Shown here: positions 1-64,000 of the stretch, one piece after another
Numbering within the stretch: the stretch's first letter is position 1
Layout of the letters: each line of letters opens with the position of its first letter
Source: Propionicimonas sp.
Lineage (GTDB): Bacteria; Actinomycetota; Actinomycetes; Propionibacteriales; Propionibacteriaceae
DNA: 64,000 bases
Assembly: GCA_013791955.1 (NCBI GenBank)
Contig: VMSW01000005.1
Coordinates: 310,001 to 374,000, forward strand
Direction of reading: 5' to 3'
The notes under the pieces: generated by a model
What the model was told of the DNA's origin: nothing
What the model saw: only the letters and a program-made list of their open reading frames with translations
The model's database searches: none
Translations under genes and position numbers: made by a program

Positions 1-101
1 TAGGGCAGCCGCTCGGGGCTTTCGGGCATCATCACGCTCGCCACAACCAAGGCGGCGAACAGCAGCAGGGCCACGCCACCGGCGATCACGAGGCGCTTCA
101 T
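1..101 (-). CDS. DUF4350-like membrane protein, N-terminus only (cut by window edge)
   Basis: Only the first 33 codons are visible; the gene continues beyond the left edge. The ATG at 101-99 overlaps the stop of the preceding gene in an ATGA arrangement, so the two are probably translationally coupled. The visible peptide starts MKRLVIAGGVALLLFAALVV and forms one N-terminal membrane segment, as expected for DUF4350 proteins. In actinobacteria DUF4350 normally follows DUF4129 and precedes a MoxR ATPase and a DUF58 protein. The family assignment rests mainly on this context. Confidence 0.6.
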   Translation of the reverse strand, partial: MKRLVIAGGVALLLFAALVVASVMMPESPERLP

Positions 102-748
102 CAGACTGCCTCAACCGCGACGGCCACCGGCGCCGTCACCACGGCCACCTGGGTGGGAGTCGCCGTGGCCACCTCGGTATCGAGACCCAGTAGCAGCTCG
201 TACTGCTCGGCCGAGGCCGTGCCGCGCCCGTAGGCCAGGGAGTCGAACAGCTGCGCGGCGGCGTCCAGACGGTCGGCGAAGTCGGGCAGCCGAACCGCGG
301 CCTGATCGGTTGCTTCATGGGCGGTCATACCGCCGAACTCCTCGATGGTGCCCCGCTCGGCAAGGGTGCGGATCATCGCTCGGAAGATGGCGAGCGCCGC
401 CGCGGTCCAGTCCCCGGCGGCGGCCAGAGCAACAGCGTCGGCGCGAACCTCACTGGCGCTGCGCTCGTCATCGGCAAACAACGCCTTCTCGGCGCGGCGG
501 CGACGCTGGAGGGGCCCCAAGGTGGACCACACGATGATGGCGGCCAAGACCACGGCGACCAGGACGATCCCGCCTAGCTGCCCGGTGGACAGGCCCGCCG
601 ATGGCGGGGTGCCGCCGCTCAGCCAGTCGAGCACCCGGTTCCAGACGTCGAGGAGCCAACTACCGGGATCGGCATAGATGGGCTTGGAGAGTTCCTCGGT
701 GAGCTGGCGACGGGCCTCGTCGGCGTCCGGGGTCAGGGGCGGGCTCAT
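101..748 (-). CDS. DUF4129 domain membrane protein
   Basis: A 215-residue protein starting MSPPLTPDADEARRQL. The chosen ATG (748-746) overlaps the upstream stop as ATGA; a longer frame upstream only reads through the neighbouring gene. It has one membrane helix near residues 65-85 (GGIVLVAVVLAAIIVW). A cytoplasmic alpha-helical domain follows, with the DUF4129-typical MTAHEATDQAA and LAYGRGTASAEQYELLL stretches. DUF4129 proteins are often fused to or adjacent to transglutaminase-like or MoxR/DUF58 genes and are thought to act at the envelope, but the biochemical role is unknown. It forms a coupled run with the genes on either side. Confidence 0.8.
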   Translation of the reverse strand: MSPPLTPDADEARRQLTEELSKPIYADPGSWLLDVWNRVLDWLSGGTPPSAGLSTGQLGGIVLVAVVLAAIIVWSTLGPLQRRRRAEKALFADDERSASEVRADAVALAAAGDWTAAALAIFRAMIRTLAERGTIEEFGGMTAHEATDQAAVRLPDFADRLDAAAQLFDSLAYGRGTASAEQYELLLGLDTEVATATPTQVAVVTAPVAVAVEAV

Positions 749-1725
749 CCGTACAGCGCCTCTGCAATGGTGAGGTCGTAGCCCTCGTGGCGAATGCGAG
801 TGTCCACATAAAGCAGGGTTACTACCGCCGTCGTGAGGGGGAGGCTCAACACCACCGTGGCCACGGTGGAGGCGACCATCGCCGCGACCAGACCCACTTC
901 CTGATTCGCGACGCTCACCAGAAGCGCGGCAAAGGAAAACACGGTGGAGACCATGTTGGTGGCCATCGAGATGAGCAGGGACGACAGCAGATAGATGCCA
1001 AAGAGGCGCCAAAACTGGCCACGGGTGAGTTCCCAGCTGCGACGAATCGCGCGCAAGGGTCCGAGTTTCTCGATGGCAATCGCTGGCGGCACCAGCAACA
1101 GGCGAATGCTCAACCACGGCACCACGACCAGGGTGGCGAGCACGAGCGGGATCAGCACCAGCCACAGACCGGCGTTCGCCGTGCCGCTCGCGGTGTTTGC
1201 CACGAACGCAATCAGCAAGGCAAGGACCATGATGCCCACCCCGACCAGCGCGCTGAACCCGAGCATGGCCCCCACCCGTGACCTCATGCGGCGCAGGGTG
1301 TCGGCGGGGGTCGCTCGCCGGGCGAACACTGCCTCGTGGACGGCGTAGGTCAGGCCGATTCCTAGGACCAAAGTGGCGAGGGCCGTGCTGAGGTAGCTGG
1401 CGAAGGTGGCCCAGGTGGCCATCGGGCCGAGTCCGCCGAACTCGTCAGAGAATCCGGCCAGATCAAACTCCCGACTGAGGATGGCGCCCACCCCCAGTGC
1501 CAGAACCTGGGCGATCAAGATGCCCATCAGGGTCACCCCGAACATGGTTACCGGGGAATAGCGGACAGCTCGGAACGCGCCGCCGAGAATGTCGCCCAGC
1601 TGCAGTGGGCGCGCAGTGATGATGCCAAGCTCGACGACCCGGACGGTCGCGTCAGGTGGTGCCTGCTCAGGGAGAAGCTGGGCAGCGTAGTAGCCCGTCA
1701 CATCCCAGCCGGTGGGGGATGTCAT
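745..1725 (-). CDS. Multi-pass membrane protein (glycerophosphodiester phosphodiesterase membrane-domain type)
   Basis: A 326-residue integral membrane protein from the ATG at 1725, which has GGA about seven bases upstream; an in-frame ATG at 1803 is less likely. After a soluble N-terminus of about 40 residues come the characteristic PLQLGDILGGAFRAVRYSPV motif and six or so hydrophobic helices. This matches the actinobacterial family usually labelled glycerophosphoryl diester phosphodiesterase membrane domain. No phosphodiesterase catalytic domain is present, so enzymatic activity is not implied. It is the first gene of the coupled set with DUF4129 and DUF4350. Confidence 0.7.
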   Translation of the reverse strand: MTSPTGWDVTGYYAAQLLPEQAPPDATVRVVELGIITARPLQLGDILGGAFRAVRYSPVTMFGVTLMGILIAQVLALGVGAILSREFDLAGFSDEFGGLGPMATWATFASYLSTALATLVLGIGLTYAVHEAVFARRATPADTLRRMRSRVGAMLGFSALVGVGIMVLALLIAFVANTASGTANAGLWLVLIPLVLATLVVVPWLSIRLLLVPPAIAIEKLGPLRAIRRSWELTRGQFWRLFGIYLLSSLLISMATNMVSTVFSFAALLVSVANQEVGLVAAMVASTVATVVLSLPLTTAVVTLLYVDTRIRHEGYDLTIAEALYG

Positions 1726-1805
1726 CGGGGTTCCAAGGTGTCCATCGTCGGTCAGCTTAGAGGGGGAGAGCCATTGCGGACTGATGAGGGGATGGGTTTT
1801 CAATC

Positions 1806-1829
1806 CCGGTGGGCGAAAACGCCCTCCGG
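1806..1829 (-). terminator. Hairpin downstream of typA
   Basis: An inverted repeat lies 21 bases after the typA stop. CCGG and GGGCG pair with CGCCC and CCGG across an AAAA/TTTT loop, with one T-T mismatch. It is GC-rich with no long T-run, as is common for actinobacterial terminators. It also separates typA from the next minus-strand gene. Confidence 0.5.
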
Positions 1830-1849
1830 CGATCCCGTTGGAGCTTCGG

Positions 1850-3712
<1,863 letters not shown>

Positions 3713-3958
3713 GGAAAACTCCGGTCTATTTCGGGAAACCCGACAAGTCTATCTGCCTTTGGCTTGGCTTCGTTCCGCCCCTAGTGAGGGGCCCCCTTGA
3801 GCCACCTTGCCCCAGCGGGCAACGCGGGCTGACGAGGCCTGCTGTTGGCCCGCGGTGCGGCGGTGGCAGCAGGGCAGAAAAAGGCGAGGTTTGGGGGGTG
3901 TGGAAACCGGCGGCTGACCCCTACGCTTATGCCGCTCATTCCAGTGATCGGAGTACGC
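3713..3958. promoter_or_regulatory. Divergent intergenic region between typA and the acyl-CoA ligase gene
   Basis: A 246-base spacer between divergent genes, so it must hold both promoters. A small perfect hairpin, GCCCC-TAGTGA-GGGGC, lies at about 3778-3793. Clear -35/-10 hexamers could not be picked out by eye. Confidence 0.4.
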
Positions 3959-5596
3959 ATGGAGCACCGTGGCCCATTGCCTGATATCGAGATCCCACCG
4001 GTGGCTCTCTACGACCTGATCTTCGCCGGCCTAACTGAGACCGATGCCGCGCGGGTCGCCTTCGTCCACCCGGAAACCGGCGCCACGCTCACTTTCGGTG
4101 AGGTGAAGCAGGCTACCGATGCGGTGGCCACCTGGCTGGCGGCTCACGGCATTGGCACTGGGGACGCGGTGGCGATCGACCTGCCGAACTGCCCGGAGTA
4201 CGCCGCGGCTTTCCACGGGATCGCCCGGACGGGCGCGGCCACTTCGCCGGTGAATCCGGCGGCGGTGGCCAGCGAGATCGCTCGCCAACTGCGGGAGACC
4301 AAGGCCAGCTTCGTGATTACCAACCAGCTGCTGTTGCCGAAGGTGGCCGAGGCCGCGGCGACAGCCGGGCTGGCACCCGAAGCGGTGATCGTCCTTGACC
4401 CTTCGACAGGCTCAGGGATCGATTCGACAGGCTCAGGAATCGATGCTGCCCACACTGCCTGGGCTGAGCTGGTGGCCACGGTCCCAGATCTGCCTGAGGT
4501 GAGCATCGAGCCGGCGACCCACATCGCCTGTCTGCCGTTCTCCTCTGGCACTTCGGGTATGCCGAAGGCCGTCATGCTGAGTCACCGCAATCTGGTGGCG
4601 AATCTGCTGCAATTCAATGAGGTGCTGCTGCCGCTGGGCGAGGACAACTCGATTGTGGCCTTCCTGCCCTACAGCCACATCTACGGCATGACCACCAACC
4701 TCAACTACGGGCTGTTCCGCCGGTTCCCGCAATACACGATGTCGAGCTTCGCGCCGCACGCCTTCCTCGAAATCATCGCCAAGTACCGTCCAACCATCTT
4801 GTTTGTGGTGCCGCCGGTGGCCGCCTTCCTGGCCAAGCATCCGGGGGTCACCACGGTGAGTTGGGACAGTGTTCGCCTGATCGTTTCCGGCGCGGCCCCG
4901 CTGGACGGCCCCGTGGGCGAGGCTATTCAGTCGCGCCTGGACACCCGGGTGGTGCAGGGCTACGGCATGACCGAGCTTTCGCCAGTGACCCACGTGATTC
5001 CGCTGGATCGGCGCGACATCGACTTGAGCACCATCGGCCTGGCCGTGCCCAATGTGCGCTTCCGGGTGGTCGATCCCGAATCCGGGCTGGACGTGGCCGT
5101 GCCTGCCGAGGGTCAAAGCGAGCCGGGCGAGCTTTGGTGCACCGGCCCCAACGCGATGCTCGGCTACTTGGGCGTCCCGCGCGATGTTGACGCGGTGCTG
5201 GATGCTGGCGGTTGGGTGCACACCGGTGATTTGGTGACGGTCGACGCCGAAGGCGTGGTGCGCATCGTGGATCGAATCAAGGAGCTAATCAAGCGTCGTG
5301 GCTTCCAGGTGGCGCCGGCCGAGCTTGAGGCCCTGCTGTGCTCGCATCCGGCGGTTGCCGACGCGGGGGTGCTGGGGTTGGCGTCTGCCATCGCCGGGGA
5401 GCAGATCCCGCATGGGCTTGTGCAGTTGCGCGAGGGTGCCGAGGTAAGCGGGCACGAGTTGACCCATTGGTTGGCTGGCCAGGTGGCGAGCTACAAGCGA
5501 CTCGGTGGGGTCACTTTCGTGGAAAAGGTGCCGCGCTCGGCTGCCGGGAAGATCCTGCGCCGGGAACTGCCCAAGCTGTTGCCTCAGTTGAGCTAG
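3959..5596 (+). CDS. AMP-forming acyl-CoA ligase, 4-coumarate-CoA ligase family
   Basis: A 545-residue adenylate-forming enzyme that should activate a carboxylic acid to an acyl-CoA via acyl-AMP. The P-loop FSSGTSGMPKAVMLSH is near residue 195, the A5 motif QGYGMTELSPVTH near 335, the GWVHTGDLVTVD motif near 418, the RIKELIKRRGFQVAPAELE hinge near 440, and the catalytic Lys in PRSAAGKILRREL at the C-terminus. The start is the ATG at 3959, preceded by CGGAG; upstream in-frame codons read low-complexity sequence. The substrate cannot be deduced. Residues 149-162 are a perfect heptapeptide duplication (STGSGID twice) encoded by a copy of the dispersed family A repeat inserted in frame. Confidence 0.9.
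   Translation: MEHRGPLPDIEIPPVALYDLIFAGLTETDAARVAFVHPETGATLTFGEVKQATDAVATWLAAHGIGTGDAVAIDLPNCPEYAAAFHGIARTGAATSPVNPAAVASEIARQLRETKASFVITNQLLLPKVAEAAATAGLAPEAVIVLDPSTGSGIDSTGSGIDAAHTAWAELVATVPDLPEVSIEPATHIACLPFSSGTSGMPKAVMLSHRNLVANLLQFNEVLLPLGEDNSIVAFLPYSHIYGMTTNLNYGLFRRFPQYTMSSFAPHAFLEIIAKYRPTILFVVPPVAAFLAKHPGVTTVSWDSVRLIVSGAAPLDGPVGEAIQSRLDTRVVQGYGMTELSPVTHVIPLDRRDIDLSTIGLAVPNVRFRVVDPESGLDVAVPAEGQSEPGELWCTGPNAMLGYLGVPRDVDAVLDAGGWVHTGDLVTVDAEGVVRIVDRIKELIKRRGFQVAPAELEALLCSHPAVADAGVLGLASAIAGEQIPHGLVQLREGAEVSGHELTHWLAGQVASYKRLGGVTFVEKVPRSAAGKILRRELPKLLPQLS
4399..4444 (+). repeat. Family A dispersed repeat, intragenic copy (two tandem 21-mers)
   Basis: Two 21-base units (4402-4422 and 4423-4443) contain the TTCGACAGGCTCAGG core and differ at one base. 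The same core recurs in intergenic DNA at 30270, 30923, 33431, 43167 and 54473. Here it is translated, adding two STGSGID heptads to the acyl-CoA ligase without breaking the frame. Confidence 0.85.
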
Positions 5597-5604
5597 CCCC
5601 CGCG

Positions 5605-5738
5605 TGGTCCGTCCCCGTGAGCTGCGCAGCGGAACCGTCCCCGCGAGCTGCTCAGGGGGACGGTTCCGGTGAGCTGCTCAGGGGGACGGTTCCAATTAGC
5701 GCTGCGCTAGTTGGAACCGTGCCCAACTTGAGCAGGGG
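5605..5738. repeat. Family B palindromic repeat cluster (GGAACCGTCCCC / GGGGACGGTTCC)
   Basis: Directly after the ligase stop lie three nested inverted arms. GGAACCGTCCCC pairs with GGGGACGGTTCC around a GAGCTGCTCA-containing loop. A second GGGGGACGGTTCCAA then pairs, with one mismatch, with TTGGAACCGTGCCC around a TAGCGC/GCGCTA inner stem. A close relative lies at 47602-47680. REP-like intergenic element; it may also serve as a transcript end. Confidence 0.8.
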
Positions 5739-5818
5739 GATTGGGAAAACGGCGGTGGGCTAGCCGGCCCGGTGCAGTATCGTCAAAACCGCCGGGCGGA
5801 CGTGCGAAAGGGCGAGTG

Positions 5819-6493
5819 GTGGACGGATTCCTCGACTTCATCGCCTCCGTCGGCCTGGCCATTTGGACGATGCTCACTCTCGACTCCAACACCTTGGGGT
5901 GGTTTCGCACCCATCCGTTGAATCTACAAATTTCGGCGACGGTGGCCGCCCTGGCCGGTATCTCCACCTTGTTCGGCGACTCGGTGGTGCTGTTCCTGAA
6001 CCGGGTGCGCGGGTGGCGGTTTCTGGTCACTTTGCTGCTCAACGGGGTGGCGATGGTGCTGCTGTATGTACTCCAGGCGTTGATGATCGCCGTCATTGGT
6101 CCGCTAGTGGTGGGGCACACTCCGGGCCTTGTCCCAATCCTGCGTGGCGTGATGTTGGCCACTGCGCCGATGGTCTTCGGGTTCCTGGGTCTGATTCCCT
6201 ATGCCGGCCCGGCGATCACCCGACTGTTGCAGGCCTGGGGGGTGCTCACGCTGTGGATCGTGGTGGCTGTGCTTTTCCAGGCCGGTTTCTTTTCCAGTCT
6301 GCTGATCACCCTGATCGGCTGGGGAGTGATGCAGCTGTTGTCGTGGGGTTTGTCGCGTCCGGTCTCCTGGGTAGGCGATCGAATCTGGCGGGTGGTAACC
6401 GGCAAACCGTCCATGATGACCGGGCATGACCTGCTCAGCGGGCAGATGTTCATGCCGCTGGACGCGGGCTTCCGGGCTGAGGGTGAGCGCTGA
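5819..6493 (+). CDS. Multi-pass membrane protein of unknown function
   Basis: About 224 residues with four to five hydrophobic helices (for example GVAMVLLYVLQALMIAVIGP and LTLWIVVAVLFQAGFFSSLL), resembling a Yip1-like membrane domain. The likely start is one of the paired GTG codons at 5816/5819, with AAAGGG just upstream; an ATG at 5741 would add a basic tail that crosses the repeat region. The stop overlaps the start of the next gene (TGATG), so the two genes form a translationally coupled pair. Function unknown. Confidence 0.6.
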   Translation: MDGFLDFIASVGLAIWTMLTLDSNTLGWFRTHPLNLQISATVAALAGISTLFGDSVVLFLNRVRGWRFLVTLLLNGVAMVLLYVLQALMIAVIGPLVVGHTPGLVPILRGVMLATAPMVFGFLGLIPYAGPAITRLLQAWGVLTLWIVVAVLFQAGFFSSLLITLIGWGVMQLLSWGLSRPVSWVGDRIWRVVTGKPSMMTGHDLLSGQMFMPLDAGFRAEGER

Positions 6494-7449
6494 TGATCAC
6501 CTTGTTGTTGATCGGCCTGGGCATTTTCACCCTGTTGGCGCTGACCGTCGCCCCGCTGGACGCGCTGGGCTGGTGGTCGCACAAGGGTGCCGATGAAGCC
6601 GCCCAGCTGGTCAATGACATTCTCGTCGAGGACGACGGCGACGACACCCCCGAACCGTATGAGCACTATGTGGTGTACCTGTCAGGAATTGGAGCCATTG
6701 ACGGCCACTCGGTGCCACCGGAGGAGGAGCCGCTGATCGCGGCCATCGCTGCCCTGCCCAACACTTGCCTGATTCGCGACGTGTTCCCCTATTCGGTGGC
6801 CAACCGGGGCCTGACTGCGCAACGTCCCCTGTCATGGTTGTGGCGGCGGGTGGAAAAGACGCGGCTGAAGAACCCGGATGCGGTTGCCGGCATGCTGGTC
6901 AACGCCCGCAACGCGATGCAGCTGTTTGTCAGCGCAGATCGGCGCTACGGCCCGGCGTACAACATCGGCACGGCCCGCGAGGTGGTGCTTGCCTTGCGGC
7001 GCAACGGCTATCAGTTGGACGGTGGCAAGCCGGTGACGCTAATCGGTTGGAGTGGCGGAGCTCAGATTTCGATAGGGGCGGCCGCCTTCCTCGGGCTCGG
7101 CAAGATGCCGGTGCGGGTGGTCTCTATCGGCGGCATGTTGAGCGATGACCCCGGGCTCAACCGGGTCGAACACCTGTGGCATCTGCGGGGCAGCAAGGAC
7201 ATTTTGGAGAAGCTCGGTGGGGTGATGTTCGCCGGACGTTGGCCGCACGCGGCGTTTTCGCCCTGGAATGATGCGCTGGGAGACGGCCGGATCGACGTGA
7301 TCGAGCTCGGCCCGATGCATCACAACGGCAAGCGGCACTACTTCGACCAAGAGACCATCGCCGAGGATGGCCGCAGCTATCTGCAGGTCACCACCGATGC
7401 GGTGATCGCGGTGCTGACCGGGCAGCAAGTGAAGGCGATCACCTCCTGA
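6493..7449 (+). CDS. Membrane-anchored alpha/beta-hydrolase-fold protein
   Basis: A 318-residue protein with an N-terminal helix (residues 2-21, ITLLLIGLGIFTLLALTVAP) and then a globular domain. LIGWSGGAQISIGAAAFLG (about residues 183-201) looks like a nucleophile elbow (G-x-S-x-G) of an alpha/beta hydrolase, and GPMHHNGKRHYF near residue 272 could supply the catalytic His. The preceding strand-rich segment HYVVYLSGIGAIDG fits the fold. Substrate unknown. It is coupled to the upstream membrane protein through the TGATG overlap, suggesting they act together at the membrane. Confidence 0.6.
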   Translation: MITLLLIGLGIFTLLALTVAPLDALGWWSHKGADEAAQLVNDILVEDDGDDTPEPYEHYVVYLSGIGAIDGHSVPPEEEPLIAAIAALPNTCLIRDVFPYSVANRGLTAQRPLSWLWRRVEKTRLKNPDAVAGMLVNARNAMQLFVSADRRYGPAYNIGTAREVVLALRRNGYQLDGGKPVTLIGWSGGAQISIGAAAFLGLGKMPVRVVSIGGMLSDDPGLNRVEHLWHLRGSKDILEKLGGVMFAGRWPHAAFSPWNDALGDGRIDVIELGPMHHNGKRHYFDQETIAEDGRSYLQVTTDAVIAVLTGQQVKAITS

Positions 7450-7535
7450 CCCTCCCGGGGCTACCAGGGCAGCGTCCGGGTGCCGTCGGGGTCGGTCGGG
7501 GTGGTGCGCGGGCTCGGGATCAATAGGCTGACTAC

Positions 7536-8657
7536 GTGACGCAATGGTTCACCGAATCCTTCAACGCCGAGTACGCCGCACAGGCTGAACAGCTCGGGCG
7601 AGTAAACCTGGCCGTGTTCGGCAAGACCGGGGTGGGCAAGTCCACTTTGGTGAATGCGATCTTCGGCGAGCGGGTGGCCCCCACCGGTATCGGCGCCCCG
7701 GTGACCGTGGGCTCTCATCTGTATTTGGACCGGCGCGGCACCCTTGGCGTGATCGACACCCGCGGGCTCGAGATCGGCCGTGACGATGATGAGCTGATCA
7801 AAGAGCTGACCAAGGCGGTCAAAGACTCCCGCGGCAAGCCCATTGACGAGCAGATTCATGTGGCCTGGTATTGCGTGCGCGGCATGGATCGACGCTTCGA
7901 AGATGTCGAGGCCCGGTTCGTTCGCACCCTGGCTGACCTGGAGATTCCGGTGATCGTGGTGCTCACCCAGGTGCCGATGCGCGATGGCCAATTCCATCCG
8001 GACGCGGTCGAGTTGGCTCGCCAGATTGAGGCGCGCGGCCTGCCGATCTATGGCGGTCGTCCGTTCCTGACCTACGCGATGAGGGACCAGTTCTCTGGTC
8101 AGCCGGCTTACGGCTTGATTGAGGTGTTGCGGGCCACCTTTCACCTTGCACCTGAGGCAGTTAGAGCAGCGCTCGTCGCAGCCCAAGAGATCGATCTGGA
8201 GCTCAAGGCGAACCAGTCGCACCAAGCCATCGCGGCAGCGGTAACCGCTTCGGCGGCGGCCGCCGCCGTACCGATCCCGTTCTCTTCGGCGGTGGTGCTG
8301 GTGCCGATTCAGCTGTCGATGATGGCTCGAATAGCCCACCTGCATGGCATTGGGTTGGAGAAGTCGGCGCTGTTGGCGGTGGCCTCCACCTCACTGGCCA
8401 CCTCGGCCGGACGGGCGGCCGCGTCCAGTCTGCTGAAGTTCATTCCCGGGGCAGGATCGATTGCCGGTGGCGTGATCAATGCCTCGGTGGCCTCCGGCTT
8501 CACCCTCGCGATGGGCCAGGCCTGGCTGGTGGTCTGTCAGAAGACCTTCAACAAATCCCTGCCCATGCTCGACGGCAAGATCGACACTGCCGCAGTGCGC
8601 AAGCTGTTCGAATCGGAGTTGGCCCGGCGGCTGCCGGGCATGCGCAAGCCGTCCTGA
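7536..8657 (+). CDS. Era-like GTPase with C-terminal DUF697 membrane-associated domain
   Basis: A 373-residue GTPase beginning with GTG. G1 is VFGKTGVGKSTLVNAIFG (about residues 28-45), G3 is VIDTRGLEIG and the G4 position reads VLTQVP, a departure from NKxD. From about residue 225 to 345 there is an Ala/Val-rich amphipathic region with small-residue helices (AAAAVPIPFSSAVVLVPIQL, LLKFIPGAGSIAGGVINASV), typical of the DUF697 domain of YcjF-type GTPases. Role unknown; relatives are stress-linked, membrane-associated GTPases. It stands alone between a coupled pair and a convergent LRR gene. Confidence 0.8.
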   Translation: MTQWFTESFNAEYAAQAEQLGRVNLAVFGKTGVGKSTLVNAIFGERVAPTGIGAPVTVGSHLYLDRRGTLGVIDTRGLEIGRDDDELIKELTKAVKDSRGKPIDEQIHVAWYCVRGMDRRFEDVEARFVRTLADLEIPVIVVLTQVPMRDGQFHPDAVELARQIEARGLPIYGGRPFLTYAMRDQFSGQPAYGLIEVLRATFHLAPEAVRAALVAAQEIDLELKANQSHQAIAAAVTASAAAAAVPIPFSSAVVLVPIQLSMMARIAHLHGIGLEKSALLAVASTSLATSAGRAAASSLLKFIPGAGSIAGGVINASVASGFTLAMGQAWLVVCQKTFNKSLPMLDGKIDTAAVRKLFESELARRLPGMRKPS

Positions 8658-9896
8658 CTAGCGGCGGACGCGCATGGCCTGGGTATCAAGGCGGACGGTC
8701 GAGTAGCCCGGTTTGCTGACTATGACCACCACCTGGATCCACTCGGTGCGATAGGACTTCTTGAGCTTCAGCTTGTTCGAGGTGACCTTTTTGAGGGGGC
8801 GATCATTCAGCCGCCACTGGTACTTGATGGTCACTCCGGCTGGCCATTGGCCAGGATCTACCCGCAAGGTGCGTCCGACCTTGCTCGTGCCGATTAGCCG
8901 GGGGCGGCGGGTGTTCTCCAGGAGCCCGGGCTCAACCCGGGACGGGTTCGAGCAGACTCTGACAGCGGAGTAGCCGTCTAGGTAGCCGGTGCGGCACAAC
9001 ACCAGTTGATGGCCCAAATCAACTGCGGTGACGTAATAGCGGGGGATGGCTGACCCTGCGGGAGTGTCTCGTTGAACCAGCCGGCCGTCGCGGTACCAGT
9101 CGAGTTGCCACGAAGTTGGCTCCGGGTTCCAGCCACTGACCCATCCTGAACTCAGGAAACCGCCGACGCGCACGCTGCCGCCGAGCCATTGATCGGTCGG
9201 AGTGATCTGATCGGGGTCGATGTAGATGCCGGACTTGAAGTTGTTGGGCGTCTCAAGTGCGTAGCGGCCGATGGTGGTGAAAGTGGCGATTCCGTTGTGG
9301 CACTCGGCAACTGGTGTGATGGTCGGGCAGATTGCCTCGCCGGTGATCGTACGCAGGCCGAAGTCGAAAGACTGACCCCTCTTGATGTTGTTGTAGCCGA
9401 CCAACTGGTGATCGATGGTGGGGGTGAGGTCGTCGGGTAGTGGGCCGAAGTCTTTGATGAAGTTGTACGACAAGTCGATCGAGGCAGTAGCGTTTAGGCC
9501 TTCTAGCCCCGCGACGCTGGCAATGTGGTTGTGGTTCGCGTCGAGGACCGAGAGGTTCAGGCCCGTCAACGGCAGCAGACTGTTGATGTGGTGGTGGCTG
9601 ACGTCGAGGCTGGTGAGCTTCGATTCAGCAAAGAGCTCGAGACCAGCGAGGCTCCGGATCACTCCATCGCGGTCACGGTCGCAGCTGATGCTTGCCAGGT
9701 TGCCGAGATTCGCAGCCGTGAAGTCGACGGGCAGGTGGTCCGCGGTCAAAGCGGCGCTAATGCAGCTCTTCAGAGCTGCATCGGGAATGCTCACTTCGTC
9801 ATCGGCGCGGGCCAGGGTTGCCGGCAGCGCTGAGGCGAGGACGGCGGTGGCCAGCAGGCCGGCGAAAAGGGTGCGCAAGAGGTGGGTGGCGCCCAT
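8658..9896 (-). CDS. Secreted leucine-rich-repeat protein
   Basis: A 412-residue exported protein. The ATG at 9896 gives a clean signal peptide (MGATHLLRTLFAGLLATAVL then ALPATLARA/DD). Residues of about 70-160 hold four to five LRR units (LTSLDVSHHHINSLLPLTGL, LSVLDANHNHIASVAGLEGL, ASIDLSYNFIKDFGPL) of internalin/SDS22 type. The C-terminal 200 residues are beta-rich Ig-like repeats ending KYQWRLNDRPLKK and a basic tail. A GTG at 10049 overlapping the kinase stop (GTGA) is an alternative coupled start adding 51 residues, but it would bury the signal peptide. No LPXTG or membrane anchor is seen. It is the last gene of the pst block and may be a surface or ligand partner of the kinase. Confidence 0.75.
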   Translation of the reverse strand: MGATHLLRTLFAGLLATAVLASALPATLARADDEVSIPDAALKSCISAALTADHLPVDFTAANLGNLASISCDRDRDGVIRSLAGLELFAESKLTSLDVSHHHINSLLPLTGLNLSVLDANHNHIASVAGLEGLNATASIDLSYNFIKDFGPLPDDLTPTIDHQLVGYNNIKRGQSFDFGLRTITGEAICPTITPVAECHNGIATFTTIGRYALETPNNFKSGIYIDPDQITPTDQWLGGSVRVGGFLSSGWVSGWNPEPTSWQLDWYRDGRLVQRDTPAGSAIPRYYVTAVDLGHQLVLCRTGYLDGYSAVRVCSNPSRVEPGLLENTRRPRLIGTSKVGRTLRVDPGQWPAGVTIKYQWRLNDRPLKKVTSNKLKLKKSYRTEWIQVVVIVSKPGYSTVRLDTQAMRVRR

Positions 9897-10045
9897 GCGG
9901 GGGCGCTGCGGAACGATGTTCACGACCGAAATAATGGCAGCTTGGCGAGCGCTGCGGAAGCGCTGTGCGGCGACTTTGGCCGACTGGCCAACAGTGGCAC
10001 TGGCAACCGCTCCAAATGCCGCCCCCAGCGCGGCCGTCCTCGGGC

Positions 10046-11782
10046 TCACGGCGGGCTCGAAATCGACGGTGTTGGGCCGGGTTCGCTCGCGATCGGAGTC
10101 GGGTTCGCCACGGTCAAAAACACCGTGCCGCCGAGGTGAAACAAGACGTCAGCGGCTGGTCGCGACCCGCTGACCACCGCCTCCTCTGGGTAGCCTGCCG
10201 GGCTCGACCCGGTGAACCCAGCTGCACTCAGCGCGGCCCGCGCCTCGGCCACAGTGAGGCCGTCGACGGTAGGAACGATGTTTGAGCCGGAAGCGATGCG
10301 AAGGTCGACTTTGGCGCCGGGGGTGACGGACCGGCCCGCCTGGGGCGTTTGGCCGAGCACGGTGCCCGCAGACTGGGCGGACGGGATCTTGGTGATGACG
10401 CCCACGGCCAGGCCTGCGGCATTGAGGCTGGCCTCGGCCTCGGCCAGCGAGCCACTCAACGCCGGAACCTGCACCGGTACCACCGCCGTTGCGGTGGGCA
10501 GAGCCGAAGGCGGAGCACTCGTTGGCGCAGCGGCAGCCGAGGTTGCGGCTGAGGTCGCGGGACGGGCCGCCGTGCCGGTGGCGGTGAAGGCACTCAACAC
10601 CGCCAACACGGCCACTCCGGCAATGGCGGCCACGGCAATGCCCGCCGCCGAACCGCCGGGCTCATCGGCGACGCCGGAAGCTTGGGTTGGCCGGGACACG
10701 GCCGCCGGGCCCGGGTCAGTTGGGCTGAGGTAATCGAGAGCCGCGCGGCGTCCAGTGGCATTCAGCCGGGTGAGTGGTGGCTGGGTGGCCGAGCCGGCGC
10801 CGCCAGCATCGATCAACCGGGTGGTCGGGTAAGCCGGGCCGGTCGCGGCCTCAGCCAGGCCACCTTCCGGGCGGGCCCAAGCGCTCAGCAGCGCCTCCCG
10901 GAAGGCGGCAGCGTCGGCGAAGCGGTCTTCGGTGCGCTTCGCCATGGCGGTGGTGACCACCTTGTCCAGGCGCCTAGCGGCGGGCTGCAAGGCCGAGGGC
11001 ACCGGCGGCGGTGCCGACAGGTGCGCCCGCAACACAGCCTCCACGCTGCTGCGGGGAAACGGCGGGGCCCCAGTGAGCGCGAAGTAGAGCACCGCCCCGG
11101 CCTGGTAGAGGTCACCGGCAGCATTCACCGGCTGGCCCGAAGCCTGCTCGGGGGAGAGATAGGCGAGATTGCCGACCACTGTGCGCACCTGGCTGGCCTC
11201 ACCACTCAGCAACAAATCGCTGCCGAGCGTGCTGCGTCCGGCCACATCGGCCAAACCGAAGTCGATCAGCCGAACCAGCTCGGGGCGCACCTGGTGAGTG
11301 AGCCAGCCCAGGCCGTGCAGCACGACATTGCCCGGCGAGACATCGCGGTGAGCCAGCCCGACCGCGTGGGCCGCCGCCAGCCCGTCCAACACCCCGGTCA
11401 GGACCGCCACCGACTCGGCCCCGGAAAGCGGTCCAGCGGCCGCGACGTGCTCGGCCAAGGTGGGGCCGGAGGCCAAATCGAGCGCAATCCAGGGCATCAA
11501 CACCTCTCCGGCGTCGTGCAGACCGAAATCGCGTACCGCGGCGATGTTGGGGTGTCGCAGCGTGCCCAACCGTCCCGCCTCGGCCAGGAAGGCCCGCCGG
11601 GAGCTCTCGGTCGCACACAGGTGTGGGTGCAGCACCTTCAGCGCCACCTGCGAATCCGTGGCTGCTGGGTCAAGGTCGTCGGCGCGATAGACCGACGCCG
11701 ATCCACCAACCCCCAGCAGGGCACCGGGCCGATACCGTCCACCAAACAGGGACGCGTCCAGCGGCGGCGCCGGGTGGCTCAT
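10046..11782 (-). CDS. Serine/threonine protein kinase with two PASTA domains
   Basis: A 578-residue PknB-type receptor kinase. The kinase domain covers about residues 14-280: glycine loop LLGVGGSASVYRADD, Lys in VALKVLHPHL, catalytic loop AHRDVSPGNVVL near 146, and DFG within LIDFGLADV near 173. A membrane helix lies around 380-400. A Thr/Ala/Pro linker leads to two extracellular PASTA repeats (about 435-500 and 502-565; VPALSGSLAEAEASLNAAGL and VPTVDGLTVAEARAALSAAG). PASTA domains bind peptidoglycan fragments or lipid II. The start is the ATG overlapping the transglycosylase stop (ATGA), so kinase and wall hydrolase are co-translated. With two PASTA repeats rather than four it is a shorter sensor than PknB. 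Confidence 0.9.
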   Translation of the reverse strand: MSHPAPPLDASLFGGRYRPGALLGVGGSASVYRADDLDPAATDSQVALKVLHPHLCATESSRRAFLAEAGRLGTLRHPNIAAVRDFGLHDAGEVLMPWIALDLASGPTLAEHVAAAGPLSGAESVAVLTGVLDGLAAAHAVGLAHRDVSPGNVVLHGLGWLTHQVRPELVRLIDFGLADVAGRSTLGSDLLLSGEASQVRTVVGNLAYLSPEQASGQPVNAAGDLYQAGAVLYFALTGAPPFPRSSVEAVLRAHLSAPPPVPSALQPAARRLDKVVTTAMAKRTEDRFADAAAFREALLSAWARPEGGLAEAATGPAYPTTRLIDAGGAGSATQPPLTRLNATGRRAALDYLSPTDPGPAAVSRPTQASGVADEPGGSAAGIAVAAIAGVAVLAVLSAFTATGTAARPATSAATSAAAAPTSAPPSALPTATAVVPVQVPALSGSLAEAEASLNAAGLAVGVITKIPSAQSAGTVLGQTPQAGRSVTPGAKVDLRIASGSNIVPTVDGLTVAEARAALSAAGFTGSSPAGYPEEAVVSGSRPAADVLFHLGGTVFLTVANPTPIASEPGPTPSISSPP

Positions 11783-12603
11783 TGGCCGGCCTGGGCCGCA
11801 TAGCGGTTGGCGGCATTGGCAATCTTGTCGACGTAGGCGCTCGAATGGTTGTAGGAGAACACCGCGGCCCGCCAGCCAGCGGCGGTTCGCATCGAGCCGG
11901 ATGCGCACAGATAGCGGGCAGCACTAAGGGCGGCATCATCGATCTGATTCGGGTTGGCGTCGCCGTCGGCGTTCCCGTCCGCCCCCCATTTGCGCCAGGT
12001 GGACGGGATGAACTGCATCGGCCCGACGGCGCGATCCCAGGCTGCATCGCCGTCCCAGCGGCCCTGATCGGTGTCGCGAATGGCGGCCACGCCGTGTCCG
12101 TTCAGCGCCGGGCCACGAATCGCCGGCGCAGTATCACCGGTGGCCAGCAACTGAGCCCCGCCGTGGCTGCCGTGGGCCGATTCGGTCAGCCCGATGGCAG
12201 CCAGCGTGTTCCAGGCCAGACCGCAGCTGGGCTGCTCTGAGCTCACCTGCACCCCGGCGGAGGCATAAGCCAGCAAGGCGCGAAACGGAATGCCGGTGCG
12301 GGTTGAGACGCGCTGGGCCCAGGCTTGATCGATTCGCTTGGTTGGCGCCATCGCCGCTGAACTGGGTCCGACCGAACTGGGCAGGGCACGGGTTGGTTGG
12401 GCCGCAGTCGCTGGTTCTTCGGTGGCCGGCACTGCTACCGGCACCGGGGCCAGCGCTGCGGCCGAAGTGCGCTGGAAGGCCGCGATGGACAACCCGCCAA
12501 TGATCGCGGCCACCACGCCCAACACCACTGCGCTGGCTCCAAGGCTGGTGGCCACGCCCCGCCAGGCTGTCCGGCGTTCTGGGGGAATCAGCTTGGTCAG
12601 CAT
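11779..12603 (-). CDS. Membrane-anchored lytic transglycosylase (MltB-like SLT fold)
   Basis: A 274-residue protein. The N-terminal signal-anchor (about residues 15-45, GASAVVLGVVAAIIGGLSIA) is followed by a Pro/Ala linker and a lysozyme-like domain. The catalytic Glu is E141 in AAIGLTESAHGSHGG. The family signature VGPMQFIPSTWRKWGADGNA lies near 192, and DANPNQIDDAALSAARYLC follows. This enzyme should cleave the glycan strands of peptidoglycan with 1,6-anhydro product formation. It begins five bases after the pstB stop and overlaps the PASTA kinase start, placing wall remodelling in the same transcript as phosphate uptake. Confidence 0.88.
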   Translation of the reverse strand: MLTKLIPPERRTAWRGVATSLGASAVVLGVVAAIIGGLSIAAFQRTSAAALAPVPVAVPATEEPATAAQPTRALPSSVGPSSAAMAPTKRIDQAWAQRVSTRTGIPFRALLAYASAGVQVSSEQPSCGLAWNTLAAIGLTESAHGSHGGAQLLATGDTAPAIRGPALNGHGVAAIRDTDQGRWDGDAAWDRAVGPMQFIPSTWRKWGADGNADGDANPNQIDDAALSAARYLCASGSMRTAAGWRAAVFSYNHSSAYVDKIANAANRYAAQAGQ

Positions 12604-12607
12604 CTGC

Positions 12608-13591
12608 TCACCCGAAGCGGCCGTTGACGTAGTCGAAAGTGCGCGGATCCTGCGGCTCGGTGAACATCGCCTCGGTGTCGCCGTGCTCCACGATTACGCC
12701 CGGCTTGCCCAAGCTGGCCAGGAAGAACGCGCACTGCTGGGAAACCCGATGGGCCTGCTGCATGTTGTGGGTGACGATAACGATGGTCACCTGGTTTCGC
12801 AGCTCCAACATGGTTTCCTCGATCACCCTGGTGGAGGTCGGGTCAAGAGCCGAGCACGGCTCGTCCATCAACAGCACCTTGGGACGAACCGCCAAGGAGC
12901 GGGCGATGCAGAGCCGCTGTTGCTGGCCGCCGGAAAGGCCGCCGCCGGGCTGGCGAAGCCGGTTGCGCACCTCTTTCCACAAGCCAGCCCTGATCAGGCT
13001 GGTCTCAACCAGCTCGTCGCGGCGATCCCGGCTTACCTGCACCCCGGTCAGCTTCAAACCCGCCACGACGTTGTCATAGATCGACATCGCCGGGAACGGG
13101 TTCGGCTTCTGGAAGACCATGCCAATGTGTTTGCGGGCATCGATCAGGCGATGCCGGCGGTCATAGATATCGTCGCCGTCTAGCAGCACTTCGCCAGCTA
13201 GCGAGGCTGAGGGCACCAGCTCGTGCATTCGGTTGAGAATGCGCAGGAAGGTCGACTTGCCACACCCGGACGGCCCGATCAGGGCAGTGATCTGACCGGC
13301 CTGCATATCGAGGCTGACCCGGTCGAGCACCAGATGATCGCCGAACCAGGCCGAGACGTTGCGGGCTTGCAGACCACCCACGCCCGAGTTGCCTTCGGGT
13401 GCCGCCGACTCGGCGGGGTGGGTCGGGTCGGGCAGGGTCTGGACGACCTGAATGGGCTGGGTCTGGGCTGCGGACAGCTCAGCGGGACGGAAGTCGGTTG
13501 GTCGCGGCGGTGGCGGCAGCACCTGGGTGATGTCGCCGCTGGCGCTGCCGAAGCTAGCTGGGCTCTCCATGGTTACCTTCGTGGTTGTCAT
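12608..13591 (-). CDS. pstB: Phosphate ABC transporter ATP-binding protein PstB
   Basis: A 327-residue ATPase energising PstC/PstA. Walker A is [20 protein letters not shown], the Q-loop [17 protein letters not shown] is diagnostic of PstB, the signature is [16 protein letters not shown], and Walker B is [13 protein letters not shown]. Compared with the usual 250-260 residues it carries an extra N-terminal tail of about 75 residues rich in Pro/Gln/Ala, in frame and without a better internal start visible. It is separated from pstC-pstA-pstS by six surface-protein genes, an unusual order. It is likely part of the same PHO-controlled transcript, although intervening hairpins may reduce its level. 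Confidence 0.95.
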
Positions 13592-13594
13592 CGG

Positions 13595-14614
13595 TCACAT
13601 CAGATTTGGCAGCAGGCGGGTCACCTGATCGGCGACCAGCAGGCCGCTGAGCAGGAGCACCGGCATCATGACGATCCAGGTCTTGCGGCCGCCGAAGTGG
13701 CGACGGGCGTACACCGCGGCAGCCTCGGCCACCAGTAGAAACTGCAGGGCGAAGACCAGTGCCCAGGCGGTGCTGGGGTCGATGGCCAGTTCGCGGTCTT
13801 TGGCAGCCAAGGTGGCGTAGGTGGTGAGTCGGGCTCCGTTTGGCTGGACGGCAGAGACCAGCTCCGCGTCCACCCACACCAGCCCGCTGGGCATGAACGG
13901 GCCACCGCGCGCCGTCACCAGCACCAGTCGGCTCTTGGCGGCGGTGATCGCTGCCGGGGTCGGGTCACCGGCGTAGCGAACCCCGATTACCCGATAGATG
14001 TGTTCACCCTGCCCGGTGATGATGCTGATCGTCTCGCCCGGTGGCAGTTCCTGTAGCCGACCGAAGGGGCCGCCGTACGCGGTGGCGCGCCCCGTCAGCA
14101 CGGTCACTCCGGCCTGCCCGGGCAGTGCGGTGTCGCGGCGATGCCCGGGGCCTTTGGCCAGCACTGCTGAGGACGTGCCTTCGGCCACAATCTCATCGAC
14201 TCCCAGGGCCGGGATTTCAATTCGGGCCACCGGCTCGCCGTCGGTGAGCAGGACGTTGTCGAAGTTGCCCTCGCTGACCGGAGCCATGCCAGCAGCGAGC
14301 TGCTCGCCGTATTGCCCACGCAACTGTTGCTGGGAAATCACGTGCTGCAGCGGCCCCAACACGGCCAAGGTGGCCACGAAGCCGAGCAACACGACTGCTG
14401 TCATGCTCATTGCGCCTTTGATCACCAGTTCGCGCGGGCTAAGTGGCTCACGCAGCCGGTTCGGCTTCGGCCGACGGTGCGGTGGCCGTGGTGGGCGGGT
14501 GCCCGCGCTGCGGCGAGCCGAAGGTCGTTCGCCGCTGGTTGCCGCCTGCGCGGGCGGCGGCGCTGCGGTGGCGTCGGCGGAAATCTCGGCCACTGTGCTG
14601 GTCGTCTCGATCAC
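13595..14614 (-). CDS. Sortase-fold membrane protein lacking all catalytic residues (pseudo-sortase)
   Basis: A 339-residue protein. It has a basic, Pro-rich cytoplasmic N-terminus, a membrane helix at about 70-90, a sortase beta-barrel domain (about 125-255) and two C-terminal helices flanking a basic loop (ALVFALQFLLVAEAAAVY, WIVMMPVLLLSGLLVADQV). The domain keeps the class E-like framework: ARIEIPALGVDEIVAEGT, GHRRDTALPGQAGVTVLTG, YGGPFGRLQELPPGETI. However, the TGHR motif that supplies the catalytic His reads TGRA (R176). The TLTTC motif reads LVLVTA (A235 in place of Cys), and the downstream Arg is Gly. It should therefore be unable to transpeptidate. The frame is intact, suggesting a retained non-enzymatic role. 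It is ATGA-coupled to the preceding gene and lies four bases before pstB. Confidence 0.8.
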   Translation of the reverse strand: MIETTSTVAEISADATAAPPPAQAATSGERPSARRSAGTRPPRPPHRRPKPNRLREPLSPRELVIKGAMSMTAVVLLGFVATLAVLGPLQHVISQQQLRGQYGEQLAAGMAPVSEGNFDNVLLTDGEPVARIEIPALGVDEIVAEGTSSAVLAKGPGHRRDTALPGQAGVTVLTGRATAYGGPFGRLQELPPGETISIITGQGEHIYRVIGVRYAGDPTPAAITAAKSRLVLVTARGGPFMPSGLVWVDAELVSAVQPNGARLTTYATLAAKDRELAIDPSTAWALVFALQFLLVAEAAAVYARRHFGGRKTWIVMMPVLLLSGLLVADQVTRLLPNLM

Positions 14615-15387
14615 CCCGACGCCTCCTGATCAGGGCCAGCCTGGGCGGCTCGGCGCAACTGACGGCGGCGGCGTTCGAGCAGCCAGGTGGTCACCATCGC
14701 CGCCAGCAGCAAAACGAACCAGGGCAGGTACCACACCAAAGTGGTGCGGGTTAGCGGCGTCAGCTTGAGCTCGCCCAACGTTGCTGGCGGGGTGAAGGTG
14801 GCGCTGGCGGTCACCACCGTCCACTGCGCTAGGCCGTTGATCCTGGCGGTGACCAGCCGGGTTTCCCCCGCCTTGATCGCCTCCACCGGGAACTCCACCG
14901 GTTGGCCAACAGGCACGCCGAAAGGGCCGGTCAGCCAGAACCTGGCTGACCCGGAGACCTCGCCGGGGTAGACGTTGCGGACGGTGAAGTGCAGGTCAAC
15001 GCTGCCGTCCAGCGGATTGAACGACGGCGAATAGACCCAGGTCAGAGCGCTGACGTAGAGCACCCCGCCGATAGTTTGTTCTTCCCCGGGGCTGACGATG
15101 GTGCTCGGTGAGGGCGAGCCGCCCGGCTGGGAGCCGGTGGGGACTGGCGCGTTGGTGGCGCTGGTCGGGGTAGCAGTAGCGGCGGGCGTGGTCGAACTGC
15201 TCGGCGTGGGGGTGCCACTGGCCGAAGAGGTCGGACTGCTGCTGATTACCTCCACGTTCAGGCCGACGTCGTCCTGTGGAGGGGGTGTGGTGGCGGCCAA
15301 CGTAGGCGCCACGCTGAGTAGCAGGACGACTAACGCGGCGCCAACGACCGCAGGCACTGTGGTGGTGAGGTGGCGGGCGAACCTCAC
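14611..15387 (-). CDS. Exported single-pass protein, partial paralogue of the DUF916 protein
   Basis: 258 residues: signal peptide (VVGAALVVLLLSVAPTLA/AT), a Ser/Thr/Pro linker (residues of about 45-95), one beta-sandwich domain, a C-terminal membrane helix (LVWYLPWFVLLLAAMVTTWL) and a short Arg-rich tail. The domain repeats the pattern of the second half of the DUF916 protein next door. SFNPLDGSVDLHFTVRN parallels GFNPLDGSITVAATVTN, each followed by a GVPVGQ or LGVGQ segment and a WYLPW or WAIPW pre-membrane motif. It thus looks like a duplicated membrane-proximal half without the WxLIP N-domain. ATGA overlaps couple it on both sides. Confidence 0.75.
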   Translation of the reverse strand: MRFARHLTTTVPAVVGAALVVLLLSVAPTLAATTPPPQDDVGLNVEVISSSPTSSASGTPTPSSSTTPAATATPTSATNAPVPTGSQPGGSPSPSTIVSPGEEQTIGGVLYVSALTWVYSPSFNPLDGSVDLHFTVRNVYPGEVSGSARFWLTGPFGVPVGQPVEFPVEAIKAGETRLVTARINGLAQWTVVTASATFTPPATLGELKLTPLTRTTLVWYLPWFVLLLAAMVTTWLLERRRRQLRRAAQAGPDQEASG

Positions 15388-16520
15388 CGGCTGTCCTCCC
15401 CGGCCTGGCTGTCGCCCAGCTCAGTGCCGCCCTGGCGCAGCGGCTCACCGGACTCGGCGGCCTTGGTGGCTCGCTGCTCGTCGAGAACCTCCTGGGCGCG
15501 CTGGAGCGCCTCGGCTTCGGTCTGTTCGGCCCATTCGCGGGCGGCCTGGTCTTCGCGGTCGCGGCGCCAGCGCAGGAAGAACCACCCGGCAACCCCGAGC
15601 ACGACCAGCCCAACCAGCAGCCACGGGATGGCCCACACCAGGGCGTCGCGCTGAATGACCGGCAGCGGGCCGGGGTCGGGGGCGTCCCCGGAGATGCCGC
15701 CCTGCACCAGCATTCGCACCACGCCGTAGCCCACCTGCGGAATGCCGCCAACTTCGAAGGTCACGGTGGAGGTGTTGCCCGGCAAGATCTCCGGTAGCTC
15801 GGTGCGGACGGTCTGGCCAACGCCCAGCCCAAACCAGGTGCTGGTTGAGATGGTGTTGGTGCCCTCCAAGGCCACGTTGCCGCTGTTGGTGACCGTGGCG
15901 GCCACAGTGATCGAGCCGTCCAGCGGGTTGAAACCGGAGTGGTAGGTGCCGGAGAAGCTGCTGATGGTGAGAATCGGCTGCAGGTCGCCAGAGACGCGCA
16001 CGTACATCCGGTTGGCGATTCGGCGCTCCACCCGCACCTGGCCCTCAGTGGTGGCCGAGGCCAACACTCCGGCGGCGTGATCGCCGGGGGTCGCGTCCTT
16101 CGGGATCGTCACCGTAAACGGGACGGTTCGCGATTCGCCAGCTTTGAGGTTGATCTTCAGTTGCGGCGAGCCGTTGAAGCTGACCCAGGAGGCGGCCCCG
16201 GCCTTGTCGGTGGCGCTATCGCGCAGCGAGAAGTCGCCGTTGGCTTCGTTGAAGGCGTCGGCGGCCAGGACGGTCACTTTCAGCGGGGTGGTGCCCGCGT
16301 TGCTCACCCGCACGTGATCGGTGACCTTCTGGCCGGGGTCGGCCTGATAGGTGAACCGGCTGCGTCCGTCGGTCTTGCCCTTCGCATCGACCGGCGAAAT
16401 CGCGATGCCGACGGTGTCCTCAGCCTGGGCGGTGGTGGCGGTCAGCGCCACGCTCCCGACAGCGAGCACGGCGATGGTCAGCAGCGCACCGAGGCGGCGC
16501 AAGACGGGCACAGGTGTCAT
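15384..16520 (-). CDS. DUF916 / WxL-interacting protein (WxLIP) with C-terminal membrane anchor
   Basis: 378 residues from the ATG at 16520 (AAGG eight bases upstream), with a signal peptide (LLTIAVLAVGSVALTATTAQA/ED). Residues of about 35-175 form the DUF916 domain: IAISPVDAKGKTDGRSRFTY, DHVRVSNAGTTPLKVTV, and the signature VTIPKDATPGDHAAGVLAS. A second beta domain follows (about 180-290), then a membrane helix (AIPWLLVGLVVLGVAGWFFL) and a long charged cytoplasmic tail. In Firmicutes, DUF916 proteins bind WxL-domain proteins and peptidoglycan and are encoded beside them. Here the WxL-like protein is the gene immediately upstream. The stop overlaps the next start (ATGA). Confidence 0.85.
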   Translation of the reverse strand: MTPVPVLRRLGALLTIAVLAVGSVALTATTAQAEDTVGIAISPVDAKGKTDGRSRFTYQADPGQKVTDHVRVSNAGTTPLKVTVLAADAFNEANGDFSLRDSATDKAGAASWVSFNGSPQLKINLKAGESRTVPFTVTIPKDATPGDHAAGVLASATTEGQVRVERRIANRMYVRVSGDLQPILTISSFSGTYHSGFNPLDGSITVAATVTNSGNVALEGTNTISTSTWFGLGVGQTVRTELPEILPGNTSTVTFEVGGIPQVGYGVVRMLVQGGISGDAPDPGPLPVIQRDALVWAIPWLLVGLVVLGVAGWFFLRWRRDREDQAAREWAEQTEAEALQRAQEVLDEQRATKAAESGEPLRQGGTELGDSQAGEDSR

Positions 16521-16625
16521 GTCTCTACCTTGGGGTTCTTGAGGCGGTGTTGAGTTGCGCTTGTGGGGCTGCGGAGTGAACAGCGCGCGAACGGCTCTGG
16601 TCGGCGCCTCGCGCGGTAGATGCAG

Positions 16626-16666
16626 CTCGTCCGCGCCCCGGCCTTGTGGGCCTGAGCGCGGACGAG
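16626..16666 (-). terminator. Intercistronic hairpin upstream of the DUF916 gene
   Basis: Perfect 11-base arms CTCGTCCGCGC and GCGCGGACGAG enclose a 19-base loop that holds its own GGCC/GGCC pairing. It is one of two strong hairpins in the 206-base gap between the WxL-like and DUF916 genes. Probably a partial terminator or processing site. Confidence 0.5.
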
Positions 16667-16687
16667 GTCTACGACTGCTGCTGATCA

Positions 16688-16720
16688 CCGGGTGAGGCCG
16701 CAGGCTGCGACCTCACCCGG
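16688..16720 (-). terminator. Hairpin seven bases after the WxL-like gene stop
   Basis: Perfect 10-base arms CCGGGTGAGG and CCTCACCCGG surround a 13-base loop, immediately downstream of the stop at 16727. The position fits a terminator or a 3'-stabilising hairpin that lets the upstream surface protein be made in excess over the downstream genes. Confidence 0.6.
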
Positions 16721-16726
16721 CCAAGA

Positions 16727-18430
16727 TCACTTGGAGATCAGCGTCAGGGTGAGGGTTGAGGAGTAGGTACCGGCCGGCTTGCCCGCGGGAGCGGTGAAGA
16801 CCAGGTCGGCGTTGTAGGTGCTCACACCGGAGAAGGCGCTTCCGGCCAACTCGGCGAAGTCCCACGGGTAGACGGCTGCTCCGGAGACCTGCGCCGCACC
16901 CATGGTGGGGGCGGTGGCGCCGGATCCGGCCTGGCTGACGACCTTGGGTGCGATACCCAGAGCGGACTTAGCGATCGTGTCGCCGCCCTTGGTGAAGTCG
17001 GCCACAGTGGTGCTCAGATCCCAGCCGGGCTTGGAAACCTGGCGAAGGTCGGTGACCTTGAAGTTGCCGAGTTCACCGGAAACCACGGACTGGCCGTTGA
17101 CCAGGGCCGGGTTGGTCAGGTTGACGACGCTGCCGGAAAGGTTGGTCAGCGAGAACTCGCCATCAGCCGGGGTCTGGGCGTTGGCGACGTCAGCGTTGAT
17201 CTGCTTGGTGAAAGACGGGTCGATCGCAGCGTCGGTCTTGGTGAAGGTTGCCCACGCGACCACGTCACCGATGGTGTTGGTGATAGCCATCTTGTGGTCG
17301 CCAGCGTCCAGCATGGAGACGTCAGCAGTGATGGTGCCGCCAGCCACGGCGAAATCACCGAGGTAGGTGGCCGTGGAGTAGACGAACGTGTGGAAGGTGC
17401 TGCCGTTGTTGGCGGCGTCAACCGTCAGCGTGGCAGCGTGGGTCGTCGCATTGTAGGAAGCGGTTGCACCGTGAGCCGTGCTGGCGTTCAGAGCGTTGTC
17501 TGAAGGAGCCATCGGCGGCATCACGACCGCCGGCACGACGGCGGTGACAGTGACGTCGGCCGAGGTGGACGCATTGAAGTTGGCGTTGGCCACGAACTTC
17601 GCCGAGTAGGTGTGAGCACCGGCGGTGCCCACGACGACGGTCTTGGCAGCGATACCACCAGAGACCGCGACCGAGCCCAGGCTGTCGGCGCCCTTGAAGA
17701 ACTCAACGTTGCCGACAACGGTGGACGCATCGGCCGCAGCGACCGTGGCGGTGAGGGTGGTGGTGTTACCCGCGTCTAGCGACGTCGGGCTGGCCGCCAG
17801 GGCCGTGGTGGTGTTCACCGCAACAACCGCAGGTGCCTCAACCTCGACCGGGCTAACGGTGTAGTTGCCGCTACCGGCGGTGATGTTGATCTCCCGGTAA
17901 ACCGCGCCGACGGGGGTCACACCGTTGTTGATGGTGTAAGCCACGCCGTAGTAGTAGGAACCACCGGCAGCGACGATGTCGTTGACGCCGGCACCGAACG
18001 CGTCGAGGGTGAAGTCCGGCGTCAGGGTGCCACCGTTGGGGCCAGCGGCGGAGTCAACCGACCACGACTTCCAGGTGTTGGTGCCACCGTTGAGGTCCGC
18101 AGTCGTCTTGGCGGAGATGAAGCGCAGTACCTGGGTGAATGAGGTGGCGCCGGTCACTGGCCGGGTCGCGGCCGGGTTGATCTCGGACAGCACGTCAGTC
18201 GAGTTAGCCGAGGCAATGAGGGCTTCGTCGCGGGTGTAGACCCGAGCGGTGTTCCCGTCGACATAGTCGCCGGTGTTGGCGTCCCACAGGAAGAACGAGC
18301 CCTTAGAGCCGTTCGCCTGTGGGTTGAGGACATCGCCGGGGGCCGCGAAGGCGGTGGCTGCGCCACCGGCCATCAGGCCAAGGGTTAGTGCGCCGACCAG
18401 GGCCGCGCGCAGTTTGCTGCTGGTTTTCAT
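16727..18430 (-). CDS. Secreted Ig-like surface protein with C-terminal WxL-like domain
   Basis: A 567-residue exported protein with AAGGA eight bases before the ATG and a signal peptide (ALVGALTLGLMAGGAATAFA/AP). After an N-terminal beta region comes a bacterial Ig-like repeat (about 210-305; ALAASPTSLDAGNTTTLTAT and VGNVEFFKGADSLGSVAVSG). The C-terminal 150 residues resemble a WxL domain: FKVTDLRQVSKPGWDLSTTV contains the proximal W-x-L, and the protein ends with PAGTYSSTLTLTLISK, where Firmicute WxL domains end in LTWTL. The distal Trp is replaced, so this is a divergent member. There is no LPXTG or membrane anchor. It is directly followed by its likely DUF916 partner. Confidence 0.75.
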   Translation of the reverse strand: MKTSSKLRAALVGALTLGLMAGGAATAFAAPGDVLNPQANGSKGSFFLWDANTGDYVDGNTARVYTRDEALIASANSTDVLSEINPAATRPVTGATSFTQVLRFISAKTTADLNGGTNTWKSWSVDSAAGPNGGTLTPDFTLDAFGAGVNDIVAAGGSYYYGVAYTINNGVTPVGAVYREINITAGSGNYTVSPVEVEAPAVVAVNTTTALAASPTSLDAGNTTTLTATVAAADASTVVGNVEFFKGADSLGSVAVSGGIAAKTVVVGTAGAHTYSAKFVANANFNASTSADVTVTAVVPAVVMPPMAPSDNALNASTAHGATASYNATTHAATLTVDAANNGSTFHTFVYSTATYLGDFAVAGGTITADVSMLDAGDHKMAITNTIGDVVAWATFTKTDAAIDPSFTKQINADVANAQTPADGEFSLTNLSGSVVNLTNPALVNGQSVVSGELGNFKVTDLRQVSKPGWDLSTTVADFTKGGDTIAKSALGIAPKVVSQAGSGATAPTMGAAQVSGAAVYPWDFAELAGSAFSGVSTYNADLVFTAPAGKPAGTYSSTLTLTLISK

Positions 18431-18472
18431 GTCAGAGTCCTTTGCAGGTCGATGGGTGGGTGATGACCGGGA

Positions 18473-19597
18473 TCACGACGCGAGTGCGGCGCGGAAGGGA
18501 GTGGTGTTGGTCGGGGCGAGGAAGCCGTACTTCTTCTTCACCGATCCGGCCTGGCCCGGCAGCGAGCTGGTGATGTTGCCGAGCTTGGTCGCGGCGGTGC
18601 TCACCACATTGGCGAGGTTGGCGTCGTACTTCGCATCGCCGACGGTCACCCGGGCGTTTTCGACCACGATGTAGGTATCGCGGCCCCAGGTGGTGTTGGA
18701 GTAGAAGGCCGGGTTCGGCGCGGTGGCAGTGCCCGAGCCGGTGGTTGGCAGGACGCCAGCGACCGGCGAGCCGATCTTGACCCCGGCGCCGATGCGGTTG
18801 ATGCCCGCACCGGTGTTCTGGGCCACCCACTGAGCAGCGCTCATTGCGGTGACGGCGTTGGCCGGGAAAGGCGTGCCATTGGAAAGCGTGGTCGTGTCGT
18901 GCTCCTGGCCGACCTGAACGCAGCCGCCCTCGGAGACCTCCGGCATGCTCGCCTCGGTGACGCCGATCTTGCTGAGCCAGTCTTTGCGGGTGCCTGAGCC
19001 GCTCTGCGGGACCACCGGCGCGACGGTCACGCCGCCCACCTGGGTGATGGTGCACTCGAACAGGCCCTTGAGGGTGGCCTGGTCGATGTTGTCGAAAGCG
19101 GTGTTGCTGCCGCCGGAGTGGGCGTAAGACAGCGCATCGCGGCCGAACGGGATGTAACGCAGCGCGCCATCGGCGACCTGAGTTGCACCCGAGGACGAGC
19201 GAGCGATATCCACCTGGCCGGTGATTACCACCGCGGCCGGGCTGCCGACCGTGGCGGAGGTGTAAGGCGCGCCGTCGATCGAGCGGCTCAGGGCCTTGAC
19301 GCCGTCACCAGAGCCATTGGGACGGCCGAAACGCGGGCCGCTCGGCTTGGTCTGAATGGAGGTGGTGCCAGTGGCATCGAAGGAACCAATGGCCATGGTG
19401 CCAGCGGTCGAACGCACCGAGGCGCCGGAGACGCTGGTGCCGTTGGCCAGGCCGTTGAGAACGTCCTGCAGGGTGTCGGAGCCGACAACCACGTAGCTCT
19501 GGGACACGGGCTCGGCAAATGCCGTGTTCGCGACGCCAAAGGCGCTAATTGCCATGCCCGCAGCGACGCTGAGAGCGAGGGGTCGGTTAAACTTCAT
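18473..19597 (-). CDS. PstS-like periplasmic-binding-fold protein (secreted)
   Basis: 374 residues; the ATG at 19597 has AGGA seven bases upstream. A signal peptide (LALSVAAGMAISAFGVANTAFA/EP) precedes a PBP type II fold: YVVVGSDTLQDVLNGLANG at the N-terminus, DALSYAHSGG, FDNIDQATLKGLFECTI and PQSGSGTRKDWLSKIG. In PstS the last of these positions (SGSGT) carries ligand contacts. It lacks a lipobox and a membrane helix, so it is either released or held by partners. Ligand unknown; phosphate or a phospho-compound is an inference from the operon. A strong hairpin separates it from the upstream 864-residue relative. Confidence 0.8.
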   Translation of the reverse strand: MKFNRPLALSVAAGMAISAFGVANTAFAEPVSQSYVVVGSDTLQDVLNGLANGTSVSGASVRSTAGTMAIGSFDATGTTSIQTKPSGPRFGRPNGSGDGVKALSRSIDGAPYTSATVGSPAAVVITGQVDIARSSSGATQVADGALRYIPFGRDALSYAHSGGSNTAFDNIDQATLKGLFECTITQVGGVTVAPVVPQSGSGTRKDWLSKIGVTEASMPEVSEGGCVQVGQEHDTTTLSNGTPFPANAVTAMSAAQWVAQNTGAGINRIGAGVKIGSPVAGVLPTTGSGTATAPNPAFYSNTTWGRDTYIVVENARVTVGDAKYDANLANVVSTAATKLGNITSSLPGQAGSVKKKYGFLAPTNTTPFRAALAS

Positions 19598-19647
19598 CAA
19601 TCGATCCTTCCAATCGATGGCTGGGTGGCCGCCGGTGCGGCCATCCC

Positions 19648-19683
19648 TTCGGGCCGGGGGTATTCCAGTACCCTCGGCCCGAA
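19648..19683 (-). terminator. Strong intercistronic hairpin between the two PstS-like genes
   Basis: 15-base arms (TTCGGGCCGAGGGTA and TACCCCCGGCCCGAA on the minus strand, one mismatch) surround a six-base loop. They sit in the 105-base gap downstream of the 864-residue gene. There is no T-run. Probably a partial terminator or mRNA processing signal setting gene dosage in the pst block. Confidence 0.6.
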
Positions 19684-19702
19684 ACTTTTGGGGCGATTCG
19701 GC

Positions 19703-22297
19703 TCATTCCGGCCTCCGCCGGAAGCGCGCCATCGCGGGAATGCCCAGCAATGCGGCTAGGCCGACGATGCCAGTGGCGGGCACTGCGACGCCCAGGATGC
19801 CTAGTGCCGGGTCATCAGGGGTGTTGGCGCCTGAGCGTGGGCCAGCGCTGGTGCCGGTTGCCGACGGATCGCTCGAGCCCGAGGAACCCGAGGCTGCCGG
19901 AGTTTGGGAACCCGATGATCCCCCCGATCCCGACGAACCGGTGGTGGCTGAGGGGCTCGGCGTGGGGCTTGTCGAGGCCGACGGTGCCGACCCGTTCTTG
20001 ATGGTGGCGGCCGCAGTCAAGGCTTGTTTCTGCCAGCTCGCCGGAATCGGGGCGTAGCCCGGCGGGAGTTCACCGTCATTGGTGCCCGGTTTCTGACCGT
20101 CGCCCACTGCGTAGCGAATGAACTCCGAGTAGGCCGCACGCAGCTTCGCATCGGTCTGCTTCGGGTTCAGGGCCGCGTACACCGGAATGGCCAGCGGGTA
20201 GGCGGCCTTGGCTGCCTTGGCCTTAGCTGAGCCCTGCTGAAAGGAGACCACATTGGCCTGCTCGCTGGTGGGGGTCATTGCGGCGGCAGCCGCGAGCAAG
20301 CTGGAATCAGTCGGGGCCACATACTTTCCGGCTGGGTTCCGCAAGAGCGCGGTCGCGGTCTGGTAGACGTGGGTGGCCGAAGTAGTGCTGAGCGCCATCA
20401 CCTTCCTACTGCCGACCAGCTGGCGCTGCTCCTTGCTGAACTTCGGCGGACGTGCGGTGGCGTCCCAGCCGCCTAGGACCATCCCGTCGCCGCGAAGCAC
20501 CCGATAGGCCCCATCCGAAAAGCCGCTGGTGTAGGGCCGGTAGGTGACCAGGTTGATCGGCCCGCTGCCGTTGCTGGGGTCGCTTTCGGTGGTGTCAGCC
20601 TTCTCCGACGGGTCGGCCTTGGGGAAGTCATCGCGGGGGAGTTGGAGGGGTGTCGTGGGAATCGGGCACTTCGCGCTCACTTTGGCGTTGGTCGAGTAGC
20701 ACGGGTTGACCGTCATCCCCCACTTGTCGGGCTTGCCAGCCAGCCAAGCTTTCGCCTCCGCGTCAGCCAGGATGTATTCCCACACCCGGGTGGCGAGGTC
20801 GGAGCGGCCGAGCGGACTGAGGGCATCGGCCACCGAGGGGCCAATGATGATCTGGGCCGACCACTCTGGATCGTTGATCGCTTGAAAATCTGGATCGTAG
20901 ACGAGCGTCCGGGGATTCTTGCCGGGATCCTTGATGCTTTGGTAGCCCAGGTGCGACTTGCTGGCCCCACCCGGCAGGGAGTCGAGGTAAGAGGAGGTGA
21001 GCAGTTTCGCCAGCAGTCGCGGTGTCAGCTTCATGCCGGTCAGCGGAAGGCCAGTGCGCGCCCGCTGCGCCGGGGTGGCATTGATCGGGTGCGGCTGGGC
21101 GTCGATGGCAAACGAGATCGTCACGCCGCCCAGGGCCATCGGCGCGTAGACCAGGGGGTCGGTCTTGGCGTCGATCAGGCTCTTGTCCAATGGCTTTGAG
21201 GTGAGCGCCAAGGCACTTGGCCTGGTATCGGACGCGGTGACTAGGGCGTCCGACTCAGGGATCTGCGACAGCACGAAGGGTGCGCCGTCCGTGCCCTGGC
21301 ACACCACCGGCTGCCACGAGCCGATGGCTTCGGCGATCAGTTCACTACCGGCCAGCGAGCGCTCCGCAGCCCCGATCGGGCAGCGGGCTCCCAGCGGCTT
21401 GAAGTCGAGTTTCACCGCTACGTGGTGCTTCCAGGCATCCCACCAGACGCCGGGGTTGTTAATCAGGCTTGAGCCGGAGTCGCCAGTGCCCCGCGGAATG
21501 ATCACCAGCCAGCACGACTGCCCGACAGTAGCTCCGCCGGCTCCGGTGATTGAGGTGCCGCAACCCAGCCCGGGCGATTGCATCGCGGTTTGGAGTTCGA
21601 AAGGCACGGAGCCGGAGCCGTCAGCTCCCGATGGTGCCCACTTGACCTCATTGGTTGTCAGCGCAGTGAAATAGCGGTTCTTATCGAAGTAGATCAGCTC
21701 CGCCTTGAGGCGAACGTTCCCGGCGGAGTCGGTTGTGACGTTGGTCAGGACCTTGTCCTCGGCGGCTTTCTCCTCATCGACGATGCCCTCGGCGTTGTAG
21801 GCCACGAAGGGGATGGCGGTGTAGTTGTAGCCGCCCAAGTCAGCGGAATACTTCGCGTCCCGCGGGTCGACGTTTTCCGGCATGGTGTTGCCGTCACGGG
21901 TGGCACCCCAGCTGCCGGTGCCCCCGTACTGGCAGGTTCGCCGATCCGGACGAGTGCCGTTGCTGCCAGGTTCGTCCCCCCAGCATTGGGCGATCTGGAC
22001 GAATTTCTCTCCGCCCACGGTGCCGCCGGGCTGGGCGGACTGCTTGCCGCCGGTCCAGCTCACCGTGACTCCCTGAGCGATGACGTCCTTGGTCTGGGAT
22101 ACGGTCACCGCGAGATCCGGAAACGGAGCATTGGCGGCGTCGCTGTCGTAGTCGACGGCTTTGATCGTCTTGGCTGAACCGCTGGATTCCGCCTGTGCCG
22201 GCGCGGTGCCGAGGACGGCACTGCTCCAGGCCAGGGCGCAGGCGCAGCCAACCGCTAGCGCGAGCAGTCGGCGGGTCGAAATCAGTTCAGTCGCCAT
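19703..22297 (-). CDS. Large membrane-anchored PstS-like binding protein
   Basis: 864 residues from the ATG at 22297, with GTGAGGG just upstream and an 11-base overlap with pstS. A signal peptide (ALAVGCACALAWSSAVLGTA then PAQA/ES) leads to a beta-rich N-domain (about 40-250, with Cys pairs in QIAQCWGDEPG and RRTCQYGGTG). The following region has PstS-like sequence: YAPMALGGVTISFAIDA, MKLTPRLLAKLLTSSYLDSL and NPRTLVYDPDFQAINDP. A C-terminal Ser/Gly/Pro/Thr linker of about 70 residues precedes a membrane helix (LGVAVPATGIVGLAALLGIP) and an Arg-rich tail. It is twice PstS length, so the N-domain probably adds a second function. Ligand unknown. Confidence 0.75.
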   Translation of the reverse strand: MATELISTRRLLALAVGCACALAWSSAVLGTAPAQAESSGSAKTIKAVDYDSDAANAPFPDLAVTVSQTKDVIAQGVTVSWTGGKQSAQPGGTVGGEKFVQIAQCWGDEPGSNGTRPDRRTCQYGGTGSWGATRDGNTMPENVDPRDAKYSADLGGYNYTAIPFVAYNAEGIVDEEKAAEDKVLTNVTTDSAGNVRLKAELIYFDKNRYFTALTTNEVKWAPSGADGSGSVPFELQTAMQSPGLGCGTSITGAGGATVGQSCWLVIIPRGTGDSGSSLINNPGVWWDAWKHHVAVKLDFKPLGARCPIGAAERSLAGSELIAEAIGSWQPVVCQGTDGAPFVLSQIPESDALVTASDTRPSALALTSKPLDKSLIDAKTDPLVYAPMALGGVTISFAIDAQPHPINATPAQRARTGLPLTGMKLTPRLLAKLLTSSYLDSLPGGASKSHLGYQSIKDPGKNPRTLVYDPDFQAINDPEWSAQIIIGPSVADALSPLGRSDLATRVWEYILADAEAKAWLAGKPDKWGMTVNPCYSTNAKVSAKCPIPTTPLQLPRDDFPKADPSEKADTTESDPSNGSGPINLVTYRPYTSGFSDGAYRVLRGDGMVLGGWDATARPPKFSKEQRQLVGSRKVMALSTTSATHVYQTATALLRNPAGKYVAPTDSSLLAAAAAMTPTSEQANVVSFQQGSAKAKAAKAAYPLAIPVYAALNPKQTDAKLRAAYSEFIRYAVGDGQKPGTNDGELPPGYAPIPASWQKQALTAAATIKNGSAPSASTSPTPSPSATTGSSGSGGSSGSQTPAASGSSGSSDPSATGTSAGPRSGANTPDDPALGILGVAVPATGIVGLAALLGIPAMARFRRRPE

Positions 22298-23891
22298 GAC
22301 CCTCACCGGCCTTCAAACGTTGCGAGACCAGGGGCGGCACGACCACCGAGGCGACCAACAGCAACGCGGCGGCCACCATCAGCCATTGGCTGGTGCCCAT
22401 GCCAGGGTCAGGCAGCGTGAACGCGCTGGCTACTGCACCGCCAGCGCTGGTGCCGTTGGCTGACAAGACGTTGCCGTTCTCATCGGTCACCGTCCCGGTG
22501 CCAGTTCCAGTGCCAGTGTCGGAGCCAGTGGTTCCGCCGGTACCGGTGGTGGTGCCGGTGCCAGTGGCGCCACCGGAGTTGTTGTTGGCATTGCCGCCGG
22601 TGCCGCCGCCAGTGACCGGGGTGTCCTGGGTGGCCCCGCCGGTGCCGGTGCTGCACTGGCTGGTGCCCTTCTTGTCGCACGCCGCTGGGTAGGGCGCAGT
22701 GAGCGCGAGCTGGTTCTTCGACGGCGAATCGCCAGCTTTGAAGGTTGGGTTGTTGCACTTGGCGGTGTCAACGCCCTCGTTGCCAGCGCCGGGGATCTTT
22801 TTGATCTGCTCCGAGCCAGCCATTACCAGGTTCATTGGTAGCGGCGAATAGCCCAGGGTGTCGGCCTGCTGCTGGCCTTCGCAAAGGACGTAGCGGGCGA
22901 AGGCCCCCAAGGTATTGCCCTTGTTGGTGTTGAAGATGCCAGCCACCTCGGTCGGCACGATCATGTAGGAGTAGCTCGACAGGGGGTAGGCCCGCTTGTC
23001 GGCGCTGTTGTAAACCCCGTCGAGAATCTGGGTCAGGTAGTCGGCTGAGGACTTGTTGTCGTTGATCTCGGCCTTCATCATCGCCACCGCCACCGAGGAG
23101 GCTGTCGGTTCGACGTAGTAGCCGGACTTGTTCAGCACCTTCGCTACCGGGAAGCCGGCCTTCTTGGCGTAGGAGTACTCGACGTAGGTGATCGCACCCT
23201 CGCCGTAGTTCTGCGAGACGTACCCGGCTACGCCATCGGATCCCGCCTGGCTCTTGGAGTTGCCGAAGCTGCGGAACTGGGACGTCATCCCCTTCTTCCA
23301 CAGCGAGGGGTACTGCTTGCTCATCCACAAGGTGAACTGGGCCGAGGTGCCCGAGCCGTCGGAGCGGATCACCGGCACGATTCGCTTGTCGGGCATCGCC
23401 AGGGCCGGGTTGTCAGTCTTGATCGCCGGGTCGTTCCAGTTGCTGATGGCGCCGGTGAAGATCTTGGTGATGGTGTCCCCAGATAGGCGCAGGTTCGTCA
23501 CCCTTTTGCCGTTGATCTTGAGGTGGTACATGAAGCTGGTGCCACCAGCCACGATCGGCATGTAGGCGTAACCACGGCTGGGCTTCTCCGGTGCCGAGCC
23601 GTCCTCAGGCTTGGCCTGGAAGGGAATCTCGGAGATCGCGAAGTCGACGGTGCCGTCGATGAAATCGCGGCGTCCCGAAGTTGAGCCAAGGCCGGTGTAG
23701 TTGATCGTCATCTGGTAGTTCCTGAACACATTGGTGCGCCATTGCTCCAGCGCGTTCTTGGACCAGGTGGAACCGGTGCCGGTGATCGGATAGGGGGTTT
23801 CGGCTCGGGCTGCGGTGCTGGCCAGTGGCGCGGCGAGCAGCAGGGTGAGGCTGGCCATTAGGGCGGCGCGAATGATGGTCTTAGGACGCAT
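22287..23891 (-). CDS. pstS: Phosphate-binding protein PstS with C-terminal membrane anchor
   Basis: 534 residues. A signal peptide (RAALMASLTLLLAAPLAST then AARA/ET) is followed by the PstS fold: ITGTGSTWSKNALEQWRTNV, INYTGLGSTSGRRDFIDGTV, the phosphate-contacting IRSDGSGTSAQFT, and FTGAISNWNDPAIK. From about residue 415 to 490 there is a low-complexity Thr/Gly linker (repeated TGTG and GGT units). A membrane helix follows (SQWLMVAAALLLVASVVVPP) with a short cytoplasmic tail. Instead of a lipoprotein lipobox, this PstS is therefore tethered on a long flexible stalk. It overlaps pstA by 11 bases. Confidence 0.93.
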   Translation of the reverse strand: MRPKTIIRAALMASLTLLLAAPLASTAARAETPYPITGTGSTWSKNALEQWRTNVFRNYQMTINYTGLGSTSGRRDFIDGTVDFAISEIPFQAKPEDGSAPEKPSRGYAYMPIVAGGTSFMYHLKINGKRVTNLRLSGDTITKIFTGAISNWNDPAIKTDNPALAMPDKRIVPVIRSDGSGTSAQFTLWMSKQYPSLWKKGMTSQFRSFGNSKSQAGSDGVAGYVSQNYGEGAITYVEYSYAKKAGFPVAKVLNKSGYYVEPTASSVAVAMMKAEINDNKSSADYLTQILDGVYNSADKRAYPLSSYSYMIVPTEVAGIFNTNKGNTLGAFARYVLCEGQQQADTLGYSPLPMNLVMAGSEQIKKIPGAGNEGVDTAKCNNPTFKAGDSPSKNQLALTAPYPAACDKKGTSQCSTGTGGATQDTPVTGGGTGGNANNNSGGATGTGTTTGTGGTTGSDTGTGTGTGTVTDENGNVLSANGTSAGGAVASAFTLPDPGMGTSQWLMVAAALLLVASVVVPPLVSQRLKAGEGHGD

Positions 23892-25119
23892 GGGGGCTCC
23901 CTTCGAGGGTAGGGACGGTGGCCGAACGCGTGGTGAAGCGAAGCTCGTCGCGTCTGGACGCGGCCAGGGTGGCTCGGCGTTGGCGCGGGGAAAGGTCTCC
24001 GGGGGCTCGCCCGCCCAAGGCGCGGGCGATCATGAACAGGGTCAGCACCAGCACCAGCAGCACCGCTGCGGCGCCGAAGCCGCGGGCGACCATGGTCGGC
24101 TCCGGGGACCGGACGAAATCGAAGACCTGCAGGGGCAGGGAGACCATCGGGCCGGCTAGGGGGTTGATGTTCATGGCTGCGGTGATGCCCGAGGTCAGCA
24201 GCACCGGGCTGGTTTCGCCGATACCGCGGGCGGTGCCGAGAATCACCGAGGTCACCAGGCCCGAACGCGCGGTCGGCAGCACGACGTGCCACACCGTCCG
24301 CCACCGCGAGGAGCCCAGGCCGTAGGAGGCTTCGCGCAGATTGGCCGGCACCAGCCGTAGCACCACATCGGCAGAGCGAATGATGATCGGCAGCATCATC
24401 ACCGTGATGGCGATGCCGGCCGCCAGCCCGGAGCGCTCGTGGGTGAGCCCCTGAATGAGGGCGGCATAGACGAACAACCCCGCCACGATGGACGGCAGCG
24501 CGGTCATGGCGTCCGAGACCGTCCGGACGAACCTGGCGAAGCGCCCGCCGACCTCGTTGAGGAAGACCGCGGTACCGATGCCGAGCGGCACCGCGATCGC
24601 CAAGGCGATCGAAATCTGGATCAGCGTGCCGACGATGGCGTGGCCGATGCCGCCGTTGGTGAGCGGGTCAAGTGGCCCGCTGAACTCCATGGTTTGGGTG
24701 AAGAAGTTGAGGTTGACCAGGGCTTCGGCGCCGCGGGTGAGGGTGTAAACCACGATGAAGATCAGCGAGCCGAACAGCAACACGCCAGCGCTGGCGAACA
24801 GCACCGTGGCTAGCCGGTCTTTCACTTCCTGCAGATCAGCCTCCATTGAGACCAGCAGCACGTACAGGCCCAGAAAGGCGGCGAAGGCCACCACTACCCA
24901 GCCCAAGGCTCCCGAGAGTGGGGCGAACCAGCCAAAAAGCAGGGTGGCCAGCGCAATCGCGGCCGCACCACCGCCGAGCAGGTCGAAGCGTTGGGCGGCG
25001 GTGAATCCGCGGACGTCGCGGCGCGGCCCGGCGGCACGCTCGCCCGCGTCTGGGCAAATGGTCTGTGGCTGATCGGAATCAGGGTCGGTGATCAGCAACT
25101 CAGTCAGATCAGTCGTCAC
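23881..25119 (-). CDS. pstA: Phosphate ABC transporter permease PstA
   Basis: A 412-residue permease. The C-terminal 290 residues are a typical PstA: YTLTRGAEALVNLNFFTQTM, GGIGHAIVGTLIQISIALAI, PSIVAGLFVYAALIQG, and the EAA-like loop SYGLGSSRWRTVWHVVLP that contacts PstB. The first 125 residues are an extension with a polar start and two or three additional helices (AAAIALATLLFGWFAPLSG, GWVVVAFAAFLGLYVLLVSM), longer than most PstA proteins. It overlaps pstC by 11 bases and pstS by 11 bases, indicating coupled translation. Confidence 0.93.
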   Translation of the reverse strand: MTTDLTELLITDPDSDQPQTICPDAGERAAGPRRDVRGFTAAQRFDLLGGGAAAIALATLLFGWFAPLSGALGWVVVAFAAFLGLYVLLVSMEADLQEVKDRLATVLFASAGVLLFGSLIFIVVYTLTRGAEALVNLNFFTQTMEFSGPLDPLTNGGIGHAIVGTLIQISIALAIAVPLGIGTAVFLNEVGGRFARFVRTVSDAMTALPSIVAGLFVYAALIQGLTHERSGLAAGIAITVMMLPIIIRSADVVLRLVPANLREASYGLGSSRWRTVWHVVLPTARSGLVTSVILGTARGIGETSPVLLTSGITAAMNINPLAGPMVSLPLQVFDFVRSPEPTMVARGFGAAAVLLVLVLTLFMIARALGGRAPGDLSPRQRRATLAASRRDELRFTTRSATVPTLEGSPHAS

Positions 25120-26146
25120 TTTCGGCTCCTGATCTCGATTTAGCGACGATCGTGGAGGCGGTGAAGTTGATCACCAAGGTGAGCGCGAACAGCACCAGGC
25201 CGGCCGCCATCAACGCCGAAAGGCCGAATTCGCTGGCCTCGCCGTAGCGCAGCGCGATCAGGGCTGAGACTGAGTTCGTCCCGGTCTTGAGCACCTGCCA
25301 GTTGATGGTGAAGATCGGCGAAATGATCATGTAGACCGCGATGGTCTCGCCCAGCGCCCGGCCCAGGCCGAGCATGGTGCCGCCGATCATTCCGCCCTTA
25401 CCGAAGGGCAGCACGACCGAGGTGATCATTCCCCAGCGGGTGGCACCCAGGGCGAAGGCCCCTTCGCGCTCACCGATCGGGGCGCGGGCGAACGCCTCCC
25501 GCATGATCGAGGTCTGGGTCGGCACCACCATCAAGCCGACCACGATGCCGGCGATGAACGCTGAGGAGGTGAAGGCGCTGGCCTCGGTGAACGGACGGCC
25601 CTCGGCATCAGTGACAGCGAAGATCGGCAACCAGCCGAACCAGATCGAGATCCACCTGGCAGCCGGAATGATCGCGCCTTGGAGGTAGTAGACCCCCCAC
25701 AGGCCGAACACGATGCTGGGCACCGCTGCCATCAGATCAACCAAGGAGACCAGCAGCGCACGCAAGCGGCCCTGCACCACTTCAGAGAGCAGCAACGCGG
25801 TGCCGATCGAAAGCGGCACGCTCACGATCAGGGCGATCAGGGCGATGGTGACGGTGCCGAACAGGATGGCCGCCACCCCGAAGGTGTTGGTTTCCGGCGA
25901 CCACTCCTGAATCGCCAGGAACGCCCAGCCGACCGTCCCCAGGGCATTGGCGGCTCGCAGCGATAGGAACAGGCCCACCGCCAGCATGATCGCGACAGTG
26001 ATGATCCCGGCACCGAAGGCGGCTCGGCGGAAGGTCAGATCTCCGAACGATTCGCGACTGAGTATTCGGCGAGGACGGACTGCGATGGTCGCCGGTTCTA
26101 CCTCAATTGGCTGGACGGGGTTGGCGAGGATCGTGGAGTTCGTCAC
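25109..26146 (-). CDS. pstC: Phosphate ABC transporter permease PstC
   Basis: A 345-residue permease beginning with GTG and preceded by GGGGGTGG. Six membrane helices follow a polar N-tail of about 45 residues. Recognisable PstC segments are GVAAILFGTVTIALIALIVS, VPLSIGTALLLSEVVQGRLR, LMAAVPSIVFGLWGVYYLQG, the EAA loop AFALGATRWGMITSVVLPFG and LGRALGETIAVYMIISP. It is the first gene of the pst block, lying downstream of PHO-box-like repeats. Confidence 0.94.
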   Translation of the reverse strand: MTNSTILANPVQPIEVEPATIAVRPRRILSRESFGDLTFRRAAFGAGIITVAIMLAVGLFLSLRAANALGTVGWAFLAIQEWSPETNTFGVAAILFGTVTIALIALIVSVPLSIGTALLLSEVVQGRLRALLVSLVDLMAAVPSIVFGLWGVYYLQGAIIPAARWISIWFGWLPIFAVTDAEGRPFTEASAFTSSAFIAGIVVGLMVVPTQTSIMREAFARAPIGEREGAFALGATRWGMITSVVLPFGKGGMIGGTMLGLGRALGETIAVYMIISPIFTINWQVLKTGTNSVSALIALRYGEASEFGLSALMAAGLVLFALTLVINFTASTIVAKSRSGAESDD

Positions 26147-26550
26147 TCGCCACCCCCTTCAACCTCGTGGTCGGCCCCCCCGGCCGACTCGACGGGATAA
26201 ACATCGCCTGTGCTAGGGCTTTGGACACCCTGTAACGGGTGAACGGTCGTCGACGCCGAAATGAACCGCCAGGGCGGCGGTGAACTTGTGATGACGGAAT
26301 CAGACATCGAAGGTGGCCGGTCATTGACGGGTGCGGTAACGGCCCTAGTCGGGCGGCACTAGGCGGGCCCGGCTGCCGGACGGATCGGATTTGCCTCGGC
26401 TCCGTTGACTGTGCCCGCCAGCGGTCCGGCGGGAGGCTGTCCCGGGGGTGGGCCAGCACGTTTGCTCACCGGTTGGCCAGTTTGTCTCATGTTCTGTCAA
26501 TTTCCGCCGACCGCCAGAGGCGGTCCGAACCACAGTGCAAGGATGCTTAC
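26147..26550. promoter_or_regulatory. 404-base divergent promoter region between pstC and transcarboxylase 5S
   Basis: No gene is seen here. The pstC-proximal half carries the GTTCA-type repeats listed separately. The transcarboxylase-proximal end has a short hairpin at 26509-26525 (GACCGCC-AGA-GGCGGTC), 25 bases before the 5S start, followed by AAGGA as ribosome binding site. Convincing -10/-35 hexamers could not be assigned by eye. Confidence 0.5.
26234..26285 (-). promoter_or_regulatory. PHO-box-like operator upstream of pstC
   Basis: On the minus strand three 11-mers start with GTTCA: GTTCACCGCCG (26285-26275), GTTCATTTCGG (26266-26256) and GTTCACCCGTT (26244-26234). The last two are exactly 22 bases apart, two helical turns. 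GTTCACC direct repeats with 11-base period are the known binding pattern of actinobacterial PhoP-type phosphate response regulators. RegX3, encoded at 35.5 kb, is the likely binder (inference). Confidence 0.6.
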
Positions 26551-28047
26551 ATGAGTCAGCGAACTATTGGTGTGACCGAACTCGCCCTCCGCGACGCCCA
26601 TCAGAGCTTGATCGCAATCCGAATGGCCCTCGAAGACATGGTTGATGCCTGCGCGGACATAGATGCGGCCGGCTACTGGAGTGTCGAATGCTGGGGGGGC
26701 GCAACCTACGACGCTTGTATCCGATACCTGAACGAAGACCCCTGGGTGCGGCTGCGGACCTTCCGCGAACTGATGCCCAACTCGCGCCTGCAGATGCTGC
26801 TGCGCGGTCAGAATCTGCTCGGCTACCGCCACTACGAGGACGACGTCGTCCGGCGTTTCGTGGACAAGTCGGCCGAGAACGGCATGGACGTCTTCCGCGT
26901 CTTCGACGCGTTGAACGACCCACGCAACATGGCCCAGGCGATGCAGGCGGTCAAGGCGACCGGCAAGCATGCCCAGGGCACCATCTGCTACACCATCTCC
27001 CCGCTGCATACCGTGGAGGGCTACGTGAAGCTCGCCGGCCAGCTGCTCGACATGGGCGCTGAGTCGATCGCGCTGAAGGACATGGCTGCACTGCTGCAGC
27101 CACAGCCGGCCTATGACATCGTCCGCGGCATCAAAGAAACCTACGGCGAAGACGTCCAGATCAACGTCCACTGCCACGCGACCACCGGTGTGACCCTGGT
27201 CTCGCTGATGAAGGCGATCGAAGCCGGTGCTGATGTGGTCGACACCGCGATCAGCTCGATGTCGCTCGGCCCGGGCCACAACCCGACCGAGTCCTTGGTG
27301 GCGATGCTGGAAGGTACTCCCTACACCACGAACCTCGACGCTGATCGGCTGATCAAGATCCGCGACCACTTCGCCAAGGTTCGCCCCAAATATGCGGCCT
27401 TTGAGTCGGCGACCCTGGTCGACACCGACATCTTCTCCAGCCAGATCCCCGGCGGCATGCTCTCCAACATGGAGAGCCAGCTGAAGGCCCAGGGGGCTGG
27501 CGACCGGATCAAAGAGGTCATGGAGGAAGTGCCGCTGGTCAAGGCCGACGCTGGTCACCCGCCGCTGGTCACCCCGTCCAGCCAGATCGTGGGTACCCAG
27601 GCCGTCTTCAACGTGCTGATGGGCAAGTACAAGGTGATGACCGGCGAGTTCGCCGACCTGATGCTCGGCTACTACGGCGAGTGCATCGGCGAGCGTAACC
27701 CTGAGGTCGTCGCGATTGCCCAGGCCCAGGCCAAGAAGGAGCCGATCACGGTTCGTCCGGCCGATCTGATCCCACCGGAATGGGACAAGCTGGTCTCCGA
27801 GGCGACCGCCCTACCTGGTGCCGACGGAACCGATGAGGACGTGCTCACCTACGCCATGTTCCCCGGGGTCGCTCCCGGCTTCTTCAGCACTCGAGATGAG
27901 GGACCGAAGAATGTCGGCAAGACCGCCGAGCAGCTCAAGGCCGAGGCGGACGCTGCTAGTGGGTCGGCGAATGCGGTGCGCGGCCCAATCAAATACAAGG
28001 TCTCTCTTGGCGGACGCGAACACAGCGTCTCGGTCGAGATGGCGTGA
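26551..28047 (+). CDS. Methylmalonyl-CoA carboxyltransferase 5S subunit
   Basis: 498 residues from the ATG at 26551 (AAGGA upstream), close to the 505 of Propionibacterium 5S. The N-terminal TIM barrel has TELALRDAHQSLIAIRM (metal-binding Asp), the carbamylated-Lys region ESIALKDMAALLQPQPAYD, and the metal-binding histidines in INVHCHATTGVT. A C-terminal carboxyltransferase-associated helical region follows. It moves a carboxyl group between the 1.3S biotin and pyruvate/oxaloacetate, coupling oxaloacetate formation to methylmalonyl-CoA decarboxylation in propionate fermentation without ATP cost. First gene of the transcarboxylase operon. Confidence 0.95.
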   Translation: MSQRTIGVTELALRDAHQSLIAIRMALEDMVDACADIDAAGYWSVECWGGATYDACIRYLNEDPWVRLRTFRELMPNSRLQMLLRGQNLLGYRHYEDDVVRRFVDKSAENGMDVFRVFDALNDPRNMAQAMQAVKATGKHAQGTICYTISPLHTVEGYVKLAGQLLDMGAESIALKDMAALLQPQPAYDIVRGIKETYGEDVQINVHCHATTGVTLVSLMKAIEAGADVVDTAISSMSLGPGHNPTESLVAMLEGTPYTTNLDADRLIKIRDHFAKVRPKYAAFESATLVDTDIFSSQIPGGMLSNMESQLKAQGAGDRIKEVMEEVPLVKADAGHPPLVTPSSQIVGTQAVFNVLMGKYKVMTGEFADLMLGYYGECIGERNPEVVAIAQAQAKKEPITVRPADLIPPEWDKLVSEATALPGADGTDEDVLTYAMFPGVAPGFFSTRDEGPKNVGKTAEQLKAEADAASGSANAVRGPIKYKVSLGGREHSVSVEMA

Positions 28048-28059
28048 GGTGAGTTGAAG

Positions 28060-29619
28060 ATGACTAAGAAACCAGAGTCAATGAAGAAGCGCACCGCAGC
28101 CCTGCGAGCTGCCCAGGAGAAGGCTCGCCTAGGTGGCGGCGAGGCTCGGCTGGCCAAGCAGCGCGAGCAAGGCAAGCTGACGGCCCGGGAGCGCTTGGAC
28201 GCGCTGCTCGATCCGGAGAGCTTCGCCGAGGTTGGCCTGTTCCGCCGCAATCGCACCGTCACTTTCGGGATGGACACCGCAGTGATGCCAGCCGACGGGG
28301 TGATCACCGGTACCGGCTCGGTGTTGGGTCGCCCGGTGCATGTGGCCAGTCAGGACTTCTCGGTGATGGGCGGCTCGGCCGGCGAGACCCATAACGACAA
28401 AGTCGTGTCGATGATGAAGGCGGCGTTGGAGAACGGCACCCCCTTCGTCTTCTTCAACGATTCCGGCGGCGCCCGGGTGCAGGAAGGCATCGACTCGCTG
28501 TCCGGCTACGGGCGGGTGTTCTACGCCAACGTCCTGCTTTCGGGTGTAGTGCCCCAGATCTCGATCATCGCTGGCCCCTGTGCCGGTGGGGCGGTCTACT
28601 CCCCAGCATTGACCGACTTCATCATTCAGACCCGCAAGGCCCACATGTTCATCACTGGGCCGAATGTGATCAAGCAGGTCACCGGTGAGGACGTCACCCA
28701 GGATCAGCTCGGCGGCGCCGACACTCACATGGCAGTCTCCGGGGTGAACAGCTTCGTCGCCGACGATGACGAGCAGGCGATCCTGCTGGCCAAGAAGCTG
28801 CTCAGTTTCCTGCCGCAGAACAACACTGAGGATGCCCCGCTGGTCGAAGGTGAATACAGCCTGGACTACGACGAGGAGATCGGCGAGATCGTCCCGGTCG
28901 ACGGCAAGGCCGGTTACGACGTCCGCGAGGTCATCGGGCGAATGGTCGACTACGCCGACTTCCTTGAAGTTCAGGCCGGTTACGCCACCAACATCGTGGT
29001 CGGGTTCGCCCGGATCAATGGTCGCAGCATCGGCATTGTCGCCAACCAGCCGAACTCGCTGGCCGGCGTGCTCGACATCAACGCCTCCGATAAGGGCAGC
29101 AAGTTCATCCGGTTCTGCAACGCCTTCAACATTCCGATCCTCACCCTGGTGGACGTGCCCGGATATCTGCCCGGCGTTGCTCAGGAGTACGGCGGCATCA
29201 TCCGCCACGGCGCGAAGATGCTTTACGCCTACTCGGCGGCCACGGTGCCCAAGATCACGGTGGTGTTGCGCAAGGCCTACGGCGGCTCGTACCTGGCGAT
29301 GGCGGCCAAGGATCTGGGTGCTGACCGGGTGTTCGCCTGGCCGACCGCCGAGATCGCGGTCATGGGGGCTGAGGGTGCCGCGGCGGTGGTCTTCCGCAAG
29401 GAGATCGCCGCGGCTGAGGATCCCGAAGCCCGCCGGGCCGAGTTGGTGGCCGAATATCGCGACACCTTCGCCACGCCGTTCATGGCCGCCTCCCGCGGCC
29501 TGGTCGACGAGATCATCGATCCCGGCGACACTCGGCGAGCGGTGGCGATGGCCTTGGAGACCTTTGCCAACAAGCGCGAGCTGCGTCCGAGCAAGAAGCA
29601 CGGACTCGGACCGGTCTAA
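28060..29619 (+). CDS. Methylmalonyl-CoA carboxyltransferase 12S subunit
   Basis: 519 residues of the acyl-CoA carboxyltransferase beta family (tandem crotonase folds). N-half: AARLAKQREQGKLTARERLD-type start, SQDFSVMGGSAGETHNDKVV and FNDSGGARVQEGIDSLSGYG; the IIAGPCAGGAVYSPALTDF segment helps form an oxyanion hole. C-half: VDVPGYLPGVAQEYGGIIRH and RKAYGGSYLAMAAKDLGAD. It transfers carboxyl between methylmalonyl-CoA and biotin-1.3S. The ATG at 28060 is favoured over TTG at 28054 by spacing from GAGGTGAG. It begins 12 bases after the 5S stop. Confidence 0.94.
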   Translation: MTKKPESMKKRTAALRAAQEKARLGGGEARLAKQREQGKLTARERLDALLDPESFAEVGLFRRNRTVTFGMDTAVMPADGVITGTGSVLGRPVHVASQDFSVMGGSAGETHNDKVVSMMKAALENGTPFVFFNDSGGARVQEGIDSLSGYGRVFYANVLLSGVVPQISIIAGPCAGGAVYSPALTDFIIQTRKAHMFITGPNVIKQVTGEDVTQDQLGGADTHMAVSGVNSFVADDDEQAILLAKKLLSFLPQNNTEDAPLVEGEYSLDYDEEIGEIVPVDGKAGYDVREVIGRMVDYADFLEVQAGYATNIVVGFARINGRSIGIVANQPNSLAGVLDINASDKGSKFIRFCNAFNIPILTLVDVPGYLPGVAQEYGGIIRHGAKMLYAYSAATVPKITVVLRKAYGGSYLAMAAKDLGADRVFAWPTAEIAVMGAEGAAAVVFRKEIAAAEDPEARRAELVAEYRDTFATPFMAASRGLVDEIIDPGDTRRAVAMALETFANKRELRPSKKHGLGPV

Positions 29620-29628
29620 GGAGCCACG

Positions 29629-29889
29629 ATGTCAGCCACAGACGAGCAGTTGCTTGAGTTGGTGAAGGCCCTGACCGAGAAGGTGGACGGGCTGGAGACC
29701 AGGATCAAGCGCATCGAGGTGCTCAATCAAGATGTGCCCGAGGAGACCATGGTGGCCATTGCGGCCGCCGTGGCCGCCTACCTCGGTCATCGGGCCAAGC
29801 GCCGCCAGCGGCACTTCACCACTGGCCGGAACTGGGCCGCGAGCACCCGGCGCTCCCAACACGCCCACCACCCGCTGTACACGCGCTGA
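29629..29889 (+). CDS. Small transcarboxylase-operon protein (epsilon-like)
   Basis: 86 residues: an acidic coiled-coil start (LLELVKALTEKVDGLETRIK), a short Ala-rich helix around VPEETMVAIAAAVAAYLG, and a very basic tail (RAKRRQRHF, HAHHPLYTR). Similar small genes lie between the carboxyltransferase and biotin carrier genes in other acyl-CoA carboxylase or decarboxylase operons. An EETM-AIAAAVAAYLGH-type helix is also found in the small subunits of methylmalonyl-CoA decarboxylases. Probable role: assembly or scaffold subunit. It lies nine bases after 12S and 20 before 1.3S. Confidence 0.75.
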   Translation: MSATDEQLLELVKALTEKVDGLETRIKRIEVLNQDVPEETMVAIAAAVAAYLGHRAKRRQRHFTTGRNWAASTRRSQHAHHPLYTR

Positions 29890-29909
29890 GAGCGTGAAAG
29901 GAAAGCCCA

Positions 29910-30269
29910 ATGAAACTGAAAGTGACTGTCAACGGGGTCAACTACGACATCGACGTCGAAGTTGAAGAGCCCGACGTTCAGCTCGGCACCATCGTCATCG
30001 GTGGCACCGGTTCAGCTCCGGTGGTTCCGACTACCGCCTCAATGAGTGGTGCTTCGGCCAATGCGGTGACCGCGCCGTTGGCCGGCTCGGTGGCCAGGGT
30101 GTTGGTCGAAGAAGGCCAAGAGATCAAGGCCGGGGAGGTGCTGTTGGTGCTGGAGGCGATGAAGATGGAAACCGAAATCACCGCCCCCAAGGACGGCACC
30201 GTGTCCCGGATTCTGGTCGAGAAGGGCACTCCCGTGCAGGCAGGCGAAGGCTTGGTCGAACTCGACTAA
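29910..30269 (+). CDS. Methylmalonyl-CoA carboxyltransferase 1.3S biotin carrier subunit
   Basis: 119 residues (about 123 in Propionibacterium). An N-terminal strand region ([19 protein letters not shown]) links 12S and 5S in the complex. A Pro/Ala/Thr linker leads to a biotinyl domain with the EAMKMETEI motif, in which Lys85 is biotinylated. The domain has the usual [18 protein letters not shown] and [17 protein letters not shown] repeats. It carries the carboxyl group between the 12S and 5S active sites. GAAAGG precedes the ATG. Last gene of the operon; a family A repeat starts at its stop codon. Confidence 0.95.
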
Positions 30270-30349
30270 CCCTTCGACCCTTCGACCCTTCGACAGGCTC
30301 AGGACAGGCGAGCTCAGGGAACTTGTAGTTGGCTGAGCCCGTCGAAGCC
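30270..30349. repeat. Family A dispersed repeat after the 1.3S gene
   Basis: Begins at the base after the stop codon. CCCTTCGA occurs three times in tandem, then TTCGACAGGCTCAGG, a second AGCTCAGGGAACTTG, and the inverse arm GTTGGCTGAGCCCGTCGAAG. The arms can fold into a long imperfect hairpin that may end transcription of the transcarboxylase operon. Confidence 0.85.
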
Positions 30350-30408
30350 GATGGCGCCTGGGTAGTGATGCTGGCGCCAATGGCTGGCGGGTTTGCCACA
30401 CTTGCCAG

Positions 30409-30897
30409 ATGCGGATTCACCTAGGCAGCGACCATGCTGGTTTCGAGTTGAAGGAGCACCTGCGTCAGGTGCTGGCCAGCCGGGACGTCCTTGTGGTCGA
30501 TCACGGACCGAGGAGCTATCAGCCTGAGGATGACTATCCGACTTACTGTCTGCGCGTCGCCGAAGGGGTAGCTGCCGACCGTGAGGCGGGCGAACCGTCC
30601 CTGGGGATAGTGCTCGGCGGCTCCGGAAATGGTGAGCAACTCGCCGCCAACAGAGTGCGCGGCATCAGGGCCGCGCTCGTCTGGTCAGAGCAGACCGCCC
30701 AACTTGCTCGAGCCCACAACGATGCCAATGTGATCGCCATCGGCGCACGAATGCACACCGTCGAGTACGCCAGCGAGCTAGTAGAGATCTTCTTGGGCAC
30801 GCCCTTCAGCGCGGACCCTCGGCACCAGCGCCGACTGGCGATGCTGGCCGATTACGAACGCGACGGTGTCCTCCCACCGCTCCTGGGTCAGCGTTGA
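30409..30897 (+). CDS. rpiB: Ribose-5-phosphate isomerase B
   Basis: 162 residues, typical RpiB length, interconverting ribose 5-phosphate and ribulose 5-phosphate. Motifs: HLGSDHAGFELKEHL at the N-terminus (phosphate and substrate contacts), LGIVLGGSGNGEQLAANRV, where actinobacterial RpiB uses a catalytic Glu in GSGNGE in place of the Cys of E. coli RpiB, RAALVWSEQTAQLARAHNDA, and NVIAIGARMHTVEYA. It sits between two family A repeats with no partner gene. Confidence 0.95.
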   Translation: MRIHLGSDHAGFELKEHLRQVLASRDVLVVDHGPRSYQPEDDYPTYCLRVAEGVAADREAGEPSLGIVLGGSGNGEQLAANRVRGIRAALVWSEQTAQLARAHNDANVIAIGARMHTVEYASELVEIFLGTPFSADPRHQRRLAMLADYERDGVLPPLLGQR

Positions 30898-30922
30898 CCG
30901 CGGTTCGAAGAGTTTGCAGTTT

Positions 30923-30946
30923 GACCCTTCGACAAGCTCAGGGAAC
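30923..30946. repeat. Family A dispersed repeat, single half-element after rpiB
   Basis: One arm only: GACCCTTCGACAAGCTCAGG followed by GAAC, 25 bases after the rpiB stop. No matching inverse arm is seen nearby, so this is a degraded or solo copy. Confidence 0.8.
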
Positions 30947-31059
30947 TGGTGGGGGCGGGGACGGGCCAACTTTGGCCAGTTGGGTAGGTTGCCAGATTGC
31001 CTGGGGGGAGCTGAGGTTGTTGACTGGCGAGGCAGACGTAGGCGGATGGAAGAGGTTCG

Positions 31060-31833
31060 ATGATCGAGGTGTTGAGTGCCCGCCAGTTGGCTGCGGCGCG
31101 TCCGGCGGGGGAGTTCGTCGGGGCGACCCTGGCCGAGTTGCGGCGACGCACCGAGCCGGGCACCAACCTGCTCGAAATCGATGGCTGGGCCGCAGAGCTG
31201 ATTACCAAGGTTGGTGCGGTTTCCTGCTACTACGACTACGCGCCGGCCTTTGGCCGAGGACCCTTCGGCAAGGTGATCTGCACTTCAGTCAACGATGCGG
31301 TGCTGCATGGCCTACCCCACGACTATGTGCTCAGCGACGGTGACCTACTCAGCCTCGATTTCGCGGTCAGCGTGGACGGGCTGGTCGCCGATGCGGCCAT
31401 CAGTTTCGTAGTTGGCAACTCAGCGGCGGCGGCCGACCTGGCCATGATCGAGGCCACTGAGCAGGCGTTGGCGGCCGGCATTGCCGCCGCTGGCCAAGGC
31501 ACCCACACTGGCGATATCTCCGCAGCGATCGGTCAGGTGCTCACTGGGGCCGGCTACCTGGTGAACACCGACTTCGGCGGGCACGGCGTGGGCACCACCA
31601 TGCATCAGGATCCGCACATTCCCAACAACGGCCGCCCCGGTCGGGGCTACCGGTTGCGCCCGGGCCTGCTGCTAGCGATCGAGCCGTGGGTGATGGCCGA
31701 TACCGACACCCTGATCGTCGACGACGACGGCTGGACGCTGCGCAGCTGCACCGGCAGCCGGACCGCGCACACCGAACACACCATTGCGCTGACCGAGGAT
31801 GGGCCGCAGATCCTCACCTTGGCGCCGTCCTGA
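31060..31833 (+). CDS. map: Methionine aminopeptidase, type I
   Basis: 257 residues, removing N-terminal Met from nascent proteins. The metal site is complete: His in DAVLHGLPHD, Asp in LLSLDFAVSVDG and GLVADAAISF, His in GGHGVGTTMHQDP, Glu in LLAIEPWVMA and Glu in TAHTEHTIAL. The ATG at 31060 has AGAGG five bases upstream. It stands convergent to the SDR gene. Actinobacteria often carry more than one map; this may be a second copy, as no secY-adk context is present. Confidence 0.94.
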   Translation: MIEVLSARQLAAARPAGEFVGATLAELRRRTEPGTNLLEIDGWAAELITKVGAVSCYYDYAPAFGRGPFGKVICTSVNDAVLHGLPHDYVLSDGDLLSLDFAVSVDGLVADAAISFVVGNSAAAADLAMIEATEQALAAGIAAAGQGTHTGDISAAIGQVLTGAGYLVNTDFGGHGVGTTMHQDPHIPNNGRPGRGYRLRPGLLLAIEPWVMADTDTLIVDDDGWTLRSCTGSRTAHTEHTIALTEDGPQILTLAPS

Positions 31834-31855
31834 CCGCAAGGCACGGCTTGGGCGC

Positions 31856-32602
31856 CTACTCGCTGCGGCGAAACACCTTGTGGTTGGCTGCCTGGGCTAC
31901 CGGACGGATGACCAGGCGGTCGATGTTCACATGCGCGGGCCGAGTCGCCATCCAGGCGATCGCCTCGGCTACGTCCGCGGCCTGAAGGGGGTCGGGCACC
32001 CCGGCGTAGACGGCCTCGGCCTTGGCCTGGTCACCGCCGAAGCGGGTCAGGCTGAACTCTTCAGTGGCCACCATGCCGGGGCTGATCTCGGTGATTCGCA
32101 CTGGCTGGTCATAGAACTCCAACCGCAAAGAGCCAGCGATCATCCGCTCGGCCGCTTTCACCCCGCAATAGCCCGCACCGCCCTCGTAGGCGGCATCAGC
32201 TGCCGTCGAGGTGACGAACACCACTGCGCCACGTGCCGCGATCAACGCTGGCAGCAAGGCTCGGGTGACCCGCTCGGTGCCGAGGACGTTCACCGCATAC
32301 ATCTGTTCCCAGGCGTCCAGATCGGCGGCCGACACCGGCTCCAGGCCGATGGCGCCACCGGCGTTGTTCACCAGCACGGCGAGCTCGGCACCCACGGCCG
32401 CGGTCAAGGCGTCCACATCGGCTTGGACGGTGATGTCGCAGGCCACGGCCCGGCCGCCGATCTCGGCCGCCAGCGCCTGCACGCGCTCGGCTCGGCGGGC
32501 CGCGCAGATCACCTCGAAGCCGTCAGCGGCCAGCTGGCGCGCGGTGGCGGCTCCGATCCCACTGCTGGCTCCGGTGACGACTGCTACTCCACGTTCGCTC
32601 AT
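31856..32602 (-). CDS. Short-chain dehydrogenase/reductase (classical SDR)
   Basis: 248 residues. The cofactor loop VVTGASSGIGAATARQLA, the RR in CAARRAERV suggesting NADP(H) preference, NNAGGAIGLEPV, the catalytic Ser in VVFVTSTAADAA, and the YxxxK in GYCGVKAAERM are all present. The C-terminus NIDRLVIRPVAQANHKVF-type ending is common in actinobacterial YdfG-like SDRs acting on hydroxy-acids or serine-like substrates, but the substrate here is not known. The chosen ATG (32602) has GAGAGA nine bases upstream; an ATG at 32611 is possible. Confidence 0.88.
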   Translation of the reverse strand: MSERGVAVVTGASSGIGAATARQLAADGFEVICAARRAERVQALAAEIGGRAVACDITVQADVDALTAAVGAELAVLVNNAGGAIGLEPVSAADLDAWEQMYAVNVLGTERVTRALLPALIAARGAVVFVTSTAADAAYEGGAGYCGVKAAERMIAGSLRLEFYDQPVRITEISPGMVATEEFSLTRFGGDQAKAEAVYAGVPDPLQAADVAEAIAWMATRPAHVNIDRLVIRPVAQAANHKVFRRSE

Positions 32603-32668
32603 GGTGAGCATTCTCTCAGGGCCGGGCACCCAGCCACCGGTGCGGACCATCGCCGATAAGCTGGCGCC

Positions 32669-33418
32669 ATGACTTCAACGCTGATTCTGCTCCGTCATGG
32701 CGAGAGCGAATGGAACGCCCTGAATCAGTTCACCGGCTGGGTGGATGTCGACATCAACGCCAAGGGTGTCGCTGAGGCCGAACGGGGAGCTGAGCTACTC
32801 AAAGCCGAGGGCTTGCTGCCAGATGTGGTGCACACCTCGCTGCTGCGTCGGGCCATTCACACCGCCTATCTGGCCCTGGACGGCTGCGATCGGCATTGGA
32901 TCGATGTCAAGCGCTCCTGGCGGTTGAACGAGCGCCACTACGGTGCGCTGCAGGGCAAGAACAAGGCGCAGACCCTGGCGGCCTACGGCGATGAGCAGTT
33001 CATGCTGTGGCGCCGCTCCTACGACACGCCGCCGCCGGCGATTGCCACTGATGATGAGTTCAGCCAGTTCAACGACCCGCGTTATGCCGAGTTGCCCAGC
33101 GAGGCCCGTCCGCTGACCGAATGCCTGGCCGATGTCGTCGTGCGCATGCTGCCCTACTGGTACGACGCGATCGTGCCCGATTTGCGCCTGGGCAAGGTGA
33201 CTTTGGTGGTAGCCCACGGCAACTCGCTGCGCGCTTTGGTGAAGCACCTGGACGGCATCAGTGACGCCGACATCGCCGGGCTCAACATTCCCACGGGCAT
33301 CCCGCTGCTCTACGAACTGGACGATGACCTGCGTCCGGTGACCCGGGGTGGCCGCTACCTCGATCCGGCAGCTGCTGCGGCCGCGATCGAAGCAGTCAAG
33401 AACCAGGGCAAGAAGTAG
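32669..33418 (+). CDS. gpmA: 2,3-bisphosphoglycerate-dependent phosphoglycerate mutase
   Basis: 249 residues, interconverting 3- and 2-phosphoglycerate in glycolysis. Catalytic [18 protein letters not shown] (phospho-His in RHG), [34 protein letters not shown] and the second His in [15 protein letters not shown] are intact. Divergent from the SDR gene with a 66-base spacer. The gpmA-phoU-senX3-regX3 neighbourhood is the standard actinobacterial order. Confidence 0.96.
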
Positions 33419-33430
33419 CCACAGCTGGTT

Positions 33431-33486
33431 GGCCCTTCGACGAGCTCAGGGAACTAAGCACCAAGTTGGCTGAGCTTGTCGAAGCC
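33431..33486. repeat. Family A dispersed repeat between convergent gpmA and phoU
   Basis: A complete two-armed copy: CTTCGACGAGCTCAGGGAAC, a 10-base spacer, then GTTGGCTGAGCTTGTCGAAG. The outer 15 bases pair with one G-T. It lies 13 bases after the gpmA stop and 20 before the phoU stop, so it could act as a bidirectional terminator. Confidence 0.9.
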
Positions 33487-33506
33487 TCAGTGGGCTGCGG
33501 GGTGCC

Positions 33507-34172
33507 TCAGGCGACCGGCCAGTTCTCGCCTTCGGGCAACAGGCCGGTGATCACGTAGATCACCCGGGCAGCCATGATGACGGCGTGATCGGCGATCCGC
33601 TCGTAGTAGCGGCCGAGCAGGGCCACGTCGACGGCGGCTTCCACCGAGTGGTTCCACTCTGAGCTGAGGATCACCCGGAACTGGCTCTTGCGCAGCTCGT
33701 CCATTTCTTCGTCGCTGTCGGCCAGTCGGCCAGCATCGTGGGCGTTGCGTTCGTGCAGCGAGCGCCCGGCAGTGGTCACCATCTCCTGCGCCACTCGGGC
33801 CATCAAGGTGAAGTTGGGCACCAGCGGTTCGGGGACGGCATGCTCTGGGTAGCGCAGGCGGGCAATCTTGGCCACGTGGGCGGCCAGATCTCCCATCCGG
33901 GCCAGGTCGGCGATCATTCGCATGGCCGCCACGATCGTGCGCAGTTCACCGGCCACCGGGGCCTGTCGGGCCAACAGCGAGAAACAGCGGGCTTCGAGAT
34001 CGTCGTGGCGCCGGTCTATCTCGACATCAGCCGAGATGACTTTCTCTGCAGTGGCCAGATCGGCCCCCAACAACGCAGTGGTGGCGTCCTGAACGGCCAC
34101 CTGTACCAGGCCGGTCATTTCGACCAGGTCGGTTACTACGCTTTCAAGGCTCTCGCGGTAGTTGTCGCGCAT
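33507..34172 (-). CDS. phoU: Phosphate signalling regulator PhoU
   Basis: 221 residues from the ATG at 34172, which has a strong GGGAAGAAG ribosome binding site; longer in-frame starts are unlikely. Two PhoU helical repeats with metal-binding E/D clusters: DLARMGDLAAHVAKIARLRY and YYERIADHAVIMAARVIYVI. PhoU links PstSCAB transport activity to the sensor kinase and keeps the Pho regulon off when phosphate is plentiful. Here it is divergent from senX3, away from the pst block it should report on. Confidence 0.94.
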   Translation of the reverse strand: MRDNYRESLESVVTDLVEMTGLVQVAVQDATTALLGADLATAEKVISADVEIDRRHDDLEARCFSLLARQAPVAGELRTIVAAMRMIADLARMGDLAAHVAKIARLRYPEHAVPEPLVPNFTLMARVAQEMVTTAGRSLHERNAHDAGRLADSDEEMDELRKSQFRVILSSEWNHSVEAAVDVALLGRYYERIADHAVIMAARVIYVITGLLPEGENWPVA

Positions 34173-34368
34173 CTGCTTCTTCCCGTCCGGCTGCACCATC
34201 GACTGACGGCGCAATTGTCCCGTGTCTCAAGGGTAGATAGCCAGCGCCCAGGAGAGTCGGACGACAGCCCAACGACAGGTGAGCAGTCGGTGAAAGTTAG
34301 GCCAAGACCTGACCGAACCACCCGATTTGGTCGCGTCCGGCCAGATTTGCGGCCCTAGACTCCAAGTC
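34173..34368. promoter_or_regulatory. phoU-senX3 divergent promoter region with a PHO-box-like pair
   Basis: A 196-base spacer. On the minus strand TTCACC and CTCACC occur exactly 11 bases apart (within 34275-34296), matching the period of actinobacterial PHO boxes and suggesting autoregulation by RegX3. The match is short and the core is imperfect. Confidence 0.35.
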
Positions 34369-35490
34369 ATGACGCCGTTCGCCTGGGCCCTGCTGGGCTT
34401 TGTGCTGGGCGCCGCGCTGGGCGCCGCGGTGGTTTGGATGGTGATCCAGCGGGCCGCCCGCAAAGTTCGGGGCCAGATCGTGAACCGGCACCATCTCGGC
34501 GAGATCCTGGCACCGCTGCGAGCCGCTGTCGTCGTCGTATCCGAGGCCGACTTCGTGTTGGCCGCCTCCGCTTTCGCCCGCAAGCTGGGCATGGCGCGCG
34601 GTTCATCGCTCTACCCGGCTGAAGTCAGCGATCTGCTGGCTGATGCCCGCAAGGCCAAGCGGACCATGGAATGTGACCTGCGGCTGGTCGGTGCCTCCGG
34701 TGAACCGATGCAGCTGGCGGTGCGGGCCGTGCCACTGAGTAATGGTGCGGCCGTGATTGTCGGTGAGGACCGCTCCGAGGACCTCCGGTTCAGCGAGACT
34801 CGCCGTGACTTCGTGGCCAACATTAGCCATGAGCTGAAGACGCCGATCGGGGCGATCGGGCTGCTCGCTGAGGCTGCTGACAGTGCGGCCGGCGATCCCG
34901 AGGCCGTCCACCTGTTCTTGGGGAAGCTCACCAAGGAAACCCGGCGCCTGAACGAGTTGGTTTCGCAGATCATCGCGTTGTCGCGACTGCAGGCTGTCGA
35001 TCCGTTGCTGGACGCCCACGAGGTGGAAGTGACCCAGGTGATGGAAGCGGCGGTGGCCCGCTGTGCCGAGATCGCCGAGGCCGGGAGCATCTCCATTTCG
35101 GTGCAGGCCGAACCGGACCTGATAGTGATCGGGGATGCTGAGGAGCTGGAGACCGCAGTGACCAACCTGGTCCAGAACGCGGTCGCTTACTCCGAGCCAG
35201 GGGCTCGGGTCGCGGTGACCAGCGGGCTGGCAGACGACGGCCGGGTCGAGATCAGGGTCTCCGACAATGGCATCGGCATCAGCACCGAAGACCAGAAGCG
35301 CATTTTCGAGCGCTTCTTCCGAGTGAACGCCGACCGCAGCCGCGCCAGCGGCGGCACTGGTCTGGGGTTGTCGATCGTGAAACACGTCGCAGTCGCCCAT
35401 GGTGGCGAGGTGACGGTTTGGAGCCGGGTCGGTCGTGGATCGACCTTCACTTTGCGGCTCCCGCAGAGCATAGAAGGGGGATCTGAATGA
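34369..35490 (+). CDS. senX3: Phosphate-sensing histidine kinase SenX3/PhoR
   Basis: 373 residues. One N-terminal membrane helix pair (ALLGFVLGAALGAAVVWMVI), a PAS-like region (about 45-140), then the HisKA H-box FVANISHELKTPIGAIGLLA with phospho-acceptor His154. The ATPase domain has N-box LVQNAVAYSEPGA, G1 RVSDNGIGIS, F-box RIFERFFRV and G2 GGTGLGLSIVKHV. It phosphorylates RegX3 under phosphate limitation. Its stop overlaps the regX3 start (ATGA). Confidence 0.93.
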   Translation: MTPFAWALLGFVLGAALGAAVVWMVIQRAARKVRGQIVNRHHLGEILAPLRAAVVVVSEADFVLAASAFARKLGMARGSSLYPAEVSDLLADARKAKRTMECDLRLVGASGEPMQLAVRAVPLSNGAAVIVGEDRSEDLRFSETRRDFVANISHELKTPIGAIGLLAEAADSAAGDPEAVHLFLGKLTKETRRLNELVSQIIALSRLQAVDPLLDAHEVEVTQVMEAAVARCAEIAEAGSISISVQAEPDLIVIGDAEELETAVTNLVQNAVAYSEPGARVAVTSGLADDGRVEIRVSDNGIGISTEDQKRIFERFFRVNADRSRASGGTGLGLSIVKHVAVAHGGEVTVWSRVGRGSTFTLRLPQSIEGGSE

Positions 35491-36164
35491 CTAAAGTCCT
35501 GATCATTGAGGACGAGGAGAGCTACCGCGAGTCGCTGTCCTTCCTGCTAGCCAAAGAGGGCTTCGAGGTAGCGGCCGCGCCCGACGGTGCCGCCGGCCTC
35601 ACCGCCTATGACCGGGCTGGGGCTGACATCGTCCTGCTCGATCTGATGATGCCCGGGATGTCGGGCACTGAGGTGTGCAAGCAGCTTCGGGCTCGCGGCA
35701 ACGTCGGCATCATCATGGTCACCGCGCGTGACTCCGAGATCGACAAGGTCGTTGGCCTTGAGCTCGGCGCCGACGACTACGTGACCAAGCCGTTCAGCCA
35801 TCGCGAGCTGCTCGCCCGGATTCGGGCTGTGCTGCGCCGCGGCCAGGACATTGAGTTGATCACTGATGTGATCGAGGCAGCTGGGGTGCGGATGGATACC
35901 GACCGCCACGAGCTGAGCGTCCGGGGCAAGCCGGTGCAGTTGGCGCTGAAGGAGTTCGAACTGCTCGAGCTGCTGCTGCGCAACTCCGGCCGGGTGCTGA
36001 CCCGCAGCCAATTGATAGATCGGGTGTGGGGGCCGGACTACGTCGGTGATACCAAGACCCTCGACGTTCACGTCAAGCGACTGCGGGCGAAGCTGGAAGA
36101 AGACCCGGCTAACCCGGTGATGCTGGTCACCGTGCGTGGCCTGGGTTACAAGTTCAACAACTGA
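35487..36164 (+). CDS. regX3: Phosphate response regulator RegX3 (OmpR family)
   Basis: 225 residues: receiver domain (1-120) with phospho-acceptor Asp52 in DIVLLDLMMPGMSG, the acidic pair in IIEDEESYRE and the conserved Lys in DYVTKPFSHREL; then a winged-helix DNA-binding domain (ALKEFELLELLLRNSGRVLT, VDVHVKRLRAKLE-type recognition helix). It probably binds the GTTCA-type repeats upstream of pstC. AGAAGGGGGA is its ribosome binding site inside senX3. Confidence 0.95.
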   Translation: MTKVLIIEDEESYRESLSFLLAKEGFEVAAAPDGAAGLTAYDRAGADIVLLDLMMPGMSGTEVCKQLRARGNVGIIMVTARDSEIDKVVGLELGADDYVTKPFSHRELLARIRAVLRRGQDIELITDVIEAAGVRMDTDRHELSVRGKPVQLALKEFELLELLLRNSGRVLTRSQLIDRVWGPDYVGDTKTLDVHVKRLRAKLEEDPANPVMLVTVRGLGYKFNN

Positions 36165-36321
36165 GCATCACGCCTGGCTGAGGGGATCGGAGACCCCGAA
36201 ACCAACATCCGTCCAGGTAAAACAACACATTGCCACACTTCGTACAGCCAAACCTCTTGCAAACCCAACCAAAACGGGGTAAACCAATACATACCCACAT
36301 TGGAGTCGGTCGGAGGGCCTC
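36165..36321 (+). promoter_or_regulatory. fru operon leader with phased CAAACC operator repeats
   Basis: An AT-richer 157-base region. Four hexamers lie on one face of the helix: CAAACC (36249), CAAACC (36260), CAAAAC (36270) and TAAACC (36280), with spacings of 11, 10 and 10 bases. They are followed by CCAAT (36284-36288) and ATTGG (36299-36303). GGAGGG precedes the start codon at 36322. This is a likely binding site for the DeoR-type regulator encoded next (inference). Confidence 0.55.
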
Positions 36322-37086
36322 ATGTACGCAGAGGAGCGGCAACGCACCATCGTCAACCTCGCCCTGCATCAGGAGCGAGTAGTAGTCGCTGACCTGGCCG
36401 AGCAGTTCTCAGTCACCACCGAGACCATCCGTCGCGATCTGGACGTTCTGGATCAGCGCGGCATCCTGCGGCGCGTTCATGGCGGTGCCGTGGTGGCCGA
36501 AAACGTGGCGCTACTGGAAGCCGGACTGGCCGAGCGCGAGCCGACCAACGCCGCCCAGAAGGCGCGAATCGCCGAAGCGGCGCAGGCCTACCTTCCTGGA
36601 GCCAATGGCTCGGTGCTGCTGGACGCTGGCACCACCACAGGACGAATGGCCACCCTGCTGCACCCGGGGGCCCTCAAGACCCTGGTGACCAACTCGCTGC
36701 CCATTGCCAGCCAGCTGGCCGCGAACGCGATCAGCGTCCAACTCCTCGGTGGCCGGGTGCGTGGCATCACCGGCGCCACCGTTGGTGCCGAAGCCGTCGC
36801 GAGGCTGGCCAAGCTGCGCTGCGATGTTGCCTTCGTCGGCGCCAACGGGATCTCAGTTCGCCACGGTCTGTCCACCCCGGACGCCGAAGAGGCGGCCGTC
36901 AAGGAAGCAATGGTGCGCTGTGCTGCTCGGGTGGTCGTGCTGGCCGACAGCTCTAAAGTCGGCGCCGAACTGCTGGTGAGCTTCGCCGCTCTTGGTCAGG
37001 TGGACGTGCTGATCACCGATGCCGGCTTGCCCGATGATGATCGAGTCGATCTGCTCAATGCCGGGCTAGAGGTGGTAGTCGCATGA
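36322..37086 (+). CDS. DeoR-family transcriptional regulator of the fructose operon
   Basis: 254 residues. The N-terminal winged HTH has the DeoR signature RQRTIVNLALHQERVVVADL then LAEQFSVTTETIRRDLDVLD and RGILRRVHGGAV. The C-terminal sugar-phosphate sensor domain (DeoRC, ISOCOT fold) has LLDAGTTTGRMATLL and VAFVGANGISVRHGL. Members beside fruK respond to fructose 1-phosphate. Its stop overlaps the fruK start (ATGA), making it the first gene of the operon. Confidence 0.92.
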   Translation: MYAEERQRTIVNLALHQERVVVADLAEQFSVTTETIRRDLDVLDQRGILRRVHGGAVVAENVALLEAGLAEREPTNAAQKARIAEAAQAYLPGANGSVLLDAGTTTGRMATLLHPGALKTLVTNSLPIASQLAANAISVQLLGGRVRGITGATVGAEAVARLAKLRCDVAFVGANGISVRHGLSTPDAEEAAVKEAMVRCAARVVVLADSSKVGAELLVSFAALGQVDVLITDAGLPDDDRVDLLNAGLEVVVA

Positions 37087-38048
37087 TCGTCACCCTGACC
37101 GCCAACCCGTCGCTGGACCGGACCGTCCCGTTGGATCGGGGGCTGACCCGTGGCGAAGTGCATCGCGCTGGAGCCGTCACCGTGGAGCCCGGCGGCAAAG
37201 GCATCAACGTCGCTCGGGTCGTCCACTACGCGGGCCACCCGTTGCGGGCGGTGTTGCCGGCCGACCCCGGCGATCCGATCCTTCGTGGGCTGGACGAACT
37301 CATGCTGCCCTACCGGACGGTGCCGCTGCTCGGACAGGTGCGCACCAACCTCACCCTCACCGAGCCCGACGGCACCACCACCAAGATCAACGAACCCGGC
37401 CCGACGCCGAGCCCGGCCACCGTTGAGGCGCTGGCTCGGCTGCTGGTGCTCGAAGCTGAGCGGGCCGACTGGGTGGTGCTCTCCGGGTCGCTGCCGCCCG
37501 GAGTGCCGGCCAGCTGGTATGCCGACCTGGTCCAGGCGCTGCGGCCGTGGGGCTGCCGGATCGCCGTGGACACCTCCGATGCACCGCTGCTCGCCCTGGC
37601 CGCTGCCTTCCCTGCCGCCGCTCCCGATCTGATTAAGCCCAACTCCGAAGAGCTCGCCCAGCTCACCGGCGCCGACCCCGAGGCGCTGGAGGCTGCCGCT
37701 GCTGCCGGTGATCCGAGCGCGACAGTTTTGGCCGCTCGGTCGCTGGTGGCCGACGGCGTCGGCGCCGTCCTGGTCACCTTGGGGGCAGCCGGTGCGGTAC
37801 TGGTCACCGCCGCTGGCGCCTGGCAGGCCATCCCACCCCCGATCGTGGTTCGCAGCACGGTTGGGGCCGGTGATTCTGCAGTGGCCGGCTACGTGCTCGC
37901 CGAAACTCGCGGCCTGCCGCCAGCCGATCGGCTGCGCCTGGCGGTGGCCTACGGCTCGGCAGCAGCTTCGCTGGCCGGCACTCAACTTCCCAAACCCGAA
38001 CAGCTCCACACCGAACAGGTCAAGGTCATCGCCCTGCCCGCGACCTGA
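37083..38048 (+). CDS. fruK: 1-phosphofructokinase
   Basis: A 321-residue PfkB-family kinase that phosphorylates fructose 1-phosphate to the 1,6-bisphosphate. N-terminal TLTANPSLDRTVPLDRG and EPGGKGINVARVVHYAGH (substrate contacts), WVVLSGSLPPGVPASWYADL, and the C-terminal anion hole / catalytic base STVGAGDSAVAGYVLAE are intact. Coupled to the DeoR gene upstream and 32 bases before the PTS permease. Confidence 0.94.
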   Translation: MIVTLTANPSLDRTVPLDRGLTRGEVHRAGAVTVEPGGKGINVARVVHYAGHPLRAVLPADPGDPILRGLDELMLPYRTVPLLGQVRTNLTLTEPDGTTTKINEPGPTPSPATVEALARLLVLEAERADWVVLSGSLPPGVPASWYADLVQALRPWGCRIAVDTSDAPLLALAAAFPAAAPDLIKPNSEELAQLTGADPEALEAAAAAGDPSATVLAARSLVADGVGAVLVTLGAAGAVLVTAAGAWQAIPPPIVVRSTVGAGDSAVAGYVLAETRGLPPADRLRLAVAYGSAAASLAGTQLPKPEQLHTEQVKVIALPAT

Positions 38049-38080
38049 AGCCCGCCCAACCCCACCAGTTAGGAACGATG

Positions 38081-40162
38081 ATGTCCCAACAGCCCGCACC
38101 ATTGATTACTACCGATCTGGTCGCACTCGATGCCGACCTGGGTACCACCAAGACTGAGGTGATTACCGCGATGGCGGCGCTCATCGGTCACACGGGTCGC
38201 GCCGACGCGGCCGGGTTGGCCGCCGACGCATTGGCTCGCGAAGAAAAGATGGCCACTGGACTGGGTGGCGGCATCGCCATTCCGCACTGCCGCTCGGCTG
38301 CGGTGACCACCAACTCGCTGGCCTTCGTCAGGCTCAAGCCGCCGGTCGATTTCGGGGCTGCCGACGGCCCGGCCGATGTGGCCTTCATGATCGCTGCCGG
38401 CGAGGGCTCTGATGATGCGCATCTGGAGTTGTTGGCCATGCTGGCCCGCTCATTGATGCGAGCCGAGTTCACTGCTGCGCTGCGCAGCGCCACCACAGCT
38501 GCCCAGATTGTCGAGCTGGTCGACCAGGCAACCCGCACTGAGGAAGTTGCTGCGCCGGCTAGCACCCCGGTCGTCGCCGCGGGTGGGGCAAAGGTCCCGG
38601 TGATCGTGGCAGTCACCGCCTGCCCGACCGGTATCGCCCACACCTTCATGGCCGCCGACGGCCTGGAACAGGCCGCCAAGGCAGCCGGGGTAGAGATCCA
38701 CGTCGAGCCGCAGGGGTCGGGACGGATCGACTGGCTGGCCCCAGAGATGATCGCGGCCGCTGATGCGGCCATCTTCGCCACCGACCTGCCGGTACGTGAC
38801 CGGGAGCGTTTCGCGGGGCTGCCAGTGATTGAAGGCAGCGTGAAGCGGGCGATCAACGAACCACAGAAGATGGTGGCCGAAGCCCTGGTCGCGGCTGAAG
38901 ATCCCAAGGCCCGGCGCGTGGCCGGTGCCGCCGCCGACGCCAGCCAGAGCGCCTCGGCCGCTGGTGGCGCGAGCCTAGGCTGGGGCCGCCGCATTCAGCA
39001 GGCGCTGATGACTGGCGTCTCCTACATGATTCCCTTCGTGGCCGCTGGTGGTCTGCTGATCGCCCTGGGCTTCCTGCTGGGCGGGTTCGATATCGCTTTG
39101 GTACCCGGTGTCAACGGAGCTCGAACCTGCGCCGACCTGGCCTGGCTCAACTCCGATGCCTGCCAGGCAGGGATCACTGCCAAGAGCTCGATCGGGGCGC
39201 TGGTGTTGGCCAACTCCACCCTGGCGAGCATGCCGGCCGGTTTCGCGATGTATCTGGGTGCAGTGTTGTTCGCCATCGGCGGGGCAGCCTTCGGCTTCCT
39301 GGTGCCAGCCTTGAGCGGCTATATCGCCTACGCGTTGGCCGGCCGTCCCGGTATCGCCCCGGGATTCGTGGGTGGCGCGATTTCGGTCACCCTCGGCGCG
39401 GGCTTCCTTGGTGGCCTGGTGACCGGCCTGGTGGCTGGTCTGTTGGCGGCCTGGATCGCCAGCTTCAAAGCCCCTCGTTGGTTGGCTGGTCTGATGCCAG
39501 TGGTGATCATTCCGCTAATCGCGACGGCAATCACCGGCGGCCTGATGTACTTCCTCCTCGGCCAGCCCTTGGCCAGCCTGACCAAGTCCATGCAGGACGG
39601 GCTGATGGGCATGTCGGGCGGCTCGGCGATCGTGCTGGGCGTAGTGCTCGGCTTGATGATGTGCTTCGACCTCGGTGGACCGGTGAACAAGGCTGCCTAC
39701 CTCTTCGCAACCGCTGGGCTGTCAGCTGGCACGACGGCCAACTTCCAGGTGATGGCCGCAGTGATGGCCGCCGGCATGGTGCCACCGCTGGCCATGGCGC
39801 TGGCAACGGTGATCCGCAAGAAGCTGTTCACCCAGGTGGAGCGCGAAAACGGCGCTGCCGCTTGGCTGCTGGGCGCGTCCTTCATCTCCGAAGGTGCGAT
39901 CCCATTCGCAGCGGCCGACCCGCTGCGGGTCATCCCCTCGATGATGGTTGGCGGCGCGGTCACCGGTGCGCTGAGCATGGCGCTGGGCGTCGGGCTGCGA
40001 GCACCGCATGGCGGCATCTTCGTGATGTTTGCCTTCCAGCCCCTGCCAGCCGCGATCTTCGGATTCCTGATCAGCCTGGCCATCGGAGTGGTGGTCTCCA
40101 CGGCGTTGGTGGTTTCTGCCAAGACCATCTGGCCAGCGAAGAAGGTAGAAGCGTTGGCGTGA
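38081..40162 (+). CDS. fruA: PTS fructose transporter EIIABC
   Basis: 693 residues, fused A-B-C. EIIA: phospho-His69 in GGGIAIPHCRSAAV. EIIB (about residues 165-270): phospho-Cys181 in VTACPTGIAHTFMAADGLE. EIIC (about 310-690): multiple helices, including GVSYMIPFVAAGGLLIALGF, PGIAPGFVGGAISVTLGAGF and FISEGAIPFAAADPLRVIP. It imports fructose as fructose 1-phosphate for FruK. The second of two adjacent ATGs is chosen because AGGA then has a six-base spacing. A large nested hairpin follows the stop. Confidence 0.94.
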   Translation: MSQQPAPLITTDLVALDADLGTTKTEVITAMAALIGHTGRADAAGLAADALAREEKMATGLGGGIAIPHCRSAAVTTNSLAFVRLKPPVDFGAADGPADVAFMIAAGEGSDDAHLELLAMLARSLMRAEFTAALRSATTAAQIVELVDQATRTEEVAAPASTPVVAAGGAKVPVIVAVTACPTGIAHTFMAADGLEQAAKAAGVEIHVEPQGSGRIDWLAPEMIAAADAAIFATDLPVRDRERFAGLPVIEGSVKRAINEPQKMVAEALVAAEDPKARRVAGAAADASQSASAAGGASLGWGRRIQQALMTGVSYMIPFVAAGGLLIALGFLLGGFDIALVPGVNGARTCADLAWLNSDACQAGITAKSSIGALVLANSTLASMPAGFAMYLGAVLFAIGGAAFGFLVPALSGYIAYALAGRPGIAPGFVGGAISVTLGAGFLGGLVTGLVAGLLAAWIASFKAPRWLAGLMPVVIIPLIATAITGGLMYFLLGQPLASLTKSMQDGLMGMSGGSAIVLGVVLGLMMCFDLGGPVNKAAYLFATAGLSAGTTANFQVMAAVMAAGMVPPLAMALATVIRKKLFTQVERENGAAAWLLGASFISEGAIPFAAADPLRVIPSMMVGGAVTGALSMALGVGLRAPHGGIFVMFAFQPLPAAIFGFLISLAIGVVVSTALVVSAKTIWPAKKVEALA

Positions 40163-40163
40163 G

Positions 40164-40237
40164 CTGACCGTCCCCACCCCCTGATCGACGAGTGGTCGCA
40201 GGCGCCCCCCGGCCCGCGGCCACTCGTCCACGGTCAG
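40164..40237 (+). terminator. Nested hairpin after the fru operon
   Basis: The outer arms CTGACCGT (40164-40171) and ACGGTCAG (40230-40237) are a perfect 8-base pair. They enclose inner arms ACGAGTGGTCGC (40188-40199) and GCGGCCACTCGT (40216-40227), 12 bases with one mismatch. It starts right after the EIIABC stop and has no T-run. Likely terminator. Confidence 0.6.
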
Positions 40238-40340
40238 TGGTGTTTGTCGTGCTCGGCACGGTTCGGAGCTGCCCCGCAAGCCGTCTCGCGCCACCCGGCT
40301 GGCTGGGGAATCCCACGGTTTACAGCTATGGTTACCGGCC

Positions 40341-41291
40341 GTGACGGATATCACCGTGTTTTCCGGCCACGCCCACCAGGCCTTTGCCGAGGAGATGTGC
40401 CAAATCCTCGGGGTGGAGCTGTCGCCGTCGAGACTTTCCCGGTTCTCCAACGATTGTCTGCAGGTTCAACTGCGGGCCAACTGCCGCCAGCGGGACGTCT
40501 ACATCGTCCAGCCACTGGTGCCGCCCACCCAGGAGAACCTGATGGAGCTGCTGATGATGGTGGACGCGGCCCGCGGCGCCTCGGCCGCTCACGTCACAGT
40601 GGTGATGCCGCATTACGCCTACGCCCGCTCGGACAAGAAGGACGCCCCGCGCATCAGCATCGGCGGCCGACTGGTGGCCGACCTCATTCACACCGCAGGT
40701 GCCCAGCGCGTGCTCACCATGGCTTTGCACGCCAAGCAGGTGCACGGCTTCTTCTCGATGCCCGTCGACCACCTCACCGCGCTGCCGGTGTTGGCAGAGC
40801 ACTTCCGTAGCCGTGACCTGAGCAACACCGTGGTGGTCTCGCCCGACTTCGGAAACGCCAAGGAGGCCAACCAGTTCGCCCGAATGCTCGGGGTGGGGAT
40901 GGCCGCCGGCTCGAAGCGGCGACTGGCCGATGACAAGGTGGTCATCGACACCATCGTCGGCAAAGTTGGCGGCAAGGACGTGATCATCCTCGACGACGAG
41001 ATCGCCACCGCCGGCTCGGTGGTGGAGCTGATCGACACCGTCCGCGGCTACAACGTCAAGACCATCTCGGTGGCCTGCACCCACGGACTGTTTTCCGGCA
41101 AGGCCGTCGAGCGGCTGAATGCGGTGCCCGATATCACCGAGATCGTCACCACCAATACCGTCCCGCCGCCAGCCGGGCTGAATAGGCTCACCACGGTGTC
41201 AGTGGCACCGTTGTTCGCTGAGGTGGTGCACCGGATCAACTGCGGCGAAAGTGTGTCGGGGTTGTTCTCTGACGAGGTCACCTACGGCTGA
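40341..41291 (+). CDS. Ribose-phosphate pyrophosphokinase, divergent paralogue
   Basis: 316 residues with a GTG start. Overall PRPP synthetase architecture: TVFSGHAHQAFAEEM, RQRDVYIVQPLVPPTQENLM, MPHYAYARSDKKDAPR and VVSPDFGNAKEANQFARML. It departs from the housekeeping enzyme in the ribose 5-phosphate loop, which reads VIILDDEIATAGSVVELI instead of the canonical DDxxDTGGT type. It also has SNDCLQVQL in place of the usual FANGE-type motif. Probably a second, specialised PRPP synthetase; the canonical prs is expected elsewhere (inference). Confidence 0.8.
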   Translation: MTDITVFSGHAHQAFAEEMCQILGVELSPSRLSRFSNDCLQVQLRANCRQRDVYIVQPLVPPTQENLMELLMMVDAARGASAAHVTVVMPHYAYARSDKKDAPRISIGGRLVADLIHTAGAQRVLTMALHAKQVHGFFSMPVDHLTALPVLAEHFRSRDLSNTVVVSPDFGNAKEANQFARMLGVGMAAGSKRRLADDKVVIDTIVGKVGGKDVIILDDEIATAGSVVELIDTVRGYNVKTISVACTHGLFSGKAVERLNAVPDITEIVTTNTVPPPAGLNRLTTVSVAPLFAEVVHRINCGESVSGLFSDEVTYG

Positions 41292-41490
41292 TCCAGGTCG
41301 GGCGCGCGGGGATTCCGTCCCGAAAACAACGTTAGTGGCGTTGGTCAGGGCATTCACCAATTCGGGCCAATCTCAGGCACAACCCCTGTTGTTTGTCAAG
41401 ACCCAAAAGTCGCCCTGGCTAGGTGCGATGTGGAATCTGGGGGCTCTGCTGTGGTAGAGTGAGCAGTCGGGAAAGGTGGTAAACGCTGTT
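41292..41490 (+). promoter_or_regulatory. carD promoter region
   Basis: A 199-base spacer. TTGTCA at about 41393 and TAGAGT at about 41454 are the most promoter-like hexamers, but they are too far apart to pair with each other. AAAGG at 41472-41476 lies 14 bases before the carD ATG. No terminator hairpin was recognised. Confidence 0.3.
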
Positions 41491-41976
41491 ATGACGTTCA
41501 CAATCGGTGAGACCGTGGTCTACCCCAATCATGGCGCAGCAGTCATCGAAGCCCTCGAAACCCGAACGATCAAAGGCGAAGACAAGCTCTATCTCGTCCT
41601 GCGTATCGTCGGCCAGAATGATCTGGTAGTTCGAGTGCCAGCCTGCAACCTCGATCTCGTCGGTGTGCGTGATGTTGTTGACGCCGCTGGCCTAGAGCGA
41701 GTGTTCGGCGTCCTGCGCGCACCTCATGCCGAAGAGCCCACCAACTGGTCGCGTCGCTACAAGGCCAACCTGGAGAAGTTGCACTCTGGCAACGTACTCA
41801 AGGTTGCCGAGGTCGTCCGCGACCTGTGGCGTCGCGAGCGCGAGCGTGGCCTGTCGGCTGGCGAAAAGCGGATGCTCGCCAAAGCCCGTCAGATCCTGGT
41901 CTCGGAGCTGGCGTTGGCCGAAAAAGTCGAGGAAGACCGCGCTGAGGTTTTGCTCGACGAGGTGCTCGCCTCCTGA
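41491..41976 (+). CDS. carD: CarD-family transcriptional regulator
   Basis: 161 residues from the ATG that gives the family N-terminus [20 protein letters not shown]. The Tudor-like RNA polymerase interaction domain (1-60) is followed by a helical DNA-contact domain with [20 protein letters not shown], containing the minor-groove-reading Trp, and [20 protein letters not shown]. CarD stabilises open promoter complexes, especially at rRNA promoters. It precedes ispD and ispF, the standard actinobacterial order. Confidence 0.95.
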
Positions 41977-41990
41977 GGCAGCGCCCACCA

Positions 41991-42695
41991 ATGGAGCCGA
42001 CCCAGCCAGTCGTGGCCGTCGTGGTCGCAGCGGGAGCTGGCGTCCGACTCGGTGACGGACCACCCAAAGCACTTCGTGATGTCGCTGGGCGTTCCCTGGT
42101 GAGACACAGCCTGGACGGTCTGGCCGCCGGTGGTGTTGATCGCGCAGTCGTGGTGATCGCCCCCGGTGAGCAGGCGGCTTTCGAAACTGCCTTGGCCGAT
42201 TCCCCAATTCCCGCTGGCTACGTTTTCGGCGGCGCCCGGCGTCAGGACTCGGTTCGCGCCGGTCTGGACGCTATTGCCGGCGATCCGTTGCTTGCCGTCT
42301 GCGAATACGTCCTGGTCCACGACGCGGCGCGCGCTTTGGTGCCCGGTGCGGTGGTGGCGCGGGTGATCGAAGCACTCAGAGCTGGTGCCGTCGGCTGCGT
42401 GCCAGTGGTGGCAGTAGTCGATTCGGTCCGCAGCGTCGATGAAGCTGGCGGCTCGGTGGTCGTGGACCGATCCTCGCTGCGAGCCGTCCAAACGCCCCAG
42501 GGTTTCAAGCGCACCGTGCTGGAGGCCGCCTTGGCCCACGCAGACCAGGCCGGCCTCGAAGTGAGCGATGACGCCACCGCGGTCGAAGCCATCGGGCAAG
42601 CGGTGGTGCTGGTGGAAGGATCGCGGGAGGCGTTGAAGGTGACTGAGCCGGCTGATCTGGTTTTGGCCGAAGCGATTGCCAGGAGCCGGGTGTGA
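41991..42695 (+). CDS. ispD: 2-C-methyl-D-erythritol 4-phosphate cytidylyltransferase
   Basis: 234 residues, third step of the MEP isoprenoid pathway (CTP + MEP to CDP-ME). The nucleotide loop [20 protein letters not shown], the substrate motif [16 protein letters not shown], the metal-binding [31 protein letters not shown] and TDDA-like [15 protein letters not shown] are present. The usual PKQ reads PKA. It starts 14 bases after carD and overlaps ispF. Confidence 0.94.
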
Positions 42696-43165
42696 ACCTG
42701 CGGATCGGGGTCGGTACTGACGTTCACGCCTACGCCCCCGGCGTCCCGCTGTGGGTTGCGGGCCTGGAGTTTCCCGACGAGCCAGCTGGGCTAACGGGCC
42801 ATTCCGACGGTGATGTTGCTGCCCATGCGGCCGTCGATGCGCTGCTGTCGGCGGCCGGGCTGGGCGATATTGGCGGCAACTTCGGCACCGACGACCCCGC
42901 CTGGGCCGGGGCCAACGGAGTCACCTTCCTCACCGAGACCGTGGCCCGCCTGGGCCAAGCAGGCTTCTCGGTCGTGAACGTGTCAGTGCAGTTGATCGGG
43001 CAGCGTCCGCACTTGGCGGCTCGGCGCCGGGAGGCCGAGGCAGTGCTGTCGGCCGCAGTTGGTGCGCCGGTGAGCCTTTCGGCCACCACTACCGATGGCC
43101 TCGGTTTGACCGGGCGAGGCGAAGGCCTGGCCGCAATCGCGGTCGCCTTGGTTCAAGCGGACTGA
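42692..43165 (+). CDS. ispF: 2-C-methyl-D-erythritol 2,4-cyclodiphosphate synthase
   Basis: 157 residues starting with a GTG that overlaps the ispD stop (GTGA). The metal-binding Asp/His in [12 protein letters not shown], the [20 protein letters not shown] motif, [18 protein letters not shown] and the C-terminal [20 protein letters not shown] are all typical. It cyclises CDP-ME 2-phosphate to MEcPP in the MEP pathway. A complex family A repeat begins at its stop codon. Confidence 0.95.
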
Positions 43166-43166
43166 G

Positions 43167-43284
43167 TCCAAGTTGGCTGAGCCTGTCGAAGCCCGATGAC
43201 CCCTTGACCCTTCGACAAGCTCAGGGAACTGAGCTTAAGTTGGCTGAGCCTGCCTGTCCTGAGCTTGTCGAAGGGTCGAAGCCC
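43167..43284. repeat. Family A dispersed repeat, compound copy between convergent ispF and metallopeptidase
   Basis: A 118-base composite of several arms: GTTGGCTGAGCCTGTCGAAG, then CCCTTCGACAAGCTCAGGG, then GTTGGCTGAGCC, then CTGTCCTGAGCTTGTCGAAG. At least two hairpins can form. It fills almost all of the space between two convergent stop codons. Confidence 0.9.
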
Positions 43285-43292
43285 GTCCTTGA

Positions 43293-44459
43293 TCAGCGCA
43301 CCTCGCTGGCCGGGGCGACATAGGTGTTGCACTTGCCGATTTGGCTGTTGTCGAGACCGATAGTCGCCCAGGCTTGGCGGTTCTTGCCCAGGCCGTGGTC
43401 GCCGTCGTAGTTGGGCTTCCCGGTGAGGACGTCATCGCCGATGCTGTTGAACAGGAACTTCAGGTTGTCGATATCGGCATCGGTTACGTTCGACGCCTTC
43501 GACACCGCGTTCACCCACATGCCAGCCATGCAGTCGGCTTGTACTTCAAGGCGGCGGGAGAAGACGCGCGCATCGGCCTTAGTGCTCTTCTGCTCCCAGG
43601 CGTTGCCAGCGACCAGGATGCCGGTGCGGGCCTGAAGGGCGTGACCAAACTCATGAGCCATCACCGCGTCGGTGACGAAGGGTTTGGTGCGGATCTTGGT
43701 CGGCAGGATGCGAGGCAGATCCGAGGCGTAGTAGATGTGTTGGTCGGCGGCGCAGTAGAAGGCATTGCCGGTGTCGGCCTCACCACACGGCGTGGTGATC
43801 TTGGCACTGTAAACGGTTGCTGGCGGTCGGGGCAGCTTGAACCCAGCCTCAGTCATCGGGCCCTCCCAGACTCCCCAGAGGCAGGCGGTGAGCTGACCGA
43901 GGTGTTCCTCCAACTCGGCGTTGCTGGCCGTGGTGGGATCGACGTGGGCCACGGTGCAGTTGGTGGGCACCGGAACCGATTGGTTGTAGATCGGGTTCTG
44001 GCGCAGCCAATTAGTGGCCTGCTCGTAGGTCTTAGGAATTGGGATAGCTGGCGGGTTGTAGTCGGGGGCCGGCACGTTGTTCACCTGGTGGTAGGTGGGG
44101 TCGTTGCCGCCGCCACCGCCCCCGCCATTCAAATAGTTCACCAGAGCGATCAGGAAGAAGCCGAGAATCAGCACGAACACACCACCGCCGATGACCGCCA
44201 GCAGTGGGTTCTTGCGGGGCTTGGGCGGCTGTGGGAAGACGCCGGGAACGCCGTAGGGGGGCTGGCCGTATCCAGGCGGGAAACCTGGGGCCTGCGTCGG
44301 CGGAGGATTGAGGAACTGCGCGTACTGGTAGGCGGGCGTGGGCTGCTGGGGTGGCATTCCGGGCGCAGGCGGAGCGCCCCAGGCAGTCGGTTGCCTATTC
44401 CAGCCCTGGTTCCCCGGCCATTGCTGGCCCGGGATGGGCGCACCCCAGTTCTGCGTCAC
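43293..44459 (-). CDS. Membrane-anchored neutral zinc metallopeptidase, copy 1
   Basis: 388 residues. The cytoplasmic N-terminus is rich in Pro, Gln, Gly and Tyr (MTQNWGAPIPGQQWPGNQGW), with a membrane helix at about 87-108 (LLAVIGGGVFVLILGFFLIA). A YpfJ-type extracellular peptidase domain (about 140-385) follows, with the zinc motif VMAHEFGHALQARTG, the downstream RRLEVQADCMAGMWVNA (third ligand) and paired Cys (CLWGVW, TPCGEAD, FYCAADQHIYY, KCNTYV). Adjacent to a paralogue in the same orientation, 83 bases apart. Substrate unknown. Confidence 0.85.
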   Translation of the reverse strand: MTQNWGAPIPGQQWPGNQGWNRQPTAWGAPPAPGMPPQQPTPAYQYAQFLNPPPTQAPGFPPGYGQPPYGVPGVFPQPPKPRKNPLLAVIGGGVFVLILGFFLIALVNYLNGGGGGGGNDPTYHQVNNVPAPDYNPPAIPIPKTYEQATNWLRQNPIYNQSVPVPTNCTVAHVDPTTASNAELEEHLGQLTACLWGVWEGPMTEAGFKLPRPPATVYSAKITTPCGEADTGNAFYCAADQHIYYASDLPRILPTKIRTKPFVTDAVMAHEFGHALQARTGILVAGNAWEQKSTKADARVFSRRLEVQADCMAGMWVNAVSKASNVTDADIDNLKFLFNSIGDDVLTGKPNYDGDHGLGKNRQAWATIGLDNSQIGKCNTYVAPASEVR

Positions 44460-44542
44460 GTCGAAAGACTAGTGTCCCAGCCAAGGGGTGCACCACACTC
44501 GTTATTACCCAGTGCTTGGACAGGGACTATTGCAGCCTGCTT

Positions 44543-45697
44543 TCAGCGAACCTCATTGGCGGGGGCAACGTAGCTGTTGCAGGTGCCGACCTGGGAGCTG
44601 CCCATGCCGGCGGTGACCCAGGCCATCCGGGACGACGAAGCGCCATGGTTGTCCTCCGGGTCAGGTTCGGCAGAGCCCACCGCAGCCGCGATCTTCTTGA
44701 TGTCTTCCACATCCGCAGCGCTCAGCTGGGAGGCTTGGCCCACGGAGTTGATCCACAGCCCGCTGAAGCAGTCAGCTTGGAGTTCCATTCGTCGGTTGTA
44801 TTCGATGGCCAGGAGCTTTGCGGAGTTGGCCTGCAATCCGTCGGTAGCGTTCATGATCCCGGTCCGGCCCTGAAGGTGGTGCCCGAACTCGTGGGCCATC
44901 ACATAGTCGACGATCCACGGCTTAGCGCGCAGCGTTGCCGGGAGTACTTCAAAGATGTCGTGGGCGAAATAGACGTGCTGATCGGCGCTGCAGTAGTAGG
45001 CGTTGTGGGTCTCGATCTTGCCGCAGGGGGTCGTGATGGTTTGGGAGTAGACCGTCACTGGCGTACGCGGCAGCTCGAAACCGCTGGCGATGACCGGCTT
45101 TTCCCACACTCCCCAAAGGCAGGCGGTGAGCTTGTTCAGGCGGGTCTCCAGTTCGGCAGCCGTGGCGGTAGTCGGATCCTGGTGGGGCACCACGCAGTTG
45201 GTCGGCACCGGGGTGGATTGCTGGTAGATCGGGTTGTCTTTGGTCCAGGACCGCAGTTGGTCAACATTGGTCGGCTTGGGCAGGGCAGGTGGGTTGAAAT
45301 CCGGCGCTGGCACGTTTTCGACCTGGTGATAGGTGGGTTCAGTGGACGGATTGCCGCTGCCGCCAGCACTGAGGTAGTTGATGAGGGCCATCCCGAAGAA
45401 CATGGCGATGAGCACAAAAGCGCCGCCACCCAGGACGGCCAGCAGCGGGTTCTTCTTTGCTGGCGGGGTTGGGTAGTAACCGCCGGGCGGGCCGTAGGTG
45501 ACCTGCTGGCTGCTGGCGCCTGGTGGCGTCCCGGGTGCGGGTGGTGGCTGGTAGTTCGGCTGGGGCGGTGTGGGGGGTGCGGGCGGGTATTGCCCTGGTG
45601 GCTGAACTGACCCCGTCCACGCATTCGGCGGACGGTTCCAGCCCGGCTGGCTCGGCCATTGCTGACTCTGATTCGGCACTCCCCAGTTTTGCGTCAC
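44543..45697 (-). CDS. Membrane-anchored neutral zinc metallopeptidase, copy 2
   Basis: 384 residues, a tandem paralogue of the downstream gene. Same MTQNWG start, Pro/Gln-rich cytoplasmic stretch, membrane helix (LLAVLGGGAFVLIAMFFGMA) and peptidase domain with VMAHEFGHHLQGRTG, RMELQADCFSGLWINS and matching cysteines (CLWGVW, TPCGKIE, YYCSADQHVYF, TCNSYV). Both copies keep all metal ligands, so both should be active. They end in nearly identical sequence (YVAPANEVR and YVAPASEVR), suggesting fairly recent duplication or strong constraint. Confidence 0.85.
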   Translation of the reverse strand: MTQNWGVPNQSQQWPSQPGWNRPPNAWTGSVQPPGQYPPAPPTPPQPNYQPPPAPGTPPGASSQQVTYGPPGGYYPTPPAKKNPLLAVLGGGAFVLIAMFFGMALINYLSAGGSGNPSTEPTYHQVENVPAPDFNPPALPKPTNVDQLRSWTKDNPIYQQSTPVPTNCVVPHQDPTTATAAELETRLNKLTACLWGVWEKPVIASGFELPRTPVTVYSQTITTPCGKIETHNAYYCSADQHVYFAHDIFEVLPATLRAKPWIVDYVMAHEFGHHLQGRTGIMNATDGLQANSAKLLAIEYNRRMELQADCFSGLWINSVGQASQLSAADVEDIKKIAAAVGSAEPDPEDNHGASSSRMAWVTAGMGSSQVGTCNSYVAPANEVR

Positions 45698-45899
45698 CCG
45701 GCCAGACTAGTAACCGAAAAAAGGGGGGCAAATCGGCAGTCTCCGCAGCTGGGGTGGCCGCTGTTGAGTCGAAGAGGGCGCGTCAATGGGTACCGGTGCG
45801 GGCCCGGTTCGCCTTAGGCTGCCTCCCAAGCTGTGGCTCTGGTGTGGGTCGCTAGGCTGTACCACGGGTGCTGACGAGCGCAAAGAAGAGGAACCAGAA

Positions 45900-47594
45900 A
45901 TGGCAACATTCAGGGCCGGGTTGAAGCGAAGCCTGGCGGTCGTGCTGATTGCATTCGGGCTCGCCATTGCGATGGTTCCCAGTGCTCGTGCCGCGGGTGA
46001 GCAGCTTTCGACCTACAACGCGGTGGCCAGCGTTGGTGTCGACGGCGTGCTGACGGTCGAGGCAGAACTGAGCTTTGACGGCACTGCTCCGGCCAGTATT
46101 CAGCAGGTCTTCAGCACCGCTCGACGCACGACCCAGTCCACCGAGTATCGCTTCGCGATTACCGACGTCACCGCGACCAGCGGTGCCACCAAACTGGACG
46201 CCAAGGTGACGTCCGGGCCAAACACGGTGACCGTTGACCTGCCGACTGCGGGTCTGACTGAGCCGGTGAAGTTGGCCTACAAGGTGAGTGGCGCTGCGGT
46301 AGCGAACGCCGGCGGCGGCACCTTGGTGGTGTGGCCGTTGCTGCAAGGGTTGAGCGTCCCGGTGCAGCAGTTCAATGCTGAAGTGAACGCCCCGGCCCAG
46401 TTCAACCAACTCGATTGCGCGGCAGGTGCTGCGGCATCGCCTGGCAACTGCACCTTCTACGGCGGCGGCAACCACGACTACCCGACCCCGACCTTCCGGC
46501 AGGACGCGAATAGCTCCGGCGATGTGGTCATCATCACTCTCGGCTTCCCGGCCGGCCAGATCGCGGTGAACGAAGACGTCCGCCAGATGTGGACGATTGA
46601 GCGGGCCTTCTCAGTGGCTCCGCTGCCGTTGGGCGTTGGGCTCGGCGCGCTACTGCTCGGCGCGCTGGCCCTTTGGGCCGCGCACCGCAAGATCGGGCAG
46701 GACTTCGTTGGCGCGGTCGAGCCGGTGATGATCGCGGAGTTCAAGCCGGTTGGCGCGGGCCAGAGTGAGTTCAAGGTGGTTGATGGTATTCATGCCGGCG
46801 CCATTGGGACGCTGGCTGATGAGCATGTCGATCCGGTTGATGTGACCGCTGCGATTCTCGATCTGGCCGTCCGCGGGCACTTGGTGATTACCGAATTGCC
46901 GCGCGAATCCGACCATGCCACGACCGACTGGACGTTCACCAGACGTGCCAATGATGAGCCGCTTGCCGACTACGAACGCACTTTGCTGAACGCGATCGCG
47001 CCGGTTCAGGGCGATGCAGTGAAGCTCTCCAACCTTCCCGGCAGCTTGGGCGCAGTCATCGGGGACGTGCAGTCGGAGTTGTACGACGAGGTCGTGGCAA
47101 AGGGCTGGTTCGCGCACCGTCCGGACGCCACTCGTGATCGGTGGGGTGTGATCGGCTGGATCGGATTGGTGGTGGCCACTGCGGCCGCCATTGTGACGAT
47201 CTGGCTCACCACCTTCGGCCTGCTTGGCCTGGCCCTAGTGCTGCTGGCGCTTGGGCTGCTGTTCGTGTCCAAGGAGATGCCTGCCCGGACGGCAACCGGT
47301 GCTGCGGTGCTGCGTGGGCTTGAGATCTTGCACGGCAATCTGCTCACCCACCCGGTGGCGAACCTCACCGGCACCGATCCGTATCGGCAGATTTCGCCGG
47401 TGCTGCCCTACGCGGTGGTGCTCGGTGGCCGGGATCGTTGGCTGAAGGCGATGGCTGACGCCGACGACGATGCCGTGCCCGATTCGACCGACCTGGATTG
47501 GTACCACGGTCCCGACGGCTGGCACATGGCTGATCTGCCCGCCTCCTTGAACAACTTCGTCACCACTCTGCAGGGCACCCTCTTCAGCCGCTGA
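45900..47594 (+). CDS. DUF2207-domain membrane protein
   Basis: 564 residues from the ATG at 45900, with AAGAGGAA upstream. A signal peptide (AVVLIAFGLAIAMVPSARA/AG) precedes an extracytoplasmic beta domain (about 30-225; TVEAELSFDG, YRFAITDVTATSGA). Then come a membrane helix (LPLGVGLGALLLGALALWAA), a cytoplasmic winged-helix-like domain (DVTAAILDLAVRGHLVITEL), two further helices (IGLVVATAAAIVTIWL, FGLLGLALVLLALGLLFV) and a C-terminal soluble part. This is the DUF2207 arrangement; function unknown. A family B repeat follows the stop. Confidence 0.85.
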   Translation: MATFRAGLKRSLAVVLIAFGLAIAMVPSARAAGEQLSTYNAVASVGVDGVLTVEAELSFDGTAPASIQQVFSTARRTTQSTEYRFAITDVTATSGATKLDAKVTSGPNTVTVDLPTAGLTEPVKLAYKVSGAAVANAGGGTLVVWPLLQGLSVPVQQFNAEVNAPAQFNQLDCAAGAAASPGNCTFYGGGNHDYPTPTFRQDANSSGDVVIITLGFPAGQIAVNEDVRQMWTIERAFSVAPLPLGVGLGALLLGALALWAAHRKIGQDFVGAVEPVMIAEFKPVGAGQSEFKVVDGIHAGAIGTLADEHVDPVDVTAAILDLAVRGHLVITELPRESDHATTDWTFTRRANDEPLADYERTLLNAIAPVQGDAVKLSNLPGSLGAVIGDVQSELYDEVVAKGWFAHRPDATRDRWGVIGWIGLVVATAAAIVTIWLTTFGLLGLALVLLALGLLFVSKEMPARTATGAAVLRGLEILHGNLLTHPVANLTGTDPYRQISPVLPYAVVLGGRDRWLKAMADADDDAVPDSTDLDWYHGPDGWHMADLPASLNNFVTTLQGTLFSR

Positions 47595-47937
47595 CTGCGC
47601 TAATTGGAACCGTCCCCAATCTGAGCAGCTCAGGTTGGGGACGGTTCCAATGAGCTGCTCATGGGGACAGTTCCTATAGGACGTGTTCGCGCTGCCATTA
47701 TCTGGGTCACGAAGGCGGTGCCGCGCATCCGCAGATAGGCACGATTCAAGGATGGCAAAGACGAACGAAATACCTAGACATTCCCTCATTCAGCAAGTGA
47801 GGCCACGGAATGCAACTCAAGTGCGGACGGCAGGCGGATGGGAGAACGGTGTCCACCAAGCGAGACCCTTTGTGGACTACGGGGAAGGGATTCGCCTATG
47901 GTTCAAATATTCATCCCCACGAATAGAGGAGACATCG
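47595..47937. other. 343-base intergenic region: family B repeat, then AT-richer leader of the secreted-protein gene
   Basis: The first 85 bases are the family B palindrome listed separately. The remaining stretch is AT-richer than the surroundings and contains no convincing gene. It could in principle extend the secreted-protein frame upstream (an ATG at 47752), but this would place the signal peptide internally. A promoter for the ABC island is expected here. Confidence 0.5.
47602..47680. repeat. Family B palindromic repeat after the DUF2207 gene
   Basis: A perfect 16-base inverted repeat (TTGGAACCGTCCCCAA and TTGGGGACGGTTCCAA) surrounds a loop with its own CTGAG/CTCAG pairing. A degenerate third arm (TGAGCTGCTCATGGGGACAG) follows. 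It shares GCGCTA, GAGCTGCTCA and GGGGACGGTTCC words with the copy at 5605-5738. Confidence 0.85.
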
Positions 47938-48462
47938 ATGGGTCAAGTGCGCTCAGTAACCAGGCGAACTGCTGTGATGGTGGTCGGAGCCTTATTGCTT
48001 TCGGGTTTAGCGGCTGCCGTTCCAGCGCAAGCAGACACCTATCCAATCAAGATCTCGACCGTGGCCAGCGCAAAGCTGTCGGCGAGCACCATTAAGGTGA
48101 AGAAGAAAGTAACGGGCACAGCCAGGGTGGTGTTTACAGCCAAGGCTCTCGAGATCCCTTTGCCCGCCAAGGGGTTCTATGTCAATAGCTTTCCATTGAA
48201 AAATGTCAAACAACCCTCCCTGAAAGCGAGCAATGTTCCACTGGACTCCCGGAAGTATGGCAATCACTACAATACCTACCTGAAAAAGGCGCAATGGGAG
48301 GTCCGGGGTAGTAGGGATTTTTGGGGGGAGTTGAAGGTGGAAATTGCAGGAAGCGCAACTGGGAAGACGAAGGGTGTGGGCTACTTTTACGGCGGTACCT
48401 ACACTTGTGGGTCCGGCTGCATCAACGACCACGCCATAAAGAAGCTCACGGTGAAGAAGTAG
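47938..48462 (+). CDS. Small secreted protein of unknown function
   Basis: 174 residues with a strong AGAGGAG ribosome binding site and a signal peptide (TAVMVVGALLLSGLAAAVPA then QADT). The mature part of about 140 residues is Lys-rich and beta-like (AKLSASTIKVKKKVTGTARV) and ends with two Cys in GGTYTCGSGCINDHAIKK, which could form a small disulfide loop. Base composition is lower in GC than neighbours. It lies upstream of a two-permease ABC transporter but is separated from it by a terminator hairpin. A secreted effector or bacteriocin-like product is possible; there is no recognisable family. Confidence 0.7.
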   Translation: MGQVRSVTRRTAVMVVGALLLSGLAAAVPAQADTYPIKISTVASAKLSASTIKVKKKVTGTARVVFTAKALEIPLPAKGFYVNSFPLKNVKQPSLKASNVPLDSRKYGNHYNTYLKKAQWEVRGSRDFWGELKVEIAGSATGKTKGVGYFYGGTYTCGSGCINDHAIKKLTVKK

Positions 48463-48474
48463 GATCCATGTGGC

Positions 48475-48509
48475 GGGTGCCCGAACGGTGATTCGTTCGG
48501 GCACCCTTT
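48475..48509 (+). terminator. Rho-independent-type hairpin after the secreted-protein gene
   Basis: A perfect 13-base stem (GGGTGCCCGAACG and CGTTCGGGCACCC) with a six-base loop, followed by TTT. It sits 12 bases after the stop. The next gene's ribosome binding site GAGGAG begins two bases after the T-run, so some read-through into the transporter genes is likely. Confidence 0.8.
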
Positions 48510-48524
48510 AGAGGAGCGTGTATC

Positions 48525-49655
48525 TTGCGTGGTGTTGTGTTTGAGCTTGTCAGGCGGGCGGCGTTAAGGCTGGCGATGGTAGTGATGCTGGGCTCGCTGC
48601 TGGTGCTCAGTTTGGCGTGGTGGTGGCCGGTGCAGCGGGAGTTGGACACTGCGGCCTATCGGTATGCGGCCTGGGATGTCGAGACGGATATCGCTGCCGT
48701 GCCGGCCGACGTTCCCCGAATCGAGCGGGACTTCGGGGCGGGGAAAGTCGTGCTGGGTTCGCTGTGGACCGCACTGCTGTATAGCGAGGCCGGTGTGGAG
48801 ATGGACGTCGAGGCTGTCGTTGTCTTTCCCGCTGATGCCCAGTTTAGCTATTTTCCGATTGGCGAGCGTACGGCGTATCTGCCGTTTGCCGGCAGCAACT
48901 GGATTGACGTCGATGCGTTCGCTGCAAATCGTTTGGGATTGAAGCCTGGCGACAAGGTGTTCTTCGGTGGTCCGCCAAAGAAGGATAGTCGTGAGTACCG
49001 GGTCCGGGGTGTTTACGCGATCACCTCGCTGGGTAGTAGTCCGAATCCTTCGGTAGTAGTTTCAGGCTCACCTCTGGTGAATGTGTTTTCTTCCACAATT
49101 GATGGTAGTGGGGACAGTCCGGACTTGAGCGTTGCTCTGATTTCCGGCAAGTCTAAGCAGGAGGTGGCCGAGGTGTTGAACGGGGAATTCTATCGTTCTC
49201 GCCTGGATGCTGGCGGCTATGAAGGTAATGGTAGTCAGGACTCTCGGGAGGAGCGGTTGGCGCATATGGAGGAGTACACGTCGGCCGGGGTGTCGCTGAT
49301 TCGTGGCGTGTCGGTGTTATCGGCGGTGGCGTTGTTGACTTTGATAGTCCGTGAAATTTTTCTATTCTCTTCGCGTGCAGGGGAGCGGGTGCGGGTGTTG
49401 CGGATTCTGGGGGCCGGGCGTAGCGGGTCGGCCACACTGGTTGCGGTGATCGGGGGTTTGGCGGTTTCGTTGGGGGTTGGTCTAGGGTCTTTTATGGCCT
49501 ATGCGGTGCTGAATAGTGGCCACCTCACCGTGGCTTTTCCACCCACTCTGATTCCGTTATTTGTTTCGGTCAGTGCTAGTGTCTGTCTGCTGGCAGTGGT
49601 GGTCGCTGCCACGATGGCCTGGCACAGCACTGCGATTCGCGGGTCTTCGCGATGA
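48525..49655 (+). CDS. FtsX/MacB-type ABC transporter permease 1
   Basis: 376 residues starting with a rare TTG, supported by GAGGAG eight bases upstream. Topology: one N-terminal helix (LAMVVMLGSLLVLSLAWWWP), an extracytoplasmic domain of about 220 residues, then three helices (VSVLSAVALLTLIVREIFLF, GGLAVSLGVGLGSFMAYAVL, LFVSVSASVCLLAVVVAATM). This is the four-helix FtsX/MacB layout of mechanotransmission transporters, which usually move lipoproteins, peptides or signals rather than small nutrients. AT-richer than the window. Overlaps permease 2 (ATGA). Confidence 0.75.
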   Translation: MRGVVFELVRRAALRLAMVVMLGSLLVLSLAWWWPVQRELDTAAYRYAAWDVETDIAAVPADVPRIERDFGAGKVVLGSLWTALLYSEAGVEMDVEAVVVFPADAQFSYFPIGERTAYLPFAGSNWIDVDAFAANRLGLKPGDKVFFGGPPKKDSREYRVRGVYAITSLGSSPNPSVVVSGSPLVNVFSSTIDGSGDSPDLSVALISGKSKQEVAEVLNGEFYRSRLDAGGYEGNGSQDSREERLAHMEEYTSAGVSLIRGVSVLSAVALLTLIVREIFLFSSRAGERVRVLRILGAGRSGSATLVAVIGGLAVSLGVGLGSFMAYAVLNSGHLTVAFPPTLIPLFVSVSASVCLLAVVVAATMAWHSTAIRGSSR

Positions 49656-50683
49656 AGCTAGGCATATTGTGGCGCGACGCGGGATGGCATCGGCTGCTGT
49701 TCAGTGCGGTGGTGTTGGCTGGTGCTGGCGGGCTCGCGGCGTTCATGCTGGTTTTCTTGGCTTTTGTGCCGTTTGATCGTTTCTACTACACCGTCGGCAT
49801 GAGTTACCAGTCGCGCGTGGTGTCCGACGCGCCCCTAAGTGGTCGGTCGCTGCATGTCGGCGCGGAGGTGAATGTTTCGCCAAGCCTGCCGGAGAATGCT
49901 GACGGTATGTATCTGCAAAGCAGAACGGTTTCTCTCATTCAGCCGCTGGATAGTGAGTCGTTCGAGAAGACCCTTGCCTCGACCCTCACTGGTGGCACGA
50001 TTTCCGACAACGGTGTGGTGATGGATGAAGCCTCCTTGGCGGCGTGGGGTATCGGTATCGGCGACAAGGTTGTGCTGCAAGGCGGAGATTTCGTAGATCC
50101 TTGCTTGGTTGCGGTTACTGGTTCGACCCGGCCCGTCAACACTGCAGGAGGCGCCATTGGCCAAGTCGTCGCGCCTGAGCGGGTGTGTAGCGAGCAACTG
50201 TCGTCGATTTTCGCCGCCAGTCCGGGCCACTGGGTGACCTATGACCACCCGGGGTCTACTGGGCCAGGTAACTGGGCCGATGCCTTCAGTGCGCTCGGTG
50301 CAGAGGTGTCGTTTACCGCGTTGGCTTGGGTGGTCTCCTTGTTGTCGGGTGGGCTTTGGGTGCTGGTGCTCTGGCGGACCGCAGCCCAGCTCAGCTCGCG
50401 GACCGCGCGGTCTGCGCTCTCTTTGGTTTGGATCGGAGCTAGCCCGAAGCAGTTGGCCCACGCGGCCCAGGTGATCCTCTTCGCCCTGGCGGTCTTCGGG
50501 TCCGTGGGAGCAGTGCTGGTGGCGAAGGAGACGCTAATGGTCTCAACCAGGTTCTACGCACAGCCAGCTCTGGTGTTGGTGGTGGGGATAGGGATGGCTG
50601 CGATGTCACTTCTGGTGGCGGGCCTCTATTACCGGGGGTGGCCAGTGTCCATCCGGTCGTCTTTACAGAAAGGTGAATTGTGA
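49652..50683 (+). CDS. FtsX/MacB-type ABC transporter permease 2
   Basis: 343 residues with the same layout as permease 1. An N-terminal helix (LFSAVVLAGAGGLAAFMLVF) precedes an extracytoplasmic domain of about 180 residues, then three C-terminal helices (LAWVVSLLSGGLWVLVLW, QVILFALAVFGSVGAVLVAK, PALVLVVGIGMAAMSLLVAG). The loop ARSALSLVWIGASPKQLAHA matches the cytoplasmic coupling region (compare RVLRILGAGRSGSA in permease 1). Sequence similarity between the two permeases is low, so they probably form a heterodimer. Overlaps the ATPase gene start. Confidence 0.75.
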   Translation: MKLGILWRDAGWHRLLFSAVVLAGAGGLAAFMLVFLAFVPFDRFYYTVGMSYQSRVVSDAPLSGRSLHVGAEVNVSPSLPENADGMYLQSRTVSLIQPLDSESFEKTLASTLTGGTISDNGVVMDEASLAAWGIGIGDKVVLQGGDFVDPCLVAVTGSTRPVNTAGGAIGQVVAPERVCSEQLSSIFAASPGHWVTYDHPGSTGPGNWADAFSALGAEVSFTALAWVVSLLSGGLWVLVLWRTAAQLSSRTARSALSLVWIGASPKQLAHAAQVILFALAVFGSVGAVLVAKETLMVSTRFYAQPALVLVVGIGMAAMSLLVAGLYYRGWPVSIRSSLQKGEL

Positions 50684-51372
50684 CTTCTTCCGCTCCCGCT
50701 GAGGTGCTGCTCAACTTTGAAAATGTCCGCTTCTCCTACCGGAAGCGCGGGAAGGCCGTTCCGGTTCTCAGCGACGTCAACCTCAGCTTGGCCGCCGGAG
50801 AACGGCTAGCCGTTGTTGGTTCGTCGGGGGGTGGGAAATCGACGCTGCTCGAGTTGGCGAGCGGGATCCTTCAACCCGATGCTGGCCGAATACTGTTCGG
50901 AGATACTGAAGTGTCGTCGCTGAAAGAGGAATCGCGAGCGAAGATCCGGCTAGACCACATCGGCTTGGTCCATCAGGATTTCAAGCTGCTCGACAACCTC
51001 ACGGCCGCCCAGAACGTGGCCGTCCCACTCCGACTCCGTGGACAGGGCAAATCTGAGGCGTTGGCAGCGGCCGGGCGCGCGCTAGCCGAACTCGGTCTCT
51101 CCAGCAGGGCGAGCCACTACCCGAAGGAGCTCTCTGGCGGAGAACGACAACGGGTAGCGCTCGCCAGGGCTCTGATTGGCGAGCCTAAGCTCGTTCTCGC
51201 TGACGAGCCCACTGGTTCCCTCGACACTCACCTACGGGATGCGGCGGTGGAGATCCTGTTAGCTGCCTGCGCAGGCCGAGCTCTGATAATCGTCACTCAT
51301 GACGCCGCGGTCGCAACCAAAGCCGCTCACCGGGTACTCGAAATGATAGGCGGCAACCTTCGCGCTGCGTAG
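50680..51372 (+). CDS. LolD/MacB-type ABC transporter ATP-binding protein
   Basis: A 230-residue ATPase with a GTG start overlapping permease 2. Walker A is VVGSSGGGKSTLLELASGIL, the Q-loop is IGLVHQDFKLLDNLTA, the signature is LSGGERQRVALARALIGEP, Walker B is LVLADEPTGSLD and the switch His is VTHDAAVA. It powers the two FtsX-type permeases. Such ATPases serve lipoprotein release, antimicrobial-peptide resistance or bacteriocin export; which applies here cannot be told from sequence. Confidence 0.9.
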   Translation: MTSSAPAEVLLNFENVRFSYRKRGKAVPVLSDVNLSLAAGERLAVVGSSGGGKSTLLELASGILQPDAGRILFGDTEVSSLKEESRAKIRLDHIGLVHQDFKLLDNLTAAQNVAVPLRLRGQGKSEALAAAGRALAELGLSSRASHYPKELSGGERQRVALARALIGEPKLVLADEPTGSLDTHLRDAAVEILLAACAGRALIIVTHDAAVATKAAHRVLEMIGGNLRAA

Positions 51373-51443
51373 CCTTGGCGAGGCTGGTCTCGGCCTCGGG
51401 TCGGCGCAACTGGAGCTCGTGGCGCTAACTGGCCGTCCCGAGA

Positions 51444-52883
51444 TCAGAGTTCCAGGCCGGGGTAGAGCGGGTTGGCGTCTAGCAACTCTGCGGCGGCGGC
51501 CTTGGTTCGCTCGGCCACGCCGTCGGCGATGGCGTACTTCGCCTTGCCGGGAGTGCCAGCGGCGGTGATGCTCGGCGTAGTCGCCTTGAGCACATCAGTG
51601 ATCAGCTCGGCCACCTTGTCGAACTCGGCAGCGCCGAAGCCGCGCGAGGTGAGCGCAGGGGTGCCGATCCGAACCCCAGAGGTGTACCAGGCGCCGTTGG
51701 CGTCATTGGGCACGGAGTTGCGGTTGGTGACCACTCCGGCATCCAGCAGGGCCGATTCCGCCTGGCGCCCGGTGAGACCGAAGGAGCTGACGTCCATCAA
51801 CACCAGGTGGTTGTCGGTGCCGCCGGTGACCAGGTTGACCCCGCGCTTGAGCAGGCCTTCGGCCAGGGTCTTGGCATTGTCGGCCACCGCCTGGGCGTAG
51901 GTGGCGAAGGAAGGCTGCCGTGCCTCGGCCAGCGCGACCGCCTTGGCCGCCATCACGTGGCTCAGCGGCCCGCCCAGCACCATCGGGCAGCCGCGATCGA
52001 CGCTGGGGCCGTATTCAGCCGTCGCTAGCACCATGCCGCCGCGCGGGCCACGCAGCGACTTGTGGGTGGTGGTGGCCACCACATCGGCGTACGGCACCGG
52101 GTTCTCTTCGCCGGTGAACACCTTGCCAGCCACCAGGCCAGCGAAATGTGCCATGTCGACGAACAGCGTGGCGCCCACCGCATCGGCGATCTCGCGCATC
52201 TTCGCGAAGTTCACCCGGCGCGGATAGGCCGAGTAGCCAGCTACCAGAATCAGCGGCTTGAACTCCCGCGCATCAGCCAGCAACTTGGTGTAGTCGATCA
52301 GGCCGGTCTCGGGGTTGGTGCCGTAGGAATGCTGCTTGAACATCTTGCCGGAGATGTTGTGCCGGAAGCCGTGGGTGAGATGCCCGCCAGCGTCCAGGCT
52401 CATGCCCATCACCCGCTGGGAGTTGAACTCGGCCCGCAGCGCGTCCCAGTCTTCTTCAGAAAGGTCGTTGACGGTCTTGGCGCCCAACCGCTCCAGGGTG
52501 GGGCTTTCGATCCGATGGGAGAGGATCGACCAGTAGGCGACCAGATTGGCATCGATGCCCGAATGGGGCTGGACGTAGGCGTACTCGGCGCCGAAAAGCT
52601 CCCTGGCGTGCTCGGCAGCTACTGACTCGACGGTATCGACGTTCTGGCAACCTGCATAGAAGCGGTGACCGACTGTGCCTTCGGCGTACTTGTCGCTCAG
52701 CCAGGTGCCCATAGTCATCAGCACCGGCAGCGAGGCATAGTTTTCGCTGGCGATCAGCTTCAGTGAACCTCGCTGGTCGGTGAGCTCGGCCCTGGTCGCA
52801 GCGGCGATCCGCGGCTCCACCGCCTCAATCACCCCCAGTGCCTGGGAGTAGATGTTGGACACTGTGCTGGCGAAATCAGCCAC
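51444..52883 (-). CDS. glyA: Serine hydroxymethyltransferase
   Basis: 479 residues from the GTG at 52883 (AGGAG seven bases upstream); a TTG at 52925 is less likely. It interconverts serine and glycine with tetrahydrofolate. The PLP Lys lies in [17 protein letters not shown]. The N-terminal [20 protein letters not shown], the [14 protein letters not shown] region and [15 protein letters not shown] are conserved. It is longer than the common 420-430 residues because of an internal insertion ([20 protein letters not shown] region), as in a known longer actinobacterial subtype. Convergent with the ABC ATPase. Confidence 0.94.
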
Positions 52884-53077
52884 GGGCAGGCTCCTAGCTC
52901 GGCGAGACCCCAACTCTATCGACAATTGGCTCCTCGGCGATCCCCGCTGTGGGGCGCCTCACGGTGGGGATCGCCACCGTGAGTTCGAGCGGGACGCTCC
53001 TGGCGGCCGCGGATTGCTTAGAGCGCTGGCGGCGGTTTTGGCACCCCAGGGGCCTACTGATTCCTACACTCCCTGGT

Positions 53078-53668
53078 ATGAGTTCGGTACAGCCACCACC
53101 AGGACTGATCGAATCGCACCTTTCGCCGACTGAGCGACTGTTGTGGGCGGGACGTCCGGGCGCCCGCTCCGTCTTCCGCCTCAGCGACGTGATGGCGGGA
53201 TTGGTCGGCATTGCGTTCATAGCGGTGGCGGTGCCGATGCTGTTCGCGTTTGGCGGGGCGCGCGCCCCGATCTATGTGCAGCTGTTCCTGCTGTTCTTTG
53301 TGTTGGTGGGGCTGTCTCAACTAGTCGGCCCGTCAGCGATGCGGGCATGGCAGCTCCCGCGGACTTGGTATGCGCTCACAGATCAGCGGGCTTTGGAGCT
53401 GGTTGGCGACAACGTCCGGTCGGTGCGCCTGAACCAGGTGGAGGCCTTCGACGTGACCACGCGCGCTGACGGCTCGGGCACTATCGTGTTTGTTCGTTCA
53501 CTCGGGTTGCCGCCGCAGGTGAGGCAAATGCTCGGCGCCCTGCAATCCAGCGGTGTCTTCCGCGCCCGGGGCGGTTCCGCTTCCGGTTCGGTGTTGGCCT
53601 TTTACCATGTTGCAGATGTCGCGGCGGTGGAGGCGTTGGTGAACTCCTACCGCCAGGGGCTGCGCTGA
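53078..53668 (+). CDS. Membrane protein with bacterial PH-like domain
   Basis: 196 residues: a Pro-rich start, LSPTERLLWAGRPGARSVFR, two hydrophobic helices (VMAGLVGIAFIAVAVPMLFA, VQLFLLFFVLVGLSQLVG), then a beta-rich PH-like domain with TWYALTDQRALELVGDNVRS. The TWYALTDQRAL-type motif is typical of bacterial PH-domain membrane proteins. Function unknown. No strong ribosome binding site. Divergent from glyA. Confidence 0.7.
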   Translation: MSSVQPPPGLIESHLSPTERLLWAGRPGARSVFRLSDVMAGLVGIAFIAVAVPMLFAFGGARAPIYVQLFLLFFVLVGLSQLVGPSAMRAWQLPRTWYALTDQRALELVGDNVRSVRLNQVEAFDVTTRADGSGTIVFVRSLGLPPQVRQMLGALQSSGVFRARGGSASGSVLAFYHVADVAAVEALVNSYRQGLR

Positions 53669-53929
53669 ACGCGGTGCCAGGAATGCGGTTTGGGTCACTG
53701 CCTGCCGGGCGTGAATCGATTCACTGGTATTCTGGACGGGCAGTGGACTTCAGCTGAGCAGGTCTTGACCGCCGCAAGTTCACGCGATGGACGTCGCGGC
53801 CCGGGGAAAACTCATCCGACGCAATCCCCTTTGCGAGCCCGGGCCGCGACCCCTTCGCTGCCACCGTTGGGTGAGTTTTGGATCAAATTCGGGGTCAACC
53901 GTGTTGAGCGAGTTGGAGAGGTGGTCCAG
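53669..53929. promoter_or_regulatory. Leader of the DJ-1/PfpI gene: palindromic operator and structured hairpins
   Basis: Contains a perfect 14-base palindrome GTGAATCGATTCAC (53711-53724), immediately followed by a TATTCT -10-like box (53728-53733). Downstream, arms GTCGCGGCCCGGG (53793-53805) and CCCGGGCCGCGAC (53838-53850) pair perfectly over 13 bases. They enclose a second hairpin, CGCAA-TCCCCT-TTGCG. AAAACTCA and TGAGTTTT further flank the structure. It looks like a repressor-controlled promoter with a folded 5' leader. Confidence 0.5.
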
Positions 53930-54472
53930 ATGACTAATTTGAATGGCAAGACGGTTGCGTTCCTGCTGAAGCGCGGGGTGGAACAGCCCGAGTTGACCGA
54001 GCCCTGGGCCGCGCTGGTCGCCGCTGGTGCCCGGCCCGTCCTGGTCTCCGAGGAGCACGGCACGATTACGGCCCTGATCGGCGACTGGGATCGAGGCGAG
54101 GATTTCGTGGTCGATCTCACCCTGGATGAGGCGGATCCGGCCGATTTCGATGCGTTGGTGCTCCCCGGCGGCACGCTGAACTCAGACAAGATCCGCAACA
54201 ATCCCAAGGCGATCGCTTTCGTGCGGGCCTTCTTCGATGCCAACAAACCGGTGGCTTCAATCTGCCACGGGCCGTGGATCATGATCGAAGCCGGGGTGGT
54301 GGCCGGCCGTAAACTGACCTCCACTACCCGGATCTCCACTGATCTGAGGAACGCTGGCGCGGCGTGGGTCGATGCCGAAGTGGTGGTGGACGCGAATCTA
54401 GTCACCAGCCGCAGCCCGCGGGATCTGCCCGCCTTCAACCGGGCCCTGCTGGCCGCAGTAGCCAACAGCTGA
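53930..54472 (+). CDS. DJ-1/PfpI family protein
   Basis: 180 residues, class I glutamine amidotransferase-like fold. The nucleophile elbow is VASICHGPWIMIEAGVV with the reactive Cys followed by His. The conserved Glu lies in FLLKRGVEQPELTEPW and the core strand is FDALVLPGGTLNSDKIRN. Close relatives are general-stress or protease-like proteins (YhbO/PfpI); deglycase or chaperone activity is debated. The long leader suggests regulated expression. The stop is followed directly by a family A repeat. Confidence 0.9.
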   Translation: MTNLNGKTVAFLLKRGVEQPELTEPWAALVAAGARPVLVSEEHGTITALIGDWDRGEDFVVDLTLDEADPADFDALVLPGGTLNSDKIRNNPKAIAFVRAFFDANKPVASICHGPWIMIEAGVVAGRKLTSTTRISTDLRNAGAAWVDAEVVVDANLVTSRSPRDLPAFNRALLAAVANS

Positions 54473-54523
54473 CCCTTCGACGGGCTCAGGGAACTTGGCC
54501 CTTCGACGGGCTCGGGGAACTGT
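54473..54523. repeat. Family A dispersed repeat, two direct copies between convergent pfpI and rlmB
   Basis: Two head-to-tail copies, CCCTTCGACGGGCTCAGGGA and CCCTTCGACGGGCTCGGGGA, each followed by ACT. They start at the base after the stop codon. There is no inverse arm, unlike the copies at 33431 and 43167. Confidence 0.9.
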
Positions 54524-54539
54524 GGATCCGTCTTGGTAG

Positions 54540-55517
54540 TCAGCCGCGAGAGCGACTGACCTCATAGAGGGCGATCGAAGTGGCCACGCTCGCATTCAGC
54601 GACTCCACCGCCGACCCAATCGGGATGTGCACCAACACGTCGCAGTTCTCGCGTACCAGTCGAGCCAGGCCCTCACCTTCGGAGCCGACCACCAACAGCA
54701 CCGGGCCGTCGATGCCGGGGAAACCAGCCACATCGGTCTCGGCCTCACCAGCCAGACCCACGACAGTGAAACCCGCGTCGGCATAGCGCTTCAGCGTGCG
54801 GTTCAGGTTGGTTACCTGGGCCACCGGAACCCGCGCGGCCGCGCCGGCTGAGGTCTTCCAGGCCGCCGCCGACATTTGCGCTGAACGTCGCTCGGGAATG
54901 ATCACCCCGTGCGCGCCGAAGGCGGCCGCGCTGCGGATGATCGCGCCCAGGTTGCGTGGGTCGGTGATCGAATCACAGGCCACCACCACTGGGGCAGTCT
55001 CGGAATCCAGCGCGTCGGCCAGCACGTCCTCGGCATCGGCGTATTCGAAGGCCGGCAACTGCAGCGCCACGCCCTGGTGGACGCCACCGCCAGTCATTCG
55101 ATCCAGCTCGGTTCGAGTGGCCTGGAGTAGCGGGATGCCCTTCTCGGCGGCGAACTTGAAGATATCGCGCAGCCGGTCATCGCGCTCCACGCCATCAGCC
55201 ACGTAGGCGCGCCGGATCGGCAGCCCGGCCTGGAGCGCCTCCAGCACCGGATTGCGGCCGATAACCCAATCTGCGCCTGCGGTGGCGGTATTGGAGGCGG
55301 GACGGGGCGTGCTGCGCCCCGGCCGCGTCCGGTTGCCGGTGGTCTTGTTGGCCTCTTCCGGGCGGCGCTTGCGGTAGGACTTGTGGTACGGGCGATCCTC
55401 GGCCCGGGGTGTGGGGCCATGGCCCTCCAGTGCGCGGCGAACCCGGCCGCCCGAGCCGGCCGGAGTGGTCTTGCCCTTCTTGCGCACGGCACCCTTGCGC
55501 TGGCTGTTACCTGGCAT
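54540..55517 (-). CDS. rlmB: 23S rRNA (guanosine-2'-O-)-methyltransferase RlmB
   Basis: 325 residues of the TrmH/SPOUT family. A basic, probably RNA-binding N-terminal extension (about 1-80) precedes the substrate-binding domain (VIGRNPVLEALQAGLPIRRA) and the knotted SAM domain. Motifs: ACDSITDPRNLGAIIRSAAA, VVGSEGEGLARLVRENCDVL and the closing IPIGSAVESLNASVATSIAL. It methylates a guanosine in the 23S peptidyl-transferase region. It follows cysS by six bases, the common actinobacterial cysS-rlmB pair. Confidence 0.94.
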   Translation of the reverse strand: MPGNSQRKGAVRKKGKTTPAGSGGRVRRALEGHGPTPRAEDRPYHKSYRKRRPEEANKTTGNRTRPGRSTPRPASNTATAGADWVIGRNPVLEALQAGLPIRRAYVADGVERDDRLRDIFKFAAEKGIPLLQATRTELDRMTGGGVHQGVALQLPAFEYADAEDVLADALDSETAPVVVACDSITDPRNLGAIIRSAAAFGAHGVIIPERRSAQMSAAAWKTSAGAAARVPVAQVTNLNRTLKRYADAGFTVVGLAGEAETDVAGFPGIDGPVLLVVGSEGEGLARLVRENCDVLVHIPIGSAVESLNASVATSIALYEVSRSRG

Positions 55518-55523
55518 CAGTTC

Positions 55524-56942
55524 TCATTTCTCCAGCGACCAGCGCGGGCCGTCGGCGGTGTCGGTGACTTGCAGTCCGATGGCGGCCAGCTGATCGCGAA
55601 TAGCGTCAGCAGCGGCCCAGTCTTTGCGGGTGCGGGCTTGGGTGCGCTGTTCGAGCAGGGCAGCGACCAGGCCGTCGACCACCGGCAACAGCTCGGCCTC
55701 AGTCTCGGCGCCAGCCCATTCGGGCGCGGACGGGTTGAGGCCGAAGATGTCGAGCATGGCCAATACCTCAGTGTGGGCCAAGCTGGCCGCGGCCAGGTCG
55801 CCGGCGTCGAGAGCCACATTGCCGGCCTTGACCGTGTTGAACACCGTGGCCAAAGCGCCCGGGGTGCCCAGGTCGTCGTCCATCGCCTCGGTAAAAGCAA
55901 CCGGAAGGGCCACCGGTCCGCCAGCTTCAGGGAACTTGGCACTGGCCGCCTTGGCCCGGCTAAGGAAGCCGTCGATGCGCGCCAGTTGGGCCGCGGCTTC
56001 GGTTAGGGATGCCTCGGATAGCTCGATTGCGGAGCGGTAATGCGGCCCGGCCAGATACAGCCGCACCGCGCGACCGCCGTGGTCATTCACCGCAGCAAGT
56101 ACGTCGGCGGTGTTGCCGAGCGATTTGCTCATCTTTTCCCCGGCCAGGGTGACCCAGGCATTGTGCATCCAGTAGCTGGCGAATCCCCGCCCGGCTGCCT
56201 TGGATTGGGCAATCTCGTTCTCGTGGTGGGGGAAGCGTAGATCCAGCCCGCCACCATGAATGTCGAAGGCATCACCGAGATATTTGCCAGCCATCGCTGA
56301 GCACTCCAGATGCCAACCGGGACGTCCGCGGCCCCAGGGGGTCTCCCAGGAGGCGGAGTCCGGGTCGCCGGGCTTGGCGCCCTTCCACAGCGCGAAGTCG
56401 CGCGGATCGCGTTTGCCGCGCGGGTCGGCGTCCTCGGCGGCGGTCATCTCCTCGATCTTCATCCCCGACAGTTCCCCGTAGGACGGCCAGGAGCGAACGT
56501 CGAAGTAGACATCCCCGGAGCCGTCGGCCGCCGCATAGGCGTGGCCGCGTTCGATGAGGATGGCCATCAGCTCGATCATCTCCGGAATGTGCCCGGTTGC
56601 CCGTGGTTCATAGGTCGGCAGGCGCACCCCGAGGGCCCGAAAGGCCTCATGGAAGGCGGCTTCGAACAGGAACGCGTGCGCCCACCAGGGACGTCCGGCT
56701 TCAGCTGATTTGGCCAGGATCTTGTCGTCGATGTCGGTGATGTTGGTCAACATCGTCACCCGGTTGCCCGAATGCTCCAGCCAGCGGCGCAGGACGTCGA
56801 AGTTGACCTCCTTGCGGACGTGGCCCAAGTGGGGTGCCCCCTGCACGGTGGCGCCGCAGCAGTAGATCGAGACCTCGCCAGGAACTAACGGGGCGAACTC
56901 GACCACTTTGCGCTGAACGCTGTCATACAGGTGGAAACTCAC
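55524..56942 (-). CDS. cysS: Cysteinyl-tRNA synthetase
   Basis: 472 residues with a GTG start. The class I HIGH-type motif is [20 protein letters not shown], the KMSKS loop is [15 protein letters not shown], and zinc ligands include the Cys in [20 protein letters not shown], and the HHENEIAQS motif. It charges tRNA-Cys. MshC, a mycothiol-pathway homologue, is shorter (about 410 residues) and lacks the C-terminal anticodon-binding domain, which is present here as [20 protein letters not shown]. This therefore looks like the true CysS. Confidence 0.93.
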
Positions 56943-56980
56943 CCGGGGAGTCTACCGGCCAGCGTGGACGCGGCGTGTGG

Positions 56981-57343
56981 TCATGCCTGCGCTGCGTTGC
57001 CGCCCAGCGCTCGCTCGACCAGAAGAAGTGCCTCGTTGGGGCTCAGACCAAGGTTGCGGGCGCGCTCGGCGTACTCCGCTGCGGCCTGCCGGGCGGCCCT
57101 GCTGGCCTGATCTCCGGTGACGAAAGTGCCAGCCCGGCCACGAGTGTCGAGGAGGCCGATCGTCTCCAGCTCCCGATAGGCCCGAGCCACCGTGTTGGGG
57201 GCCAAACCCAGATCGTCAGCGAGTCGGCGCACGGTCGGCAGCTTGTCGCCGGGCTGCAGTTCGCCGGCGGCGACCATCGCTGAGAGCTGACGCTTCACCT
57301 GGTCATAGGGCGGCTCGGCCGCGGTGGTGTCGATGGTGATCAC
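56981..57343 (-). CDS. GntR-family transcriptional regulator (YtrA-like, short)
   Basis: 120 residues: winged HTH (PPYDQVKRQLSAMVAAGELQ, LPTVRRLADDLGLAPNTVAR, AYRELETIGLLDTRGRAGTF) followed by only about 45 residues, as in the YtrA subfamily, which usually controls adjacent ABC transporter or membrane genes. The GTG start overlaps the stop of the upstream DUF4032 gene (GTGA), so the two are co-translated. Target unknown. Confidence 0.88.
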   Translation of the reverse strand: MITIDTTAAEPPYDQVKRQLSAMVAAGELQPGDKLPTVRRLADDLGLAPNTVARAYRELETIGLLDTRGRAGTFVTGDQASRAARQAAAEYAERARNLGLSPNEALLLVERALGGNAAQA

Positions 57344-58725
57344 TGCGGGCTCGGCTTTGATCGGGCACGCAGCGCATCGATGTCGAGGTAGGCGGGGCCC
57401 GGCTCGGGCTCGCTTTCCTCGATGTCCTCCCAGGGGTCGACGGGCATCGGTTCGTCGGAATCGTCAACGAAGCCGGCCGAGGGGTCATAGGGGTTGGCTA
57501 GTTGGCGTCCATCCAGGTGGACGGCCTCCGGCGCGATCGCTTCATCGGGCAGGGTGGTGAGCACGTCGCGAATGTAGCCAGCGGTGGCTTCCAGCAGCGG
57601 CACCTCCCGCTGCTCGCGCTGGGAGGCGTACCAGCGATAGTCGAGCACCTCGTGGAAGATCTGGGCGCCCTCGCGCTTACCCCGCAGGTCATCAGGCACC
57701 GCAGCCACCACCGGGGCGAAGCTCTCGGTAACCCAGCGGTGAGCCACCACCGCCTCGTCTACAGAGGCCTGATTGCTCCGGGCGCGGAAGGTGTCCAAGT
57801 CGTTGAGGAGGCGGCGGGCCTGATTCTCTTCGACGTCCAGGCCGGTCAGGCGCAGCAGCCGCCGGGAGTGGTGGCCAGCATCGACCACCTTGGGCTGGAT
57901 GCGAAGCCGTGAGCCGTCCGGGGAGGTATCGATGGCCAACTCGGCCACATCGAATCCGAGCGCGTTGAGTCGGCGTACCCGCTTCTCAATCCGGAACATT
58001 TCGGTGTCGGAGAACTCCTCGGCTCCGGTCAGCTCGGCCCAAAGCTCGCGGTAGCGGGCCAGGATCGAATCGACCAAGCGCTGCGGGTCGAGCGAATCGT
58101 CCAGCAGCTTCCCGGCCTCCAGATCGCAGAACTCGCCGAAAAGGTTGGTGGTGGCAATCGCCAGATCGTGCTCGCGCTGACCATCGGTTAGCCGGGGGTG
58201 CATTTCGCCAGTCTCGGCATCAACCAGATAGGCGGCGAACTCGCCAGCATCGCGACGGAAGAGCACATTCGACAGCGAGACGTCCCCCCACAGGAAGCCG
58301 ACCAGGTGCAGCCGGGCCAACAACAACACCAGGGCGTCCAGCAGGCGCCCGACAGTTTCCGAGCGCACCCCTTGGGCGAACAGGGAGCGGTAGGGCAGGG
58401 AGAACTCCAGGTGCCTGGTGACCAACACCGGGTCGAGTGGTTGGTCCTCGCTGCCCAGCCGTCCGGTGATCACGGCCAACGGTTCGACCGATGGCGTGCC
58501 AGCCCGATGCAGCTCGGTGAGCAGGCGGTATTCGTGCAGAGCGAGGTGTTCGAGCACTTCTTTGGCCGCGTAGACGGCGTTGCCAACTTTGATGAAGCGG
58601 ACGACGTGGCGGGAGATGCCTCGGGGGAGCGCGACCAGGTGATCTTCGGGCCACTGCGACAGCGGCAGTTCCCACGGCAGTGGAATCAGCCGGGAGTCCG
58701 GGCGGGACGATAAGAACCGGGGCAC
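57340..58725 (-). CDS. DUF4032 protein with kinase-like fold
   Basis: 461 residues with a GTG start. The N-terminal two-thirds look like an atypical kinase: Lys in NAVYAAKEVLEHLAL, a catalytic-loop-like FLWGDVSLSNVLFRRDAG (D plus N), and AYLVDAETGEMHPRLT, where a DAE takes the DFG position. The C-terminal region (about 280-400) is the DUF4032 domain proper (YRWYASQREQREVPLLEA). The tail is acidic. Function unknown; an enzyme phosphorylating a small molecule or protein is inferred. It forms a coupled pair with the GntR regulator. Confidence 0.85.
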   Translation of the reverse strand: MPRFLSSRPDSRLIPLPWELPLSQWPEDHLVALPRGISRHVVRFIKVGNAVYAAKEVLEHLALHEYRLLTELHRAGTPSVEPLAVITGRLGSEDQPLDPVLVTRHLEFSLPYRSLFAQGVRSETVGRLLDALVLLLARLHLVGFLWGDVSLSNVLFRRDAGEFAAYLVDAETGEMHPRLTDGQREHDLAIATTNLFGEFCDLEAGKLLDDSLDPQRLVDSILARYRELWAELTGAEEFSDTEMFRIEKRVRRLNALGFDVAELAIDTSPDGSRLRIQPKVVDAGHHSRRLLRLTGLDVEENQARRLLNDLDTFRARSNQASVDEAVVAHRWVTESFAPVVAAVPDDLRGKREGAQIFHEVLDYRWYASQREQREVPLLEATAGYIRDVLTTLPDEAIAPEAVHLDGRQLANPYDPSAGFVDDSDEPMPVDPWEDIEESEPEPGPAYLDIDALRARSKPSPQ

Positions 58726-58770
58726 CCATCATTCTTACCCCACTACCAGCCATTGCGCTGGACCCAACGC

Positions 58771-58809
58771 AGATCGGCCCGGCCCCGGTGTGCGGGGCCG
58801 AGCCGATCT
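58771..58809 (-). terminator. Hairpin downstream of the MsiK/UgpC-type ATPase gene
   Basis: AGATCGGC plus CGGCCCC pair with GGGGCCG plus GCCGATCT across one mismatch and a seven-base loop, giving about 15 base pairs. It begins 12 bases after the ATPase stop and has no T-run. Likely terminator. Confidence 0.65.
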
Positions 58810-58821
58810 GGCTGGTGTCGC

Positions 58822-59919
<1,098 letters not shown>

Positions 59920-60092
59920 GCCAATAAATCCTTTCCACGGGCAGGTACGTGCCCGACGATCCGTAGTGGAAACTTGGCCGCATCGGTGCGGCCACCGCCA
60001 TCATCGCACGGCTGCCCGTCCACTGGTTAGGGTTCTGCGGTATCGAGGGCTAGGCACAAATCGCAAGGGCGACACCCGGGTAGGCTCGCGGC
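59920..60092. promoter_or_regulatory. Divergent spacer between the MsiK-type ATPase and DedA genes
   Basis: 173 bases holding two divergent promoters. Apart from the AAAGGA ribosome binding site of the ATPase gene no clear repeat or operator was recognised. Confidence 0.3.
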
Positions 60093-60824
60093 GTGAGTGA
60101 TGCGGAGAGTCCTGCGACCCCAACCGAAGTGTCAACTGATGCTGAGTGGTGGGAAGACCCTTCGCTGCCCTGGAAGCACAAGCCGACTCGCTCAGATGTC
60201 ATCTGTTTCGCCTGGATCGGCGTCGTGGCCGTCTATTCGGTGGTGATTTCGGTTTTGCGCCCTGGGATGCTCGCCTCCGCACCGCACGTGTTGGCGTCGC
60301 TGGGCTCCTGGAGCGGTGCGGTGATGGTCGGCGCCTTGGCGCAAGGCGGTGACCCTTGGTGGCCGCTGGTTTGGGCGCTGGCCACGCTGGGATTCGTCAA
60401 GTTCGACTGGGTCTACTGGTGGGCTGGCCGACTGTGGGGCCGGGAGTTGATCGAGGTCTGGTCGGGACGATCGCCGCGGGCACGCCGCTGGAACGAGCGG
60501 GCCGAGAAGTTCGCTCGCAAATACGAGACCCTGGCAATCATCGTGAACTTCCTGCCGATTCCGCTGCCTCGGGCGGTGATCCTGGCCGTGTTGGGTGAGG
60601 CTGGCACGAGCCTGAAGAAGTTGCTGACCATATCGCTGATCACCTCGGCAATAACCACCGGCGGCTATTTGGCCATCGGGTACTGGATCGGTGAGCCTGC
60701 GGTCGCAGCGATGGACCTCTACGGCAAGTACCTGTGGTACGTCTCGCTAGCGATTTTGGTGTTTGTCGTAGCGAACGCCTGGTGGAAGCAGAGCCACAGG
60801 TCCGACCCCTCTACACGCTCCTGA
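60093..60824 (+). CDS. DedA/VTT-domain membrane protein
   Basis: 243 residues, GTG start. A polar N-tail of about 35 residues with a WWEDPSLPWKHKP stretch precedes hydrophobic helices (VICFAWIGVVAVYSVVISVL, LVWALATLGFVKFDWVYWWA). The VTT-like re-entrant segment KYETLAIIVNFLPIPLPRAV and the closing helices are present. DedA-family proteins act in undecaprenyl phosphate or phospholipid translocation; which one applies is unknown here. The gene ends 10 bases before the 3' end of the convergent tRNA-Thr. Confidence 0.75.
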   Translation: MSDAESPATPTEVSTDAEWWEDPSLPWKHKPTRSDVICFAWIGVVAVYSVVISVLRPGMLASAPHVLASLGSWSGAVMVGALAQGGDPWWPLVWALATLGFVKFDWVYWWAGRLWGRELIEVWSGRSPRARRWNERAEKFARKYETLAIIVNFLPIPLPRAVILAVLGEAGTSLKKLLTISLITSAITTGGYLAIGYWIGEPAVAAMDLYGKYLWYVSLAILVFVVANAWWKQSHRSDPSTRS

Positions 60825-60833
60825 TTGCTGACG

Positions 60834-60909
60834 TGGAGCCTCCGACAGGAATCGAACCCGCGACCCTCCGCTTACAAGGCGGACGCTCTACCAACTGAGC
60901 TACGGAGGC
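60834..60909 (-). tRNA. tRNA-Thr (anticodon TGT)
   Basis: 76 bases on the minus strand including encoded CCA. Acceptor arms GCCTCCG and CGGAGGC, D-arm GCTCAGTTGGTAGAGC, anticodon stem TCCGC/GCGGA with loop CTTGTAA (anticodon TGT, reading ACA), and T-arm GCGGGTTCGATTCCTGT are all well formed. No integrase or att duplication is visible next to it. Confidence 0.96.
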
Positions 60910-60980
60910 CTGGGACCGCAGCCCCGACGCACCATTGTGTCAAAAGCCGAGGACAACTGCAGCGCGCTAGGGTGCCGAGT

Positions 60981-61445
60981 GTGTCCGATGCGCTGACTCT
61001 GCTGCCTGCCGCCGAATCTGATGCCGCCGAAGTGCTGGTGCTGCAGCGGTGCTGTTGGGTGGCCGAGGCGATCTCAAACCAGACGATGGCGATACCGCCG
61101 CTGCACGAACCCTTGGACGTGGTCCGCGCCTGGATGCCGCAAGCCTGGGTGCTGCGCGATCGCGGACGGTTAGTCGGGGCGGTGCGTGGTTTCGCCGATG
61201 GTGACACCTGGCAGATCGGACGGCTGATGGTCGCCCCAGACCGCCAGGGCGAAGGCCTGGGTGGGCAGCTGCTGCGCCACATTGAGGCCCAAGCGCCACC
61301 TTCGGCGTCCTGGTTGGTGCTGTTCACGGGCGCGGCCAGCGAGCGCAATCTGGCGCACTACCGCAGCGCGGGGTATGTCGATTTCCGGGCGGAAAGCGGG
61401 CTGGTGTTCCTCCGCAAGCCGGTCGGAGCGATTACTCGACCCTGA
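60981..61445 (+). CDS. GNAT-family N-acetyltransferase
   Basis: 154 residues from the GTG at 60981; reading further upstream would translate the antisense of tRNA-Thr. The acetyl-CoA motif A is WQIGRLMVAPDRQGEGLGGQ with the R/Q-x-x-G-x-G loop, followed by LLRHIEAQAPPSASWLVLFT and the C-terminal strand NLAHYRSAGYVDFRAE. Substrate unknown. Its 3' end overlaps the convergent kinase-like gene by 14 bases. Confidence 0.85.
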   Translation: MSDALTLLPAAESDAAEVLVLQRCCWVAEAISNQTMAIPPLHEPLDVVRAWMPQAWVLRDRGRLVGAVRGFADGDTWQIGRLMVAPDRQGEGLGGQLLRHIEAQAPPSASWLVLFTGAASERNLAHYRSAGYVDFRAESGLVFLRKPVGAITRP

Positions 61446-61950
61446 GCACCAGGTCGGCCAGCTCCCAGGGCCGATTCAGCCGCCAATGGGCAGCCTCCTG
61501 GGCGGCCCATTGGTCCCAGTGGGGTGCGAAGAGTTCACCATCGCGGGCCAGGGCGCGTTCGCGGCGGGTCGCCGCCGGTGCCTCCAACCAGATGGTCAAG
61601 GTGGCGAGTTTGCGGCTGGCAGCAGTGATGGCGCCGCAGCCCTCCAAGATCAGTGGGGCCCCCGGCTTCAGCTTCCGGAAGGCGCCGGGCTCGCCGCGGT
61701 GCCAATCCCAAGTGGTGAAGCCGTCACCAGTGATCACTGCCGGCACTAACTCCGACCCGGCGGCCAAGCCGTCCCAACCCGGGTAGAACTCGTCCATGCC
61801 AACCAGTTGAGGCTCAGGTGTTGGCCAGGTCGCGATCAGGGCGGCCGCCAGGGTGGTCTTGCCTGATCCGGCACCGCCATCAATCAGAACCACCGCTGGA
61901 TCGGACGCAGCGGCGCGCGCCACGGCCTCAGGTAGGCCTGCTGGCAGCAC
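61432..61950 (-). CDS. P-loop kinase of the uridine-kinase-like superfamily
   Basis: 172 residues from the GTG at 61950, three bases after the manA stop with GGGGAA upstream. Walker A is VLIDGGAGSGKTTLAAALIA, followed by the uridine/phosphoribulokinase-type substrate motif VGMDEFYPGWDGL, WDWHRGEPGAFRKL, and LILEGCGAITAASRKL as the Walker B strand. EAPAATRRERALARDGELFA supplies the lid. Actinobacterial relatives are annotated uridine kinase or AAA protein; true substrate unknown. Probably co-transcribed with manA. Confidence 0.8.
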   Translation of the reverse strand: MLPAGLPEAVARAAASDPAVVLIDGGAGSGKTTLAAALIATWPTPEPQLVGMDEFYPGWDGLAAGSELVPAVITGDGFTTWDWHRGEPGAFRKLKPGAPLILEGCGAITAASRKLATLTIWLEAPAATRRERALARDGELFAPHWDQWAAQEAAHWRLNRPWELADLVLRVE

Positions 61951-61952
61951 GC

Positions 61953-63140
61953 TCAGCGTTCCCCGGCTGCGGTCAGGAAGCCGGTAGCAGTGCCGGTGAG
62001 GATCGGCTCCTCGTCGGCGTCGATGAGTGCAGCCTCGCCTTGAGCCAGTTCGAGAGTCTGATCGCCTGCGCTCAAAGTGGCCGATCCAGAGATGATGAGC
62101 AGCACGCGGGCCGAGCCAATGCCTGGTAAATCGACGCTGGTCACCTCGGCGCCAGCGGTAACCCGCCACACGTCGAACTCGGGGCAACTTGTGGGGTAGT
62201 AGTCCACCCCGTCACCGACTCGCTGCGGCTTCATTACCTCCGACTCCGAAGGTTCGAACTCCACCACTCGGATCAGTTCGCTGACGTCGACATGCTTGGG
62301 GGTTAGCCCGCCGCGAATCACGTTGTCGGAGTTGGCCATTACCTCTACGCCGGTGCCGCGCAGGTGGGCGTGCATGTGCCCGGCCGGGACGAACATCGCC
62401 TCGCCGGGGTGCAACACCACCCGGTTCATCAACAACGCGGCCAGAATGCCAGGATCGGCCGGGAACACCTCGTCGAGTTCGATCACCGTCCGGGCAAACT
62501 GACCCAGCTCGCCGGCGTCGTCCTTGTGCTTCATGGCCGCAGCGCAGACCAGTTCGGAAACGCGGGCCCGCTCGCCGGTGAGGCTGAGCACGTCCAGGAA
62601 GACCTCTTCGAGGGCAGCGGCACCGCGGCGTTCAGTGAGGGGGCCGATCACACTGGCCAAGTCGTCGGCAACACCCAGGCCGGCGAACAGCGCCTCGGTG
62701 CGGCGGGGGTCGCGGAAACCGCTGAGAGTGTGGAACTCGTCCAGGGCGATCAGGATCTCTGGCTTGGGCCACGAATCACGGTAGGTGCGCTCGGGGGCGT
62801 CCAGGGCCACCCCGGCGGCCTCTTCGCGGGCGAAACCGTCTTCGGCCTGGGCACGGGAGGGGTGCGCCTGCAGGCTGAGGGCGTGCCGCGCCGACAGCAC
62901 CTTCACCAGGTAGGGAAGCTGATCACCAAAGCGGGCCCGGCTTGGCCCACCGATGACCTGCGGGTTTTGGTCAAGGTACTCGTTCAGCGGCTGCCCGTTG
63001 ACCCGCGATGGAGCGGACGGATGCGCCCCCAGCCAGTATTCGGCCAGGGGGGTGTCGTCACCAGTGCGGCCCAGAATTTTGGGGATGGCATCGGTGGTGC
63101 CCCAGGCGTAGCGCTGAACCGCTCCCTGTAACCGCAGCAT
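61953..63140 (-). CDS. manA: Mannose-6-phosphate isomerase, class I
   Basis: 395 residues, a zinc cupin enzyme interconverting mannose 6-phosphate and fructose 6-phosphate, which feeds GDP-mannose and mannosylated glycolipids. The N-terminus is QRYAWGTTDAIPKIL; zinc ligands lie in ALSLQAHPSRAQAEDGF and SWPKPEILIALDEFHTLSGF, and VVLHPGEAMFVPAGHMHAHL contains the C-terminal cupin metal site. Motif NSDNVIRGGLTPKHVDVSEL is typical of class I. Two bases separate it from the kinase-like gene downstream. Confidence 0.94.
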   Translation of the reverse strand: MLRLQGAVQRYAWGTTDAIPKILGRTGDDTPLAEYWLGAHPSAPSRVNGQPLNEYLDQNPQVIGGPSRARFGDQLPYLVKVLSARHALSLQAHPSRAQAEDGFAREEAAGVALDAPERTYRDSWPKPEILIALDEFHTLSGFRDPRRTEALFAGLGVADDLASVIGPLTERRGAAALEEVFLDVLSLTGERARVSELVCAAAMKHKDDAGELGQFARTVIELDEVFPADPGILAALLMNRVVLHPGEAMFVPAGHMHAHLRGTGVEVMANSDNVIRGGLTPKHVDVSELIRVVEFEPSESEVMKPQRVGDGVDYYPTSCPEFDVWRVTAGAEVTSVDLPGIGSARVLLIISGSATLSAGDQTLELAQGEAALIDADEEPILTGTATGFLTAAGER

Positions 63141-63356
63141 CTAGCTTCCTCACTGATCGACAGAGTGGGTTGGCTCCCAGCCGTTGCTGAGTCTATCGCT
63201 CCGAGTCCGGGCGGACAGCCTTCGCGGGTCAGGATCCCCAGTTGTGGGAGGCAGATTTCGCGCCCTTAGCAGAGCGCAGCGCCGAGGTGTCAAGACCCGG
63301 CCATGGACGAGACTGAGTGAATGACATCGGTGTGGTTTCGGGGGTAGGCTGAGGCC
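63141..63356. promoter_or_regulatory. Divergent spacer between manA and the DUF3263 gene
   Basis: 216 bases containing the promoters for both genes. No clear hairpin or repeat was recognised. Confidence 0.3.
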
Positions 63357-63641
63357 ATGTCTTCACCGATGCCGATCGCCACTTCGGGCCTTAGCGAGCA
63401 CCAGGCCGCTCTTCTCGATTTCGAGAAGAGCTGGTGGGCGCTGGCCGGTTCGAAGGAGTCGGAGATCCGCGAACGTTTCGACATCTCGCCGACCCGGTAC
63501 TACCAACTGATAAATGCGCTGATCGACTCTCCGGACGCGTTGGCGCATGACCCCTTGCTGGTGAAGCGGCTGCGGCGGATGCGTGAGACCCGCCAGAAGG
63601 AACGCACCGCCCGTCGGCTCGGTGTCAATCTGCACGCCTGA
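63357..63641 (+). CDS. DUF3263 helix-turn-helix protein
   Basis: 94 residues. The DUF3263 core is GLSEHQAALLDFEKSWWALA, then EIRERFDISPTRYYQLINAL, an HTH-like pair of helices, and HDPLLVKRLRRMRETRQKER. This small actinobacterial family is predicted to bind DNA; in mycobacteria and relatives it is typically found near LytR-like genes. Its 3' end overlaps the convergent truncated gene by 17 bases. Confidence 0.9.
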   Translation: MSSPMPIATSGLSEHQAALLDFEKSWWALAGSKESEIRERFDISPTRYYQLINALIDSPDALAHDPLLVKRLRRMRETRQKERTARRLGVNLHA

Positions 63642-64000
63642 AGCTCACGATTCGCCGAAGCCCGGCATTGTTGAGCGGCAGTTCGGCATAGCCGCCGGCG
63701 GTTAAGCCAGCCAGCCGTTCGAAAGTGTTGGCTGCGGCCACATCGCCGGTGCGTAGCCATGACCAACCCGACGCCAACAGGTAAAGCGGAAAGAACGGCA
63801 ACCCCAAGCAGGCGGTGTACTGCCACGCGTGGGCAGCTTCGTGGCCGAGGACGTCGGGAAATCTCTCGGTGAGATCGGCCAGGCTGCCGCCGGGCAGGAG
63901 CACCACATTGCCGACGGTGAAGGCTCCTGACTTGGGGATGGCCAGGCGGTAGTGCTCAGCCAGGATCAGGCCGGCCGCGCCTCGGCTAATCCGAGCGCGG
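63625..64000 (-). CDS. HExxH-motif protein, C-terminal part only (cut by window edge)
   Basis: The reading frame is open from its stop at 63625 to the right edge, so at least 124 residues are visible and the start lies outside. The visible part has RLAIPKSGAFTVGNVVLLPG, then DVLGHEAAHAWQYTACLGLP with an HExxH zinc-type motif, and a hydrophobic stretch (LPFFPLYLLASGWSWL). This resembles small actinobacterial membrane-associated peptidase-like proteins of unknown substrate. An internal GTG at 63906 is not the true start. Confidence 0.65.
   Translation of the reverse strand, partial: RARISRGAAGLILAEHYRLAIPKSGAFTVGNVVLLPGGSLADLTERFPDVLGHEAAHAWQYTACLGLPFFPLYLLASGWSWLRTGDVAAANTFERLAGLTAGGYAELPLNNAGLRRIVSFRRAD

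Follow-up and report, generated by a model that had tools for sequence, protein, structure and literature searches.

On its minus strand, the window (i.e., the whole stretch of 64,000 nucleotides of Propionicimonas sp. DNA analysed here) carries a co-directional run of genes in which pstC, pstA and pstS are followed by genes for a large and a small PstS-like protein, an Ig/WxL-like, a DUF916 and a DUF916-like protein and a protein with a sortase fold, and then by pstB and genes for a lytic transglycosylase, a PASTA kinase and an LRR protein. The order of the open reading frames and the family matches confirm this arrangement, from pstC to the LRR gene, as described in an earlier note on this DNA; the order is real, and a chance insertion is ruled out. 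Most genes overlap their neighbours or are separated from them by a few bases, with wider gaps between the large and small PstS-like genes (approx. 100 bases), between the small PstS-like and Ig genes (approx. 40 bases) and before the DUF916 gene (approx. 200 bases, if its start is at 16520). The features are as follows:

26234..26285, minus strand: PHO-box-like repeats GTTCACC / GTTCATT / GTTCACC upstream of pstC, the last two spaced 22 bases
25109..26146, minus strand: PstC permease of the variant Pst (TIGR02138, 228.5 bits, cut-off 196.45; variant side of the PstC tree)
23881..25119, minus strand: PstA permease of the variant Pst (TIGR00974, 229.8 bits, cut-off 193.45; variant side of the PstA tree)
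22287..23891, minus strand: PstS with no lipobox, a Gly/Thr-rich linker of approx. 130 residues and a C-terminal membrane helix by hydropathy (TIGR00975, 223.9 bits, cut-off 205; RSDGSGT loop)
19703..22306, minus strand: large PstS-like protein (PstS by profile-profile comparison; C-terminal helix by hydropathy)
18473..19600, minus strand: small PstS-like secreted protein (profile match to 1twy; SGSGTR loop; PBP_like_2 in homologues)
16727..18430, minus strand: Ig-domain protein with a WxL-like C-terminal domain (Big_3_5, 3.1e-12; alignment of 6)
15384..16520, minus strand: DUF916/WxLIP protein (PF06030, 46.1 bits, cut-off 27.3, 5.9e-12; helix by hydropathy)
14611..15387, minus strand: paralogue of the second half of the DUF916 protein, with a membrane helix (residues 183-308 matched at 29% over 129 aa, 6e-10)
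13595..14614, minus strand: pseudo-sortase (PF04203, 7e-14; PDB sortases by profile and by fold; catalytic columns)
12608..13591, minus strand: PstB ATPase (TIGR00972, 338.8 bits, just below the cut-off of 343.2; variant side of the PstB tree)
11779..12603, minus strand: lytic transglycosylase-like protein, optional (SLT_2, 4.2e-9)
10046..11782, minus strand: PASTA Ser/Thr kinase, optional (Pkinase, 1.5e-24; PASTA, 7.3e-15)
8658..10049, minus strand: LRR-like secreted protein, optional (LRR_4, 0.0014, below cut-off; some match at 6 of 23 loci)

As judged by the criteria for a Pst importer, PstC, PstA and PstS of the window score above the curated cut-offs and PstB scores near its own. The earlier note had read the locus as a pst operon split by an inserted module. 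An ordinary operon split by insertion is ruled out, however, because another PstA is encoded elsewhere in all 16 module-bearing genomes tested and because the Pst proteins fall into separate groups: PstS, PstC, PstA and PstB of the variant each occupy their own side of the respective tree (support 97/93 to 100/100; 26 loci used, with the PstS rows of L142 and L145 falling out at the score limit). The other pst operons were plain pstSCAB in all six cases fetched. The locus instead has the appearance of a second Pst system, distinct from the first and evolving separately. It shares four subunits, the PstS phosphate loop and PHO-box-like promoter repeats with the PstSCAB importer of E. coli and Streptomyces; unlike that importer, it represents a second paralogous set, adds two PstS-like proteins and a pseudo-sortase and often has a displaced pstB, which follows the sortase-like gene in 14, adjoins pstA in three and precedes pstC in two of the 19 loci where pstB was seen.

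The variant PstS also differs from its counterpart in the PstSCAB importer by a C-terminal membrane helix, which was found after a long linker (89-171 residues) in all 14 proteins examined. Cys at residues 15-45 was absent in 13 of these 14 proteins, the remaining one (L080) having a Cys at position 25, ahead of the hydrophobic stretch and outside any lipobox; a lipobox was present in 5 of the 6 PstS of the canonical operons fetched. None of the 14 variant PstS carried an LPXTG-like motif in the last 80 residues. A C-terminal helix with a long linker ahead of it was likewise found in 16 of 16 large PstS-like proteins, one of which (the window copy, with VPATG) showed an LPXTG-like motif in the last 80 residues. 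These 14 PstS and 16 large proteins represent a subset of the copies.

The large protein consists of an unmatched N-terminal region, a degenerate PstS-like domain, a Ser/Pro-rich linker and the C-terminal membrane helix. As a single sequence it matched PstS in its C-terminal part only (TIGR00975, residues 651-769, 3.4e-10), while profile-profile comparison matched residues 308-756 to PstS at 97.2%. The best solved match of its C-terminal lobe was M. tuberculosis PstS1 (1pc3, 4.6e-7); unlike PstS1, the large protein adds the N-terminal region and has no phosphate loop, the GSGT segment being absent by alignment and profile-profile comparison. A search against a plasmid collection gave no match to the large protein, and its predicted model was unusable (pLDDT 32). 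The small protein gave no family match as a single sequence, no membrane helix by hydropathy and only 29.9% against PstS in profile-profile comparison. Its tie to phosphate-binding proteins is by profile (1twy, 1.3e-5), and PBP_like_2 was matched in the homologues from L076 and L079; on the basis of these two matches it is probably PstS-related.

As the large protein has no phosphate loop, part of the system may serve a ligand other than phosphate. One alternative explanation is that the variant Pst takes up a different phosphorus compound (e.g., phosphate esters, phosphonates or wall-polymer fragments), with the degenerate large protein and an Arg-to-Gln small protein binding the larger ligand. 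The presence of another Pst in every module-bearing genome tested would fit this explanation, as would the loss of the GSGT loop and the invariant Gln that precedes the SGSGT-like loop in all nine aligned rows of the small protein. Moreover, the loop of PstS itself is altered to QSEGSGA in L003 and L080, and a SAR11 PstS in which the loop Arg is replaced by Pro has been described as having an enlarged cavity (PMC12421899). On the other hand, the RSDGSGT loop is kept in the window PstS (aligned with the solved PstS chains 35yt and 2z22); RSDGSG followed by T or S was found in 4 of 8 aligned variant PstS (window, L078, L081 and L082), and two more (L037 and L085) are one or two residues off. In addition, a scan of the module genes of the window and ten other loci recognised no phosphatase, although in L080 the N-terminal (fn3-like) domain of purple acid phosphatases was matched below its cut-off. 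We thus regard import of another phosphorus compound as unlikely, albeit worth keeping in view.

In the sortase-fold protein, the fold is flanked by a single membrane helix on the N-terminal side and by two on the C-terminal side (by hydropathy). Its best match was 5uus (SrtF) by profile and 4d70 (sortase D) by fold (Foldseek on a model with pLDDT 61.5; best E 9.3e-8, TM 0.53). It resembles these sortases in its fold and in the residues that surround the GPGH...PGQ segment; unlike them, it has extra C-terminal helices and, in the window copy, all three active-site residues (His, Cys and Arg) are replaced, so that the sortase fold previously proposed for this protein stands, but without the catalytic residues. 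Among 22 distinct copies linked to the module, Cys was missing in all 22, His in 21 (kept in L107) and Arg in all but one (L053; the Arg of L107 is one column off). This set includes 20 copies with visible pst genes as well as L042 (G017), whose contig has none, and G298 (L144), where the large, sortase-like and small PstS-like genes occupy a contig of 4.5 kb that shows no pst genes; the sortase-like protein of G298 keeps His. Conversely, unlinked homologues showed His in 23 of the 24 rows reaching the column (Asp in L069); of 17 rows compared for Cys, 15 had it in the catalytic column and the other two had it one or two columns on. No pst permeases were found around the seven unlinked homologues fetched (L083, L084 and L086-L090). 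As the catalytic residues are absent in the linked copies, anchoring by the operon's own sortase is ruled out; the other sortase gene in the genome still encodes all three residues (His, Cys and Arg), and its product could in principle act in anchoring.

To the question of whether this make-up recurs beyond the window, gene neighbourhoods in a sample of 296 genomes from the phylum gave a positive answer, with the large protein, the pseudo-sortase and pst genes occurring together in 10 loci. Specifically, pst genes and a sortase-like gene adjoined the large-protein gene in all 7 full-length and all 3 divergent loci counted, and this linkage was kept despite changes in gene order. While 47 of the 296 genomes gave some match to the large protein at E up to 0.001, the matches that were not counted scored approx. 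43 bits or less, mostly covered the C-terminal lobe alone and were taken as ordinary PstS (G298 was inspected). Sortase-like matches were found in at least 192 of the 296 genomes and are mostly true sortases by score. As at most the best three (large protein) or seven (sortase-like) candidates per genome were scored, these counts are lower bounds and some copies may be missed. In a sample of 30 genomes from the genus, the module was found in 10. The remaining 20 genomes showed no large protein, and the module is thus not essential. Overall, the core is made up of PstSCAB together with the pseudo-sortase and the large PstS-like protein. The small extra binding protein is almost always there as well, and in many lineages Ig, WxL-like and DUF916 proteins are encoded alongside.

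The DUF916 protein, the transglycosylase and the PASTA kinase are optional and lie outside the core, as they were found at 10, 10 and (as a strong match) 4 of 23 loci, respectively, several of which end at contig edges. The role of the kinase in monitoring the wall, as proposed earlier, is not supported. These frequencies also bear on the possibility that the system is a sensor rather than an importer, signalling extracellular phosphate or wall state via PstB or the PASTA kinase. While a pseudo-enzyme and a pseudo-binding protein as constant parts, and a PASTA kinase within the same operon, would suit a sensor, the scarcity of strong kinase matches and the retention of the permeases and PstB in the module make it very improbable. 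A defence system was rejected as well; PADLOC kinase matches look like generic kinase models, the GTPase gave one weak match, and no match was found for the large and small PstS-like proteins or the pseudo-sortase.

The DUF916 protein and its partial paralogue were as originally annotated. The protein combines the DUF916 domain, which is of the peptidoglycan-binding type (PGBD), with a second domain and a C-terminal helix at 291-319 (by hydropathy). The second domain differs in sequence from the host-binding domain DUF3324, which was not among the nine Pfam families matched at E up to 0.1. The DUF916 domain and C-terminal helix are shared with the WxL/WxLIP clusters of Lactobacillales and Bacillales, as is the WxL-like domain of the Ig protein with its D-x-R...GW-x-L motif, in which the distance from R to W is one residue longer than in the published accounts (PMC10599100, PMC9772566). 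In the same comparison, the clusters studied here differ by the degeneracy of the second W-x-L, the absence of a Pfam WxL match, the lack of a recognised small WxL protein and the joined transporter. In an alignment of 6 Ig proteins, the first W-x-L was kept in all 6, while the second reads L-T-L in all 6, and Pfam WxL was not listed at a limit of E 10 (the program drops most matches above 0.1). The Ig domain and the first half of the WxL signature are thus borne out, but with the second Trp missing the protein is not filed as a true WxL protein.

The Ig, WxL-like, DUF916, fn3 and LRR proteins differ between lineages, and members of the DUF916 family were present in 29 of the 296 genomes, in four of them beside the module. 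Both observations could be explained by an operon for adhesion or biofilm display that happens to share its transcript with a duplicated pst set, both being useful on starvation. Among the non-transport parts, however, the pseudo-sortase and the two PstS-related proteins are the most constant, and all four Pst proteins take separate sides in their trees; a display operon therefore appears improbable.

With a 22-base step, the PHO-box-like score upstream of the window operon reached 13 of 14. Scores of 13 or more were found for 7 of 19 variant upstream regions as compared to none of the 19 when read on the reverse strand and 0.45% of 4000 background windows. The count of 7 of 19 is partly after the fact, since the step was first noticed in the same loci that were later scored, several loci are close relatives, these loci also supplied the background windows, and the first start codon in frame was taken as a guess for each gene start. 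As a check on the measure, 5 of 6 canonical pstS promoters reached comparable scores. No repeats were found in the distant lineages L003, L077, L078, L080, L081, L082 and L085 (scores 9-11) or in the genus-sample loci L032 and L038 (scores 9 and 11). Direct repeats of the GTTCA type, spaced by multiples of 11 bases, thus represent putative Pho-regulon sites, and the promoter part of the phosphate-linked control suggested earlier is upheld to the extent that such repeats precede the operon, the regulator site being putative.

Together, the PstS loop, the linkers and helices and the PHO-box-like repeats agree with the phosphate capture originally envisaged, while the missing phosphate loop of the large protein does not. 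The make-up hints at membrane-tethered, wall-facing phosphate capture. Our best explanation, for and against which we would give even weight, is that the locus encodes a second, phosphate-starvation-controlled Pst importer of Actinomycetota with a capture side built for reach. In such an importer, PstS and the small PstS-like protein would catch phosphate out in the wall, and the large protein and the pseudo-sortase would surround PstCA as a collar or dock in the membrane, keeping hold of the tethered proteins and offering them to the permease. The pseudo-sortase could bind peptides non-catalytically in its former substrate groove, and the DUF916 and WxL-like proteins, where present, would provide an outer part fixed to peptidoglycan. 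It is possible, although we would lean against it, that this represents a new importer subtype in which a sortase without catalysis and a binding protein without a ligand site form a permanent extracellular permease dock, through which a single transporter would be supplied, over the thickness of the cell wall, by several binding proteins that are tethered or fixed to the wall.

Phosphate capture in single-membrane bacteria has been described mostly with lipid-anchored PstS, to which a conserved second Pst with linker-tethered binding proteins would be a concrete and testable alternative. Similarly, a pseudo-sortase family with a fixed set of partners allows the role of a sortase fold without catalysis to be asked directly. 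In L076 and L079, the small PstS-like protein is fused to Ig domains.

The thirteen-gene co-directional run described in the earlier note was present on the - strand of the window, and searches against Pfam and NCBIfam confirmed the identities of PstC, PstA, PstS, PstB, the WxLIP/DUF916 protein, the sortase-fold protein, the transglycosylase and the PASTA kinase. Neither the large nor the small PstS-like protein of the window had a Pfam match; the DUF916-like gene is paralogous to the latter half of the DUF916 gene. We conclude that the module is a novel Pst importer variant accompanied by a pseudo-enzyme (i.e., a sortase-fold protein with its active-site residues replaced). Its genes include:

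25109-26146, - strand, PstC
19703-22306, - strand, large PstS-like protein
18473-19600, - strand, small PstS-like protein
13595-14614, - strand, pseudo-sortase

A search with the large protein found it in 10 of 30 genus genomes (the window's and nine others); pst genes were present in all nine other neighbourhoods, two of which (G009 and G017) lie on broken contigs. A profile search of a phylum sample (296 genomes) found the full-length protein in at least seven genomes, including the window's own, with >390 bits, and divergent matches (47-60 bits) in G030, G045 and G323. As the profiles were built from the genus loci and L002-L004, scores there are not independent; phylum matches outside the genus are. 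The neighbourhood search beyond the window that the earlier note had proposed placed the large protein beside pst genes and a pseudo-sortase in all 10 counted phylum genomes. A further divergent copy (G298) lies on a contig whose short length leaves no room for pst genes to be seen, and a scan of named genomes added three loci, from Actinomycetales, Acidimicrobiaceae and unclassified actinobacterial metagenome assemblies.

Among 23 tabulated loci, picked for presence of the large protein, the pseudo-sortase was found in 22 (in the exception, L004, the contig stops past the small PstS-like gene) and the small PstS-like protein in 21 (weak in L003, L082 and L144, the L003 match lying kilobases off). 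The DUF916 protein (weak in G117) and the transglycosylase were each found in 10/23 loci. Where pstB was seen (19 loci), it lay behind the pseudo-sortase in 14, before pstC in L003 and L080, and next to pstA in L081, L082 and L085. That the partners are constant while gene order changes argues for the module as a functional unit. The kinase, which the earlier note had counted in, did not hold as part of the core, with a strong match at 4/23 loci; both it and the LRR protein are too rare to belong there. In G004, PstB reads as two overlapping frames (L034:3248-4103), and a single frame of 1242 residues covers both PstS-like proteins, large and small (L034:9001-12729); each may be an error or real. 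Weak DUF916 matches also occur in long frames (962-988 residues) at L011, L013 and L015 (G014, G008 and G012); no pst genes were found around L011 (fetched as L040). A GTPase-like gene (7536-8657, + strand) faces the operon's end in the window, and a homologue adjoins the module, on varying sides, in five other genus genomes.

The Pst set of the module appears to be a second Pst system, apart from the canonical pstSCAB. All 16 module-bearing genomes searched encode another PstA elsewhere (TIGR00974), which outscores the variant PstA in 15 and scores lower in G030. In the window's own genome it lies at C2:291225-292040, approx. 18 kb before the window, inside a compact operon whose PstS has a lipobox and which carries an 11-base-spaced PHO-box-like pair:

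L140:6412-10390 (C2, outside the window, approx. 16-20 kb before its start), canonical lipoprotein pstSCAB

The canonical operons fetched (G000, the window's genome, and G001, G007, G227, G266 and G323) had all four pst genes in 6/6 cases. In unrooted trees with a canonical side of these six operons only, variant rows fell on one side of a branch for PstA (100/98; 19 variant and 6 canonical rows), PstC (99/98; 18 and 6), PstS (100/100; 19 and 4) and PstB (97/93; 17 and 6); L145 and L085 had long branches, and the PstB tree includes a 62-residue row with a very long one.

The 14 variant PstS proteins examined carry a hydrophobic C-terminal helix behind a linker of 89-171 residues and have no lipobox; among six canonical PstS proteins, five carry a lipobox, and the helix is absent from all six. 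The RSDGSGT loop, whose residues we take to be phosphate contacts in E. coli PstS, is intact in the window's PstS and reads QSEGSGA in L003 and L080. One report names residues of the same loop for other PstS proteins (PMC12421899). In profile searches, the C-terminal lobe of the large protein matched M. tuberculosis PstS1 (1pc3; 4.6e-7) and its residues 308-756 matched a PstS profile (97.2%); GSGT is absent from the stretch aligned to the phosphate loop. All 16 large proteins examined have a C-terminal helix and, where the PstS-like domain nears its end, an LPxG(Y/F) stretch that is a possible candidate ligand of the pseudo-sortase. The small PstS-like protein matched phosphate-binding proteins by profile (1twy; 1.3e-5), its L076 and L079 homologues match PBP_like_2, and SGSGTR or near forms, preceded by Gln, are kept. 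Two or three Ig-like (Big_3_5) domains are fused to it at L076:1138-3132 and L079:5002-7170.

All 22 distinct linked pseudo-sortase sequences, of which L042 and L107 come from contigs that show no pst genes, lack Cys in the Cys column; His is kept in its column only by L107, and Arg only by L053. Homologues with no known linkage had His in 23 of 24 rows reaching the column and Cys in 15/17, shifted by one or two columns in the other two; the genome's own other sortase gene (C1:9645-10034) retains all three residues. The soluble part is predicted to adopt a sortase fold (pLDDT 61.5; top Foldseek match 4d70, E 9.3e-8, TM 0.53), with one hydrophobic helix on its N-terminal side and two on its C-terminal side.

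Upstream of pstC, the window carries the following repeats:

-139, -120 and -98, three GTTCA repeats

A review describes the S. coelicolor pstS PHO box as a pair of direct repeat units of 11 nucleotides each (PMC7866108). Upstream of 5/19 variant operons (reverse strand, 0/19) there are GTTCA pairs with a spacing of 22 bases; such pairs total five in the 1.15 Mb of strand sequence taken from 30 of the loci, a set including four of those operons. When GTTCAYC pairs spaced by 11 or 22 bases were scored (maximum 14), 7/19 variant regions reached 13, as compared to 0.45% of 4000 random windows and 0/19 reversed regions, as did 5/6 canonical pstS regions; at threshold 12, the numbers were 10/19 forward and 2/19 reversed. 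For L030 and L079, the site falls past the assigned gene start, so that either a misassigned start or a spurious site is possible. No PHO-box-like repeats were found at seven more distant loci (L003, L077, L078, L080, L081, L082 and L085) or at genus loci L032 and L038.

The earlier note had proposed wall-attached phosphate capture; its gene-order observation was confirmed and this interpretation is partly supported. Starting from what the sequences show (the genes present and their co-inheritance, the tethers, the promoter repeats, and the loss of residues for catalysis and ligand binding), we propose that PstS would sample the wall by means of its tether, that the small PstS-like protein (Ig-fused in two lineages) would carry sampling outward together with the Ig, WxL-like and DUF916 proteins, and that the large protein and pseudo-sortase would dock tethered or outer proteins at PstCA; the transglycosylase, in lineages having one, may locally widen the wall. 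In searches of part of the open-access literature, we found no description of such a system or such pseudo-sortases, and the word sortase is absent from a review covering phosphate transport in Streptomyces and other, related Actinobacteria (PMC7866108). According to two reports, nearly all accounts of WxL proteins come from Lactobacillales and Bacillales (PMC10599100), and WxL clusters always contain small WxL, large WxL and DUF916 proteins (PMC9772566). Unlike these clusters, the module had no recognised small WxL protein; its Ig protein is WxL-like, as the earlier note held, but has lost the second W-x-L in 6/6 aligned sequences. At L035:10439-13926 (G011), the Ig/WxL-like gene apparently occurs twice in tandem, and the second match may reflect Ig domains alone.
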